Shown: in pieces, positions 1-64,000 of the stretch
How positions within the stretch are numbered: the first letter of the stretch is position 1
Layout: every line of letters starts with the position of its first letter
Position numbers and translations under genes: made by a program
The notes under the pieces: generated by a model
What the model was told of the DNA's origin: nothing
The model's database searches: none
The model's input: only the letters and a program-made list of their open reading frames with translations
NCBI GenBank assembly: GCA_002049455.2
Contig: KV918772.1
Span: 248,001-312,000 of the forward strand
DNA: 64,000 bases
Origin: Porphyra umbilicalis
Lineage: Eukaryota; Rhodophyta; Bangiophyceae; Bangiales; Bangiaceae
Direction: 5' to 3'

Positions 1-21
1 AGCGCCGAATTCCTGGCGACG

Positions 22-879
22 TTGCTCCCTCTGCTTCTACTGCGTGCTCCGCACCTGCGGCTCCGCCCCCTTTCCCCCCCGGCCACCCCAGCTGACGCGC
101 GGCACGACGGACTTGGAACACCAGGCGGAGCAACTCCATCGCCGCCTCGCCTCCACCTGCGGGGAGTACGTGCGGGAAATCACTGGCGGGCAGTGGCCGG
201 TGCCCGCCACGGGCGGCGGTGGCGTCGTGTCGACGGACGCGACGGCGGGGGCACCCGCCGCCGCGGGCGCCATCGCCCTCGCTCGCCGCTTGTGGCCCGC
301 CGCGGCGACCGCCGCGTCTTCATCGGCAGCCGCTGCCGGGGCGACGTCCGACACAGCGGCCGCGTCTGCCGGCGGAGCGCCCGCCCCCCCGCCGACGGCC
401 CGTCGCCGCCACCGGCCACCGCCGCCGCCGCCGCCGCGGCCGCCGCCGCCGCCCCGCTGCCAGCGACGACGACCACCACCGCCCTGGACTGGTTGAGCCT
501 CGTCTTTACCATTGCCCGCGGCGTCATTGCCACCGACGGCCCCGACGTGTGCGCGGCGGACGTGGCGCTCGCGGTGCCGGCCGATGACCCGGTCGCGACG
601 GCGGCGGCGGCGGCGGCGGGGGGTGGCGGCGGCGGGCGTCTCGCCGCCGTGCGGGCGGGCATGAGCGCGCTCGTCGCGGCGGGCTTGATGGTCGAGGTGC
701 GGGGGGGGGGGGGGGGGAAGCGCAGCTGGTACGCGCTGCCGCCAAGGGGCGGCGCGGGGGGGGACTTGTTGGGCCTGTGGGGGGGCGCGGCGAATGGGGC
801 GCCCTCGTCGGGGGGGGGGGCGGCGAATGGCATGCCCTCGTCTGGGGGGGGCGCCTCTGCGGCCATGTCGGATGGCTAG
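22..879 (+). CDS. Unrecognised GC-rich gene, 3' part
   Basis: I do not recognise this gene. Two plus-strand frames look coding in turn. At about 20-330 a frame offset from the 22-879 frame shows a cysteine cluster (CSLCFYCVLRTCG) and a charged stretch. From about 480 to the stop at 879 the other frame shows a plausible winged-helix-like block (LDWLSLVF, then AGMSALVAAGLMVEV and RSWYALPP) with a Gly/Ser-rich tail. The switch falls in CCG-rich low-complexity DNA (about 360-480), so an intron, a frameshift or a sequencing slip are all possible. The gene starts before the window. A meiotic HORMA-type C-terminal region with zinc and winged-helix parts is one idea, but no diagnostic motif supports it. 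Confidence 0.3.
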   Translation: MLPLLLLRAPHLRLRPLSPPATPADARHDGLGTPGGATPSPPRLHLRGVRAGNHWRAVAGARHGRRWRRVDGRDGGGTRRRGRHRPRSPLVARRGDRRVFIGSRCRGDVRHSGRVCRRSARPPADGPSPPPATAAAAAAAAAAAPLPATTTTTALDWLSLVFTIARGVIATDGPDVCAADVALAVPADDPVATAAAAAAGGGGGGRLAAVRAGMSALVAAGLMVEVRGGGGGKRSWYALPPRGGAGGDLLGLWGGAANGAPSSGGGAANGMPSSGGGASAAMSDG

Positions 880-1794
880 GGTCGGTCGGGAGGGGCGAGT
901 ATCGCTCGTTGCGTGGCATTGGTCGTGCGGCCTTGTGGCACTGGGGTGGTGCACCACCGCAGGGTGTTGGGTGACGGTGACCGGTCAGCGGATGCGGGCA
1001 TCGTGCCCTCGCTGTCTGCCCGTGGAGCGGTGTGTGTCACGCTGCGCGCCCGAGTGCCGTGCGGCAGCGCCGGGTGGGCTACCCACCGATGTCGGCGGGC
1101 TGGGTGTGGCGGTGCGCACGCTAGGCGCGCGGATGGCAGTCGGCGTGCCACCTCGGCTTGGCGTCTCTGAGAGCCCCGTCACGCCACGCTTTTTTGGTGG
1201 GAGCAACTGCATTGGGGAGTGCTTGCGCTCCGTAGCCGCAGCTTGGCACGGGTGGTTTGGCGGCCCGAGATGGTTGGCCGCTGTGCGGCTGCAGCGTACC
1301 TCTTCGACTTGTGAGGGCCCCACGCCTTGAACGTTGTTTTCTGATGACTGCTGTGTGGACTGAGAACAACACGAACTGTGAACAAGCTGTTAGGTCCCAG
1401 TTGAGTGTGTTTGGCTACGGACCACGGGGGCTTCGGCAGCAAGTTCAGTTGGTCGCGCGACGAGAGCCCTTGAGCTACACTCGTTGCCATGCAGACAAGC
1501 AGAGAAGGGATGGACGTGAAACGTCGAGGTGCTCAACCAGTTGTTGACACTACTGTGGTGCGACGCATGTTTCTGGTCGAAGGCGATGCATCGTCGGCGA
1601 GTCCTCTGGGTCACATGCGCGGTATGCATTCGAGATGAGCCGACGAGCCCCTCTTTTGCGCACCCGTTCTTTTCAGGAGCCCGTCCTCGTCGACGGCCCA
1701 ACGTGTTCCTCGTATACTCCGCACGCAGCGCGCCTGGCCTTGAACAGAACCAATACAGTCTTTCTCCATTCCGGTTCGTTAGCTATCCATATGA
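880..1794. other. Intergenic, nothing recognised
   Basis: This stretch is GC-rich up to about 1330 and more balanced afterwards. The short open frames on both strands have no recognisable motif. It ends at the TA target site of the first MITE. Confidence 0.5.
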
Positions 1795-1796
1795 TA

Positions 1797-2195
1797 TTGC
1801 TGATCCCCGAATTTTGTCCTGGTGGAGAGAGACTGACTTGCGGACCGACTCTCTCCACCAATCAGATGCGCCCCTGGGACTGACTTGGTGCTCCTGATTG
1901 CTTACATGTGCCCATACGGCCTGGAAATCAACATCAGCTCCTCTTTTTTTCTGCACTTCTGGCAAGGAGGCAGTAGAAAATGTCAAGATCTCGCGTTGGC
2001 AGCTTGCTCCGTGCCAAGAAAATCGGATCAAGCGGCAACAAAAAGTGAGTTCTGCTGAGTGCATGGTCCTGGCACCGAATGCGGGTTTTCTATTGGCTTT
2101 GATGCCTTCTTACTGTCGTTTCAGACCAATAGAGAGCTTTTATTCACAGTCAGTCTCTGTCTCTGTCCCACAGGACAAAATTCGGGGATCAGCAA
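1797..2195. mobile_element. Tc1/mariner-type MITE, copy A (399 bp)
   Basis: A 399-bp non-coding element has inverted ends that begin TTGCTGATCCCCGAATTTTG and is flanked on both sides by TA (1795-1796 and 2196-2197). The interior carries no transposase. Its reverse complement matches the interiors of the copies at 2276-7744 and 43867-44265 closely, so this copy lies in the opposite orientation to them. TA flanks and simple inverted ends are the hallmark of Tc1/mariner-superfamily MITEs. No autonomous partner with these ends is seen in the window. Confidence 0.85.
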
Positions 2196-3507
2196 TAGTT
2201 GAGCATTCTTACCCCCCCCAGCGGATCCGACAAACTGCTCTCAACAGCACACGCTGCACGATCGCTCCGACAGTATTGCTGATCCCCGAATTTTGTCCTG
2301 GGGGACAGAGACAGAGACTGACTCTGAATAAGAGCACTCTATTGGTTTATAACGACAGTAAGAAGGCAAGGAAGCCAATAGAAAGCCCGCGTTCGGAGGC
2401 GGGACCTTGCACCCAGCAGAACTCACTGTTTGTTGCCGCTTGATCCGCATTTCTTGGCACGGGGCAAGCTGCCCACGCGAGATCTTTACATTTTCTACTG
2501 TCTCCTTCAGGCCTCACCAAGAGTATTTCGTCAAGGGTATCACCCGAGTATTTTTTTCGGGTATATACTCGTACCCGTGAGATATATCGACGCGTCGCCC
2601 ATACTCATACTCGCGAATGGGACGTGGCCAGATACTCGCAACATCGAATGACCAAGGGTATCCGAGAGTACTACTCGTATTATCAACTCTGCAGAAGCCG
2701 ATACCCTTGACAGCGTCCCGCAGTGCGGCGCCGCACAGCGTTTTGTCCCCGATTCCTTAAAACTGAGAACTGCCAGATTCGAACTCGCCCACCGACGGTT
2801 CGCAGAACTGTCGCACATTGATCATGCGATCAAATTATGCCCACTTTTTGTAGATCTTGGAGACAAAGCCCGCAGCGGAGTTCAGAAAGGCTGGAAGACC
2901 ATCTGCACCGATATTCAGTGGGAAGCATCCTCACACCAGCACCTGCAGATTCGGCAATTGTCCGGCGAAGTTGCTGCCCCATGCTCATGAAGGATCATTC
3001 CGATTCGCTGGTTCTGATCGTTCTGCGTATCGTGCTGAGAACTGTCCTGAAGTGGGAGTAAGATCATCCTGAGGATCGCGCTCAGGACTGTCCTGGCGTC
3101 GGAGTACAATCATCCTGGAGACCGTCGTCATACATTGAGTGAACGAGTGCGCAAGATTGATCTAGATTCCTGTCTCAAGGACTCGATCGTAGATGATAGC
3201 CTGGACTACTTCGAGTGACGTCGTGAGGAGGGTCTGCCGAAACCGATCAGAGAGCAAGACCTGCCCATGGGGCGTCGCTCCTGGGCCACGAAACGTGTGC
3301 AGAGGGAGCCTCAATGTGACTTGGTAGTCGTGCGACCGACACGCTGTTTCCCGGCGCAGAGAGGATGGGAACTGGGTAAACATGCGTCGGCTCGCACATC
3401 GAGAATACCGTGAAGTCCCGGACGCACCCAGTCCCGATTTATGAATGATTGGGTCTCCCACACGCGTAGTAAATTCGTCCTCAGCTCAGTGGCAATCTCG
3501 TCCCCTA

Positions 3508-3948
3508 TTGCTGATCCCCCAATTCTGTCCTCATCGCCCCGGAACGGTAGTGGAACGACAATGAATACAGATCTCTCATTGGTCGAGCAGTCCGACAGCA
3601 GTGCATGTCTGGCCCGATCTTTACAGAATGTGCCCGTACGGCCCCCAACCGCACAATCGACGCCTTCGTTTTTCTGCACTTTTCTGCGTATCTCCCAGAA
3701 AACCTCGATATCCCAACGATTGCGGGCCGGTTGCTCCCTTGACACGGAAGGGATCGGAAGAAAATCTCAAGAAAAAGAAGGATCTCGGTTCTGCACGGAA
3801 GTGGCGGTGGGAGAGCCAATAGGACGTCTCAGATTCGTGCTGAGCAGCTGTTTACCGCTGCGTTTAACCAATAGATGGCCAGTTCCACAAGAACTGTACC
3901 GCCAGGAACCGTTCCTGGTCGATGAGGACAGAATTGGGGGATCAGCAA
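3508..3948. mobile_element. Tc1/mariner-type MITE, copy B (441 bp, diverged)
   Basis: The ends are TTGCTGATCCCCCAATTCTG and its reverse complement, and the inverted match extends about 30 bp. TA lies on both sides (3506-3507 and 3949-3950). The terminal sequence belongs to the same family as the 399-bp copies but the interior is longer and only partly alignable, so this is a separate subfamily. It sits inside hAT-1 and has no coding capacity. Confidence 0.8.
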
Positions 3949-4140
3949 TATCGTCCTAACTCAGCACGTCCCGAACTCGCAATCCCCCGGTTCAATACTC
4001 GCAATCCCCCGGTTCAATACGTATCAGAAGCACTCGCACCAGAGACTCAAGCGCATGAGTAATATGTCAGATTCTACGATGGGCATTGGTCTGAACGGGG
4101 AGAGTGTGAAAAGGATTTTGTTCACACTGTTGACGGAATA

Positions 4141-6861
4141 CAGTGCAACCCCTCACTTGACCTGGTGTAGGACATGAGAGTGGCCCTCCGCGTCCGATCC
4201 ATCATCTTTCAATGACACGCCTTGAGGTGCGTTTCCACGGACAGGCTGTGTTGAACGCGCCTCAATTTTACCAACTAAGTTCTCCCAAGTTCCGACCGAT
4301 TGACGACCGAGCGAATCAATTTCGCTCGGCTTGGCTGCTCATGGCTTGTCTCTGTCGGACGCGGCACAGAACGGTCTTGGTCGTGGTCACCTGTAGAGCC
4401 GACTGCCGCTTTGACTTGGCGAACTCAGAGCCACAAGCAGCGACAACCCACTGAACGTGCAATGAGAGAAGCCGCGCGGGTGCGGACCAGTTGTGGGGGA
4501 TGAGCGACAACCAATGCGTGTGCTCGGGCCACGCGTGGTCCAGTGCGTGATGTTGCGCACCGCGTCACCAGTCTAAATCATGCTGTGCGCCGGAAAACTC
4601 CGCCCCCAGCTTGCGTCGGTATGCAAGCTGGCTGCCGCTCAGGCGAGGTCGGCTCAGGCTCCGGTTGGCATCAGATATGCGAGATAAAGAAGATAATTTT
4701 ATCACCACGTCTCGGTCTCCTCACCCACTGCAGCAAAGATAGAATCTGGGCTGGTCTCCTCATCCAACCACTGCACAATAACGTCGAGTGCATCTGGGTG
4801 AGTCCCCGACACAAAATGATTCGCACTGGGAGCTTCGCCCGCTGCGCTGCCGTCCGGCACGAGACTGCGCGCATGGCCGAGCATCGTCACAATCTCCCGG
4901 GCATCGTCGACCCGCGGCGCCGCCGGTTCGGGCACGCCCGCCGCCACCGCCTCCTGGCGGGCCCGAATCTTGCCGTGCACGTCCACCGGAGGGCAGCTGG
5001 CCCGTAGCCAGCAACGCATGATGGACGCGGGAGTCACTGCGTCAAACGCCGCCTTGACGAATTGCATTGCGTCGAGCACATGCGGGCTCCGACCATCCGC
5101 CACGCCCAAGGCTCCCGGCTTCGCCCGTGTCTCGCGCGCCTTGCGTGCGGCACGCTCGTCCGACGTTTCGTCAAAGTGCTTATCAAACGTCGTGAGCATG
5201 CCGAGCATCATCTCCCGTCTGTACGTGGTCTTCGTTGCGTTAATCACGCCTTGATCACAGGGTTGAAAACGCGCCGTCGTGTTCGGCGGCAACCAATCAA
5301 TGTCGAAGCGGGCATTTTTTGCCGACGCGTCGTGACCCGACGCATTGTCCATCACCAGGAAGCCCCGCTTGTTCGTGAACGTAGCCCAATCGTCGCTTAG
5401 GTCGGTCAACCACTTGGCGTAGACCGTGGAGTCCATCCACCCTTTTCGTTGGGAATAATACCGTACCGGTAGGTCGGAGTTCCCGCGGAAGCAGACCGGC
5501 TGAGCCGCCTTGCCAATGACAGCAATTGACTTGAAGGTTCCTGTCGCATTGACCGTGATGATGAGCGTGATTCGCGCCTTGGCCCGTTGTAGCTCCGTCC
5601 CGCGCGCCTCCTTGGCGTCACACTCGAGAACGTAGAAGTTGGATGGAGCGAGTTGATAAAACAATGCAGCCTCGTCCATGTTCAGTATACTCTCAGGATC
5701 CATACCAACCATCTTCTCCCGCAATACAGCCATCCTCTTCTCTCCCTCCACCAAGTCAATCCCTCCCCTCGACCCATGCAAATGCACACTCCGTATCGCG
5801 TGGCGCTTCACCCATCGGTCCACAAACCCGTTGGAAGCCGCAAAGTGTTTCCCCGGGTAGTGTCGACGAGCGAGCTCGCTCGCCTTGACTTGCAGAGCAT
5901 GTCGAGAGATAGGCATCTTTTTGCGGCCCATCGATCGAATACGCATAAACCACTCAAAAAGCAGTTGGTCAACGAGCGGAAAGCGGCACAGTTGGATGCA
6001 GCGGGCTCCCAGAGGCACACCGCGGGCGGCGGCCGCCCAGGAGTTGACACGCCCCTGCCACACGCCGTAGATCGCCCGCTTGGTGACACCGTAGCGTGCA
6101 GCCAGCGCCTCCCGCGGCACCTTGTCAACGCACTGCGTGATGATCAACAGCTTCTCCCCCAACAAGAGGGAGCCACGGATCTTGCGCTCCTTGCTGGATG
6201 GAAGTGTACTCGTTGATGGCGCTGCCACAACAGGCGCAGCCGGAGTCGCGGTCACCGCGAGAGGGGGAGGGGTGGTGGCTCCCGTGGCCGCGGCGTCTCG
6301 CACCGTGTTATGCACGACGCCCAGAGCGGTCGCTGCGGCAGAGTTTAGAGCCTCGATGGCTTCTGAGCTCGCGCCTACGACAGCGGAGGCACTGGGAGCC
6401 AAAGCTGCCGCCGTGAGCAGAGACGCAATGAAAGAGAGAGGCTGGGATTGGGGGGTGGGGGCGGGAGAAGCACCGTCCATCTTACAATGGAGGGGCAAAG
6501 GAGATGTCTGGGGATGGCGAAGGAAAAGGACTGTCGGTGCGGGGAAAGACGGTCGACGGCGACCGCTGTTGGCCGCTGGGTGAGGTGACTGTGGAGGTGG
6601 CCAGCTGCGCATGTTGACGTGAGAGGAAAAGTCGGTTGTGCGTGGGGCAGTACCCCAGAAATGAGAGTCAAAAATACAATATGTCCTGCTTTCAAGTACA
6701 TACGGCCCCCATAAAAGCTGATTCTATGATGCAAACGCACATGCATGGAAGGCGACAAGTACATCCAAAATAGTTTATCTGTGGGGGCTACTGAGGTGGA
6801 CCCTCCCCTCAGCTGTGCCGATCGGAACAACTGCGGGACGGTCAAGTGAGGGGTTGCACTG
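4141..6861 (-). mobile_element. Complete pogo/Tigger-type DNA transposon
   Basis: This 2721-bp element has perfect 22-bp terminal inverted repeats that begin CAGTGCAACCCCTCACTTGA, flanked by the TA duplication (4139-4140 and 6862-6863). It encodes one transposase on the minus strand (4702-6612). Perfect terminal repeats, an intact target duplication and an uninterrupted frame suggest a recently mobile copy. It is inserted in hAT-1. The 5' untranslated part (6613-6839) and the 3' part (4163-4701) contain nothing else recognisable. Confidence 0.92.
4702..6612 (-). CDS. pogo/Tigger-like DDD transposase, intact frame
   Basis: The frame is uninterrupted for 636 codons. A Ser/Pro/Ala-rich N-terminus (about residues 1-140) is followed by a Psq/CENP-B-type helix-turn-helix around residues 144-190 (ALAARYGVTKRAIYGVW). 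A second, Tc5/CENP-B-like DNA-binding helix region follows at about 205-275 (ASNGFVDRWVKRH). The DDE_1 catalytic core comes next: first aspartate in NMDEAALFY (D313), second in VMDNASGHD (D422), third in FQPCDQGVI (D453). This family cuts and pastes its own element at TA sites. An alternative start is the methionine at residue 45 (codon 6478-6480), which directly precedes the low-complexity N-terminus and gives 592 residues; the longer start shown cannot be excluded. All three catalytic acids are present, so the protein may be active. Confidence 0.92.
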   Translation of the reverse strand: MRSWPPPQSPHPAANSGRRRPSFPAPTVLFLRHPQTSPLPLHCKMDGASPAPTPQSQPLSFIASLLTAAALAPSASAVVGASSEAIEALNSAAATALGVVHNTVRDAAATGATTPPPLAVTATPAAPVVAAPSTSTLPSSKERKIRGSLLLGEKLLIITQCVDKVPREALAARYGVTKRAIYGVWQGRVNSWAAAARGVPLGARCIQLCRFPLVDQLLFEWFMRIRSMGRKKMPISRHALQVKASELARRHYPGKHFAASNGFVDRWVKRHAIRSVHLHGSRGGIDLVEGEKRMAVLREKMVGMDPESILNMDEAALFYQLAPSNFYVLECDAKEARGTELQRAKARITLIITVNATGTFKSIAVIGKAAQPVCFRGNSDLPVRYYSQRKGWMDSTVYAKWLTDLSDDWATFTNKRGFLVMDNASGHDASAKNARFDIDWLPPNTTARFQPCDQGVINATKTTYRREMMLGMLTTFDKHFDETSDERAARKARETRAKPGALGVADGRSPHVLDAMQFVKAAFDAVTPASIMRCWLRASCPPVDVHGKIRARQEAVAAGVPEPAAPRVDDAREIVTMLGHARSLVPDGSAAGEAPSANHFVSGTHPDALDVIVQWLDEETSPDSIFAAVGEETETW

Positions 6862-7748
6862 TAGGCAGACATTTTGTTTGCGGAAATGGCAGTGAGACTA
6901 TCAATTGAACAAGTCCTCACATTTTTTTCGAATGACAGTCCCCGAGATGATCTGTGGGTCAGGATGACACTGCCTCTGGAACGATCCCAGAGTCAGTCCC
7001 GAAGATGATCCGTTGAACGATTCCAGAACTGTAGTGATGAACTGCCGAATCACCGAGGTCACTCGAGAATCAGGCAATCCGAAATGTAGGATTTTCGCTG
7101 ATCCACGGAATTGTTGTGCACATGATCCTCCGAATCATGCTGAGGCCATCTAACAGGAGCTTCGCATGGCTATCTCACTTTCGCGTCTACTCGTTATAGA
7201 TTTACAAGCCGGCAAACTTAGAACTATCCCGGCGATGAAATACCGACCCGCAGTGCGTCACCACGTGAGCCGCCTGACAAATAAGTACGTCACGAAATCT
7301 AAAATATACGTTCCAAAATCAACAGCTAACTGCAGGATCTGGAATTTAATTCCAGCGAAAGGTATACGCATACCCGCGCAAATATGCAAATTGGATACCG
7401 ACAGCCCATAATGTTGCGGGTATATACCCTTGATACCCGCTCCGTCAGGTTTTGGAGATACTCATACTCGAACGGCTGAAAGTCCGTCGCACTGTCAGCA
7501 AATACTCAGTGGCTGGATCAGAGCCGAGTACCGTACTCGTGGCCAAATCTGATACCCTTGGTGGGGCCTGGTCTCCTTGCGAGAAGTGCAGAAAAAAGAG
7601 GAGCTGATGTTGATTTCCAGGCTGTATGGGCACATGTAAGCAATCAGGAGCACCAAGTCAGTCCCAGGGGCGCATCTGATTGGTGGAGAGAGTCGGTCCG
7701 CAAGTCAGTCTCTCTCCACCAGGACAAAATTCGGGGATCAGCAATAGC

Positions 7749-8605
7749 ACCCTTTTTTCTGACCCTGTCGTCAGCACTTTCCCCTGATGAAGACCACTTG
7801 CGGAGGGGTCCAAAGTTTCTTCAGTTACCATGTTTGAGACTATTTCACCATCGATGCAGTCGTTCCCAAAAATTGGCATTAGCCAGCCACTCTTCGTCAA
7901 AGGACGGGTCACACGTCGCGTGCGACTCTCGTGAGTATGGATTTCTGTGACAGGTGCCAGAATCCCTTTACTCAATGGTCCACAATGGGGCAGGGCTCCG
8001 GTCACGCCTCCAGAGGGGCCATGACTGCTGGCCTGTCGAGGGGCGCTTGAGCACCAGGGAGTTGGCCCTCTCTGGCGCCGTCACCCAACGTGACATACAA
8101 CGTCAGGATCCATAATAATGACGAGGGGACCGCGCAGTCGCTACCGCACTCGCCACCCCAGGTACCCCCGGCCTCACAATTAAAAACTGACTGCAGCCCG
8201 CCCCGATGCGAGCCGACCCCTCGCGCCACCACCGCACTGTCGACGTCGCGCCCGCAAACGCTAGGCCACATGCCAACTGCCAGCTACAGATGGCTCGTAT
8301 GTCCTAGTCTCGAGTAGAGGGCCTTCGTTCTGAGGGCGTATTTCTCTGGGCTGTATGCTCAAACGGGGGGGGGGGTGGGAGTGGAGTGAGCAGAGAAACA
8401 AATAGTAGAAAAATATAGTCTCGTGGAACGGTGGGATTGAAGAGGAGGCGCCCAGAACAGCCCCATAATGTTCGCAGAGCGTGCATGCCAGGTCTGTCCT
8501 GGTGGCTGGGCGCGCAGAACCAATGGTGCCATGTAGCAAACCCGATGGGGCCGGAACGAAGAAGGGGAAAAGTGAAATATACAAAAAAAGACAGTTTTAC
8601 ACGTC
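7749..8605. other. Intergenic, nothing recognised
   Basis: No gene-like frame is seen here. There is a G-run near 8365-8376. The stretch after about 8300 could be the 3' untranslated region of the minus-strand recombinase that ends at 8606. Confidence 0.4.
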
Positions 8606-9103
8606 TCAGTTGGGCTTCGGGTAGTCGATGGCCGCCTGTATGTAGACGGCACTCGAGCCGCCCTTGATAGCCCGGTACTTGTTCTTCACTTCCTGAACGA
8701 TTGTGTCCACTCCCACGGCCGCCCCACGCAGCGCAAGCTCCGTCGCAAAGGCGCGGTATATCGGCGACTGCGTCGAGTAATGGTGCCCCCTCCGGTTCCG
8801 CTCACGCGGATCCGGAATGAGGTGCCACCACCGTTGGCCAAAAATGGCCTCCACCTCCCGCACTGATGCAAGCCCGTCCAACCCGGTCGCATACTCGTCC
8901 AACGCGCGGGCCCACCCGGTCCCCAGCTCCAACGGCAACAGGGGCACGCACTCACCGGGCCCCTCAAACAAGGTCACGCCGCGCAGCTTCTGCTGCATAC
9001 GCAGCTTGCGCACGCTCTCCCGGTCACGCAGCAGCGCCGTGCGCACGCTCGTGGCGTCATCGTGGGCGGCGGCCGACGGTGCCGCACCGACCGCCCGGAC
9101 CAA
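8606..9103 (-). pseudogene. Crypton recombinase, GCR1_C DNA-binding tail
   Basis: The segment contains EYATGLDGLASVREVE followed by FGQRWWHL, then a basic stretch and SPIYRAFATEL. This matches the GCR1_C consensus of W.EY..GL.G.PSV..LE..YG..WR followed by a basic R..IY..I helix. In Crypton-like elements this domain follows the recombinase and binds the element's DNA. The stop is at 8606. Confidence 0.7.
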
Positions 9104-9114
9104 GAGAGAGGCCT

Positions 9115-9834
9115 TCAGCAGGCCCCGCTGTCAATCGGGGCAGCCTGACGTACAGCTGCAAGCGTGGCGGCGGTACCTCTTGCACCAGGATTCGCTCGTC
9201 GCGGCATGATAAGGGGGGGGGTGGGAGGTACGCTCCAGGTGGGGTGGGGGGGGGCGCCGAGGTGGGGGGGGTCCGGGGGGTTGTAGGACACCGCGGGAGG
9301 GAGGGCGCTGCCAGCGCTGCTCACCGCGGCGCCGCAGTCGAGCCGCGCCTGCAGATTGACAAAGAGCTGCATGACGGAGTCCAACTTGGCCTCGATGCTC
9401 ATCTTGGACTGCACGCGATTGCTCTCGGCCGCCTCAGCGATAGCGTCCGCCTTCGTGCTGAGAGAGTGCTCCATGTCAAGCATGGTTCCCGCCGCAGAGG
9501 CGGCTGTAGCCTCCACGGCGGTCTTGACCGCCACGCCCAGGTGCGGCAGCACCGCAGCGGCCGCCTCGCCCGCCGCCTCCTCGCCGCTCTGCGGCGCAAA
9601 GCCCGCCGCCGTGCGAAAGCGCTCAAACTCAGGGTTGCGCAACAACGGGTGAAGCGTGACGTACGCGCCGTCGGGAGTGGGGGTTGCGCACAAGCGCGCG
9701 GCCCACGACTGAAAAAAGACAGACCGCATCCACGCACCAACTTGAAAAGGTTTTCCAGCGCGACGTCCCGGGACTTGGCGCCGCTCTTGACACGCTCCGT
9801 GCACGCCCTCTCCGCCTCCTCCAAGAACGGGCAC
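9115..9834 (-). pseudogene. Crypton recombinase, linker with Ala-rich helix
   Basis: From about residue 35 the frame continues the recombinase (SVFFQSWAARLCATPTPDG, then HPLLRNPEFERF). This resembles the region after the catalytic tyrosine in Ndc10-like proteins. An Ala-rich, probably coiled stretch follows (AAVLPHLGVAVKTAVEATAA to LDSVMQLFVNLQARL), then a Pro-rich linker. The Pro-rich part is encoded in a G/C homopolymer-rich zone (9211-9270 on the plus strand), where slippage could explain the next frame change. Confidence 0.5.
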
Positions 9835-10925
9835 AGTGTCTGTTGCAGCGACGTCGGCACCTCAATCGTGAGGCGGGGGGTGACCGGCGCCACATTCTGC
9901 TTGCTCTGCCCCGAGAGCAGGAGCACGACGACTTGGTTGGGGATGCCTGCGTTGTACGCGCCGTCGCCCGGGCCGGGTCCCCACTGCCCGTGTTTGTTGT
10001 TGTCCGCCTCCGATGCCCCGGCCTCCTTGGCCTTCTGTGCGGCGGCCCGGCGCGTGGCTTGAGTCCAGGCGGCCTTCTCCGGGACGCCGGAGCCGCTGGC
10101 AGCCCTTTTCAACCGCGCCAAGTGATTCTTGTAAGTGATGCCTGTGAAGGGCTCGCCGCGCGGCGACCGTAAGAGGACCCAGTGGTACCACTTGCGAAAT
10201 CTCATGGCGCTGACACCATTGGCGCGGTAGAAGCGTGGCTCCACCCCCACCGCCTTGAGCGTCTCGTCAGATGGTTCAAAATCGGGCGCAAAGTCAACGG
10301 GGGGCACGTGCGGGTCGTGAGATGGCCGGTGGCGGGCGGCCGCGAGGGCATCAGCCACCGCCCTAAAGGGGCAGCGCCACGGGTCTACGTGCGGGAGGGA
10401 GCCGAGGCACAGCACCTGGTTCTCCTTCGTCTTTGTCGCGTACACGTACGTGCAGAGCACGTCGACGGCCTCGGTAACCACGGAAGGGAACTTGCGCATC
10501 ACCAAGTCGCTCAACCTCAGCCCCCGCGTGGTTGCGCCGCGCGCCTCCAAAAAAAAAGAGAGAACAAAGAGCGCCGCCGTGATCAGCCCTGAGTGAAAGT
10601 CGGCCGCCGACGTGGGCCCCAGGAGCATTTCCTTGACCATTGGCAGCCGCATGCCATCTGGCAGCGCGGGGTCCCGGGTGCCCGTGGCTTTGCCCACACC
10701 CAACGCCGTTGCCTCCAGGTACCTCTCCCTCTTGCACTGTTCGACCACGGCTTTGGCGGCGAGGCACCCACCGACCGACAAAAAGGCGTCGGCGCCGAAG
10801 CTGCTGCACGATTCGCACGAGCACTGCGACCACAGCCCGTTGAAGACCGAAGCCACCTTGGAAAGTGCGTTGATGTGCCTCTTGAGCTTCGAGTGCCCCA
10901 CCTTGCGCAAATGTGTCGTGGTCAC
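9740..10925 (-). pseudogene. Crypton recombinase, catalytic part
   Basis: The frame begins with a typical recombinase helix (KLKRHINALSKV). The first catalytic arginine is likely in TTRGLRLSDL, a catalytic lysine candidate is in ATKTKENQ, and TQATRRAAAQKAKEAG stands where H-x-x-R is usual (Gln replaces His). NKHGQW and the tyrosine in AYNAGIPNQV follow. Spacing and order fit the Ndc10_II/Crypton catalytic domain. The open frame runs further (to 9399), but the family-like sequence ends near 9740, where coding passes to the 9115-9834 frame. The lost histidine may weaken or abolish activity. Confidence 0.65.
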
Positions 10926-11385
10926 GGTAGTCGTGTTGCCGCCCGAGCCGCTCTATGCGTCGCCGCTTACCGGCGAGCCGATTGCCGCCGCACCTCCTCG
11001 CCCACTTGCACGTGCTCGACGATTACCGACACGTGGGTGGGCTGTGACACCTAGCCCGACGACAGGCGTGGCACTGAAAGCAGCTCCACGCCCGCGCACT
11101 GCAAACACCGTGCTTTCGTGCGCCCCCCCGCCCCCCCGGCCCACCCAGCCTCGGTCGACGTTGAAAGTTCCTCCGAATTGCCCGGTAGCTGCCGCCCCCT
11201 GACCAGGCTGCTCTTCCGGCAGCGGGGGTACAACGGGCGGAGGGAGGTACGCGCTCGTGGATGCAGCGACCAGCGGTGCATCACCCTCCACAAAGTTGGG
11301 ATGCACCGTGCTTGGCGCGGCGCCGGGCCGTGCAGAGATCGGCACGGCACTCGGCCGCACGTCCCCGGTTGCCCTGTTCTGTAAA

Positions 11386-12213
11386 TCACCGCTGCTGCCA
11401 CCCCCCCCCGCCGCTGATTTCCCCGCTGGTCGTGCCCGCGCCCGCGCTTGAGGTGGCATCTGAGCCACGAGGTGATGGCGGTGGGGCCAGACGGCAGCGC
11501 TTGGGCGGCCGACGCGTCGTGCTTCGCTCCAGCTCCTTCTCAATTTCGAGGAAGGCGACGGCGACGTGGCGGTTGATCGGCACGATGACGCCGTCAGGTT
11601 GGCAGGTAGGGGTCGCGGCGGCCCAGTGGCAGAAGTCCTCTATCGAGGCGACGTAATCGAGCATCGTCTGCTTCACGCCACTGGTAGTCCCGCTCACTGT
11701 GTGCAACGCCCACGTGTTGATCACCTTGATGGCCGTGCTGACGACAACAGCGTGCTGGCCAGTCTCGGCAATGTGCACGGCCTGCATCACCAAGGCCTTG
11801 ACGTTGCTTGCTGCCAGGGCAAACATCAAAGCGTACTGGGCGAGGGTGACTACGTGCAGGTAGGCGTCCCGGTTCTTGGACAGCTCCGCGGGCGTCCGAC
11901 GCGGCGGCGCCCCCGTTTGCAGTGGCACGATCCGTGGAGTCGCCACGCCGGCAGTGGACGTCGTCGCGTCGGCGCACCCGGGCAGACAACCCAGGCGAAT
12001 AATCTGGTCTGCATCTGCTGCCGAGCTCAAAAACAATCGTCCCACCAGGTTGCGCGGCGTCAGCGTGTCCTCGTTGTCAGAAAACTCCTCGTACCCGGCC
12101 GAAAGCACGGCCATCACCTCCCCTCGCATGCCTTCGTGCAGGTGCACCTCGGGAGCAACCACGAGAGAGAGGGGTGGCGGGATCCAGCACGCGCCACCAC
12201 CCAGCTCAAGCAC
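11386..12213 (-). pseudogene. Crypton recombinase, N-terminal core-binding part
   Basis: This frame holds helical sequence that ends in YVASIEDFCHWAA, then a short loop, then VAVAFLEIEKELERS. The pattern of a helical bundle ending in Y..y...F..WC....G..V....V..FL resembles the SAM-like core-binding domain of tyrosine recombinases of the Ndc10/Crypton type. The frame is separated from the catalytic part by a Pro/Gly-rich stretch (10953-11380) where another minus frame is open. Recognition rests on pattern and gene order, not on a single diagnostic residue. Confidence 0.5.
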
Positions 12214-14076
12214 CGACAGAGTCGGGAAGACACGTGGCGGGGACGTGGCGCAGACAGCCCGTACCGGCTGCGGGGCGTCCCCCGCGACGTGAGTGACAGC
12301 GCATTGGAGTTGCAGCGGAGAGAGTGGACATTCAACCCCGCCAGCGACGGAAAGCGGGCGGGCCGACGTCGTTCTTGCGGTAGAAGGCGTCTAGCGCACG
12401 TTTGCGCTGCCAGCACCGACCGCCGGGGGCGCGCGGCGGTCGCTGCTGGCAGCCGCGCGTTCCCTGCGTGCCTCAACCCCTCCAGGCGGCCGACAGGCCA
12501 CCGCCCCGGCGACGGGGTGAGCGCCACTGCGACCATCGGCCCGGAGAGCATCACAGGTATTTGCTGCCGTGCGTGCCGACGCCGCCACAGACGACGCATT
12601 GGCCGCACGGCGGCGACGAACACGGTTACTGTCTGTTACTCGCGCACTAGTCTGTGCGAGAGGCGAAACACTTCTTGGGATTGCCGGTGGAGGCCGGCGA
12701 ACGGCGGCAGCTCTTGCCCCCCGATTGCTGCGGCGCGGGTGGCTGCTTGGCGGCATTGCGCCCGCCGACGACCAACTGTTATGCCTGCAGAACGGGGAAT
12801 TAAGTTCAATCAACAGGGGGGGGAGGTGGACGTTAGACGGCAAAGCAATGCCAAACAGAAAAAAAGGAGACAGAAAAAGAGGGTGGAGCAATGGAGAACG
12901 GAGCCACAAGGTGCAAAAAGAGGATTGCGCTCTCGTGTTGCGAACGACAGCACGTAAGTGTTGCACAAGACAAGCGCGTATGGACTGACGCAACGAAACA
13001 CGGTAACGTCAGTACCCCGACATTGGCAGAAGCCGTTGCTCGTCGGCGTTCTTGGCCCCGCATTCTTCTACGACACACAGATAGACAATACGCAGCCACA
13101 CCACGAAGAAACGAACAGACCTTCATTGGACGCGCGTACGTACCGGAACAAAGAAGCAGGACAAGCGTCCTACTGGGAACGACGAACCAGCGGCGCTACC
13201 GCACCTGGCGAGTTGGCACCGCCGACGACACTGCTCCCGGCACTGCTCCCAGTCGCCGGAGACGTGGTCGCGGGAGCGGATCGGAGGAGCCAAGGAAGAG
13301 GTTCGTGAAGGGGGACAAGTGGCGGTGGCGCGCGGATCGGGCGGCGGCACCGAGAGTCGGCCACTACACGAGTCCCCACGACTCGCTGGCCTGGCCGCAG
13401 CAGCGCATGCACCACCGACGCTGCTTGCGTCGAGTGAGACGAACGATGATGAATCGGGGCGCAGTTGCATGTTGGGAATGAACCCAGCATAGAAAGAAGA
13501 GAAAAAACAAACAGATGGGGTGGAGGGAGGGACAATTTCGAGAAAGGCGCACAGGAGAGCAGGCAAGCGGTGTAGGAGGCGACGTGAAAAAACACCACGT
13601 GGCAGCAGACATACGAAGAGGTAATTGCGAAAAAGATTCGACGACGTCAGTGTCTGGATACATGTGAGAGCGGGCGAACACTGCTTGGAGCCGCACTCAT
13701 CCAAGTGCGACAAACGAACACTTGCGAGGCGACACAGATGGGAAGCAATATGGGCGTGGATGGTCGTGTGTACATACAGACAAAAAGAAATAGGTCAATC
13801 GAGTATCTGGACAAACGGATGGACGTCGATACCGCACGGCAACCGGTCGGCACGACCAAAGCCACGGCCCCCAGAGAAGGTCGGCGAGCCGACGGGTTGA
13901 CAGTCGGCCGGGGTGCCACCACCGCGTGGGGTCTGGGTGCACTCACGCGGTAGACAGGCCAACGTGGTCGGCAGCGGGAGGGGGGGGGGATAGTGACACC
14001 ACGGGGCGGCCGCCGCCACGAGGGGGGTGGCGCAAGTACGTGGTCAAGTTGGTCCGCCGCCCAGCACCCCCCACCA
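12214..14076. other. Intergenic or upstream region of the recombinase
   Basis: Minus-strand frames at 12114-12993 are Arg/Pro/Ser-rich. A short basic cysteine stretch (KSCRRSPASTGNPKKCF) in one minus frame near 12690 could be a lost 5' exon of the recombinase, but this is a guess. From 13000 to 14076 no gene-like frame is recognised. The stretch ends at the CCACC target site of the copia element. Confidence 0.3.
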
Positions 14077-14081
14077 CCACC

Positions 14082-14499
14082 TGTTGAATCGCAGAGGGGA
14101 TAGGGGTTGGGGGACCACGGTGAAGTGGTTGAGTGGCTTGAGCTTGTGTGTGTGTGTGCGAACGTGCTTTGTTGGTTGTCCTAAGGTTCGCCCGCCTCTC
14201 CCAACCGAGAGCACCTCTCAAATAGTCCCCACCGGCCCAAGTGCTCCCCCCTCTCGCGCCCACACCGACGCCCACGCCCTCGCACCAAATCGAATCACTC
14301 ACCAAATCAAAAGCCACTAGAGCAAAGCGAAGATCAAATCCAAAACATGCCAAAAGTGACGCCCCAAGATGACCCAACACAAATGTGTGCAACTTGACCA
14401 CGTCTTGCAAATGTACCATGTGGGGTACCATAAGGGTCACCGACCATCATCCATCCGCGAACCGCCAGTGGAGTCGGCGACGAGCATTACAGTCCAACA
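14082..14499 (-). repeat. copia-1 3' LTR
   Basis: 418 bp, almost identical to the 5' LTR. It is preceded, in element orientation, by the purine run AAGCAAGGAGGAG (14500-14512). Confidence 0.93.
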
Positions 14500-14512
14500 C
14501 TCCTCCTTGCTT
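14500..14512 (-). other. copia-1 polypurine tract
   Basis: AAGCAAGGAGGAG lies immediately before the 3' LTR in element orientation, where plus-strand DNA synthesis is primed. Confidence 0.75.
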
Positions 14513-14534
14513 GTTGCCGCGGCGGTTCTTGTAT

Positions 14535-17500
14535 TCAGCAAAGCCCCATGGCCTCGACATGCTTGTCGTGCTTGGTCTTGCCGAGCTCCTTCGTCATCGG
14601 GTCCGCCACCATGTCGTCCGTTGCACAATGCTCCAGTGTCACCTTGTCCGTCGTGATGGCCTCGCGCACAAAGTGGTAGCGAATGTCGATGTGCTTCGTG
14701 CGCTTGTGCTCGACGGGATTCTTGGAGAAGTCAATGCACCCGCTGTTGTCGACCTTGATGTTGATCGGCCCGCCCGAGATCGCTGTCCGCAGCCCTTGAG
14801 TTGCCACGCCTTGCACGAGCTTGTTCAGCCAAACAGCTTCCTAGCTGGCCTCGCATAGAGCCATGTACTCGGCTTCCATCGTCGACAGCGCCACCGTCTT
14901 CTGCAACTTAGAACCCCAGCTGACGGCTGCTCCGCCAAAGATGAAGGTGAAGCCCGTCGTCGAACGTCGCGTCTCGTGGTCACCCGCCCAGTCGGCATCA
15001 CTAAAGCCTTGTAGAACACAGGAAGAGTTCTTGTCGAAGATCAGCCCCTTGTCCATCGAACCCTTGACGTACCGTAGAACGCGCTTGATCGCCGCCCAAT
15101 GCTCCTTGCCGTAGCACGAAACAAACCGACTCAGCTTCCCGATAGCGAAGGCGAGGTCAGGACGTGTCCCGACCATCAGGTACATCAAACTGCCGACGGC
15201 TTCGCGGTAGGGCAGCGCGTCGTCGCTCTCGTCGGCCTTGACCAGCTGCAGGCCCACCTCCAGCGGCGTTCCGATCGGGTTGCACTCCGCCATCCCGAAC
15301 TTCTCCAGCACTTGCGCCGCATACTTTCCCTGCGACAGCTTGAGGGTGCCCAACGCCTTGTCACGCCTAGTCTCTAGCCCGAGGATGACCTTTGCCTCGC
15401 CCAGGTCCTTCATCTCAAAACGCTTGTGCAGAGCGTCCTTAATCTTGTAGATCGCCGCCAGGCTTGATGCCACCAACAGGAGATCGTCGACGTACACCAG
15501 GACGATGATGATTTCGCCGACATCCGTAAGGAGGTAGAGGCATGCATCGGGGTCAATGTTGTCAAACCCCTGCGACTTGAGGAAGTCGTCGAGCTTGGCG
15601 TACCACATCTTGGGAGCTTGCTTCAGCCCATACAGCGCTTGGAGGAGACGACACACCTTGTCAGGATACGTCGGATCGACATAGCCGTCTGGCTGCTCCA
15701 TGTAGACCTCCTCGTCAAGGTCGCCGTTGAGGAATGCCGTCTTAACGTCCATCTGATGTAGCTCCCACCCGTTCGCCGCCGTCATCGCCAGGATGCATCG
15801 AATGATGGTGAACTTGGCCACTGGCGCGAACGTCTCGTTGAAGTCGAGCCCCTTGATCTGCCGGTTCTCCATTAAGCACAGGCGCGCCTTGTGACGCGTC
15901 GTGTTGTTCCCGTTCTTGTAAACCTCGTTCTTGACCTTGTAAACCCACTTGCCCTTCAGCACGCGTCGACTGGCCGGGCGATCCGTCAAGCGCCAAGTCT
16001 TGTTCTTGCGGATGGCCTCCATCTCCTCGTCCATGGCAATCTGCCACTTAGCCGATTCCTGCCCTTGAACGGCTTGCACGTACGTCGTGGGCGCCTCGTG
16101 AGCAACCAGGCTCACCGGGCGCCAGTACTCGACAGGGGGTCGCCGCGCTCTGCCGCTCCGACGCAGCGTGTCTTGAGAGCCGCCACAACCTTGATTGTCG
16201 TCCGCGGACTTGTCAGATCCATCGTCTTGCTTGTCATTCTTGTCGTCATTGTCAGCATCCACGTCTCCGCCGTCGCTTTCAGAGCGCAAACCCGTCTCGA
16301 CTCCGACGTTTTCGTCTCCGGGAAGCTCCTCTGCAACTTCTGCCACCTCGCTTACGTTCGTCTCGGCGAACACGACGCTTCGTGCCTTGACGACCTTGCC
16401 GTCGTCGAGGATGACCTTGTACGCCTTGCTGCCGTCGGGATAGCCTAAGAAGACGCCCTTCGCCGCCTTGTCGCCAAATTTGCCGTCGATGTGACTCTTG
16501 TGCAGCACCACCCAGCATGCCGACCCAAACACCCGCATGTGGCTCACGTCGGGCTTATTTCCGGTCCACAGCTCAAAAGGCGTCTTGCCGACGGGAAGAG
16601 CCCGGCTGGTGACGCGGTTCTTGATGTAGACCGCCGTCTTGATGGCATCCGCCCAAAGGTCTTGATCGACGTCCTTGTGTCGCATCATGGTGCGAGCCAT
16701 CTCCACGAGAACTCGGTTGAGCCGCTCAGCAACCCCGTTCTGCTGCGGCGTGTCGGGTACCGTGGTCTGGTGCGTCGTGCCGTTCTCATCGTGAAGAGCC
16801 TTGAATGCATTCGACACATACTCGCCGCCATTGTCGGAGCGTAGGATCTTGATCTTTGTTCCTGTGTGCAGCTGGGCCTTCGTCAGCCACTTCTTATACT
16901 CCGAGAGCAGATCGCTCTTCTTCTGCAGGAAGACCACGTCTGTCCAGCGGGAGAAGTCGTCAGTGAAGGTGCCAAAGTAGAGCGCACCGCCACGCGACGG
17001 CTCCGACATTGGCCCGCCCAGGTCCGAGTGCACGAGCTGCAGGCGCTTGCTGACTCGACCTCCTCCTGCACTAGGCATAGGCGTCATAGCTGCCTTCCCA
17101 TACACGCACGGCTCGCAGACGTCCTTGACCGCCATGGAAGAGCACTTGAGTCCATTGATGTCCTTGTTCTTGATCATCCGCTTAACGCCAGCCACGTTGA
17201 CGTGCCCAAGGCGCTCATGCCAAAGCTGAAGGGAGGCCACCGCAGCAATATCCAACAGTGGGGCCATGTCCAGGTGGTAGAGCCCACTCTTCCGCGTGCC
17301 GCACGCAGCGACCTTGTCGCTAATCTTGATGATCGTCCTACCGCCCTTGAATGACACTTCCGCACCACGTTCCTCCATCATGCCGACAGACATGAGGTTG
17401 AAGCCCATGGTAGGAACATGGAGTACCTTCTCCAACTTGATCTTGCGCGTCTTGCCGTGAACGATGACATTGAGCACGACGGTTCCGACGCCCGCCGTGG

Positions 17501-18461
17501 CTACGGACCCCTTGTCACCCATGGTGACGCTGCGTCCCGTGGTCGTCTGGTAGTCGTCCAAGCACCCGCGCATCCAGCACATGTGTGCAGACGCCGCAGA
17601 ATCGACAAGCCACGACTTTGAGATGTCATCGGTGTCAGCCGCATTGCCCACCAGACAGATGGCGTCGTCGCTGTCGCTACCATCGTCAGCCGCAATTGCG
17701 GCCACCTTGTCCTGTCTCTGCTTCTTGGCCTTGAGCTCTGGGCAATCGTGAGAGATATGCCCAAACTTATGGCAGTAGTAGCACTCAATCTTGGAGAGGT
17801 CACCACGGCGGCCTTGACATCGATTGTTGGCGCCGACGAGTGCCATGTCGCCAATGCGCTTCGTCGCCGGTGACTTGTCCGCCTGCCGCCGCTCCTCCTG
17901 AAGCAAGCGGCTCTTGACAAAGTCGAGGCTTAGCTCGTCCTCGCCCTTGGCGTCGAGAGCCACCAGCAGGTTCTCGTACTTGGACGTCAGCCCGTTCAGG
18001 ACGCTCATGGCAACGTCCATCTCCGTCACCTCGCCGCCCATGGCCTTGAGGTTCTCGCCGAGGTTGCGCACGCGGTTGATGTAACCCAGCATGCCCTCGC
18101 CAACGGTCATTTCGACGGTGTAGAAATCGCGTCGCGCCTTCATCTTGTTCATCAAACTCTTGCGCTGGAAGACACCTTGCAGCGTCGACCACATTTCCGC
18201 CGTCGTCTTGCAGCCCGCCACGTGCTCGAGCTGCTCAGATCCAAGAGTGAGCCCGATGATGGCGCTCGCCTTCGTGTCTCGACGCTTCCACACCGCCAAC
18301 TCGCGGGCATCCGCGTCTGTCGGCTTGCCGTCTTCGTCAAGCTTATCGTCCAGGTCGCGCAGCGCGAGGACCATCTTAATGCGCTGACGCCACTCGTGGA
18401 AGTTCGTCTCCGTCAACTTGTCGATCTTGATGCCGCCCATGCCGGCAGCGCCTCCGTCCAT
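14535..18461 (-). CDS. copia-1 gag-pol coding region
   Basis: Starting at 18461, the protein shows a Ty1/copia gag domain (KLTETNFHEWRQRIK), then a zinc knuckle (CYYCHKFGHISHDC) at about residue 230. A retropepsin-type active site (LVDSAASAHMC) follows at about 285, then a GAG-pre-integrase segment (HERLGHVNVAGV) and the integrase core (HSDLGGP, then SDNGGEYV). The copia reverse transcriptase follows (KTAFLNGDL and VYVDDLLLV), then RNase H (DADWAGD and STMEAEYMALCEA). The order protease-integrase-RT-RNase H is the copia order. The element makes its own particle proteins and enzymes in the cytoplasm. It is treated here as a fossil: almost whole, with about one break. Confidence 0.93.
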
Positions 18462-18608
18462 GATGCCTTCTTGTCGTAGCGCCCGACCTTGCCGAGCCGT
18501 TCGCCTTGACCGTCACGTCCTTGAACCACCTTGACCTTGTCTTCTTCGCACTTGCCGCGACCGTCGCGACACCAGCTGGCACACCTTGCTCTTGTCACAG
18601 CCCCGGCT

Positions 18609-18622
18609 CTGGGCCCATAACC
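18609..18622 (-). other. copia-1 primer-binding site (initiator tRNA-Met anticodon region)
   Basis: Directly inside the 5' LTR the element reads GGTTATGGGCCCAG. This is the exact complement of the initiator tRNA-Met anticodon stem-loop CTGGGCCCATAACC found in most eukaryotes. Copia-type elements are known to prime from the internal end of a cleaved half-tRNA rather than from the 3' CCA end. Confidence 0.85.
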
Positions 18623-19040
18623 TGTTGAATCGCAGAGGGGACAGGGGTTGGGGGACCACGGTGAAGTGGTTGAGTGGCTTGAGCTTGTGTGTGTGTGTGC
18701 GAACGTGCTTTGTTGGTTGTCCTAAGGTTCGCCCGCCTCTCCCAACCGAGAGCACCTCTCAAATAGTCCCCACCGGCCCAAGTGCTCCCCCCTCTCGCGC
18801 CCACACCGACGCCCACGCCCTCGCACCAAATCGAATCACTCACCAAATCAAAAGCCACTAGAGCAAAGCGAAGATCAAATCCAAAACATGCCAAAAGTGA
18901 CGCCCCAAGATGACCCAACACAAATGTGTGCAACTTGACCACGTCTTGCAAATGTACCATGTGGGGTACCATAAGGGTCACCGACCATCATCCATCCGCG
19001 AACCGCCAGTGGAGTCGGCGACGAGCATTACAGTCCAACA
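18623..19040 (-). repeat. copia-1 5' LTR
   Basis: 418 bp, starting TGTTGGACTGTAATG and ending GCGATTCAACA in element orientation. It carries a TG-repeat stretch and is followed internally by the primer-binding site. Confidence 0.93.
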
Positions 19041-19045
19041 CCACC

Positions 19046-20128
19046 CTCGCCACCTCACACGCGCACCCCGCTTACGCACACCCTTGGCCTCGGCTGCAGG
19101 TTCATCGCCAACGCCGCACGCGGCGAGAGAGGACGAAGGGTGTGGGGCAGAGGGTGGAGCATGTGGGCAGCGGTGGCAGAAAGAGAAAGCGGGAAGGGGC
19201 TGCACGCGGCCAGACGTGGGTGGTGGTGGGCGGCAAGAGGCGGCGACCGACGACCGACGACGACTGGGGGCACAAAAGGACGAGCGCAACCCACTCAAAG
19301 AGAAAAAAGGGAGGGCACGCAGCACAGCCCGGTTTGTGTGTGGCCACTGATAGGCAGGCACCTCAGTCAGGTGGAAAGAAGGGGGGGGGGGGGGGGGGTG
19401 CCGGCGACGTGCCGTCGCACAGGCCGCTGGCCCGCACACCAGCGACAGCTGTGGTGGTGGGCAAGCGGAGAGCACGCCAGGAGCGCCATCGTTGCCAGTG
19501 GCGGGTGGCGGGGGGGGATTCGCGAAAGAGGCGCGGGTGGAACGGCGGGGGTGGCGGGAGAGGTGGGAGGGGCCTTTCCCGAGCGCGCGGGCGCGCTCAT
19601 GCTCCGCGCGCCTACGGGCGGCACTTGCTCTGTCGCTCGCTGACTCGGCGTCGGCGGACGCACGGCCGGTTGGATCGGGATGGCAGCGGGTGGTGTCGGG
19701 TGCCCTGAAGTACGCTGCCGGGGCCACTCACCCCCCCACGCCGCGCCGCCGCAAACTATCGGGCGGCTGCGGCACGACCAGCCAGGATCGACGCATCCAG
19801 CCCAAAGCCGGCCCGCACGTGCGGCCGTCCGTCAGGCACTCCGTCGAACGGATTGGTTTCGGTACATTTGAGGGTACAGCGATACAGGAGAGCGGGTGAC
19901 CATTGGACCATTGGCAAGGCGGAAGGCGGCTCCCTGGCGGGTGAACTTGAGATAGGGTACGCGGGCGGGGGCCGTCTCCCCCCCCTCCCCCTGACGAGCA
20001 CGTTTGGGCACCCCACTCGCGCGGAATCGGTCGCTGACAAATCTGTAAGCCGTCGGGTGGGCGCGGGGGACGACGGCCTATCAGCGTCGGACCCGCTCCG
20101 TCCGTTCCGAGTAACGCAGCATATCCAC
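19046..20128. other. Intergenic GC-rich region
   Basis: Low-complexity, Arg/Pro/Gly-type frames appear on both strands and no family is recognised. A G-run lies at about 19381-19398. This stretch separates copia-1 from the left end of the large hAT. Confidence 0.4.
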
Positions 20129-20152
20129 CCCTGGATTAGGGTTGCTAAACGC
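20129..20152. repeat. hAT-3 left target duplication and terminal repeat
   Basis: CCCTGGAT (20129-20136) is followed by TAGGGTTGCTAAACGC. Inside, seven or so GCGCCC motifs occur within the next 110 bp, the usual density for hAT subterminal binding sites. Confidence 0.75.
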
Positions 20153-20945
20153 GCCCCGAATTTGGAGGCGCGGTGTCATCCAGCCCCAGTACGCGCCCAA
20201 AAGCGCCCTAATCGCACCGAAGAGCGCCCCAAAGCGCCTTGAGCGCCCATATGCATTCAGTAGGAACCATGCACTGAGAAAGGGAAGTACAGAAGTGGGT
20301 GCCCTTGGCTGCCTCCGTTATGTAAGAGAATTGCGCCTGGTGCTATGTTCACCTGTCAGTGCCCGTGAAATCCACGTGGCGCTCCGTGAAGTCCACGATT
20401 CCACAGTGGAGTACACGTGGCATCACTAGAAGCCAAGTCCAATTGCTCTGGTTAAGTTCAATGCCCAACTCGGCTTTTCAGGTGAAAATGCTCACTCAAC
20501 GAAATGCTACAAAGCACACAGCATGCTCGAAAACCCTGGATCTATGGGTGATATTGCGGAAGCTAAAGAAAAAACACCGTAAGCAAACAAGAACGCATGT
20601 GGGAGCGACGGGATGCATCACCCGGGCAGAAACGATAAGCGGCTGGTTGGGTTCCTCCAGTTTGCTCTGACGCCAAGGGAACCCTATCGCAGCCGCGTAC
20701 ACAACGAAACATGCCCAGGCTTCCTGTTAGGTTCGTTCAAGACTGAATATTCCTGCTATGCTATACATATCGTGGTCCAGGCACGACTTGAAGCGTTAGG
20801 TACAGTCGTTCCACAAAAAACTCGGCACTCAGCCGAAATCAATAGTGCCCCCCATATGTTCCTCGTTTCGCGTGAACATGTCTGAGAACCAGTGACGTGT
20901 CAGCGAACATTTCTCAAAGGCGCTTTTCTGCTCAAAGACTTCGAG
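20153..20945. other. Inside hAT-3: subterminal repeats, no gene seen
   Basis: GCGCCC-rich subterminal DNA runs to about 20250. After that the sequence is AT-richer and non-coding, with no recognisable frame. Confidence 0.4.
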
Positions 20946-22585
20946 TGCTCAAACACACGAGGCTGCACATGACAACAATGAGCCCTCCATCGCTCTTTCT
21001 GGCCCCCCACATCGTGGAGCCGGGCCCATCCGCCAATCTGCCTGGTCTCCCACTGGCGGGCGTGCCATGGGTCACACGTCCCGTTTGAATGTTCAGAGCG
21101 CGGAGGCCGGCCCGTCGGCCAATCTTGGCTGACGGCCGAGTGCGAGGTGGACAGAGCCCAGATGATCTCCTCCTTCGCGCTATTTTGGGACGATGGCAAG
21201 TCTATTGCGAAATCATCAGGAATCGCAGAACATTTTGATCCTGCTCTGATCCCTGAACAATGGCCCGACGGTCGAGATCATGGGCCCGTTCTCGGTTGCT
21301 CAAAATGGCATTCGGAAATTTGTGACGAGCCGGGCGCATATGTCGACCGGACGACGGCGTCGCCGATCCGGTCGACGTCGCCACCGCGATCCGCCGCCCT
21401 CCCCCCCTCCCCCCGCTCCTCCCCCTTCTCCGCACCGCCACCACCACGATCCGCTACACCCCCCCCCCCCCCCTGCCCCCCCCCCCCCTCCCCCCCTGCC
21501 CACCGCCGCCATCACGATCCGCGCCCCCCCCCCCACCGCCGCCGTCGAGGACGCCGTCAGCGCCGTGGCTCCCCCCATTCGTCAAGCGCTCGTCACCGCT
21601 GTTGTTGCTGTCGTCTGGCGTCCTCGCTCTTTTGCTCGTTTTTCTTTCGTCCTCTGGGTTGTTCACGTGGCTGTTTTTTTGTCGCCTGAAGACCTAAATC
21701 TCTCTCGCTGTTGTTTCTTTGTCAGCCACCTCGTCTTGGAGATCTTGCTATAGGACTCAAAGCGGAGTCCCCGCAATTGAGTGCACCGCATCTTTGTCGA
21801 CAACGTTTCTCATGGCCCGTTTCAAAATGCACGTTACATACTCGCTGAAAGAGAGAGGGGGGTGCGCCCTCGGACCAGTACGGAGAGGCCACAAACAAAA
21901 TCGCGAGTCCATTTAATCCTGATACAACAACACAGCAAACGAAAGGCAAAAGTGGACACCGACAAGGCAGCCACAGCGGTGATCGGCACAAAAAGGCGAG
22001 GGCGGCAAAGCGGCGCGGGCTGAGGACCTGGCGACTGCGGTGTGGGGGAGGGGGGGGGCAGGGGGGGGGGGGGGTGTAGCGGATCGTGCTGGTGGCGGTG
22101 CGGAGAAGGGGGGGAGCGGGGGGGGGGGGGGGGGCGGCGGATCGCGGTGGCGACGTCGACCGGATCGGCGACGCCGTCGTCCGGTCGACATATGCGCCCG
22201 GCTCGTCACAAATTTCCGAATGCCATTTTGAGCAACCGAGAACGGGCCCACGATCTCGACCGTCGGGCCATTGTTCAGGGATCAGAGCAGGATCAAAATG
22301 TGCTGCGATTCCTGATGATTTCGCAATGGACTTGCCATCGTCCCAAAATAGCGCGCAGGAGGAGATCATCTGGTCTCTGTCCACCTCGCACTCGGCCGTC
22401 AGCCAAGATTAGCCGACGGGCCGGCCTCCGCGCTCTGAACATTCAAACGGGACGTGTGACCCATGGCACGCCCGCCAGTGGGAGACCAGGCAGATTGGCG
22501 GATGGGCCCGGCTCCACGATGTGGGGGGCCAGAAAGAGCGATGGAGGGCTCATTGCTGTCATGTGCTGCCTCGTGTGTCAGAGCA
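20946..22585. mobile_element. Foldback-type element with ~550-bp inverted arms
   Basis: The sequence 20946 to about 21495 recurs as the reverse complement at about 22036-22585 with high identity. The open frames on the two arms translate almost identically (ISS[FC]ALFWDDGKSIAKSS). Their differences are mostly amino-acid changing, so the arms are probably not coding. The inner part of each arm is a poly-C/poly-G tract, and about 540 bp of unique sequence separates the arms. No convincing target duplication was found. It may be a foldback element, a MULE with long terminal repeats, or a segmental inverted duplication. Confidence 0.65.
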
Positions 22586-23868
22586 GCCCGCGTTTGATGA
22601 GGCCATTCCCGAAAAAGGGGAAGGATTCCGACGGCACCATCCAGCGTGAGTCGTGACCTGCCTCCCCGCAGTCCGTGAGCCGGTGACAAGTGGGGTATCT
22701 ATTGAAGGGCCCTTTCTCAATAGAGACGCTCTGGCGCTCTCTCATTAGTCCACCAGATCACAGACAAAAGTGGGCAGTGCCTCCTAGACACTCGCGCCAA
22801 TGAGGGCGCGGAGCCGTGGGAACTATTGAAGCAACAGTTTGCCGGCCTGCGCGATAGTGCCCACCACGTGTGAACGCGGGCGACATTCTGGGACCATGTC
22901 TGCAATGGACCTGCCACGAACGCCGAAGTCGGGCGCGGCGTCGGCTGTCCCAGAAAGTTTGTTTCAGAAATCTCAAGTCCCTCACGAGAGGGTCCCCCGG
23001 GACGGCTGGGCGTGTCCTGGAATCGTGGATTGGTCACGTTTAAGGGATTTTCGAGAGCGCCTGTCCAAAATCGAGAGCGTTGCATCGCAAAAGAGGCACA
23101 TGTGAAATGTCGAGGGCACTGTTGATCCCGCCGGAGTGCTAGGTTTTTTGTGGAACAACAGTACGTTTGAGAGAGGTCACTTCTGTCGGTTTGCAAGTCT
23201 TATAAAGCTTCGATCAACTGTTTGACCATGCATGATCGCTGCCATCTCAACGGTTTCTGGTGCACATGAAAGGACGCGCTACGTGCGTGCATCTGTTTTA
23301 GCAAGGTGTCCTAGCGTTTTTGCATGAATCCTCTCAGCGAAGTCTTTGAGACTCGTGTTGTTCCCCTCGACTTGTGCGTATTTGCTCGCACGTGTGCACG
23401 TTTTGTAAGATCACGTTCACGGCCAATCGGATGGTGTGAATTCACGATTCTTGCCACTGTCAGCCATGGCGTCAACCTCACGCACGGCGTGTTGGGGGCC
23501 CCTGGCGGTGGCCAATGACGGGCCGCGGCGGTGAGGTGGGACCGCGCGCAGCGTCTTATTGGCTGGGTTACGCGCCGCTGGTGGCGGGCCGGGCGGCGCC
23601 ACGTTGCGTTTGTTGTGTGATTTGACGGGCCGACCCGCATGGGGAAAACCCATCCTCGTCTGGCCGCTTGACCTGGCGCCAACGTAGGGGCGCCGGAACG
23701 CCCCGTTAGCCGCTAGGGCGCTGGGCCTTTGCTTTGTTGCTGGCACCCGGGAGGTGTGGACCTGTGCCCCCCTGGTATCAGCCTGTTGTGTGCCTGTAGA
23801 AGGCCCCCTCCCCCCTCTGGGGACGCCCACGAGCGGGGGGGTAGGGCCTGTGCAGACACCGTTTGAGG
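22586..23868. other. Inside hAT-3: no gene recognised
   Basis: This is mixed-composition DNA without a recognisable coding frame. A short palindrome occurs near 22700-22725. From 23500 to 23870 it becomes GC-rich and leads into a TATA motif. Confidence 0.35.
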
Positions 23869-23869
23869 G

Positions 23870-23876
23870 TATAAAA
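23870..23876 (+). promoter_or_regulatory. Orphan TATA box
   Basis: TATAAAA is embedded in GC-rich DNA and followed by a GC-rich stretch compatible with a start site about 30 bp on. No recognisable frame follows, so it may be the promoter of a lost gene or of an old element. Confidence 0.35.
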
Positions 23877-23880
23877 GCAG

Positions 23881-24982
23881 TAGCCGGCACCGGCTCGCGG
23901 GCGGTGACGCACCCTCCAGTACGACGCAGCGCTTCTTAAGCACCATCCCTAGTCGAGGTGTTGCTTGTGGGAGTCCTGCGACACCGCTTTTTCTCTCGAG
24001 TTTTCGTGCCTTTCGTGTTCCCCGATTTTATGCACAGATGGCGATGATTCACTTTACGTGGAAAGAGTGTGTTCCACGGCCGATGGAGTGCGCCAGGTCC
24101 GACAATAAGAGCATTGTTCACAATGAGATGCTATCCCCATATTCCAGCCACGTTGCAGAACGTGTCCCATTAAGCGACTGAATTCCGACGTAACACCACT
24201 TTTCAGACGAAGAAGCCCTTTTTTTGTTCGGGCCATGGAAAGCGAACTACCTACTTGATTCTGGCTTCCGCTGACCGAGAATAGCTGTGCGGCTATCGCT
24301 TTTCTACTCCGAGTCGGAATAGCTTTCAGGATAGCCGAGGCTATCTCACGAGGGCCTCTGATTGGCCCATGTGATGAATCAACGACCCGTTTCACAGCAG
24401 ATAGTAGCACGTGGCTGCAACGTGTGCGCCACGTCTGCAACATTGACTGCCATCTTCTTCTGGGCAGAGGTAGTGGGAACGTCCGTATGAGCTGTCGTGC
24501 ATGGCAATGCTCCTACAGTAACGTCCTTCTAGACGTGGTCGTCATCGAGCGCTGCACATTTTGACCTGTTTCTTTGTTCGTCTGCCGACGAGCGTTCTCT
24601 GCGCCCTCGTTATGGTTGGTACGGCTGCTCACCTCAGTTGTCATCTGCCGCTGCAGTGAATCAAGTACGGGCCGAAATTATCGTCTTGATCGGGCCCAGA
24701 CAAGGCCTGGTGTACGGAAACCTGCAGGTACTTAGGCTCATGACAGCACAGCAGCCAACAGCTGACGTACATGTGGGTGTCTAAGGACGCGGACTTGGTT
24801 CTAGAATGGAATAGCCGATAGCGATAGCGTGAGTTGTTGGCAATGCTCTAAACTACCCTATTTGCATTCCCGAGCGGTTGCGGATCGATCTCTCTCTCTT
24901 CCGATACAGTACTGTGCAGCTCCGCTTTCTTTCGTACTGACAGTCTTTTGTGGCCCCGACGCTCAGAGCGCCATCTGTGGGC
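23881..24982. other. Inside hAT-3: no gene recognised
   Basis: No family-like frame is seen. Short repeats of ATAGCCGAGGCTAT/AGCCGATAG type occur at 24270-24345 and near 24810. Confidence 0.35.
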
Positions 24983-24990
24983 GTGCCACG

Positions 24991-25890
24991 TAGGGTTGTG
25001 CAACACGCCCCTTTTTGAAGGGCGTGCGGTCGTGACACGGTAAAACACGCCCTAGACACGCCCTTAAACCATAAACACGCCCAACATGCCCTAAAGTAAA
25101 ACCCATAAAAACTCGAAGTAGCACCTACCAATGCTCTGCCTAAACCGCCCCATACGATACACAAGCTTGGCGCTGGCCAGATACCACGTCGTGTCGAACA
25201 CATCTTTGTGCAGCACGTTGATCCGACGAGGACCGCGGCCGCTACCTGCCGCGCTCGACGCCCCACCCACCGCAGCAGCGACACCCTTCGTGCCGACGCT
25301 CCGCGCCACGCAAGCCTCGCAAATGCTCACAAGATCAGACTCTCGGGGGCGAGGCGGCTGGCTGGCGCCATTGACTGACGACGCCTCGTCGTTCGCTGTC
25401 GCCTCTCCCCGCTCGCGGTATGCCTGGGACACCTCGTCCAACTCTTGCTGTATGCTTCTGGCGTCGGATGCCAGGCCTGCGACCGCACCCGCGTCAGCGT
25501 CGTTCTCGTTGTCGGCAGCGTGGGGGGAGCTCCACTCGTACTCGTAGTCATCATCGGGGTCCATCATTCGCCGGCATCTTGACCAAAAGCGCCCATGTGG
25601 GATCCCGGTGACGCCGTCTGGCGTGGCGCCGCCTCTTTGGCCAGCGCAGCTCGCATTTGCAGCACCACCTTGGTCATGTCGGTAAATCGGTGGGGGTCGA
25701 GTCGGTTGCAAGCCTTACTCGACCACCTCACTGCAACCAGCGGAATATGTGCGCATGCACCTGTGATTAACCACGCCTAAAACACGCCTCATGTTTGGGC
25801 AGGCGTGCTGGCGTGACACGCCCTAAACACGCGATAAAACACGCTCTGCGCGTGTCCGTGAACACGCCTTGGGCGTGTTGCACAACTCTA
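24991..25890. mobile_element. Short hAT element (hAT-2), 900 bp
   Basis: The terminal repeats are TAGGGTTGTGCAACACGCCC at the left and, read in reverse complement, TAGAGTTGTGCAACACGCCC at the right (one mismatch in 20). The 8-bp duplication GTGCCACG is perfect at 24983-24990 and 25891-25898. Both subterminal regions (25000-25095 and 25770-25875) are filled with AACACGCCC-type motifs. The element is too short for a full hAT transposase. It carries one minus-strand frame at 25091-25711. It lies inside hAT-3. Confidence 0.88.
25091..25711 (-). CDS. Unrecognised 206-codon frame inside hAT-2
   Basis: This single frame occupies most of the interior of hAT-2. It begins with a Pro/Arg-rich stretch, then an acidic segment (MDPDDDYEYEWSSPH), a possible amphipathic helix (SIQQELDEVSQAYRERGEA) and a short hydrophobic C-terminus near the subterminal repeats. 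No hAT dimerisation motif (hATC) or BED zinc finger is visible. It could be the remnant of a transposase N-terminus, a captured host fragment or a chance frame. Confidence 0.3.
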   Translation of the reverse strand: MQPTRPPPIYRHDQGGAANASCAGQRGGATPDGVTGIPHGRFWSRCRRMMDPDDDYEYEWSSPHAADNENDADAGAVAGLASDARSIQQELDEVSQAYRERGEATANDEASSVNGASQPPRPRESDLVSICEACVARSVGTKGVAAAVGGASSAAGSGRGPRRINVLHKDVFDTTWYLASAKLVYRMGRFRQSIGRCYFEFLWVLL

Positions 25891-25898
25891 GTGCCACG

Positions 25899-26807
25899 CA
25901 TACGAGCGCAGTCGTCACAGGTTGGTGACAAGATTCCTTTTGACGTCTGATGGCCGATTTTCAGGGCTCCCTTCGGCTGGGACAGCAGCAGTTTATAGCT
26001 GCTGTGTCACCAGCCTGCTCATTGTGGGAGGTTGCCAATTTTGACTGGTACTTGACAGTGTCACGTCTATGCTTAGCTGAGCAGAAATTACAGTTTGCGC
26101 TCCAAAAACGCCCCTTCCCGTATGGGGCGCGTGGCTCTTACGGTGGTTTTCTGTAGTTTGGCCACGATGCGGGAGGCATGTTTTGCCCAAACCACGACAT
26201 GGGACACCCCCTCCCCGCCCCAAGGCATCAAAAACGTCGATGTTGAGTGCGTGTGGGAAGCCAGCACCTGTGTCATGCATGGGCCTGGCCATACCCCTGG
26301 TATTCGGACGAGATGCATGTTGCCCAGTACCGCAGTATCGGCTCTCTGGTGGCCCCCCAAGCGGGCACTTGGACCCACTGAGCTCGGAGGCGGCACGTGG
26401 GAGCGAAACAACGCGCACCGGGCAGTGGTTTCTAATGAGAACCCCTAACTGAGGCTCTCAGGAGGGGTACGGTACTTAGTGCGGCCGCCCAGATTTGCCA
26501 AGAGGCGCCTACAGAGGGCAAAACGTCACCAGGCCGATCGGCGTCGTCGCCACACCGCGGGGGTGGTGATTCACGCTCTTTCCTTCTAATCGTCGGATCA
26601 CGGAGAGGACTCCTGCCAATTTGAGTTGGCCCGCGAGAAGCCAAATCGGATCAGCAGCTGACCTCCAGAGGGCCAAATCGGGTTACCAGCTGACCTCGAG
26701 AGGGTCGAATGTGAACTTCGTCTGACCGTGTCGTTTAAGAGTGGGAGCACCTCTCAAATCCACTTGCCCGATCCATCTCGCGCAGTGGAGCAGCGGGCAG
26801 TGCCAAT
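25899..26807. other. Inside hAT-3: non-coding, with one dispersed repeat
   Basis: No gene is recognised. The stretch 26137-26191 is an inverted, diverged copy of 43273-43328, which lies just inside the right end of hAT-3, so it may be a relic of a related hAT. Confidence 0.45.
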
Positions 26808-27692
26808 TTGATTGGTATCCCCCACGATTCCCACCACAATGCGTGCCGTTCTCCCAGCAGACAGTTCTCTGAGCCGTCCTCCTTCAGTGCGCCAAGAAGT
26901 GTTAATCACTGGGGAAACAGCATCCCTCAGCACCCCAGCGCGCCCGCTCACTGGGCGTGTGGCCGTTTTGCCCGGTTTACCCGCACCAACGCGCCCGCTC
27001 AGTGCGGCCTGGCGTGTTCCTGTCCAGGGGCGTTGTGGGCGGCAGTTCCCCCTGCCATGTGGTCCACCGTGGTGGCCACCTTCTTCGCGGGGGTTTCCTC
27101 GACTCACCTCCATTATGATCGCCCGCGTCGCGCCCACCGGACCGGCGGGCGTCGTGCCGGCCTTGCTGGCGCTCTTCTTCTCAATCTCTCCCTTGCACCA
27201 GTGTCCGTCTTTCCCGCCTCCGCCAACACCCCATCGCCTCCGTGGTCGTGCTTGCTGCGGCCGCGCTTTGTCCGCGGGCACCCCCCATGCACGCAACCAC
27301 CACCCGGCGTCTCCGCCGTTGTCGTTGTTCGCGTGGCCGCTCCTATTCCGCCTCTTTTCCTCCTTTCCACCTCATGCAGACGAAGCCGCTTCGCCACGCC
27401 GCGTCGACGCCGTGGCCACGGTTGCTGTGGTCGTCCTTCATCAGTGTGCTTGCCTCTCTCGACTCAATCCGCGTGGGTCCCTTTCTCGACGCCCTTTGTC
27501 CGTGTGCCTCCCTCGGCCAACCCCCACGTGCCTCCCTCCCTCAACTCATTCTGCCAGATTGCCTCCCTCCGTTCCCCTTCGTCTACCTTTGTCGAAGCCG
27601 CGTCGCTGTTGCCTTGTCGTCGGAGCCCGGCTCGCGCGTCCACTGAGGCCGCTTCACCGCTGCCTGTCGAAGCGGAAATTTCGGCGACGACG

Positions 27693-28961
27693 ATGGACGG
27701 GGCGACCAGCGGGTGTTTCACGTCATCGGCGTCAAGCACCTCGAGCACGTCTTCGAGATTAAGCACCTCGTTCACGTCCTCGGTGTCGACCAACCCGTCG
27801 TCCTCCACAGGCGTGTCATCCGCAGCGTGTTCAACGACTGTCTCAACTACGTCAAGATCGTCGAGCAGCAGTACGGATGGCGGAACGTCAGTGCCGTTAG
27901 TCAGCAACTTGCACGCTGTAATGTTTTCCGAGAAGACGCGTCAGCACCTGCTCGGGCTTCTTGACGAAGGGTACCCCACTGCCGACGTAGCCGATATTAT
28001 TTGCTGCTCGCGCCGGTCCATGCGCCGATGGATGGGCTTCTTCGAGGAGAACGGGACTGTCTGTCAGGACCCGCGTCCCCGCAACCTACACGCCGACGTC
28101 GCGATCCACAATTTCCACCTGACGTGCGCTGTCCTGACGCTCGTTGAGAAGGAGCCGGCCGCATGTTTAAGCGATCACGTCGATCTTCTGGTCGCCCTCA
28201 GCCTGGAATTCCCCGCCAGCGACAACCACTATGTGAGCGCGGCGACGGTGTACCGTGTGTTGCGCTACCACCAGAACACACGCAAGAAGATTGAGCGGCT
28301 GTACGCTGAGAGCTCCTTCATCGCCCAATGCGCATTCGCTGTTATGATTGACGAGATCCCGCTCCGATGCCTTCTGTCATGTGGCGAGACGCACACGGTG
28401 GGGGGCGCCATGCTATGCCGCTACGGGCGGTCGCGCCGGAACGTGCCATGCGTGCTTCGGGACCGGGACACACGTCCGGTCAAGCGAACGAGCACAATGA
28501 TGGAAGCTTCTCTGTCTCACGGCGTCCTATGGTCGCAGACGGTCATTGTGGGCAACGCCCAGACGGCGGACGACTTGCGTTTGTTCCTTCAGTGTCTTCG
28601 TACACGCATGAACGCCTACGTTACCGGCCTCGCCTGGGAGCTGCAGCCCGACGCGTTTGTCGTAATCTACGACAATGCCAAAATTCACGACCATTAAGGC
28701 GATGAGTACATGCAGGCAAAAGGAATTCACTAAGTCCGCTGACCTCCCTACTCCTCGAACCTACAGCCGATCAAGGGCGTGTTTGCCGAATTGAAGAAGC
28801 ATGTGCAGTCGCTCGTGTATGAGGACAGCAGGTATATGACTAAGCCGTTTCATCTTATGGCGGCGGCCGTTGGCATGATCACCACAGCGCAGGTGGCTGG
28901 GCAATATTCTCTTGTCTCGAACAAATTCAGCCGGCTCCGTACTGCCGCGGCTGCTGCGTGA
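27693..28961 (+). pseudogene. Tc1/mariner-like transposase, broken
   Basis: After a Ser/Thr-rich N-terminus, a helix-turn-helix follows (LLDEGYPTADVADIICCSRRSMRRW). The DDE core has its first acid in VMIDEIPL and its second in YDNAKIHDH. The region of the third acid reads PPYSSNLQPIKGVFAELKK, where the family has PPYSPDLNPIE, so the catalytic Glu is replaced by Lys. The frame is stopped at 28695-28697 (TAA) and by two more stops just before the PPYSS segment. The copy is therefore dead. The same frame is open upstream from 26808, but that part is Pro/Ser/Arg-rich and probably not coding. The ATG at 27693 is the best start. Terminal repeats were not found. Confidence 0.8.
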
Positions 28962-29465
28962 CTTTTTCTTTAGTTCGCGGTGTGTGTTCGTAGTGTGCAT
29001 GCGAGGCGTCGGGTTGGGTTGTCAACGCTTGCAGAGTGTTTGTTTTCTTTAACAGACAATGGTCCCAGTTGCGCTGCCGGCCGCCATCGCACGCACGCCC
29101 GCTGTCGAGGAGCACGGTCAGGTGTGCGGTGTGCACCGGGACTGGGGGGTGCATGTAATGTGAGCAACCTTCGTTGCACAAAACTGATACGATGCCGGCG
29201 ATGCCCCCCCTCGTCCCGTCGTCAGTCACCTCCTCTGCGGGCGTCTACCTCTCACGCTCATGCTTCTTGGCGGAATCGCTATCCCTTGAAGTCCCTTTGC
29301 CGACCAGCAGGGGGCAGGCGGGCTTGCAGCCGGCACCACGTTGCTCTTTGGCGCATTGGCCGTCTGACCGACGCCATCGTGCCCGAGTTGTGTACGAGGT
29401 TTCTGCAGGGCGAGCGTTGGGAAGAGGTTTTCATGCCACGCGCAACCGCGGCCACGTACACTCAT
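28962..29465. other. Inside hAT-3: between the Tc1 pseudogene and pogo-2
   Basis: One plus frame near 29340-29460 looks protein-like (RIGRLTDAIVPELC, then GERWEEVFMP) but matches no family I know. No continuation of the MLH1-like gene could be recognised here, although pogo-2 separates this stretch from it. Confidence 0.35.
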
Positions 29466-29467
29466 TA

Positions 29468-31629
29468 TTCAGTTATATCCGTCCCATTTACATCCCCAGT
29501 GGATATAACCGGGACCACGGGGGCACCACAGAGCCCGAGAGATCGAGGAATGTGAAATTAAAACGCACTTGCTACCCGGTTTTCGTAGTTGATTTAACAC
29601 AAAACGATTCATTTGAACTTCATGGATCAGTATATGACCAGTGCCGTTTGCGATCGGAGCACCGCTGACGTCCAAGCTGATCCAGCCGACTGAGGCGTAA
29701 TTCGTCTGCACCGACCACACCTATGCTCCTCTCGCTACCCACCGTACCGCACCACTCGTACACACGGCGATCCTCATACCTTCATGACACTCTCCAATGC
29801 TACCGATGCCGCCGCTGCCGCGGCTGAGGCGGTCTTGGCGGACCATAGGCAGGCATAGGCTGCGCAACACGCCGATAGCGTGAGGGCGGCCGCGCGCGCC
29901 TCGGCCGTGACGGCCAATGCTGTCTTGTCATCCCCGTCTGCGGCGCGCGCGCCGGCCCGGCGCATCGAAGGCGCTCGCCAGCGCCGCACGCCGATGACGT
30001 TGGACACGAAACTGCGTGTTATTGGCTGGCGTCCGGCGGGCCGGATCATCGACTACATCAGCCGGCAGCTGGATACCCAGTACGACCCCAGCGGGCTCTA
30101 CAAGATCATCAAGCAAAAGAACAGCCTCCTTTTATGGACCGCGGATTGCGCGACTAGCGGCCGAGTGGCATCTCAAGCGGGGCGGTGTCCCCAGGTTGAC
30201 ATGGCCATCTTAGAGTGGCTTCTGGATGTGCGCGCGAGGGGCCGTAAGCGAGTGCCTTTGTCCCTTTCCATTCTTCGGCAGAAGGCTTTGCAGGTTGCGG
30301 AGCACCTTGGCATCACTGACTTTGTGGCATCCAACGGCTTCATGCAACGTTAGGCGTCCCTTCATGGCCTTGTGAACGTTGCTCTACATGGCAGCGGCGC
30401 TTCAGCCAACGAGGAGGAGGCGGCTGAGCGCATGGCAGCCATCCGCCAGAAGCTTGAGGGTGTTGATGTCGAACGGATCTACAACATCGACAAGACCGGT
30501 TTGCTCTACCGGGGGCTGCCGTCGCGTTCATCCGTGCCCTCAGAGGACCGCCGCACTGCACGTGGCTGGAGGGCTATGAAGAGAAAGGACCGTGTCACCT
30601 TGAATCTCTGCTGCAACGAGACGGGTACCCACAAGGTGCCGGTCACAATGATTGGCAAGGTAGCTCAGCCAATGTGCTTCCAAGGCGAGGGCAATGCGAG
30701 CCCGCTGCCGTACTTCTCGCAGAAGTCGGCTTGGACTGACGCTTCTGTCTTGAAGCGCTGGTTCGAAGAGGTGTTCGTGCCGGCGATTCAAGCGCGCACC
30801 GCGCATCATGTCTTCTGGATTATGGACGACATTGGCTGCAATAGCTCCCTCTCGCACCCGCAGGTCACTATCATCGAGCTGCCCCCGAACACGACCGCTG
30901 TGTACCAGCCGCTGGATGCCGGCATCATTGTGCTCCTGCAGAACCGGTACAAGAAGCGGCTCCTTTACCGTGTTGTCTGCAACTTGGACTCCCTTCCGTA
31001 CAATGAAGCCACCGACTCTCGAGTTGCACGCGGTGGGGGCCTCGACGAGGGAAGCAAAGCTCACCTGCGAAATGCGGCCAAGTTCATTGTCGTGGAGTGG
31101 GATGAGATTCTTGAGGATCAGATCGTGCGCTGCTGGTTGAAAACGGATAGCCTGCCCACCGAAGCAGTTGCTCGTCTGAGGCTCCAGCTGGACATCATCC
31201 AAGTTGTGGCAGAGCCGGCCCACATGGATGTGTCCCACTTGGTGGCCATGATGGCCAATACGTCCCTGGAGCATGAGTTTGCCGGCCTCAGTGTCCAGGA
31301 ACAATTCCTCGAAAGGCGGCGCTGGCTGACGGCAGAGACTGATGTTTATGCCATTGACCAGATTGTTCATATGGTCTTGACTGGGGGGGATGATGAGGAG
31401 TGATAGCGTAGCGGCGGGGTGGGAGGCATGTGAGTGTGATCACGTTAAGTGCCAAGTCAACCAAACAATGGAATTTTTCTCGCCGAGATCCGTGTCAATC
31501 CTGCCAGTCGTACTCCTTTCTCCATGTTAGGGTCCTGGATTCGTACGATTGCTGCGGATCCGCAAGTCGGCAGATGCCTGCACAAGTCGCTCGTGACAGT
31601 GTAAACAAATGGCAGTGGATATAACTGAA
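29468..31629 (+). mobile_element. pogo-type transposon 2 (pogo-2)
   Basis: The ends are TTCAGTTATATCC (29468) and its reverse complement GGATATAACTGAA ending at 31629, flanked by TA (29466-29467 and 31630-31631). The inverted match is longer than the core 13 bp but interrupted. The left end also contains an internal inverted copy (GTGGATATAAC near 29500), which makes a small palindrome. The element is 2162 bp and encodes one DDE_1 transposase with nonsense changes. Its right end abuts the MLH1-like fragment. Confidence 0.8.
29784..31403 (+). pseudogene. pogo/Tigger-like transposase with nonsense codons
   Basis: The frame runs 540 codons without a frameshift but contains TAG at 29856-29858 and at 30351-30353. 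The second TAG stands where the intact relative at 4702-6612 has Trp (GFVDRW against GFMQR-stop), compatible with TGG to TAG. The N-terminal Psq-type HTH and the second helix domain (VASNGFMQR) are present. The DDE_1 core shows its first acid in YNIDKTGLLY, its second in WIMDDIGCN (where the family usually has DN..H) and its third in PLDAGII. The protein is probably inactive because of the stops and the altered second motif. Confidence 0.85.
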
Positions 31630-31631
31630 TA

Positions 31632-32590
31632 ATGCCTGTACCGCCAGGGGAAACCACCGTCGCCAAAGCCCCCGCCACCGACGCCGCCGCCGTTCTCTCA
31701 CCGTCCCCTCCCGTCTGCAAGTGCTGGCGCCTTCCCACCACAGCCACCACCTTTGGCACCCCCCTAAGGGAGGCGCGAAAGAAGGCATCGAGCGCCCCAG
31801 CGGTGTCGGTCGCATCCGTCCGCACCAGCCGGTTGAGGGCAACGCAGGTGGGCGCCGCCGCCGCCGCCGTGGCGCCCTCCCCGACGCGCTTCCACTTGGC
31901 GGCGCGATTTGCCGACTCGCCGATACCCCCCTCTCACTCTTCGTCGCCATCGTCTCCGGCGGCTCCCCGGCGCCCCTTAGTGTCCCCTGTGACCAGTGGC
32001 AGCGCGATGCCCTCCTCCCCCGACGGGGACGCCAGTGCCGTCGCCACAAATATGCGCGACCCGGCAGCGGCTTTGAGCACATCCACCACCGCCGCCGCGG
32101 CGGCAAGCGCAACTTCGGCTTCCCCCAAAAAGCGAACATCTTTTGTCAGATGCACGTTGACGTCGACGACGGCGGGCGGCATGGTCAGGGACACGAACAC
32201 CCACGGGCGGGCGCCGGTCGGCAGCAGCCCCGTATAGGCCGCGTCGACGGCACGCCGGAGCGGCCCGCACTCGACAAGGCGGCCATTGATAAACGCGATA
32301 AAGACGGCTTTGCGGGCGCGTTAGCCGGCTTTGGCCGCGAACCCGTCCCCGGTGACCGCCCCTGACCAAAAGACCCACGAATGAAGCTCCTGCTCGACGC
32401 CCACCTCAAACACCGCTAGGACATTGTCGCGCAGCGTCGCCCCCACCACCGTGCGCACGCCGAGGATCCCGCCCCCGCCCGCCCCCGCGCTGACCTCCTT
32501 GCGCACCGCAATCACGACGCCCGCGTAGCGCAACGCGAAGCGGCCGACCACCTCCACGCACGCCCGGTACTCTTTGAAACCGGTTACTGT
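31632..32590 (-). pseudogene. MLH1: MLH1-like mismatch-repair gene fragment
   Basis: One minus-strand frame keeps the MutL/MLH1 order without frameshift. VEVVGRFALRYAG corresponds to the end of the ATPase region. KAVFIAFINGRLVE, AAYTGLLPTGARPWVFVSL and VDVNVHLTKDVRFLGE match the transducer domain (family: FIN.RLVE and VDVNVHPTK). After a variable linker, LVRTDATDTAGALDAF matches the conserved MLH1 linker motif LVRTD....LDAF. The frame contains a TAA at about 32318-32320 and a TGA at 31934-31936, and the family Pro in VHPTK is Leu. The N-terminal ATPase motifs and the C-terminal PMS-binding domain were not found. The fragment ends exactly where pogo-2 is inserted. MLH1 pairs with PMS proteins in mismatch repair and meiotic crossing-over; this copy cannot make a full protein. 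Confidence 0.85.
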
Positions 32591-34650
32591 CCGCCGTCGC
32601 AGGGATGCGGCTGCCGGCGCTCCGTCACGGCAGGGTCATTCAATTGTTGGACCAGGGTGGAAGTGGCGAGCACGGTGGTGCCACCACTGCCGCTGCGGCG
32701 GGAGTCGGGTCAGAAAGTCGAGTCGGCGCGGGGAGCAGATACCGTCGCAGCCAAACCTGTAGGTCATACCGAGAGAAAAGGGGGCAGGTTCTTCGCTGGT
32801 TGTTGGCGGTGGAAGCATTTCTCCGTCAAGACGAGCCCACGCTTTCTTCTCGGAGACAAAGATCTTGTTCATCGATCCGCGTTGCAGGACGCGGACATCG
32901 TCTTCAGTGATCGTCGCCTGTCAGCAAGTGGCCTGTCCCACGTCCGCATCCGCGACTGACCATTAAATTCACGTCCGTTCGCCGAAGAGAAACAGATGAA
33001 CTTCCCGCGTTTCCGATGGTCAACAACGACGTGAACTCATTTCCAGAACCAGCAGTTCGGTGAAACAGTGGTGGGGTTACTTCCAAATCCTTGCATATGA
33101 GGCAAGGTATTGGCACTACAGTGTGGTTTTGGCAGCCAATGTTGTTCCCATGGGAAAACCTATCGGATGAATCCGGCGGACCCCAGAGAACTCCTGCGAT
33201 ATCTATCTGATGGACGTTCACCGGCTCCCAGTTCTGGCTGCCGTAGCCCGATTCGCTGCTTGCCTGATTTACTCGGGAGGCTCGGCACGACGACTGATTC
33301 ACGACCGCCGTCGTCGCGCCGTCCTCGTCCGTGGTCATGCTAGTGCCCTCGGTTCTTTGCGAGTCAGTCTGCCTCGACCGGTCTCGTGGCGCTGTTTTCG
33401 TCCTTGGACCGTCTTGGCGCACGCTCTCCAGCTCTGTCGGTCCCCGGACGCCGGCATGCTGTGTGCTTGCTGCTTCCTGGCTTGCAAGCACTCGTGCGCC
33501 TTGCACTGTTGCCAGTTGTCTTCCACTTTGCACGCCAGTCCCTCACGTTTTCGCCGAGGCGCCTGCACTGAGCTTCTCCACGTTTTGCTCTGCGCAGTAT
33601 AGTGTTTATCAATGACAATCATTATGGATGATCGAGGTGGCTGCGGTTCTCGTGTTTCTGTAAATGCTTTCCAGCGGCATCGGCGGCGACGTGCATACGT
33701 GCGTCTGTTCTCTGATGCTCATGCCGTACAATCGTCTTCGCCTAGTGTCTACCGTCGTATTATTTCTCTCTGTTCTATATATCGAATGGTTTCATTACTC
33801 TCGTACCCGACCTTATACTGCCGTCGCTCCCGTCGTGCCACAGACAGGGAAGCGGGGCGGGACCGTGTGCTTCAAGAATATGAGAGCAACGTCAGGGATA
33901 AGCTTGTAGTCGCCCACCGCAGGCGTCCATGGTGTCGGCTCTGTCTTGCCCTTCATCGGCAGCAGCCAGGACCTCCTTTGCCACGGTGTCGACCGACGTC
34001 GGCGGCGAAACCGTGGTAGCGATCGGCTCGCCGGAAGCTCTGGCACTGCTCCCAGTGTGGCTGTGGTGGCCGAGGACGAGGCGGTGCTCGGAGCTGAACA
34101 AACGGCCGACGCGCTCATCTACGGCTTCCGTACCTTTGGCGGACCCAGCTGCCCATCGCGTGGTGTTGGCGACGAGGCCAATGGCGGATACACTCGCCGG
34201 CGGGGCCATCTCGGCTGCGGTTCCACCTCAGCTGGACACCGCGCTGGTGGCGTCGGCGCAGACTCGGACGAGGTGGTTGCCGTAGAGGCGGGCGCGTATG
34301 CGACGGACAAGTTTATTGAGGAGCACGGTGGGGATAGTCTGCGGACGTCGCCGGCAAAGGCCAGCACGGTGGCGGTCATGGCCGATAACGCCGCGGCGAA
34401 GGCCCAGGGCGTGGCGGTTGTAGTCGATGAGAAACACAATACCGGGAAAGACTGACCGCATAGAACGTGTTCTGTGCCAGAGCAATGTGTCCGTGTCTGT
34501 GTGCCACATGTTGGGGAAGGCGTCCGGAACACCAAGGTGCTTTTGAGACACCTCCCTTCTTGCCTCCTTTCCAAGTATTTTCCAGGCCACAGCTAGCATT
34601 TAGAAGATGCCTTTAAGAAATGCGCAAAGCTTACATGTCCCTTTCCCCGC
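32591..34650. other. Inside hAT-3: weak frames only
   Basis: Several 80-200-codon frames exist on both strands without recognisable domains. One plus frame at 33946-34455 is acidic to Ala-rich (VVAVEAGAYATDKFIEEHGG) and could be a small gene, but the opposite strand is equally open there. The MLH1 N-terminus was sought here without success. Confidence 0.3.
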
Positions 34651-34651
34651 C

Positions 34652-34975
34652 TCACTTCGCGTTCCCTTTAGCGCTGCTTCTTGTTCGTGCTGCTGTCAAG
34701 CTCTCCCGCTGCATCAGCACCGGCTCCATGTCTGCCACCACGGCTGCCAGCGACAGTTGAGTTGGCCGTTTGGGCGGGAGCCATGCCACTGCAGCAGTCG
34801 TTGTGGCGGCAGTCAGGATCACGGAGGTGACCATGACACCCAATATAAACTTGGCACATTTGAATGCGCGCCAATATGGCTTGCTGCCCGGCGCGCGCCA
34901 AATCGCCACGCTCGGATGGCAGAGGGGGAGGACGCGGGCCATCGTCTGACGGGCTGCTGTCGCCGATAGAGGCAC
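34652..34975 (-). CDS. Small frame with one predicted membrane segment
   Basis: This 107-codon minus frame contains FILGVMVTSVILTAATTTAA, a credible transmembrane helix preceded by a basic, Trp-containing stretch. No family is recognised. It could be a fragment of a membrane protein or a chance frame in GC-rich DNA. Confidence 0.2.
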   Translation of the reverse strand: MPLSATAARQTMARVLPLCHPSVAIWRAPGSKPYWRAFKCAKFILGVMVTSVILTAATTTAAVAWLPPKRPTQLSLAAVVADMEPVLMQRESLTAARTRSSAKGNAK

Positions 34976-37942
34976 AATGACGCGAAGACATCGTACCCGT
35001 GTGTCCAGTCACCGCCAATAATAGTCGCAGACGATGAAAGAGGGGGGAAAAGGGGGAGGGGTAGAGCGCGGGGCGGGGAGGGGGCAACCGAGAAGCCGTG
35101 GCGAAGCACGATGAGAAACTTGTCCACGGCGTCACGACGGCGACGCTGCAACGTTGCAGAGGGGTTGAGCGCGAATCGGGGGGAGGGCAACAGAGCAGCA
35201 GAAGGGCAGCACGAATAGAAACGCGTCCACCGCGCATTAACGTCGACACCGCCATGCAACAGAGTCAACGAGACTGGGCAACAGGCTGCCAGGGCTTCTC
35301 AATCTGAACGCGGCCGTGATCCACCAGAAAAATGCACGAGACGGGGAAAACCTACACACGTCTTGCACGTTCTGATTCTGGGCATTGGCGTTTAGTCCCT
35401 CACAGTTGATAGTACGCAGTCTGCGTGATGCTTTGAGTCGCACGCTACGCGTGCACACCGGCCAGGTCGGTCTCCCGGAGTCGCGTATCGAGAGGACTTG
35501 GCCATCTGCGTGGCTACTCTACTACACTGCAGACAGCTTGAGTGTAAAGAGCATGTGGCCAACCAGGCCACACTTGATGCACTGCCTCGCCTGGGAGCAG
35601 CAAACGTTGGGCCAGAGACCGGAGAGGAAAAAAGGACTCTGGATGGCCACAAGACGGTGGCACTCCGTCTTTCAAAACGGGCAAAATCTTGTTTTGTGTC
35701 CATGGACGCCAGGAGTGGCGGTGAAGCCGCAAACAAGACATCTCATGCTGCGATGTGGTCCTGCTCGACGAACAAAAGAAGCGGTCATTTGCAATCTCAT
35801 GAGGGAAATGCCGCGAAAAAGGGAAGGCATGATACCGTGCGGCTCGTAGGTCGGTCAATCAAGTGCGCTTTCAATACGTCACGTGGGCCCACAGCACTGT
35901 TTTACATCTGCAATCAACGAGATGGGATATCGGAACGCACCTGTTCGTGACCTGCCTTCTGGTCCGCGGCGGGCGACGTCGTTGCCGACGTGTTCGCCGT
36001 TGCTTGCAGAGAGCGTCACTGACGCATTGACGTGAAAGCGAGGGGTTGGGTGGCAGTGGCGTCTGTTGCCCTCCGACGAAGAGACACAGTTGACCCCTTC
36101 GGTCGGTCACGGGAGGCCGGCCGTCAGTTCGACAAGAGAATAGACTCTGGAGGCTGTGGGGAGGTGCAGATACTCGCAAGAGATCACTCAGCTTGCTTCC
36201 ATATTGCACCTGGGTCGGTTGGTGATTGGGTGGCAATCTCTGAAAGCTCTATGGGAGTGGTGACTTGCCGATTCAGTGACACATTCGCAAGAATTTTGGG
36301 TGCCAACCGCTCATGTGGCCTTCGAGAGGCATTCCGGCCCCTGCCTTTCTCGAAGTTGCTGTCGAGAATATGGACGTTCGTTGCAAGTGGAAAAAAGCGG
36401 CAAAGGCACTTCTACTCCAAGGCAAAACAAATAGGTCGCACGGGGGGCTTCCTTTGAACGATTCTATATTAATCGCTCCGAACGGACGGCTTCCGGTTAA
36501 CCAGTGTATCACTGTCAATGGGGCGTGATCTGCATGGAGGTCATTGCCGGCAGCAGAGGCGCTGACCTTCGGCCCTCTCCGCCCTGATCCGCTGCGTGGT
36601 ATGCGGCTCTGGCGCACCGGCGTGACAGTCTTCGTGGCGCCCGCTCCGCCACCGCCGATGTCGCCACCGCCGCTGTACTGTTGCTGTTCACGTGATGGAT
36701 GGAGATGCGATCGACGCGGCCGTCGCAGGCACGTCGCGGATCAAACCGACCGACGCGTTGGGCGAGTCGTTGACGGGAGGGCTGCGACAGGATGGTGGTA
36801 TTCGCCCCTGCCCATCGGATGCGGACATCGTCTGCGTTTCTATTTCGCATACCTCAATGAGATTCTCCGCCGTGTGTGCACTTTCGCATCTCTCCTCCTC
36901 CTTCAGGACCGGCGCGCGGTCGCGCAGGACGGCGGAGAGTCTGCCGCGCCGGACAGCGGCCCGTCTGCTGCAAGGCACGGGGCCCGTCTGCCGCGCGGCG
37001 TGCCGGTGAGTCCGCTGACGACCTTAAACGTGGCCAGCGACACCCCGCGGATGGGCACCGCGAAGGGGCGATAGAAGGGGTGGAGGACCGCTGGTGCGCA
37101 CCGCAACCGGGGGAAGGCGGGGGCGAGGCCTTCCCCCGCTTCAAAAAGTCCCTCGAGGGGGAGCTGAGTGCGGTGAGCAGTGTGGTATCGCGTTATGTAA
37201 CGTGAGACTACGGACGTGTGTGGAGCGGCCGGGTGCTCCTGTGGGAACAGTGAGACGTGCGGGCAGAGGCTCAGATTCGAGTACTCTTCAGGGGGCCGGG
37301 AAAGGCGGAGGTTTGGGGATGACACGGGGGCAGAGCAAGAGAACCATCCGTTTCTTGTACACGATTTGCTATCTTGGTGCGGGCGCCATTGGCGTCCTCA
37401 TTTCCTTCACCGACAAAATGACCGACCTACTGACACGCCTCCTGGCGCGACGCTGTGAACCAGGGGGGAGCGGTCCCGGCTGTCGAGTGCTGATGGGCGG
37501 CCATGAGTGTAGAAAACAAAAAAAATGTCCAGCTGCTCTAGTGTTGCGCCCGTTCCTCATCAGAAGTTTCTGCTTGTTCATGTGCGGGACCAGGCCGCAC
37601 CCACGTGCCGAAGTTGAGCACTGGGCGAGGTTGAGGCCACACACGACAGCTGAGAACTGAAGCCGCACCCATCGCACTCCGACGACGGCCTGCCAATGAA
37701 GGAAGAGCACAGCCCTCCGACGCAGGACCCCCGCCTCCATTACTGCCAGTCGCTGCAGAACCGCCGCCGCCTGCCCCTGAGAAATCAACACCACGCGTCA
37801 TGTCACCGATCCTGGTCCCCGTTGGTAGGGCTTGGGGTCGCGCCAGCCGCCTCTCGACCACTGGTGTCGAAAGAAAAGACAACAGCGCTGCAAGCAGCGA
37901 CCGGCAAAGAGGAGATCCATCGTATCTACGAATGTTTCTTTG
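34976..37942. other. Inside hAT-3: no gene recognised
   Basis: Minus-strand frames near 36960-37200 (HPFYRPFAVPIRGVSLATF) and 37560-37790 (ERRLARPQALPTGTRIG) look moderately protein-like. They may be further exons of the PHD-finger gene downstream of 37943, but no domain is visible. The rest, 35000-36500, shows nothing. Confidence 0.3.
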
Positions 37943-39358
37943 TCAGAACACAGGCGCCCGCCGGGGGCGGCTGCCGATGTCGTTGGGTGATTTCGAGGCT
38001 GCAGCTCCACCCATCACCACCGCTGCCCGTCTGTCTGCGCCACAGATGCCATCGGTGCCCACATCCTGCCCACTGGCAACAAAACCGGCGTCGCCTCGAT
38101 TGGCAGCACCTACAGCAGGCCGAGCATGTGCTGCCGTAATTTCCCGGAGCGCAACAGCGAGGGCGGCATGTGGGATTCGCCGCGGCCGCTGCCGACCGGC
38201 AAGCCGCTTGCTACGAAGGAGGCCTCGCCGGTCTGGACGTGTCGCGATGGAGACCCAAGCTGCCTCGGCTGCGTCCGACGCGACGCCCCAGGCGTTGCAA
38301 AAGAGAGTCTCCGTCTCGTTACGACGAAGACCCGTGATCACGAAATTGCGGCAGTCGGTGCCCTGCTCGGAATGCGCGTCGAACGCATGCTGCACGGCCG
38401 CGGCCCGCTACCACAACAACCGGGAATGAGCTGCGTCAGCCGTCATCTGCTTCATGAGGAGGTAATCGGTAGCCCTGGCGGAGTGCGCCGGACAGAAAGC
38501 TGCATAGTTCTCGTCGTGACGGAAGCACCGCCCGTCATTCTCCAGGTGGGCCAGAGACGGGGGGGGTGCGGCATAGAGGCAGCAAGAGGGGCAGACACGC
38601 GGGCACTCTGGCACGTAGCAGCCGACAGAGGAATCCTTGTCGCCACATTCGGAGCACGTCAGCTGAAGTCTGCGGTGGTAGGCGGAGATGACATTGCAGA
38701 GCTGGTCCGTGTCCGGGTTGTGATACGCCTCGGGTACCCACATTGCGCAAACTTTGTGCACGTATACACTCTTGCGCATATTTCCTTTGATGAAAGGGCC
38801 CAGCTTTGGTGACGGCAGCGTGCCGCCAGTCCTGTTGACAAGTGGGAAAAAAGTCGCACGAGGGTTCGGGCTCATCCCCGACCAGCTCTTCCGCCACTTG
38901 CTCCGCCTGCCGCTGGTTCTTGGGCTCCCGCGTTGGTGGCCAGCTCTTAGCCAAACTTCCCGTGCTCCGCCGCGTGCTACATGGCAAGCGCGCTGAAGAA
39001 ACCGCGCAGCCCGCCGAGAAGCTGCCCGCTCTCGCCAGACGCTTGTTCTTGCTCTTGTTTGACACGCGGCGCGTTGAGGGCCACGCGTCTCCTGCGGAGA
39101 TGTCACGCAGTTTTTCAGTCTGCTTCCCCTTGTTCTCGCGAAGCACGGACGGGGCTGCACTTGACCCTTCATTCTTGTGCTTGTGGGCCGCCACCAGCCC
39201 CTCACACCACTTTCGCTTGGCCCGTGCGTCCCCCCTTGTAGCGGCAGAAGACTGAAACTCAGGCATACCACGGACAACGCGAAGAGGGCTGGGCAAGCAG
39301 GGTGCTCGCAGTCGCTGCAGGAGATCTGACCAACCCCACCACCAAGTAGCGACGCCAA
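37943..39358 (-). pseudogene. Extended PHD-finger (ePHD) protein gene, broken
   Basis: The minus-strand sequence shows VYVHKVCAMWVPEAY, then LTCSECGDKDSSVGC, a Cys-rich turn (CPRVCPSCC) and finally FCPAH. This is the C...W / C..C..K.A..GC / FC..H layout of extended PHD zinc fingers in chromatin regulators (trithorax and AF10 type). Upstream, another minus frame gives a basic linker (KRKWCEGLVAAHKHKNEG), and a further cysteine pair (CSDCEHPAC) lies at about 39320. After a TAG near 38408 the same frame continues to 37943 with FVITGLRRNETETLFCNAW. Introns may explain the frame change near 38.9 kb, but the in-frame TAG suggests decay. The precise chromatin protein cannot be named. Confidence 0.55.
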
Positions 39359-40700
39359 TGGAGGTGGCCGGTCGAGCGCCGCCCCAGCTTAACGTACAAT
39401 GGCGCGGCTATAGACTCCCTGGGCGAGGCGGAGCGTGGCCGCCGGCGATCTTGGGGGAGGGCGTGACCGCCGGCGGCAGCGACGGTGACGACAACTGTCG
39501 TAGCAGCAGTGCTCGCGCTTGGTCGGGGGGGGTGCGAAGGGAGCACTTGATGCCGCAGGCAGCAGTGAATCCGTCAGCAAAGGCAGCCGTGCAGCGCCAG
39601 CGCCAAGCGGGGGAGAGTGAGGCCGCAGGCAGCGGCGCTCGTGACGGCAACGGCTACGGGGGCAAAAAAGCGACGTCATCCAAGCAGCGCCTAAGTAGGT
39701 TGCAGGGCACTTCTCAACGTCATTTCCACCCGATGACACCGACGGCCACGGGGCCTGGCTGATTGTCTGACTGACTAAAGGTCGCCTTAGTCTGGCCGCA
39801 GTGAGGCTGCACAAGGGGCTGGCGCAGTGCGATGTGTCGCGCTCCCGGTGCCTGGCGTCTCCGTGTCTCCAACACGACTGCTGGGGCGCCCACGCCTATG
39901 GAAATGTGGGGCTCGGGGCCCCTCTGTGGGAAAATATGGAATGAGAAGGTGACAAGTGTGCCCGGTGAGAGGAATTCTTGTGCATCCAGCCGCACAGGGG
40001 ATCCTGCTAGTGACGCTTGGTAGAGGCAACAGACCCTGGATGGAATGTCCGTATGTTGACCGCTCCATGGATTTCTTTTGCGACTGGATGTGGATCTTCA
40101 AAACCCGCAAGCAGACGGCTCGGTGGTGCGCGGCAGGGCTGAAAACAACGGTGTCGAACGAGTTCACCATAGCTGCCACCGTGAGCCATAGTGGTCTGGA
40201 CGGTGGTAACTCTTCTGGGTCGTGCACTCGCTGGATCGGTTGCTGCGCAATCCCTGTTCGTGCGGCTGAAACAACGTCGTGGTCGCTTCTCTGCTGGAGG
40301 CTCAAAGACCAGGGTAGTTAGTTCCCTTTGGGCAGGCAGTTGATCTTCAGTGCGGCCAAAGTTTCATTCCGGCCATGCCCGTGCCTTTTGGGAGCGGCCC
40401 AGGGAGTCATTTTGATGCGATTCCGCGGTGTTTCTGTGCCGTCTTCTTTACGATTTCAGAGGGCACGGCAGCGCCGCGCCACCGCAGGTCATGGCCGCCC
40501 TCGCGGCGGAGTCTCTATTCGACTTCGTCCGAGTGCGGGGCACCATGGAGCGCCGAACCAGGAGCACAAAGCAACGCAGATTGCGCACACCGAGGCCGTG
40601 GACGTACGCCTTCTCGATGCACTGAATTAAAACAACGAAACGGTTCCAGTTGGATACTACGCCCGCCTACATGCCTACATGGTCCGGCACCCAAGAAAAC
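39359..40700. other. Inside hAT-3: no gene recognised
   Basis: GC-rich frames on both strands (39389-39814) have no domain; they could hold a 5' exon of the PHD gene. From 39815 to 40700 nothing is seen. Confidence 0.3.
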
Positions 40701-41660
40701 TCACAGATTTGCGTCGGTTGCAGCGCCGCCCGCTTGCAACCGCAAAGCAGCAGCCGTGGCAGAGGCCATTGAAGCTGAAGCAACTGGCGGGCCGCCACCA
40801 GCCACGTGACAGACAGAATCAAGCAACTCGGCGGCGGGACTGGACGCGACATGGGACGCCGCGGGATCCGCAGAAGCACGGGGCACCAAAGAGGTGCGGC
40901 GCTCTGGTACGGCGACAGACATTCGAGGCACGGGAGCGCGACGAGGGACACGCGCCACAGCAATTTCAGGACGAGGTGCCAAAGCAACTGCAGCGCGGGG
41001 CCCGAGACATGTAACGGGAGCGGGCGCGGCAGCCAGCGCGGCGCCGCCCGCGGCAGCGGTAGCAGCGGCGGCCACGGAATCGACCGTGGTGGCGGCAGCT
41101 GCCGCAAAAGCAGGCACTGCGCCGGCAGCGGCAGTGCGCGGAGCTTCACGCGTGGCGGCGGCGGAAACAGTGTGCGCGGAACCGGGCGTTGTAGTGGCAG
41201 CGGATGTGGGCGTGGCAGAGGCAGCAATCATACCGCTGGCAATGAAAGCTCGTGCAGCGGCTCCGTGCGTTACAGAAAAAGAGGCGCTTCGTGCGGCGGC
41301 GGCGTTGGGCGCTGCTGCGGCGGCGACAATCACCCCCGACAGTGCCGCCGCTTCCACCACCGCGCTGGCAACTACGCACTGCACGGCATAAGCCATGCTC
41401 GGCATCGTTGCTGAGCGTAGAGCGGCGGAAATTGCAGAGCAAAGCGACTTCGAGACTTGCGCAGAGCTGAGGGTTCCGGATGTTAACATGAACTCCCGCA
41501 CTTGCGAGGCAACCGCGCCCTTGACGACGACGCCCGCCATTTCCGCGTCCACGTCCTCGAGAGGGCACTGGTACAGCTCCGCAACGACGTCATGCGCAAT
41601 GCCGACGGGAGGTTGGCCCCCGAACGTAGAAGACACGAAGACGGGCAGCTTGTGCTCGAA
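40701..41660 (-). CDS. Ala/Val-rich frame downstream of the zinc-knuckle frame
   Basis: A minus-strand frame of about 310 codons starts with a mixed, protein-like segment (FEHKLPVFVSSTFGGQPPVG, then AHDVVAELYQCPLEDVDAEM) and turns into Ala/Val/Thr repeats. It lies immediately downstream of the zinc-knuckle frame and may be a further exon of that gene. The second half is low complexity. No function is assigned. Confidence 0.25.
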   Translation of the reverse strand, partial: FEHKLPVFVSSTFGGQPPVGIAHDVVAELYQCPLEDVDAEMAGVVVKGAVASQVREFMLTSGTLSSAQVSKSLCSAISAALRSATMPSMAYAVQCVVASAVVEAAALSGVIVAAAAAPNAAAARSASFSVTHGAAARAFIASGMIAASATPTSAATTTPGSAHTVSAAATREAPRTAAAGAVPAFAAAAATTVDSVAAAATAAAGGAALAAAPAPVTCLGPRAAVALAPRPEIAVARVPRRAPVPRMSVAVPERRTSLVPRASADPAASHVASSPAAELLDSVCHVAGGGPPVASASMASATAAALRLQAGGAATDANL

Positions 41661-41734
41661 GCGGGCGCGTGTCGCTTCCGGTCACCGGTTGTCTTGACCA
41701 ACTGGCATGTGGGGGCCTTCGAGGTCGCCCACAT

Positions 41735-42760
41735 CTATGGGAGCCGCGGATGTGGCACCGTTGCTGCCCCTGCGGGCCTTTTCTTGACGCCAGTGACCTG
41801 TCTCAACGGCAACGAAGCCGAGGACGGCAGCTTGCTCTTGGTGATGGCGGCGGCGTAGCGGTCCGTCCTGCTTCGCCGCCTGGTATGGTTTACGCGCTCT
41901 GCCTTGACAGCGTGCTCTTCCTTATGTGCCTGCCCGCTGGCTCCGCCGCACCGAGCCTTCTTGCCACTGCTTGCGGCATGGCGGGAGCCATGGGCGCCGT
42001 CGTTGCCGCCGCCTCGTCGCCGTCCTCTCCCGCTGCCATCACCAACACCTCGTTTGCGCCCCCTCCCTCTACCGCCTCTGTCACCCTCAGCCGCGGCGGC
42101 TGCGTTCTTGTCGGACGTGCTTTGCCCGTCCACGTCGGAGGAAGGTTGCGTCGTCTCTTTCAGACTGCTCTCGGCGGCCGAAGCGGCCAGCCGGTTGACG
42201 GCGACCGCACCGAGGTGCACATATGAGTAGAGCGTCTTGAACGTCGCCTTGTTCTCCTCTTGCAGCGGCGCTGCGTTGCTGCCGAGCCCTTCCATCATCC
42301 GCACGGTCTCATTGATGTCAAGACGCTCGGCATTGGTGTTGACGTGGAGCTGCCACGTGGCCACTCGACGCGTGTGCGCTTCTTCCGCGGCCGTGGTGGA
42401 GACGCTCACCGAGTTGTCCACCATACTCTGGATGGAGAGGTCCGTGATGAGGGTGCAGACAAAATCTTCCTTGGTGAGCGGCTGCTTATTGGGCTTCCTC
42501 ACGAGACGCCCCTTATTGTTCAACTTCCACCGTCCGGGGTGTGGGGCCTGCGTCCCGTACAGGTGGCCTGTCACCCCGCACGTGTTGCACTCCTCCTTGT
42601 GCTCGCACAGCGTGCTGACGCACTGGCAGAGCACTCTAAAAGGGTGGCCCTCTGGTAGCGACCGGCCGCACTGCGTCTGCCTCAGAGGGCACGACCGCGC
42701 ATAGTGAGTCGACCCGTCAGGGGGGCTGACGTAATGGCACAAGCTTCACTTCATGGTGCA
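41735..42760 (-). CDS. Zinc-knuckle-like protein, unrecognised family
   Basis: The N-terminal half has an array of Cys and His residues: LCHYVSPPDGSTHYARSCP, then LCQCVSTLCEHKEECNTCG and GHLYGTQAPH, which reads as two or more zinc knuckles. A helical region follows (YVHLGAVAVNRLAASAAESS), then a long basic, Gly/Arg-rich tail with nuclear-localisation character (RGRKRGVGDGSGRGRRRGGG). The frame is uninterrupted for about 335 codons. It may be an element-encoded nucleic-acid-binding protein or a host gene. Its position near the right end of hAT-3 makes either possible. Confidence 0.4.
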
Positions 42761-42821
42761 CGCTGCCGCGGCGCCTTGTGCTCTGACTGTTGCAGCCCGT
42801 CCCCGTCGCCGCGGTGTCCGC

Positions 42822-42915
42822 CGTAGTGATCGTCGCCGTGGCCGCCGCGGTGATCGTCGCCGTGGCCGCCGCGGTGATCGTCACCGTGGCCGCCGCGGTG
42901 ATCCTCACCGTGCCC
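42822..42915. repeat. 24-bp minisatellite, about four units
   Basis: The unit GTGATCGTCGCCGTGGCC followed by GCCGCG is repeated about four times with small changes. The length is a multiple of three, so repeats keep any frame open. Confidence 0.75.
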
Positions 42916-43385
42916 GCCGTCCCCCTGTCACGCTCCGCGCTGTGTTGAAGATCCCCGTACCCCGACCGGGAACCCCAGCATCCCGGTCGAGAAACTGGCG
43001 GCGGGCGTGAGCAATGCGCACTGGCTCTCACGCGAGTCGGCGCTGGAAGAGTCGCCTCTGAGGTATGCCGCCTCGTGTCGCGGCCAGCGTGGAACAGGAC
43101 CGGGGCTGAGTTGGCTGCGACGGAAGCAGGCTTGAAGGCGACGTCTCGAATCGGGAAGTGCTCATCAGAAGTCGACTGCTGATGTCATGTTTCCGCGGAC
43201 CTCAATTACTATTGGCTGCGGTGCCAATCGTGATCAACTCGGACCACGATCGTGACTAAGTGGTCCACAATAGTTTGGGCAGACCATGCCTCCGGCAGCG
43301 TTTCCAAACTACAGAAAACCACCATACGCACCAAAATCGCACGGTTTGGCGCGCCCTCAAAGCGCCCTTACGCGCGCCCCCAGAT
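42916..43385. other. Right subterminal region of hAT-3
   Basis: No gene is recognised. The stretch 43273-43328 has an inverted diverged copy at 26137-26191. GCGCCC motifs cluster at 43345-43380. Confidence 0.45.
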
Positions 43386-43409
43386 GCGTTTAGCAACCCT
43401 ACCCTGGAT
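43386..43409. repeat. hAT-3 right terminal repeat and target duplication
   Basis: GCGTTTAGCAACCCTA is followed by CCCTGGAT (43402-43409). GCGCCC/GCGCGCCC motifs lie just inside (43345-43380). Confidence 0.75.
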
Positions 43410-43864
43410 AAGAACGAGACAGATTTGCACGGCCAGGAAGGGCGATTCTGCCGTCTTCTGCACGAAGAAAGAGGGCTACTTCGGTTCCTGTCAGGCGATC
43501 ACAAGGGTGGACAGCACTGTAGAAAGACTGCACAGTCATTGCTCATTTGTATACAGGGGTGGCGCACTTCGTAGCCCTAGTGCTAAATTACCGAAGATCA
43601 GGCAACCTTGTCTGAATTTTTCACCATCAGAGGGCGGCAGTACGCTCGATCGAGGACTTGAGTTTGAATTTGTAGGAAAACGCACCCATGGACAAGGAAA
43701 TGCTTCTGGGCCGGTTCTGAAGGGGTCCTGGTAGCGGTACATCGCCAATCTCAAGCCTACTAGACCTCAGAGATCACTCGATCGCGGATCATCTGAGAAT
43801 GATCGCGTCGACTGCGCTGCAAGTGCGGTGAGTCTCATTCGACGACGATTCAGTTGCGCTCAGT
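43410..43864. other. Short intergenic stretch
   Basis: No gene is recognised between the right end of hAT-3 and MITE C. Confidence 0.4.
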
Positions 43865-43866
43865 TA

Positions 43867-44265
43867 TTGCTGATCCCCATATTTTGCCCTGGGGGACAGC
43901 GGCAGAGACTGACTGTGAAAAAAAACACTCAATTGGTCTTAAACGACAGTAAGAAGGCATCTAGGCCAATAGAAAGCCCGCATTTGGTGCCAGGACCTTG
44001 AATCCAGCAGAACTCACTGTTTGTTGCCGCTTGATCCGACTTTCTTGGCACGGAGCAAGCTGCGCACGCGAGATCCTGAAAATTTCTACTGTCTCCTCGC
44101 CAAGAGTGCAGAGAAAAAGAGGAGCTGAACTTGATTTTCTGGCTGTAGCGGCACATGTTAGCAGTCAGGATCACGAAGTCAGTCCTAGATGCGCATCTGA
44201 TCTGTGGAGAGAGTCCGTCCGCAAGTCAGTCTTTGTCCACCAGGACAAAATTCGGTGATCAGCCA
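43867..44265. mobile_element. Tc1/mariner-type MITE, copy C (399 bp)
   Basis: It has the same length and interior as copies A and D. The left end is TTGCTGATCCCCATATTTTG after TA (43865-43866). The right end reads GGACAAAATTCGGTGATCAG followed by CCATG, so the right TA has decayed to TG. More substitutions than in copies A and D suggest an older insertion. Confidence 0.82.
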
Positions 44266-45436
44266 TGTCTAATCTACTCTCTTAAAGATGGTTGTAGGCT
44301 ACTTTTGTCCGTCCGTCCGCACACAGGAAGACCTGCAATCTGTCGGCACGCTTCGACCATCAGCGTCCGCGGCGTCTATACGCCTCGTCTCTAGGCTGGA
44401 GTCCATCCTCGGCACGGCACGGAAACACCACGAGAACAGTGCCGCGACCACAACCAATCAGATCCATTGAAGTCCTCTCGGGAACGGTCTTACGAGCGCA
44501 TTGGAAATTGCTCCTCGCCTGGGTGCTGCGGCGGTGTGGGCTCAATTGTGCGGGTCCCACCTGCAAATGTGCAGGGGCTCTAGTGTCTTGAAAAGCGGGG
44601 TTCCCCCTCGTGGCCCTGTTGTCAATCATTGGGCAGTAAATGCTGTAAGGGCCAGATTCGCTTGGTGAATTTTGGCTGAAACTGATCGCCCGAAGATGAG
44701 ATATGGCCCTCGGTCCACTGCTGTCCCCCTGATGGTCCGTCACGCAATCGCGCGCGCGTGCCACGGAATCGGGCCCCGGGTCATCTCTGCTGGCCCGGTC
44801 CTCGGAATGCGCGAGGTACCCGCCTTGCACCGCTCCGGCCGCCCCGCCGCCGCCGCGCCCGGCCGCCCCGGCGCCGCCGCGCCCGGCCGCCCCGCCGCCG
44901 CCGCGCCCGGCCGCCCCGCTGCGGCCGCGCCCGGCCAACCTGCGCGGCTCCCTGGCTGCCCTGTCGTCACTCTGCCCATCCTCTTTCCGCACGGCGCACT
45001 TGCCACCGCACCATTGTGTCTGGCCTCCCGGCCGCCGTCCGGTCGACCGGCCGCCGCCGCTTCCGGGTGCCCCACCGGAGTCGCTACCGGCCGGTGCTCG
45101 CGGCCGCCCCGCCCGGCGGCGTGGCAGCCTGGACATTACTTGGCCCATCCTTTCTCCTCCTGGTGGACCGGCCGCCGCGCCACCGTGACCCGCCGACCGA
45201 CGGTCGCAGCCGCCTGGGCCCCCTGCCTGGCCACGGGGCTACCCCGCTGCCGCGTCCGGCAGCTCGGCCGCTGCGCCCGCTCTGCAACTGTGGCATTCAA
45301 CTATTCCTGTCGTTGCGTTATGGCGCGACGACGGGGTGGCTTTCTTTTGCGCCCCCCCGTGACCTACGATCGCGTCGACATCGGCGTCATAGTCATCGGG
45401 TAATCCTCTTATGGCCTCACAGTCGTACGGACGGAC
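44266..45436. other. GC-rich intergenic region with a minisatellite
   Basis: A tandem array of a ~24-bp GCCGCCCCGCCGCCGCCGCG-type unit lies at about 44838-44937, roughly four copies. Frames here are Pro/Ala/Gly-rich on both strands and are best explained by the repeat. The last ~100 bp may belong to the 5' end of the following element gene: its frame continues upstream of a TAA at 45401. Confidence 0.4.
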
Positions 45437-46663
45437 TTGGAGAGGGTGCTTGCCGCGCCACGACGAGCAGAAGCTAGCGAAGGTGCCGATGTGGAGCGGG
45501 GGGACGATGCCGCGGCGGGTCGGGCAAGTGCGTTGCTTGAGCACCGCGAATTTGCGGTAGGGTCTGGCGTGGGCGTGTCGCAAGGAACAGCTGGCTGTCT
45601 GTCGAGCGGAGTCAGTAGGAAGGATGCAACTAAAGGCGGGGTTACGAACGGGGCTAGCGGCGGCAGCGACGGCGTTGTGGATGGGAGCGGCGACTGTGAC
45701 GGTGACGCCTCGTGCACACAGCCGGATGACAAGGCGGCCGTGGCGGCAGCTGTGACGTCAGAAGGTTCTTCCACATTGCATGAACCTCCATCCGCCCCCT
45801 CTCCCCTCGCGGTGATTGCGTCGCCTGCACGCCGACAACTGCTCCACGCTGTACTCTATCAGCAGCCGATTGCCTCCGTGCCTTGGTCAGAGACGCCTTG
45901 TTCTCTTCATGGTTCAAATCGTGTCGCACCCGCCGACCCCCTTCCCGTGGAAGAGCTCACCCTACTGCAAGTATTCTGGGGACAGCTGCGCGCCGCGGTG
46001 GACCTGACGGCGCGGATAGCGGGCGCTCAAGCTGTGCGCTGTTCGTGCGTCCGCGGCGCTCAAAGTTTAATCACTATGGAGGCGGGGGACCCAATTGCAA
46101 CCTGGACCCTGTACAAGGACGGCATTCTCTTGGCGCTGTGCATCTGTGCCGGAGTTCTTGGGCTCGGCCGCTCCTTCGTGCGCGGGCTGCCGATGGAATT
46201 CTCCCAGATTCAGGCGGCTTTGAGTCACAGCTGCACGTGCCGCCACGCGTTGGCGCTGTTGCGCGCCTACGATGAGCTTGGGTACAGTGTCGGGGCTGTC
46301 AACCTCTCCAACCTCTTTTTGTCTTTTCCGGCTTTGCGTGGACCGCTCACTGACGATGGTGTCGGCGGGCCTGTCGGTACGCTCACGAACCTTGTGATGA
46401 ACTCGGGAAAGCGGAACAATGTCCCTTTCGACGCAGCGTTTTACAACGACGCGTGGGCGACGGTCGTCGTGCGGCCAACGTCCAACAAGTTCAAACTGGC
46501 AACCTGCTGCCAGATGCTTTGCCAAACTAGGCCGTGGGGCTGCATCCACGCGAAGGCGGTCAATGAGGTGACGCGAGCCGATGCGTCGTCGTCGTTGGCG
46601 CGGGCCGATCTGAAGCGCGAGGATGCGTTGGCGTTTGAGCCCAGCGGCATCCTCAGCAAGTAA
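45437..46663 (+). pseudogene. Element gene, N-terminal part with SWIM-like motif
   Basis: A 408-codon frame starts with a low-complexity acidic/Ser region. After about residue 165 it shows dense secondary-structure-like sequence (ELTLLQVFWGQLRAAVDLTA, then IATWTLYKDGILLALCIC). Near the end WATVVVRPTSNKFKLATCCQ is followed by MLCQTRPWGCIHAKAVNEVT, which fits a SWIM zinc finger (CxC ... CxH). A TAA at 46661-46663 interrupts it; the same frame continues beyond. The start is not defined, because the frame is open upstream to 45404 without a good ATG. Confidence 0.5.
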
Positions 46664-47340
46664 GAGCCGGCGACTGAGCCAACACCGGCGGCGCCGCTCT
46701 CCAAGCAGAAGCTGCCGGCGGCGGCGCCGGCACCGCGGCTCAAGCGGCGCGCCCGCAATATGTTCCCGTGCGCAGCGGAGGTCGCCATGTGCGACTCGTA
46801 CAGTGCGGCGCTGGACGCGCTGAGAGACAACAAGGTGGACCGCGTCCTTGCCCCTGTGCACGCGGGGGAGCCCTGCCTCGAGTGTGGGCAGGAGCGCAAC
46901 TGTAAGAAGCTCACGGCATGGGCTGCCCTGCTCTACACCATCCCTGGGCGGCTGCAGATCCACGTCGGCATGTGGACGTGCGGGAATGGACACATTGTCC
47001 GCTATGACGGCGCAGAGGACGGACTCTGTTCCCCCTCTCCCGAGACGGTGTAGTGCGCGTCTTTTTGGACGCGGTGATGGGCATTTGCGTGATTGGTCGG
47101 TCGACCATGGCGCCGGAGTCTGAGTACCTTACAAGCCTGCTCCGCAACACTGGCGCCTACAAGGAAGGCGAGTACGGCCAGGCGCGGCATCTGCTGTCTG
47201 ATGCGTGTGGACAGTTTTCCGAGACGTTAGTCATCCCTGACGCGGCCTTCACGTAGCGCAACTGCGAGGCCGAGGAGGCGCAAGGCGGGCTCTTCGAGCG
47301 TGTGCTGATGGACGGCCAGATGTTTGCCGTTCTCCGAGAG
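46664..47340 (+). pseudogene. Element gene, CxxC cluster part
   Basis: In the same frame as the previous part, a basic linker (LKRRARNMFPCAAEV) leads to EPCLECGQERNCKKL, then HVGMWTCGNGHIVRYDG. This is a C..C....C / C..G..VRYDG layout like the CxC clusters that accompany KDZ transposases. A frame change near 47050 is followed by DAVMGICVIGRSTM, then ETLVIPDAAF, a TAG and LMDGQMFAVLREH. In the last of these the aspartate could be a catalytic acid. The interpretation is by pattern only. Confidence 0.45.
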
Positions 47341-47357
47341 CACATCCTGCCAATGCT

Positions 47358-48185
47358 TTGCCCGGGGATGGACGCCCAGAGAGTGCCCTTGCCGACGACT
47401 TGTGCTGCGCGGTGCGCAACGCGACCGTGCGCGCGGTGATACGCCACCGAGTCCGCTTCTGGACCGAAATCCCCGTCGCGCTAACGATGCAGGAGGCCCG
47501 CAAGTACCGGGCCTTCATGCGAAAGCCCTTTTCGCAGCACCCCGTGCCGTCGCCAGCGCCGACCGGGAAAAGGCGCGGGTTGCGGACGCCCGCTGACGCG
47601 GAGATGGCCCTGCACTGGGCCGCGTTCAAGTTGTTCTCCACATTCTTCGACGTGCTCAATATCGAGGCCGTTATCATGTCGTCGGCAGCTCACCGCGCGG
47701 ATGCCGTTGCTGACGAGCAGTCGGGCGGCAGCAGCGTCGATAGCATGGTCGACTCGGTGAGCGTCGGCAACAGCAATGACACCAGCGCGTCTGAGTACTC
47801 AAGCGACGAGCTCCGCATGTCAGAGGAGGAGGGCGAGATCACGAATGAGGGTGGCGACGATTCTGTGGTGGGCGGCGCGGACGACCACGTGGGCGACCAA
47901 GCGGCGGTCGTCTTTTCAGATCCCGAGGCGCGGGCGGCTGAGTCAGCGAGCGGCCCACTACGATCTGGATCGGCCGGTATTGAAAAAGGCCTTCAACATT
48001 TGGCATTGGACAGAACGGCGCCAACCAGCGCTGCTGGCTCCACCGCGTCGCTCCCCTCCACACCTGTACCTGACGGCGACGGCACCAAGTTCCTGCTCTC
48101 CTCACCGGCGGGAGCCGAAGGCAGCGAGGAGCAGGCCACGTTTGAGTCGATATTTGCGCAAGTGGACAAGACGTCCTGTCCATGA
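47358..48185 (+). pseudogene. Element gene, acidic middle part
   Basis: A 275-codon frame starts with a helical segment (AVRNATVRAVIRHRVRFWTE, then AEMALHWAAFKLFSTFFDVL). It continues into a strongly acidic/Ser-rich region (SSDELRMSEEEGEITNEGGD) typical of a flexible linker. It stops with a TGA shortly before the protease frame and lies in a different frame from it. Confidence 0.4.
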
Positions 48186-48203
48186 GCCGTCCCACGTTCT
48201 TCC

Positions 48204-48977
48204 GTGCTGCCGCCCTCGGAGCATCCGAGAGACGAGCAGAGTGCGGTTGTGGAGGACCCAGAGGATCCCACGTCGCCGCTGACGCAGGCCGCCATAATTG
48301 CGGTCAACGCTGTGGTCAAGACGACGCGCACGCGCGCCCTGCTTTCCATCGTAAAGATTGGCGCCATCCCGCTACACGAGGGCAACTTCAAGAACCTGTT
48401 GCCGGACAGCTGATTGGACGACGAGGAGTTGAACGCATACGGCGTTCTCCTAGAGCTGCGGCACAAGAAGACAACTGACGTGAACCCGACGGCGCCTAAG
48501 CACCTCCTTTTCAACACGTTCCTGTTTAAGCAGCTGTGGTACCTTCAGAAGTACTCGTACCACATGGTGTGGCGGTGGACCAAGAACAATGACATTTTCT
48601 CGATGGACACCATCTTCATCCCGGTGAACCACGCCAACTCTCACTGGGTTTTTGTAACAGTGCGTGTAGGCGCCGAGGCGGGGACCATCTCCTTCTTTGA
48701 CTCCTTGGGGTCGCGTTTGAAGCAGGTCCCGCTCACCACTCGGCAATTGCTGATGAACGAGGCCAAAGACAAGGGAAAGCCGCAACATGAGTGGACGATT
48801 GAGCACCCCTACTGTCGGCAGCAGGAGAACGCGGACGAATGCGGGGTGTTTACGCTGGTACACATGGACCTCCTTGCGCGGGGGATGGACCACATGGCGA
48901 TGACCAAGAGCACCGCCTACTACCGATGCCGAATTGCAGCCGAGCTTTTGGCAGGGTGTTTGGGTGGGCAAGGATGA
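48204..48977 (+). pseudogene. Ulp1/C48-type SUMO-protease-like domain
   Basis: The frame reads through PLHEGNFKNLLPDS, a TGA at 48411-48413, and LDDEELNAYG. The TGA stands where the Ulp1 signature has Trp (WLNDEVINFY), compatible with TGG to TGA. The catalytic residues follow: His in NHANSHWVFVTV, Asp in FFDSLGSRLKQVP, Gln in CRQQENAD and Cys in DECGVFTLVHMD. Apart from the nonsense codon the papain-like triad is complete. The family cleaves ubiquitin-like proteins (SUMO) from targets; in transposons its role is not settled. A stop at 48977 is followed by a polyadenylation-like signal. Confidence 0.85.
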
Positions 48978-49934
48978 CATGGTGGACATGGCCGGGAGGG
49001 GTGCCGGAGCTGGCCGGAGGCGGGGAACGGGGGAGAAGGGTGCGTGCGTCACGGTCCTTTCAGGTCGTAGGTGCGTGTTCTTCTTGCGTTTTTTCTGCGG
49101 CAAGGTGTCAAATAAAAGAAGCAGCGAAGTGTATGCACGCCCGCACTTGTCGTTGTAGGCTCCATGTGGACCACCGCGGCGGTAGGAGCCGCCCGGGAAC
49201 TAAATGAGAGAGGTTGCCATGGTCGCTGGGAACATGGCGATGGCCCAAGCGTGGATGTCCAGTTGGCGAATCGACAGGGGGGCAACCTTAAAATTGAAAG
49301 CAGCCCCGGACCAGCCAATTACGCATGCGTATTTTCCCGTGGACCGCGCACATCGCACCCCTCCAGGTGCCGCTGATAGAAGTGATACCACCCGAATTTC
49401 AACAGTACTTGGATGGAATCGTATTCAAATGGCAAACGGTAGCGCTCCCATATAAGTTTTAATTCCATTGAAGCGATGCGCTACTGGACGCCTTCCAGGG
49501 GCTGCGCCCACGTTCCAAGAAGAGGCGAGGCTCGCCCAGCACTGACAGATGGGAGGCGTTGACACAGCGCTCAATGGTGCCATGCAAGTGGCGCCCCGCA
49601 GACGGACCACCAGCCAACGGGTCTACAGGCGCTTCAGCTGCAATCCAGCAGCCTGATTCCTATCTCTCTCGCTGCCGCTGTGTCACCCCTCGCCGAGCGG
49701 TCCGACAATGGGCGGCCTGGATGGCACCGTACCAAGGGAACGGTGGCTCTCCGTACAACGGCGACGCTCTCAACGGGCCTCTCCCCGCACCATGCTATGA
49801 CCGCCTCGTCATTTCGGCCCGCCACTGTTTTCTGATGCGTCACCATTTCCCGCTTCACGGATCTCCCTGTGATCCCCTCAGGGGGTCCCGGGATGGACGA
49901 GATATCACTTTCGCTCGCCGGCTGGTAGTCCGCA
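48978..49934. other. Stretch between element frames
   Basis: It contains the AATAAA above. No other feature is seen; the short frames are not protein-like. Confidence 0.4.
49111..49116 (+). terminator. Polyadenylation-like signal after the Ulp1 frame
   Basis: AATAAA lies 134 bp after the stop of the protease frame, a usual spacing for a 3' untranslated region. Confidence 0.4.
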
Positions 49935-51740
49935 GTGGCCAGCGTAGGCGGCGGCTTTCTCATCGGGGGTCCACCGCCTTGCGGCTCAAGTGCTATCCAT
50001 CGCCACTTTGACCCCCAGCTGTGCAGCTTGCGGACCACGCTCCCCGTCTTTGTCAGCACCGTTCTCGCTTGTGCGTACAACTATTCGTTGCCAAAGCTGG
50101 GGCGCATGGCCGGCCGCGAGATGACGGAGCCTCACCGACTCTCGGACGAGCTGGTTGCGGCATCGGAGCGTGCGCTTGCCTCGCAGCCTGCGGGCGAAGA
50201 GCAGCTTGCTGACAGCGTGCTGCTGCAGGACGACCAGCGTCTGGCCAGTGTCTCGCAGCTGGCATGCGACCTTCCGCGGGTTTACCAGGTGCTTTCTTTC
50301 ATCCAGCCGCCCCCTTTGGGTCAGTGGGTCTCATCGGACGAGCCTCTCAAATCTCCTGAGCCTCTGCTGCCGGTCGAGCCCATCCCGTCGGCCATCCCGT
50401 CAGCTGGATCGCTGCCGGCGGATGACTCGCCCCGTGCTGACGCCCTCTCGGAGACAAACGCCTCCGGTGCCGTGCTACCGACGGATGCCGCGCCGTCAAC
50501 TGCGAAGTTCTTTGACTGGGACGAGCATCTGCTGATGGAGCAGAGGCTACGTGACGGAGACAGGCTGCCAAAAGACGTGTCTCTGCAAGGGGACGCTTTG
50601 GTGGAGTCGGACGGGTCGGCGGCGACGCTAGCGGACGTGGCGCTGCCGCCGGCGGCAGAACAGGCCGCACCGACGGCCGCGCCATCCGCGTCCGAGTTGG
50701 TTTGCGTGCTCACCGGCTTCTTTTCGCCTACGAATGACCCCGACATTGAGAAGGACCTGTGGATGACCTTGCGCACCATTATCTCTGCTATGCTGGCCGA
50801 GCCTGTTATCAACGTATTCGGTGGCTGTGAGCTGATTGAAGTGGAGTTGCTCGCCCAGGCGCTCATCGACGCCGTCCCGAGCGCGGTGTGGATCAAGCTC
50901 GCGCCGGCGGTGACGCCGGTCGTGTTCGTGTGGCAGTTTTTGTTGCTTGTACATGATGCGATGGACGAGTTCCTCTCACTTTGTCAAGCCGTTCGCGAGC
51001 TGCTGCTTTTCTGCATCAACGCCGAGGAGCAGACCATGCCTCGCTGGGAGGCTAAGGCCGGGCAAGCAGCGAAGGAGTACCGCGACATGTGGGCAAGGGG
51101 CGATCCGAACACGTACAAGGGGTGGTTACGCTCACTCGGCATCGAGCGCGCGGTCAGCAATGTTGTCGCTGGCGACACATCGAACGCGCGTGTGCAGGAG
51201 CAGGCGAATGAAGAGCGGACGGGCCAGATGTGGCCGGGTCGGGAGGTCCTCCGCGATTTCTTGGAGGACTCTACAGCGGAGCTGCAGCGTACCAAGGAGG
51301 CGGAGAAGCGGAAAGAGGGCAAGCGCAAGGACAAGGATGCCAAGAAGGCGTTGGATTACGATGATTTCCGGCATGACTACCCCGTCAGCGTGCTGCGGGC
51401 GCCGGGTGTTATAACTTTCATGTGCGCTTACGGGTTCATCATCTGATTCGAGCTGCTTCGAGAGACCGAGAGCCCTGCTCACGCGGTGGCTGCTCCGGTG
51501 CAGCGGTTTAAAACCATGCCTCGAGTAATTTACTTTGTCACTGCCTGTCAAGCCCAGCGCAACGCTCTACGATGGGTACCTCGGATGATGGAGGGTGTCT
51601 GTACGGCTTGGTTCATCGACAGCTTCCACCGGTGCAACCACAAGTGCAGCCCCGTCTTCAACGCGGATCAATTTCCTCACCTCACCCGCGGGCATGACAC
51701 GTCGGGAGCAGAGCGCCAACGCTCCATCAAGAAAAAGTAA
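49935..51740 (+). pseudogene. KDZ-like transposase C-terminal part
   Basis: A 503-codon frame ends in FRHDYPVSVLRAPGVITFMC and AYGFII, a TGA at 51444-51446, and continues in frame with VIYFVTACQAQRNALRWVP, FIDSFHRCNHKCSP and HDTSGAERQRSIKKK. The last segments show D..H..NHKC and GAE..SIK motifs that recur in transposases of the KDZ/CxC-associated type; the Asp and Glu may be catalytic. The N-terminal two thirds have a Pro/Ala-rich linker (SIPSAGSLPADD-like) and a long helical region. The actual start is unknown. Confidence 0.5.
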
Positions 51741-52022
51741 AAAAACTGTTTGTCCTACATGACACAACGTCGTTTTATTGTACGCTCCCGCTTCACTGCC
51801 GCGCACAACAACATCCGCGTGTCGCAGAGACGTCAAGCGGCGGCCTTGGCGGAGAAGGCGCGCAAGAGCGGGAAGCCCAAGACGGCGGTGGAGATCCAGC
51901 ACAAGCCCGTCGAGGCGTACTACCATCACTTCATTGTTAGCCATTGCGAGTTGGGAGACCCATGCCCGTGCCGCAATGCGGTCGAGCCGGAGGAGCCTGT
52001 GGGGTTGGAGAGAAAGGCATGA
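51741..52022 (+). pseudogene. C-terminal tail of the KDZ-like transposase
   Basis: After a TAA at about 51738, an in-frame continuation gives LSYMTQRRFIVRSRFTAAHN and NIRVSQRRQAAALAEKAR, with a final Cys pair (CELGDPCPC) and a stop at 52022. The content reads like the basic tail that follows the SIKK motif in related proteins. Confidence 0.4.
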
Positions 52023-54836
52023 TCGGGAGAGCATGTGTCAGTGTGCTGTTCTGTCATAGGGGCAGGTGACATTTAAGGTTGTGCAACAGACACAAAAGAA
52101 AAAAGGGGAAGAAAAAAGTGCGAGAGCTCGCACACCTGTGGCCATCGACAGGGCAGAGTCTACTCCGACGGTCCTGTTCCCATCGGTTGGACACCTGCTG
52201 CATTGTCACAACTACAAGCACAATGGGGCGCCTCCGCACAGTCCAGCCCATCAAGCAGAGAGAGTAGAGAAGAAGCGACAGACCAGACGTAGTGTCAGGA
52301 TTTAGCACGCATGCAAAACATAGAGGATTGTCCTCGAGACCACCGCAATGCGCTCGCCTCAAAAGATAACAGAAGGACGTATGTCACCTACCCGACAAGG
52401 TGACACTGTTATGAGCTGATGGCGGCACCCAAGGGCATCCCCCATGATGCGCAGACGGCAGGAGTGGAGCGACTGTCCACTGCAGGAATGGTTGTGGCGG
52501 AAAATTCGGTCCAGGGGAGCCCATCCCCCAGTCACTGCGAACAACAGCAGGCCGCGACGAAGCCCCAACTGCTGCCAGCAGCATGTTCCGGGCTCCACGA
52601 GCACGTGGCCGCCGCCGGTGGATGCGCGCATTGTTCGCTGACCACGAACTAAGCCCAGTCCAGCAGGAGGTCGGGCAACAGGCAGGCACCAGCGCGAGAA
52701 AGCCATCGGGTTGGGCGCTGACCAGCTCTTGCAAGTGACTGTGCACGAATGGGGGGTCTATGAGATGCCGATCGAGCACCAGCCATGGCGGCAGCCGTGG
52801 CGGTCCGAGCGATACCACCTCTATGTGAACCGTGGCGCATCGTGACCGAGTGGTCGCGGTGTCCGCCACTGCGGCACGATCCACCGATCTCAACGTGACG
52901 CGACCGGCCATCATGATGGCAAGAGCCCCACGGCGCAACGCACTGTCCGCGCGTGTCGCGTGTGGCCATTGGATGGGCCCGAGCGAAGAGGCGCGGCGGT
53001 GCAGCACCGCACGATCGTGAGATCCATGGAATCGTCGTCCGATACACAGCGAGAATCAAGAAAGAAACTCCTGTTAAGTCAACCAGTTCCATGCAGTAGC
53101 CTCCCTTTTCAGCATTAAGAGATTTTTCCTAGTTCGAAATATGTACATAGCTGTTCAAAATGTTGCTCTGAACTGCGGTGGGAGGGGCAGGCCTTCCACA
53201 GTCGGCAACACAGTCATGCGGCGTATTGCCGACGCTGTGCCCGCTGGACCTGGTGCGGACAAGTCGGCCGGCGGTGCCACCCGGCGACGCAAACCGTACC
53301 TGTTGATCTCCTGCCCACAAGATGCGACCAGCCAGCACAGCGCCAGCCTTTCTCATTCTATGACGACGCAGAGGCACCGCCGGCCGGTGCCGTGGCGCTG
53401 GTCTAAACGAGGGACCAGCAGTCACTACCAAGCTGGTCAGCGAACGACCGCGCCGAAGGACCACGCAGGATGGGCACCCACATGCGGGCCTGCGCCGATC
53501 GGTACAGCGCTAGTTATCCCCATACTGTGACACTGAAGATGGCAGGAGTCGCACCTTGTGAGCGCCCGCGCACGCAGGATGCCCGCCAACGCGCCATCGC
53601 TGGTGCACTCAGCGCTAGTCGCCTGACTTGGAACAGGGAGCCGTCTTGCTTCCTGCAGACTCGTCTGTGCGAAAGTGCGCATTTCGTCATGCAGCGCGAA
53701 GCTTGCGGCCACGCTGACCTATTTCATGAGCGTTGGAATATGATTCCGTCGCAATAGAAGCAGACACCACCAGCACCTACGCTCATATTCGCTTCTCGTT
53801 TCCTAGGCCACAGGATCGATGCGGGTGAGCGTGACTCAGAGCCTTTGCACTGAGCGACATGTTTGCGCTCATGTTCTTTGTTCCGCGCTTGCTGTACACT
53901 CCAACAGCATGCATCGCCGCCACAAGAGGCCAGTACGCCCCCATGCCAGACAGTCACTCTTCCGTGTTCCCCTTTGTTCGAGTGTAACAGCTCCCCACAG
54001 CAGTCAGCCTCGAAAATAGGAAGAAGGGCGTCCGAACTGGTGGAATCCTATTCAGAATCTCAGCTGGTGCTGCTCTGTGGGAATAGTGTCTGCAGCAGAA
54101 ATGAAACACTACTGGTGCACTGCAGAGAACAGCTATCTGGCAACGTTTTGGGATGGGACATATGACCGTAGAGCCAGCAGTATGATGTCAAGCAGGTCAT
54201 GAGACGCCACCAACTATTGCAATGATCATGATGACACGCGCATACACGAACTGGGCGTGAGCAACCCTGGTGTCTGGAAGCTACGCCTTGAAAGAATATG
54301 CAGGGTGGTGCTGCAAGTCGTTTCTAATCTGTTGTGCAACGAAGGCACTCATGCCGCTCTTACCTGTAGCCTCCGGGTACGGTGCGCGGTCTCACCCGTA
54401 GCCCGTGACTGGCGTGGCATTGACATGTACGCAGCGTCAGACCGTGCGTGCGTGGCATAGCTGCATGGCGATGGTTCCATTGTGAGACACGCCAAACAAG
54501 CCCACAGCCTCGCCCTCTTCACACCCGCATCACTTGACAGCTACGGTAATTTATGTGATCCCCGTTCGTGTCGGGCGGCGGTGCTCTGGCTACCTTTCGT
54601 CGCTGATCCCATTGTACGGCCGGTCATATCCACGCGTGATGGTAGATAGTCTGCCGGAGCGACCCTTCTCACTCTTTGCCTGCATTTGACGTCTGCAGTA
54701 GAGCTCGAGAACAAAGACGCGCATTGTATGTATGTCCGTAAAGCCGCGCTTCGTCCTCCAATCTCTTGGAATAAACACCGCCCGACCCCACTGCATCGGT
54801 CAAGCCCGCATCGCTCGATTCAATTGCCCGCCACGC
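52023..54836. other. Intergenic, nothing recognised
   Basis: No gene, tRNA or element was recognised in these 2.8 kb. Short frames on both strands lack domains. Confidence 0.4.
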
Positions 54837-56166
54837 TCACTCCTGCGGCGCCCGACCGCCGTACTCCTGCGCCATAAAAAAGTCGTACATGTAAGCAGAG
54901 ACAGGGGTTGGGATGCCGGCGCACCCAGGGGGTTGAATCAGCTGCGCCAAGAGCGCCTTGCCCTCCTCAGCGGTTGAAGTCGCACGATACGCCACGGCCA
55001 ACGCGATGGGAACCTTGAACGAGCCATTAATGATGGTGTTCACGCGCGCCTTGCAAATGCCGGGCACAACAAGCAAATGAAGCGCGCACATCTGCTGCAG
55101 CGTCGTCGTCTGTCGCATTTTCGTCATCTCCGTCGCCCACAGGGAGTACGTGAGCACGCCATCCGATCCAGGGACGGCACCGTCAGTTTTACGCTGCGCA
55201 GACAGCCAGCCGGCCAAGCCGTTCATGGTGCCAAGACGACGGTTCCGGTGGCGCACCAAGGACGCGAAGTAGGCGACCGTCTCGTCCATACCGTCAGTGT
55301 ACTTGACAAACAAGGAGGAAGTGACGGTGAGCGCTGACATAAAGTTCTTGGCCGCCTCCCGCATGTGTGCGTTGTTCTGCGTCATGCAATCCAGGTCCCC
55401 CTCGACGACGCACGATAACGACGAGCGGCCCGACACCGCCATAAAGTAGGCCTGCTCGTGCAGGCGGGCGTCCCTTAAGGAGGCAACAACGTCTGCTGCC
55501 GTCTTGCGCTGAATCAATTGGTCTAGTAGGACCTAGGTTCCTTCGGGTGGTGCGCCCTCGTAGGCCGCGGCGCCCGCGGCCGTGACGCGCGCAACCAGCA
55601 ACGCGTCACCAACTGGTAACCGCCGCTGCACGACGCGGTCGGCCAAGCCAGGGTGGACTCTGAGGCGTGCCAGAAAGGAGGCATGCGACGACCCGGCTCC
55701 CGCTGTCTCCCTGTCGTCGACAACCAAGTCCACCTCGGCAGCCAGTAGGCTTAAGGAGGATGGAGCCGTTGGGTCGGGTAACTCCAGCGGCGCCTTGACA
55801 AGTGGCATGCCTCTCACGGGGGCGGGGACAATCCCGGCAGTGGCAGCAAGGGAGGAGGCCGCCAGCAGGTCCGCCGCAGTCTGCAGGTGCGTTCCGACGT
55901 TGCCGCAGACGTTACCGATTGTCGAGCCAGCCTGGGTCGATGCACTCGAAAGCCCATCCGCGAAACGCACGTGCGGCCTCGACCGGATTGTCCTCGTAGC
56001 AATGTCGAAGGTCGGCGAGCTAACCACGCGGGACCCTCTTGCCGGCGACCTCGCAGACTTAGCGCGTCCGCCAGACTGCATGGAGCGGGTAGCGGCGACG
56101 ACGTGTGTCGCATGGGTGTCGGCCTCGTAGTCAGGGATGACGATGACATCATCGCCGTGGCCAACC

Positions 56167-56713
56167 TGTTGGAACGTCATGCTCAACGCCGCTGTAAGCC
56201 CTGCTGCTGTAAAAAAGCAAAATTCAAGAAACCAGGTATTGACAGGGTTCGAACCCCCGACTCTCGGACGCGACCCGAAGGTTACGCTTAATGAGAGTGG
56301 GTGCCTACTTCCCACTAGGCTACCCATGCGACTTCCTCGCGGCTTGATGACCGCTGGTGCATTTGACATTTGTACCCGTGCGATTTTGAGGGAAAGTTTT
56401 GCGATTTCACATTTTTTGTTCTTGCGCTTCTGATGCTTTGATTTGCGTGGGTTTTGCTTTGATCCCTGATGCTTTGATTTGGTGAGCGTTTTGATTTAGA
56501 GTGTGGGCGGGTGCGTGCGCGGGCGAGCTACTTGGGCTGCGTGGTGGGCTTGAGTGCTCCGACTTGGACTACTTGAGGAGTGCCCTTGATGGAAAGAGGG
56601 GCGCTTTGGAGAGATAACCAACAAAGCACGTTCGCACAAACACACACAAGCTCAAGCCACTCAACCACTTCACCGTGGTCCCCCACCCCCTATCCCCACT
56701 GCGTTTTTTAACA
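56167..56713 (+). repeat. copia-2 5' LTR
   Basis: 547 bp, beginning TGTTGGAACGTC and ending TTTTTTAACA. It contains an antisense tRNA-like block near its start. Its last ~90 bp resemble the copia-1 LTR. Confidence 0.92.
56238..56330 (-). other. Antisense tRNA-like block in the copia-2 5' LTR
   Basis: On the minus strand the sequence contains an A-box-like TAGCCTAGTGGG (plus-strand 56311-56322) and a perfect B-box-like GGTTCGAACCC (56245-56255), with a T-arm stem around it. The acceptor stem does not pair well and no clear anticodon loop forms, so it is a tRNA-derived relic or SINE head rather than a functional tRNA gene. Confidence 0.5.
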
Positions 56714-56727
56714 GGTTATGGGCCCAG
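56714..56727 (+). other. copia-2 primer-binding site (initiator tRNA-Met anticodon region)
   Basis: GGTTATGGGCCCAG starts immediately after the 5' LTR, identical to that of copia-1 and complementary to the initiator tRNA-Met anticodon stem-loop. Confidence 0.85.
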
Positions 56728-56874
56728 AGCCGGGGCTGTGACAAGATCAAGGTGTTTCGGCTGGTGTCGCGGCGGTCGCGGCAAGTTCGAACAGGACGAG
56801 GTCAAGGTGGGTCAAGGACGTGACGGGCAAGGCGCACGGCTCGGCAAGGTCGGGCGTGACGACAGGACGACATC

Positions 56875-59800
56875 ATGGATGGAGGCGCTGCCGGCATGGG
56901 CGGCATCAAGATCGACAAGTTGACGGGGAAGAACTTCCACGAGTGGCGCCAGCGGATCAAGATGATCCTGGCGCTGCGCGATCTGGACGACATGCTTGAC
57001 GAATATGGCAAGCCGACGGACGCGGAGGATCGCGATTTGGCGGTGTGGAAGCGTCGAGACACGAAGGCGAGCGCCATCATCGGGCTCACCCTTGGGTCCG
57101 AGCAGCTGGAGCACGTGTCGGGGTGCAAGACGACGGCGGAAATGTGGTCGACCCTGCAAGGCGTATTCCAGCGTAAGAGTTTGATGAACAAGATGAAGGC
57201 GCGACGCGAATTCTACACCGTCGCGATGAACGTCGGCGAGGGCATGCTGGGCTATATCAACCGCGTGCGCAACCTCGGCGAGAACCTCAAGGCCATGGGC
57301 GGCGAGGTGACGGAGATGGATGTCGCCATGAGCGTGCTCAACGGGCTGACGTCAAAGTATGAGAACCTGCTGGTGGCTCTAGACGCCAAGGGCGAGGACG
57401 AGCTAAGCCTCGACTCTGTCAAGAGCCGCTTGCTTCAGGAGGAGCGGCGTCAGGCGGACAAGTCACCGGCGATCAAGCGCATTGGTGAAATGGCATTCGT
57501 CGGCGCCAACTATCGAGGTCAAGGCCGCCGTGGTGACCTTTTCAAGATCGAGTGCTACTACTGCCACAAATCTGGGCACATCTCTCATGATTGCCCAGAG
57601 CTCAAGGCCAAGAAGCAGAGACAGAACAAGGTGGCCGCGATTGCGGATGATGACGGTAGCGACAGCGACGACGCCATCTGGCTCCTTGGCAACGCGGATG
57701 ACAACGATGACATTTCCAAGTCGTGGCTTGTCGACTCTGCGGCGTCTGCACACATGTGCTGGATGCGTGCGTGCTTCGATGACTACAAGACGACCACGGG
57801 ACCGAGCGTCACGATGGGTTACAAGGGGTCCGTGGCCTCGGCGGGCGTCGGAACCGTCGTCCTCAACGTCATCGTTCAAGGCAAGACGCGCAAGATCAAG
57901 TTGGAGAAGGTGCTTCATGTTCCTACTATGGGCTTCAACCTCATGTCGGTCGGCATGATGGAGGAACGCGGTGCGGAATTGTCGTTCAAGCGCGATATGT
58001 CCATCATCAAGATGAACGAGAAGATTGCTGCGTGCGGCACGCGTAAGAACGGGCTCTACCACCTGGACATGGCCCGTATGTCGGATGTTGCTGCGGTGGC
58101 CTCTCTGCAGCTATGGCATGAGTGTCTTCGCCACTTGAACGTGGCCGGCGTCAAGAGGATGATCAAGAACAGGGACGTAGACGGACTCAAGTGCACTTCC
58201 ATGGTGGTCAAGGACATCTGCGAGCCGTGCGTGTACGGCAAGGCGGCAATGACGCCTATGCCTAGCGCAAGAGGCGCTCGTGTGACCAGGCGGCTCCAGC
58301 TCGTGCACTCGGACCTCGGTGGACCTATTTCAGAACCCACTCGAGGCGGAGCGCTGTACATTGGCACGTTCACCGACGATTTCTCCTGCTGGACCGACGA
58401 GGTCTTCTGGCACAAGAAAAGCGATCTTCTCGCGAAGTACAAGAAGTGGCTGACCAAGGCACAGCTGCACACCGGCAACAACATCAAGGTGCTCCGGTCC
58501 GACAACGGCGGCGAGTACGTGTCGTCCGCATTCAAGGCACTTCACGATGAGAACGGCACGACGCACCAGACGACGGTGCCCGACACGCCGCAGCAGAACG
58601 GCGTTGCTAAGAGACTCAGCCGAGTTCTCTTGGAGATGGCACGCACCATGATGCGACACAAACACGTCGACCAGGATCTTTGGGCGGAGGCCATCAAGAC
58701 GGCGGTATACATCAAGAACCGCGTCACAAGCCGTGCGCTTCCCGTAGGCAAGACGCCTCATGAGCTATGGACCGGAAACAAGCCCGACGTAAGCCACATG
58801 CAGGTGTTTGGGTCAACATGCTGGGTGGTACTGCACGAGTGCCACGTCGATGGCAATTTCTGAGACCAGGCGGCAAAGGGCATCTTCGTGGGCTATCCCG
58901 ACGGCAGCAAGGCGTACAAGGTCATCCTCGACGACGGCAAGGTCGTCAAGGCGCGAAGCGTCGTTTTCTCCGAGAACAACTCAAGCAAGGTTGCAGATGT
59001 TCCAGAGGACTCACCCGTGGACGAAGTCGTGGAAGGCGAAACAGGCTTGGATGCCGGCAGCGACGACCAAGACGTCGACGCTGAAGATGACGGCGGAGAC
59101 AACCAGCAAGATGATGGCTCGAACAAATCGGCAGACGACAATCAAGGTTCTGCCGGATCTCAAGACACGCTGCGTCGGAGCGGCAGATCGCGGAGGCCGC
59201 CGGTTGAGTACTGGCGTCCAGTGAGCCTCGTTGCTCATAAGGCTTCCATGACGTATGGGCAAGCAGTTCAAGGACACGAGTCGACCAAGTGGCGGGCCGC
59301 AATGGACCAGGAGATGGACTCTATCCGCAAGAACAAGACATAGTGTTTGACAAATTGCCCGGTCGGCCGACGCGTGCTCAAGGGCAAGTGGGTTTACAAG
59401 GTCAAGGACGAGCTGGACAAGGTCGGGAACAACACGACACGGCGCAAGGCGCGCCTGTGCTTTATGGGCAATTGGCACATCAAGGGGCTTGACTTCAACG
59501 AGACGTTTGCGCCGGTGGCCAGGTTCCCTACCATCCGATGCATCCTGGCGATGACGGCGGCGAACGGGTGGGAGCTGCATCAGATGGACGTCAAGACGGC
59601 CTTCCTGAACGGCGACCTTGACGAGGAGGTCTACATGGAGCAGCCGGAGGAATACGTCGATCCCACGTATCCGGACAAGGTGTGCCGTCTTCTTCAAGCG
59701 CTGTATTGGCTTATGCAAGCCCCCAAGATGTGGTACGCCAAGCTCGACGCCTTCCTCAAGTCGCAATGGTTTGACAACATCGACCCGGATGCCTGCCTCT

Positions 59801-60801
59801 ACCTCCAGATGGATGACGGTGAGATCATCATCGTCCTGGTGTACGTCGACGATCTTCTTCTGGTCGGGTCAAGCATGGAGGCGATTAACAAAATCAAGAC
59901 GGCGCTTCGCAAGCGCTTCGAGATGAAGGACCTGGGCGAGGCCAAGGTCCTCCTCGGGTTAGAGATCAGCCCTGACAAGACGTTGGGCACCCTCAAGCTA
60001 TCGCAGGGCAAGTACGCGGGACAAGTGCTCGAGAAGTTCGGTATGGCGGAGTGGAAGGCGATCGCGACTCCGTTGGAGGTCGGGCTGCAGCTGGCTAAGT
60101 CGGAGAAGAGCGACGAGTCTCTTCCTTACCGCGAGACCGTTGGAAGCCTGATGTACCTGATGGTCGGGACGCGTCCTGATCTCGCCTTTGCGGTCGGCAA
60201 GCTAAGCCGTTTCGTGTCGGGCCACGGGAAGGAGCACTGGGCGGCTGTGAAGCGCGTCCTCCGATATGTCAAGGGGTCTGTCGACAAGGGCCTGGTCTAC
60301 AACAAGTCCGCGTCGGGCATCCTCCAAGGTTTCAGCGATGCCGACTGGGCAGGTGACTACGAGACGCGGCGGTCTACGACGGGCTTCATGTTCATCTTTG
60401 GCGGGGCGGCCGTCAGCTGGGCTTTGAAGTTGCAGAAGACGGTGGCGCTCTCTACCATGGAGGCGGAGTACATGGCTCTTTGCGAGGCCAGCAAGGAAGC
60501 TGTTTGGCTCGACAAGCTCATCCAACACGTTACCATGCTCGTGACGCAGTCGGACAACTTGGTTGGGCCGGTCAACATCAAGGTCGACAACAGCGGCTGC
60601 ATCGACTTCGCCAAGAATCCCGTCGAGCACAAGCGCACCAAGCACATTGACATTCGCTACCACTTTGTGCGGGATGCGACCACGACGGATAAGGCCATCC
60701 TCGAGCACTGCCCAACGGACAAGATGGCGGCGGACCGGAGGACGAAGGAGCTCGCCAAAGTCAAGCACGACAAGCATGTCAAGACGATGGGGATGTGTTG
60801 A
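56875..60801 (+). CDS. copia-2 gag-pol coding region (fossil)
   Basis: The gag domain (KLTGKNFHEWRQRIK), zinc knuckle (CYYCHKSGHISHDC), protease site (LVDSAASAHMC) and integrase core (SDNGGEYVSSAF) are followed by reverse transcriptase (KTAFLNGDL and VYVDDLLLV) and RNase H (DADWAGD), the Ty1/copia order. The sequence is clearly homologous to copia-1 along its full length. The region is broken, with about two breaks. Confidence 0.92.
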
Positions 60802-60952
60802 CCTCAAGTACGCGCCGTAAGTACATCCTATGTAAGTACATTGCTCCTCCAAGGCGGCCATGACTGGCGGTGTCGGATTTGGGACGTCAAGATTCTAGGC
60901 GGACTTACTTCTCGACAAGTACTTCAAGGGCGGTCAGCTGGCAGGCGGCGTC

Positions 60953-60965
60953 AAGCAAGGGGGCG
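60953..60965 (+). other. copia-2 polypurine tract
   Basis: AAGCAAGGGGGCG lies directly before the 3' LTR and matches the copia-1 tract in its first half. Confidence 0.7.
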
Positions 60966-61511
60966 TGTCGGAACGTCATGCTCAACGCCGCTGTAAGCCC
61001 TGCTGCTGTAAAAAAGCAAAATTCAAGAAACCAGGTATTGACAGGGTTCGAACCCCCGACTCTCGGACGCGACCCGAAGGTCACGCCTAATGAGAGTGGG
61101 TGCCTACTTCCCACTAGGCTACCCATGCGACTTCCTCGCGGTTTGATGACTGCTGGTGCATTCTACATTTGTACCCGTGCGATTTTGAGCGAAATTTCTG
61201 CGATTTCACATCTTTTGTTCTTGCGCTTCTGATGCTTTGATTTGCGTGGGTTTTGCTTTGATCCCTGATGCTTTGATTTGGTGACGTTTTGATTTAGAGT
61301 GTGGGCGGGTGCGTGCGCGGGCGAGCTGCTTGGGCTGCGTGGTGGGCTTGAGTGCTCCGACTTGGACTACTTGAGGAGTGCCCTTGATGGAAAGAGGGGC
61401 GCTTTGGAGAGATAACCAACAAAGCACGTTCGCACACACACACACAAGCTCAAGCCACTCAACCACTTCACTGTGGTCTCCCAACCCCTATCCCCACTGC
61501 TTTTTTCAACA
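60966..61511 (+). repeat. copia-2 3' LTR
   Basis: 546 bp, beginning TGTCGGAACGTC and ending TTTTTTCAACA, preceded by the purine-rich AAGCAAGGGGGCG. Confidence 0.92.
61037..61129 (-). other. Antisense tRNA-like block in the copia-2 3' LTR
   Basis: Second copy of the block, with A box at 61110-61121 and B box at 61044-61054. Both boxes are unchanged from the 5' LTR copy although the rest of the LTR has diverged. Confidence 0.5.
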
Positions 61512-61668
61512 CAAACAGCGTCGGCCCGTTCGAGTCGCCGCCTTCCGCATCTTCCTCCCGTCGGCGCTTGCGCTGGCTGACCAGCCTCGCCGTACGTGAC
61601 GACGCCGGCGGCGGGCCATCGCCGTCGTCCGCACCAGAGCAGCTGCCCCCGGGGTCGCGAACAGCCAT

Positions 61669-63058
61669 GGCCGATGCGCAATGGTCAGGTTGTCGGCGAA
61701 AGGCGGGCAATAATGAGGCAAGATGAATGGAGGGGTGGGTGGGAGTGGGGTGTGCGTGGGTGGGGGAAAGGGTGATGCGTGGGTGGGGGAGAGGGGGCGC
61801 GAAGGGCAGGGTGCGCGGTTGGGAGAGGCAATGAAACAGCCCCACGGCGTGCCAAAAAGGGTCCTCATCGACGTCGGGTCCATGGACGTTGACAGCGGTG
61901 TAAGTAGGTCGCGCGAGCAGGTGGGCTCCCAGGGCGCGCCGGAGAGGGCGCGGTCATGCCGGCTTCCACAAATGCGCGAAAGCGGTCGTCGCCACCAGCC
62001 GAGATCGCCCGGAAAAAGAGAGGGTCGGGGGGCTTTTGTGACTGGCCTGTGTGGCACAAGCGGTCTGAACAGAGCCTCTGGGCGCCGTCGCGTGGGCGCA
62101 CTGACACTTCTTCCAACGCTGGAATGGGGTCCACCTTTTGCAGAGCAATGTTGAGCAGCTTATCAACTACAGATGATTCCTAGACAAGTTTAGAAATGAG
62201 GTCAAAACAGATCTTTCCGCGATATGGCCTCGCAGGTTCCTTGCAGACTCCGCGGTCGGACGTGCCGCTCAGCGATCTAGATTTGCCAACAGCCTGAGCA
62301 TGCCCGCTCACGCTGGCACCGTGTCGCCCGTCGGCAACCGCTTCTGGGCGCGTTCCGCTGCATCCGCCATCAGAGGCAGAATTTAGATGGCAGTTACTGT
62401 GCGGGAGGGTCCGAGGGGCCCGCGCTTTTCGGCCGACCTTCCAGCGCACAATCGAACGGCCACGATGGGTGACCCAGACAAGTGGCGTGCTGCAAGGAAC
62501 AGGTCTTCTGGTAAAGCCTTCTGGGCGCGTTTTTCTGTGCCCCCTGCAGCTGATGCCCTGGTGCCGTCTACTTCCGAGGCATCTGAGAGCGTGCTATTGA
62601 CTGGGGCTTGCCCTTTCAGTCGGCTGGGCGTTCAAGTGCGGCCAGCTAGTCGCTTTTGAGGCCCCGGTCAGGTGCCTCTGAGGGATGGCACGTGATGTGG
62701 GGGCGATAAGAGGTCTGACCGACACGTGCGCTGGGCGCTAACCTATGGTCCACTGTTGCCAAACAGTACCGCTTGAGGGAACCGTAACGATCACGGCACG
62801 ATCGCCCGCCCGTCAACTCAAAATGCCTGTCTCGCCGCTCGTGCTCTCGAATGGCGTCTGGAGAGGATATATTCTTGGGTGGCAGATTGTGGCGGGCGTG
62901 CCTTTCGGTGGCGGCTGCTTGGTCGCGTCACCGAGTGCAGACAGTGGGAAGGGACAGTGTTCAGGGGTCTGGGTGACAGCACGGGGGTCTGGACGCCACT
63001 GGGGGAGGGAGGCCGAGAACCGAGTCGTTCATGTGTGCTGAGTATCTTGCGGTATCAT
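61669..63058. other. Upstream region of the MUS81-like gene, no other gene recognised
   Basis: The first ~200 bp (61670-61870) form the likely promoter/5' region of the minus-strand MUS81-like gene, with GT/CA-rich stretches. Further on, 61900-63058 holds short frames without recognisable domains. Confidence 0.35.
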
Positions 63059-63690
63059 GACGACAACAGCCCATGCTGCTGGTGTAGCTGCCGCCACTGC
63101 GTCTGTCGGTGCTGCCTGTGCTGCGAGTGCTGCCGCCGCCGCGGATGCGGCCACCGGCACCACTGTCGGCGCTGCTGCCGCCTCTGCCGTCGCCGCCCAG
63201 ACCGCCGCGGCCGCCGCCGGTGCAGCAGCTGCCGCCGCCGCTGCCGGTGCTGCCGCCGCCGTCGCTGCCTCGGAGGCTGCCTCCACCGCCGGCGTCGGCG
63301 GTAAGACAGCCGCGGCTGTCGCCGCCCGTGGCGCGGCCGTCGCCGCCAGTGCTGCCGCCGCTGCCGCCGCCACTGGCGCTGCGGCCGCTGCCGCCGCCGC
63401 CAGTGCTGCCGCCTCCGCCGCCGCCGCCACGGCCGTTGCTGCCTCCGCCGCCGATGCTGACACGGCCGTCTCTCCTGCCACCGTAGGAAGGGACCACGAC
63501 AGCGCCGTTGACGGCGCCTCGGCGGCGGCTTATATTTACACCACTACCCATCGCTTTTGATGTCCCTTCAACCCCGTCGCCGCCACTACTGGAACCGGTG
63601 CTGCCGCTGCCGCTGCCTCTGCCGCTGCCGCTGCCTCTGCTGCTGCCGCTGCCGCTGTCGCTGCCGTGCCGCTGCCGCCGCCAGACGCGA
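63059..63690. repeat. GCC/GCT trinucleotide-type low-complexity tract
   Basis: The region is dominated by GCC, GCT and GCG triplets. The plus frame reads as nearly pure Ala with Val/Thr/Ser, and the other frames as Pro/Leu or Arg/Cys repeats. A hexameric (GCCGCT)n-like part lies at about 63598-63665. The 167-codon Ala frame (63057-63560) starts with ATG and ends cleanly, but every frame is open, so it is most likely a simple repeat and not a gene. Confidence 0.6.
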
Positions 63691-64000
63691 AGCGTCTACG
63701 CCCTTCACCGCCTCCGGAGCTGCTGCTATCGCCGCCCGTGTTGCCTCTGCCGTTACGTTGGCGAGTCCGAGGACACAAGCGGGAGGGCGGTGTGATTCGT
63801 TTTTCTTCTTACACTGCGGTCTGTCTCTAGTGCATTCTGCGCATACGCTTTTACTCTTCTATTGTACGATTCCTTCCCTATGTGTGCTTGAGCGCATGTG
63901 TGTGTTTGTGAGTCTTCCGATGCATCCCGTTCCATTGCCCCTTATTCAGTTTTGGATCGTGCAGCAGGGCTGTGACAGCCGGTTTGGGCTGCGACAACCG
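63691..64000. other. End of window, nothing recognised
   Basis: No gene is recognised. The sequence turns T-rich after 63795. Confidence 0.4.

Follow-up and report, generated by a model that had tools for sequence, protein, structure and literature searches.

The unit described here occupies positions 20129 to 43409 of a 64-kb window, by which we mean the whole stretch of DNA that was analyzed. It is bounded by two exact 16-bp terminal inverted repeats (TIRs), on the plus strand at 20137 to 20152 and on the minus strand at 43386 to 43401, which match at 16 of 16 bp. These TAGGGTTGCTAAACGC ends are of the TAGGGTTG type and resemble Ac-type ends. Directly outside them stands the 8-bp target-site duplication (TSD) CCCTGGAT, in two identical copies at 20129 to 20136 and 43402 to 43409. 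The perfect inverted ends and identical duplication that a sequence-only reading had reported 23.3 kb apart were found exactly at the positions it gave. The unit between the ends measures 23,265 bp and lies in GC-rich surroundings. Next to the ends, the motif GCGCCC recurs on one strand (plus), with five copies at 20151 to 20248 on the left and three copies at 43351 to 43379 on the right. Only three stretches of the 64 kb hold at least three same-strand GCGCCC copies within 55 nt. Both ends of the unit are among them; the remaining one, outside the unit, is formed by a GC-rich repeat near 44.9 kb. With 100 occurrences in the window versus a shuffle mean of 95.2, the motif itself is not commoner than in shuffles.

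Given the base composition, chance alone should yield 0.95 inverted pairs that are perfect over 16 bp in the 64-kb window, and about 2e-5 such pairs with identical flanking 8-mers. We counted 102 maximal exact inverted pairs of at least 16 bp in the window, and the unit's pair alone had identical 8-mers directly outside. Many of the 102 pairs stem from copia, MITE, and foldback repeats. A looser scan, for an 8-bp TSD beside inverted ends with at most 2 mismatches in 12, returned 6 pairs versus 2, 0, 3, 2, and 1 in five mononucleotide shuffles of the sequence, which, taken alone, is little above chance. Its zero-mismatch pairs were that of the unit and one within a foldback element, with no others. 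The identical 8-bp flanks and the GCGCCC clusters at both ends strongly support the assignment of the two ends to one hAT-type insertion, as had been proposed.

Subterminal repeated motifs are usual in hAT elements and are represented here by the GCGCCC clusters at both ends. The 8-bp TSD of the hAT superfamily is likewise present on both sides, and the perfect 16-bp TIR falls within the range of 5 to 27 bp given for hAT elements in a passage of PMC12506042. Subterminal motifs are also named for Ds in the passages of PMC3260210 that concern these elements. An 8-bp TSD is not exclusive to hAT, as Zisupton (KDZ) elements also create one (PMC12730594, in part). A Pfam scan at E 0.01, which covered 145 of the 178 ORFs inside the unit, took in ORFs of at least 75 amino acids only, and could be escaped by a decayed hAT transposase, gave no match to a hAT transposase domain (BED finger or dimerization region). 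Pfam includes a KDZ model, and KDZ transposase was absent from the 11 families matched in the same 145 ORFs. Because no hAT transposase domain was found, as would be the case for a non-autonomous element, the unit is filed under hAT-type ends rather than with the autonomous hATs. Two matches to an identical TIR in IMG/VR (L001 and L002) were taken as chance, using a rough estimate of the collection size, and by eye they carry no GCGCCC clusters in the approximately 120 bases after the TIR match. A joined empty site would contain a 250-codon open frame across CCCTGGAT, which is no evidence in such GC-rich DNA.

Three bounded transposons and the remnant of another are nested in the left part of the unit. 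A Tc1/mariner-type unit at 20801 to 23163, with TA on each side and inverted ends that match at only 80% over 51 bp, encloses a foldback element at 20946 to 22585, whose arms of about 540 bp (20946 to 21488 and 22046 to 22585) are 97% complementary. The element named hAT-2 spans 24983 to 25898 with its TSD, GTGCCACG, the element proper being 900 bp long (24991 to 25890). Its TIR has one mismatch in 12, and a coding-like stretch lies on the minus strand at about 25320 to 25620. The plan of hAT-2 is like that of the outer unit: its TIR is of the TAGGGTTG type, its TSD measures 8 bp, and it carries ACGCCC, a motif akin to GCGCCC that is biased toward one strand (6 versus 2). A broken Tc1-type transposase follows on the plus strand, at approximately 26739 to 28973. 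It was recognized by HTH_23 in Pfam (E 4.8e-6) and by DDE motifs judged by eye; a search for recognizable TIRs at 26.7 to 29.0 kb found none. Finally, a broken pogo/Tc5-type element on the plus strand occupies 29457 to 31640 with TA on each side (element proper, 29459 to 31638). Its HTH_Tnp_Tc5 and DDE_1 (E 4.4e-29) Pfam domains share one frame and are separated by a stop, and its inverted ends have an 18-bp exact inverted core.

The hAT-2, foldback, and pogo elements named in the sequence-only reading were therefore all confirmed, and its Tc1 gained support from the HTH_23 match. Both TA pairs, of the Tc1/mariner-type unit and of pogo, were recognized by reading the letters and afterwards verified computationally; an automatic TA scan missed both, since either pair of ends has 2 mismatches in its first eight bases. 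A scan for inverted pairs assigned pogo a GTAC repeat that is three bases out. No LTR element was found within the unit. Copia LTR retrotransposons do occur in the 64-kb window and suggest that the DNA is eukaryotic. Mismatches in the TIRs and TSDs were considered as a means of dating the unit relative to its nested elements, an idea that was dropped, since 24 paired sites offer too little power.

A stretch of gene-like DNA directly adjoins pogo. At 31641 to 32580 on the minus strand, one frame encodes a fragment like MLH1, comprising the end of the N-terminal domain and the linker, with in-frame stops at 32321 to 32323 and 31934 to 31936. The fragment was confirmed by matches to DNA_mis_repair in Pfam (E 3.1e-17) and to the MLH1 structure 4p7a (E 4.2e-13); the likeness of its linker part was judged by eye. 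Further MLH1 domains found no match in 145 of the 178 ORFs inside the unit or in 128 of the 196 in the flanks. The proposed ePHD gene corresponds to an ORF at 38411 to 39388 on the minus strand whose extended-PHD-like domain is weak: two PHD-like Pfam models stayed below their cut-offs (best E 1.2e-4), and JADE1 matched at E 2.4e-5. The domain was below threshold in a codon scan. A third ORF, at 41738 to 42745 on the minus strand, had been called a zinc-knuckle gene, which the searches did not bear out. It has no significant CCHC match (zf-CCHC, E 0.14), and its best Pfam match, TrAA12 (E 9.3e-4), is likewise below the cut-off; the ORF nonetheless looks coding by codon score. Its best PDB match, ribosomal protein S10 (E 4.8e-7, residues 127 to 260), was attributed to a low-complexity Gly/Arg-rich part.

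The codon score was trained on ORFs of transposons and genes in the window and falsely passed 0.1% of windows in mononucleotide-shuffled sequence; its training set contained the Tc1 and pogo ORFs, whose own scores are thus not independent. The region at about 34.1 to 34.5 kb also passed the threshold and has no Pfam match. Weak interior Pfam matches to NHase_beta_N (E 2.4e-4), TrAA12, YidD, DUF6988, and DUF4703 were taken as chance. Searched by tblastn, the ORFs at 41738 to 42745, 38411 to 39388, 25094 to 25714, and 30354 to 31400 had no relatives in viral_contigs (17, 1, 5, and 9 pattern matches, respectively, as candidates), and the ORF at 26739 to 28697 had no match in phages. ARAGORN found no tRNA, and Rfam found no family at the gathering score.

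Subtracting the three bounded nested elements leaves 17,811 of the 23,265 bp (about 17.8 kb), and subtracting the Tc1 remnant as well leaves 15,576 bp (about 15.6 kb). This residual contains the MLH1-like fragment, the weak ePHD ORF, and the other coding-like ORF. Inverted pairs in the interior were scanned as exact matches of at least 11 bp, 100 bp to 9 kb apart, with low-complexity words and foldback-arm starts excluded. A TSD-like repeat of at least 4 bp was returned for pogo and the Tc1/mariner-type unit alone, by a scan so insensitive that it missed the 8-bp TSD of hAT-2 itself and may let similar elements escape. No direct repeats of at least 60 bp were found in the interior. With no further pair of inverted ends and TSD and no long direct repeat, no nested carrier is visible for the 11.8 kb between 31641 and 43401; a Helitron, or a decayed element whose ends are past recognition, could have brought this DNA in. 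Inner TIRs of the unit's own family were not recognized within it: the ends of hAT-2 differ by 4 and 5 mismatches, and four other TIR-like sites differ by 5 to 7 in 16. On the minus strand at 26139 to 26192 lies an inverted 54-nt copy (87%) of the right subterminal region (43273 to 43326).

We think it somewhat probable that the locus is a single large non-autonomous hAT, known from one copy, that holds captured or carried DNA and nested insertions and was moved in trans. One hAT-type element would have inserted at CCCTGGAT and duplicated it. This element would have been, or would have turned into, a large non-autonomous unit, whose interior may have taken up non-transposase DNA (the MLH1 fragment, the ePHD-like ORF, and other coding-like segments). 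A hAT transposase from elsewhere would have mobilized the unit in trans, and other transposons inserted into it. We infer the mobilization in trans from the finding of no hAT or KDZ transposase in the scanned ORFs; capture and the order of events are put forward in the same conditional sense. Since no bounded nested element accounts for the residual of 15.6 to 17.8 kb, cargo or capture is favored for it, and most of it would already have been inside when the unit landed. A narrower version of this reading, in which a hAT of about 16 to 18 kb moved whole before nesting, together with captured host DNA that included a fragment of a mismatch-repair gene, is plausible, although we stop short of calling it probable.

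The sequence-only reading had left a choice between a giant hAT with cargo and later growth or capture. The three bounded elements do fit growth by insertion, and they may also predate the movement of the unit. Growth could even account for the whole: a short MITE-like hAT at CCCTGGAT may have been enlarged in place by the three bounded elements, the Tc1 element that left the remnant, and a carrier of gene fragments that is no longer recognizable. A precedent lies in ten maize Ds1 elements of 0.8 to 24 kb, six of which have LTR retrotransposon insertions (PMC3260210, in the passages on long elements). We nevertheless regard this course as rather unlikely, as it has to explain a residual of 17.8 kb in which, within the limits of the scans, neither a pair of inverted ends with TSD nor a long direct repeat was seen. 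An improbable alternative is a macrotransposon, in which two nearby hAT copies contributed one outer end each and the DNA between them was carried along to a new site; an Ac/Ds case that moved up to 100 kb is reported in PMC3260210 (in part). The 54-nt copy at 26.1 kb would suit such a history but has the wrong orientation to be a plain left copy with its end at that place, and beyond the ends of hAT-2 the four inner TIR-like sites are too divergent to serve as evident inner ends, unless these have decayed. Separate elements joined through rearrangement or misassembly, or a chance match between the two ends, are very improbable explanations: about one perfect 16-bp inverted pair is indeed expected per window, but not one that also has identical 8-bp flanks and, at each end, a cluster of subterminal motifs.

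Large or cargo-bearing hAT elements have been described in several systems, cited here from portions of the respective papers. The transposons S0, S1, and S2 of Pandoravirus celtis are gene-carrying hAT elements of 7.3 to 10.3 kb (PMC6418002). They share with our unit the hAT type and the bounding inverted repeats, and their several ORFs, whose functions are unknown, vary from one element to the next. Unlike these viral elements, which have an intact transposase, the unit is 23.3 kb long, has no transposase domain that we found, and holds nested transposons together with a broken piece of a host gene. In Pseudocercospora fijiensis, a hAT of about 9.5 kb with a 20-bp TIR contains histone H3 (PMC6710886) and resembles the unit in its 8-bp TSD and captured host-gene fragment; there, unlike here, H3-like sequence occurs in 471 repeats, of which 277 have a hAT domain. 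The maize Ds1, Ds2, and Ds-l elements are non-autonomous hAT elements with filler DNA and nested insertions, and gene fragments are present in 2 Ds2 and 9 Ds-l4 (PMC3260210). The unit shares all of these features, and long Ds1 elements reach a similar size at 24 kb. Unlike the unit, in which no LTR element was found, 6 of the 10 long Ds1 elements contain LTR retrotransposons, which counts against a large-cargo reading because such size is partly due to nesting. Pack-hAT elements of maize are non-autonomous and bear gene fragments (PMC8903248), a makeup that our unit, with its MLH1 fragment and no detected transposase domain, may share; the Pack examples given from other superfamilies measure a few hundred base pairs.

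Further comparisons, again with the excerpted sources, set the limits of the likeness. The hAT7 families of rust fungi carry TET/JBP (PMC12730594), and possible accessory gene content is common to them and the unit; they differ in having 7-bp TSDs and a transposase. In Ectocarpus, giant KDZ and EnSpm elements contain nested transposable elements and accessory genes, and some families have no transposase gene (PMC12477816). These belong to other superfamilies, whereas the end plan of the unit resembles that of hAT-2 and a KDZ domain was not found. ToxhAT, now ToxTA, measures 14 kb and is likewise a non-autonomous element that bears cargo and a nested Tc1; it makes a TA duplication, in contrast to the 8-bp TSD here, and has been refiled as Tc1/mariner-like (PMC12506042).

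Neither the host-gene cargo nor the size of the unit is as new for hAT elements as the sequence-only reading had thought. Going by the parts of the literature cited above, such cargo is already published for the 7.3- to 10.3-kb pandoravirus elements and the approximately 9.5-kb fungal element, and maize Ds elements are reported to reach 24 kb (PMC3260210). The unit is thus a large example of the already known cargo-bearing hATs. In the open-licence literature, as far as its accessible portions extend, we found no cargo-carrying hAT above about 10 kb in cellular eukaryotes other than Ds, and in the available text of "Giant Transposons in Eukaryotes" (PMC6431247) the whole word "hAT" is not present. 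Cargo on a scale above 15 kb is described, in excerpts, for KDZ/EnSpm (PMC12477816) and for Starships (PMC12506042). A length of about 16 to 18 kb, if true, would exceed the cargo-hAT lengths given in these sources (at most 10.3 kb, with LTR-inserted Ds set aside). Should the interior not be common to other copies, the locus would be an ordinary case of nesting. If the interior is common to copies elsewhere, this would be a cellular eukaryote in which hAT-type ends carry a host-derived cargo of over 15 kb, and the cargo limits of cut-and-paste transposition would become directly testable.

Outside the 23.3-kb hAT-bounded unit, a Pogo/Tc5 element lies at 4139-6863. Its inverted repeats are perfect over 24 bp, flanking TA included, and its open frame of 673 aa contains HTH_Tnp_Tc5 and DDE_1. 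A MITE-like family is represented in the window at 1795-2197, 2274-2507, 3506-3950, 7592-7749, and 43858-44269, with ends TTGCTGATCCCC and TA flanks on several copies. Inside the unit, 54 nt at 26139-26192 form an inverted, 87% copy of its right subterminal region. For the stretch at 34080-34500 (plus strand), coding-like by codon score, no Pfam match was found.

Two copia LTR retrotransposons, approximately 85% alike, lie in opposite orientations at 14074-19041 and 56167-61511. The former has LTRs that share 99.8% identity and a single open frame of 1223 aa. Adjoining the latter is an ORF with an ERCC4 domain (54840-55532, minus strand; E 3e-9). Long ORFs without assignment neighbor an ORF for an Ulp1-type C48 peptidase (48414-48974, plus strand; E 7.2e-21). 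The ORF at 9402-10952 (minus strand) matched NDC10_II (E 2.2e-8) and is possibly Crypton-like.
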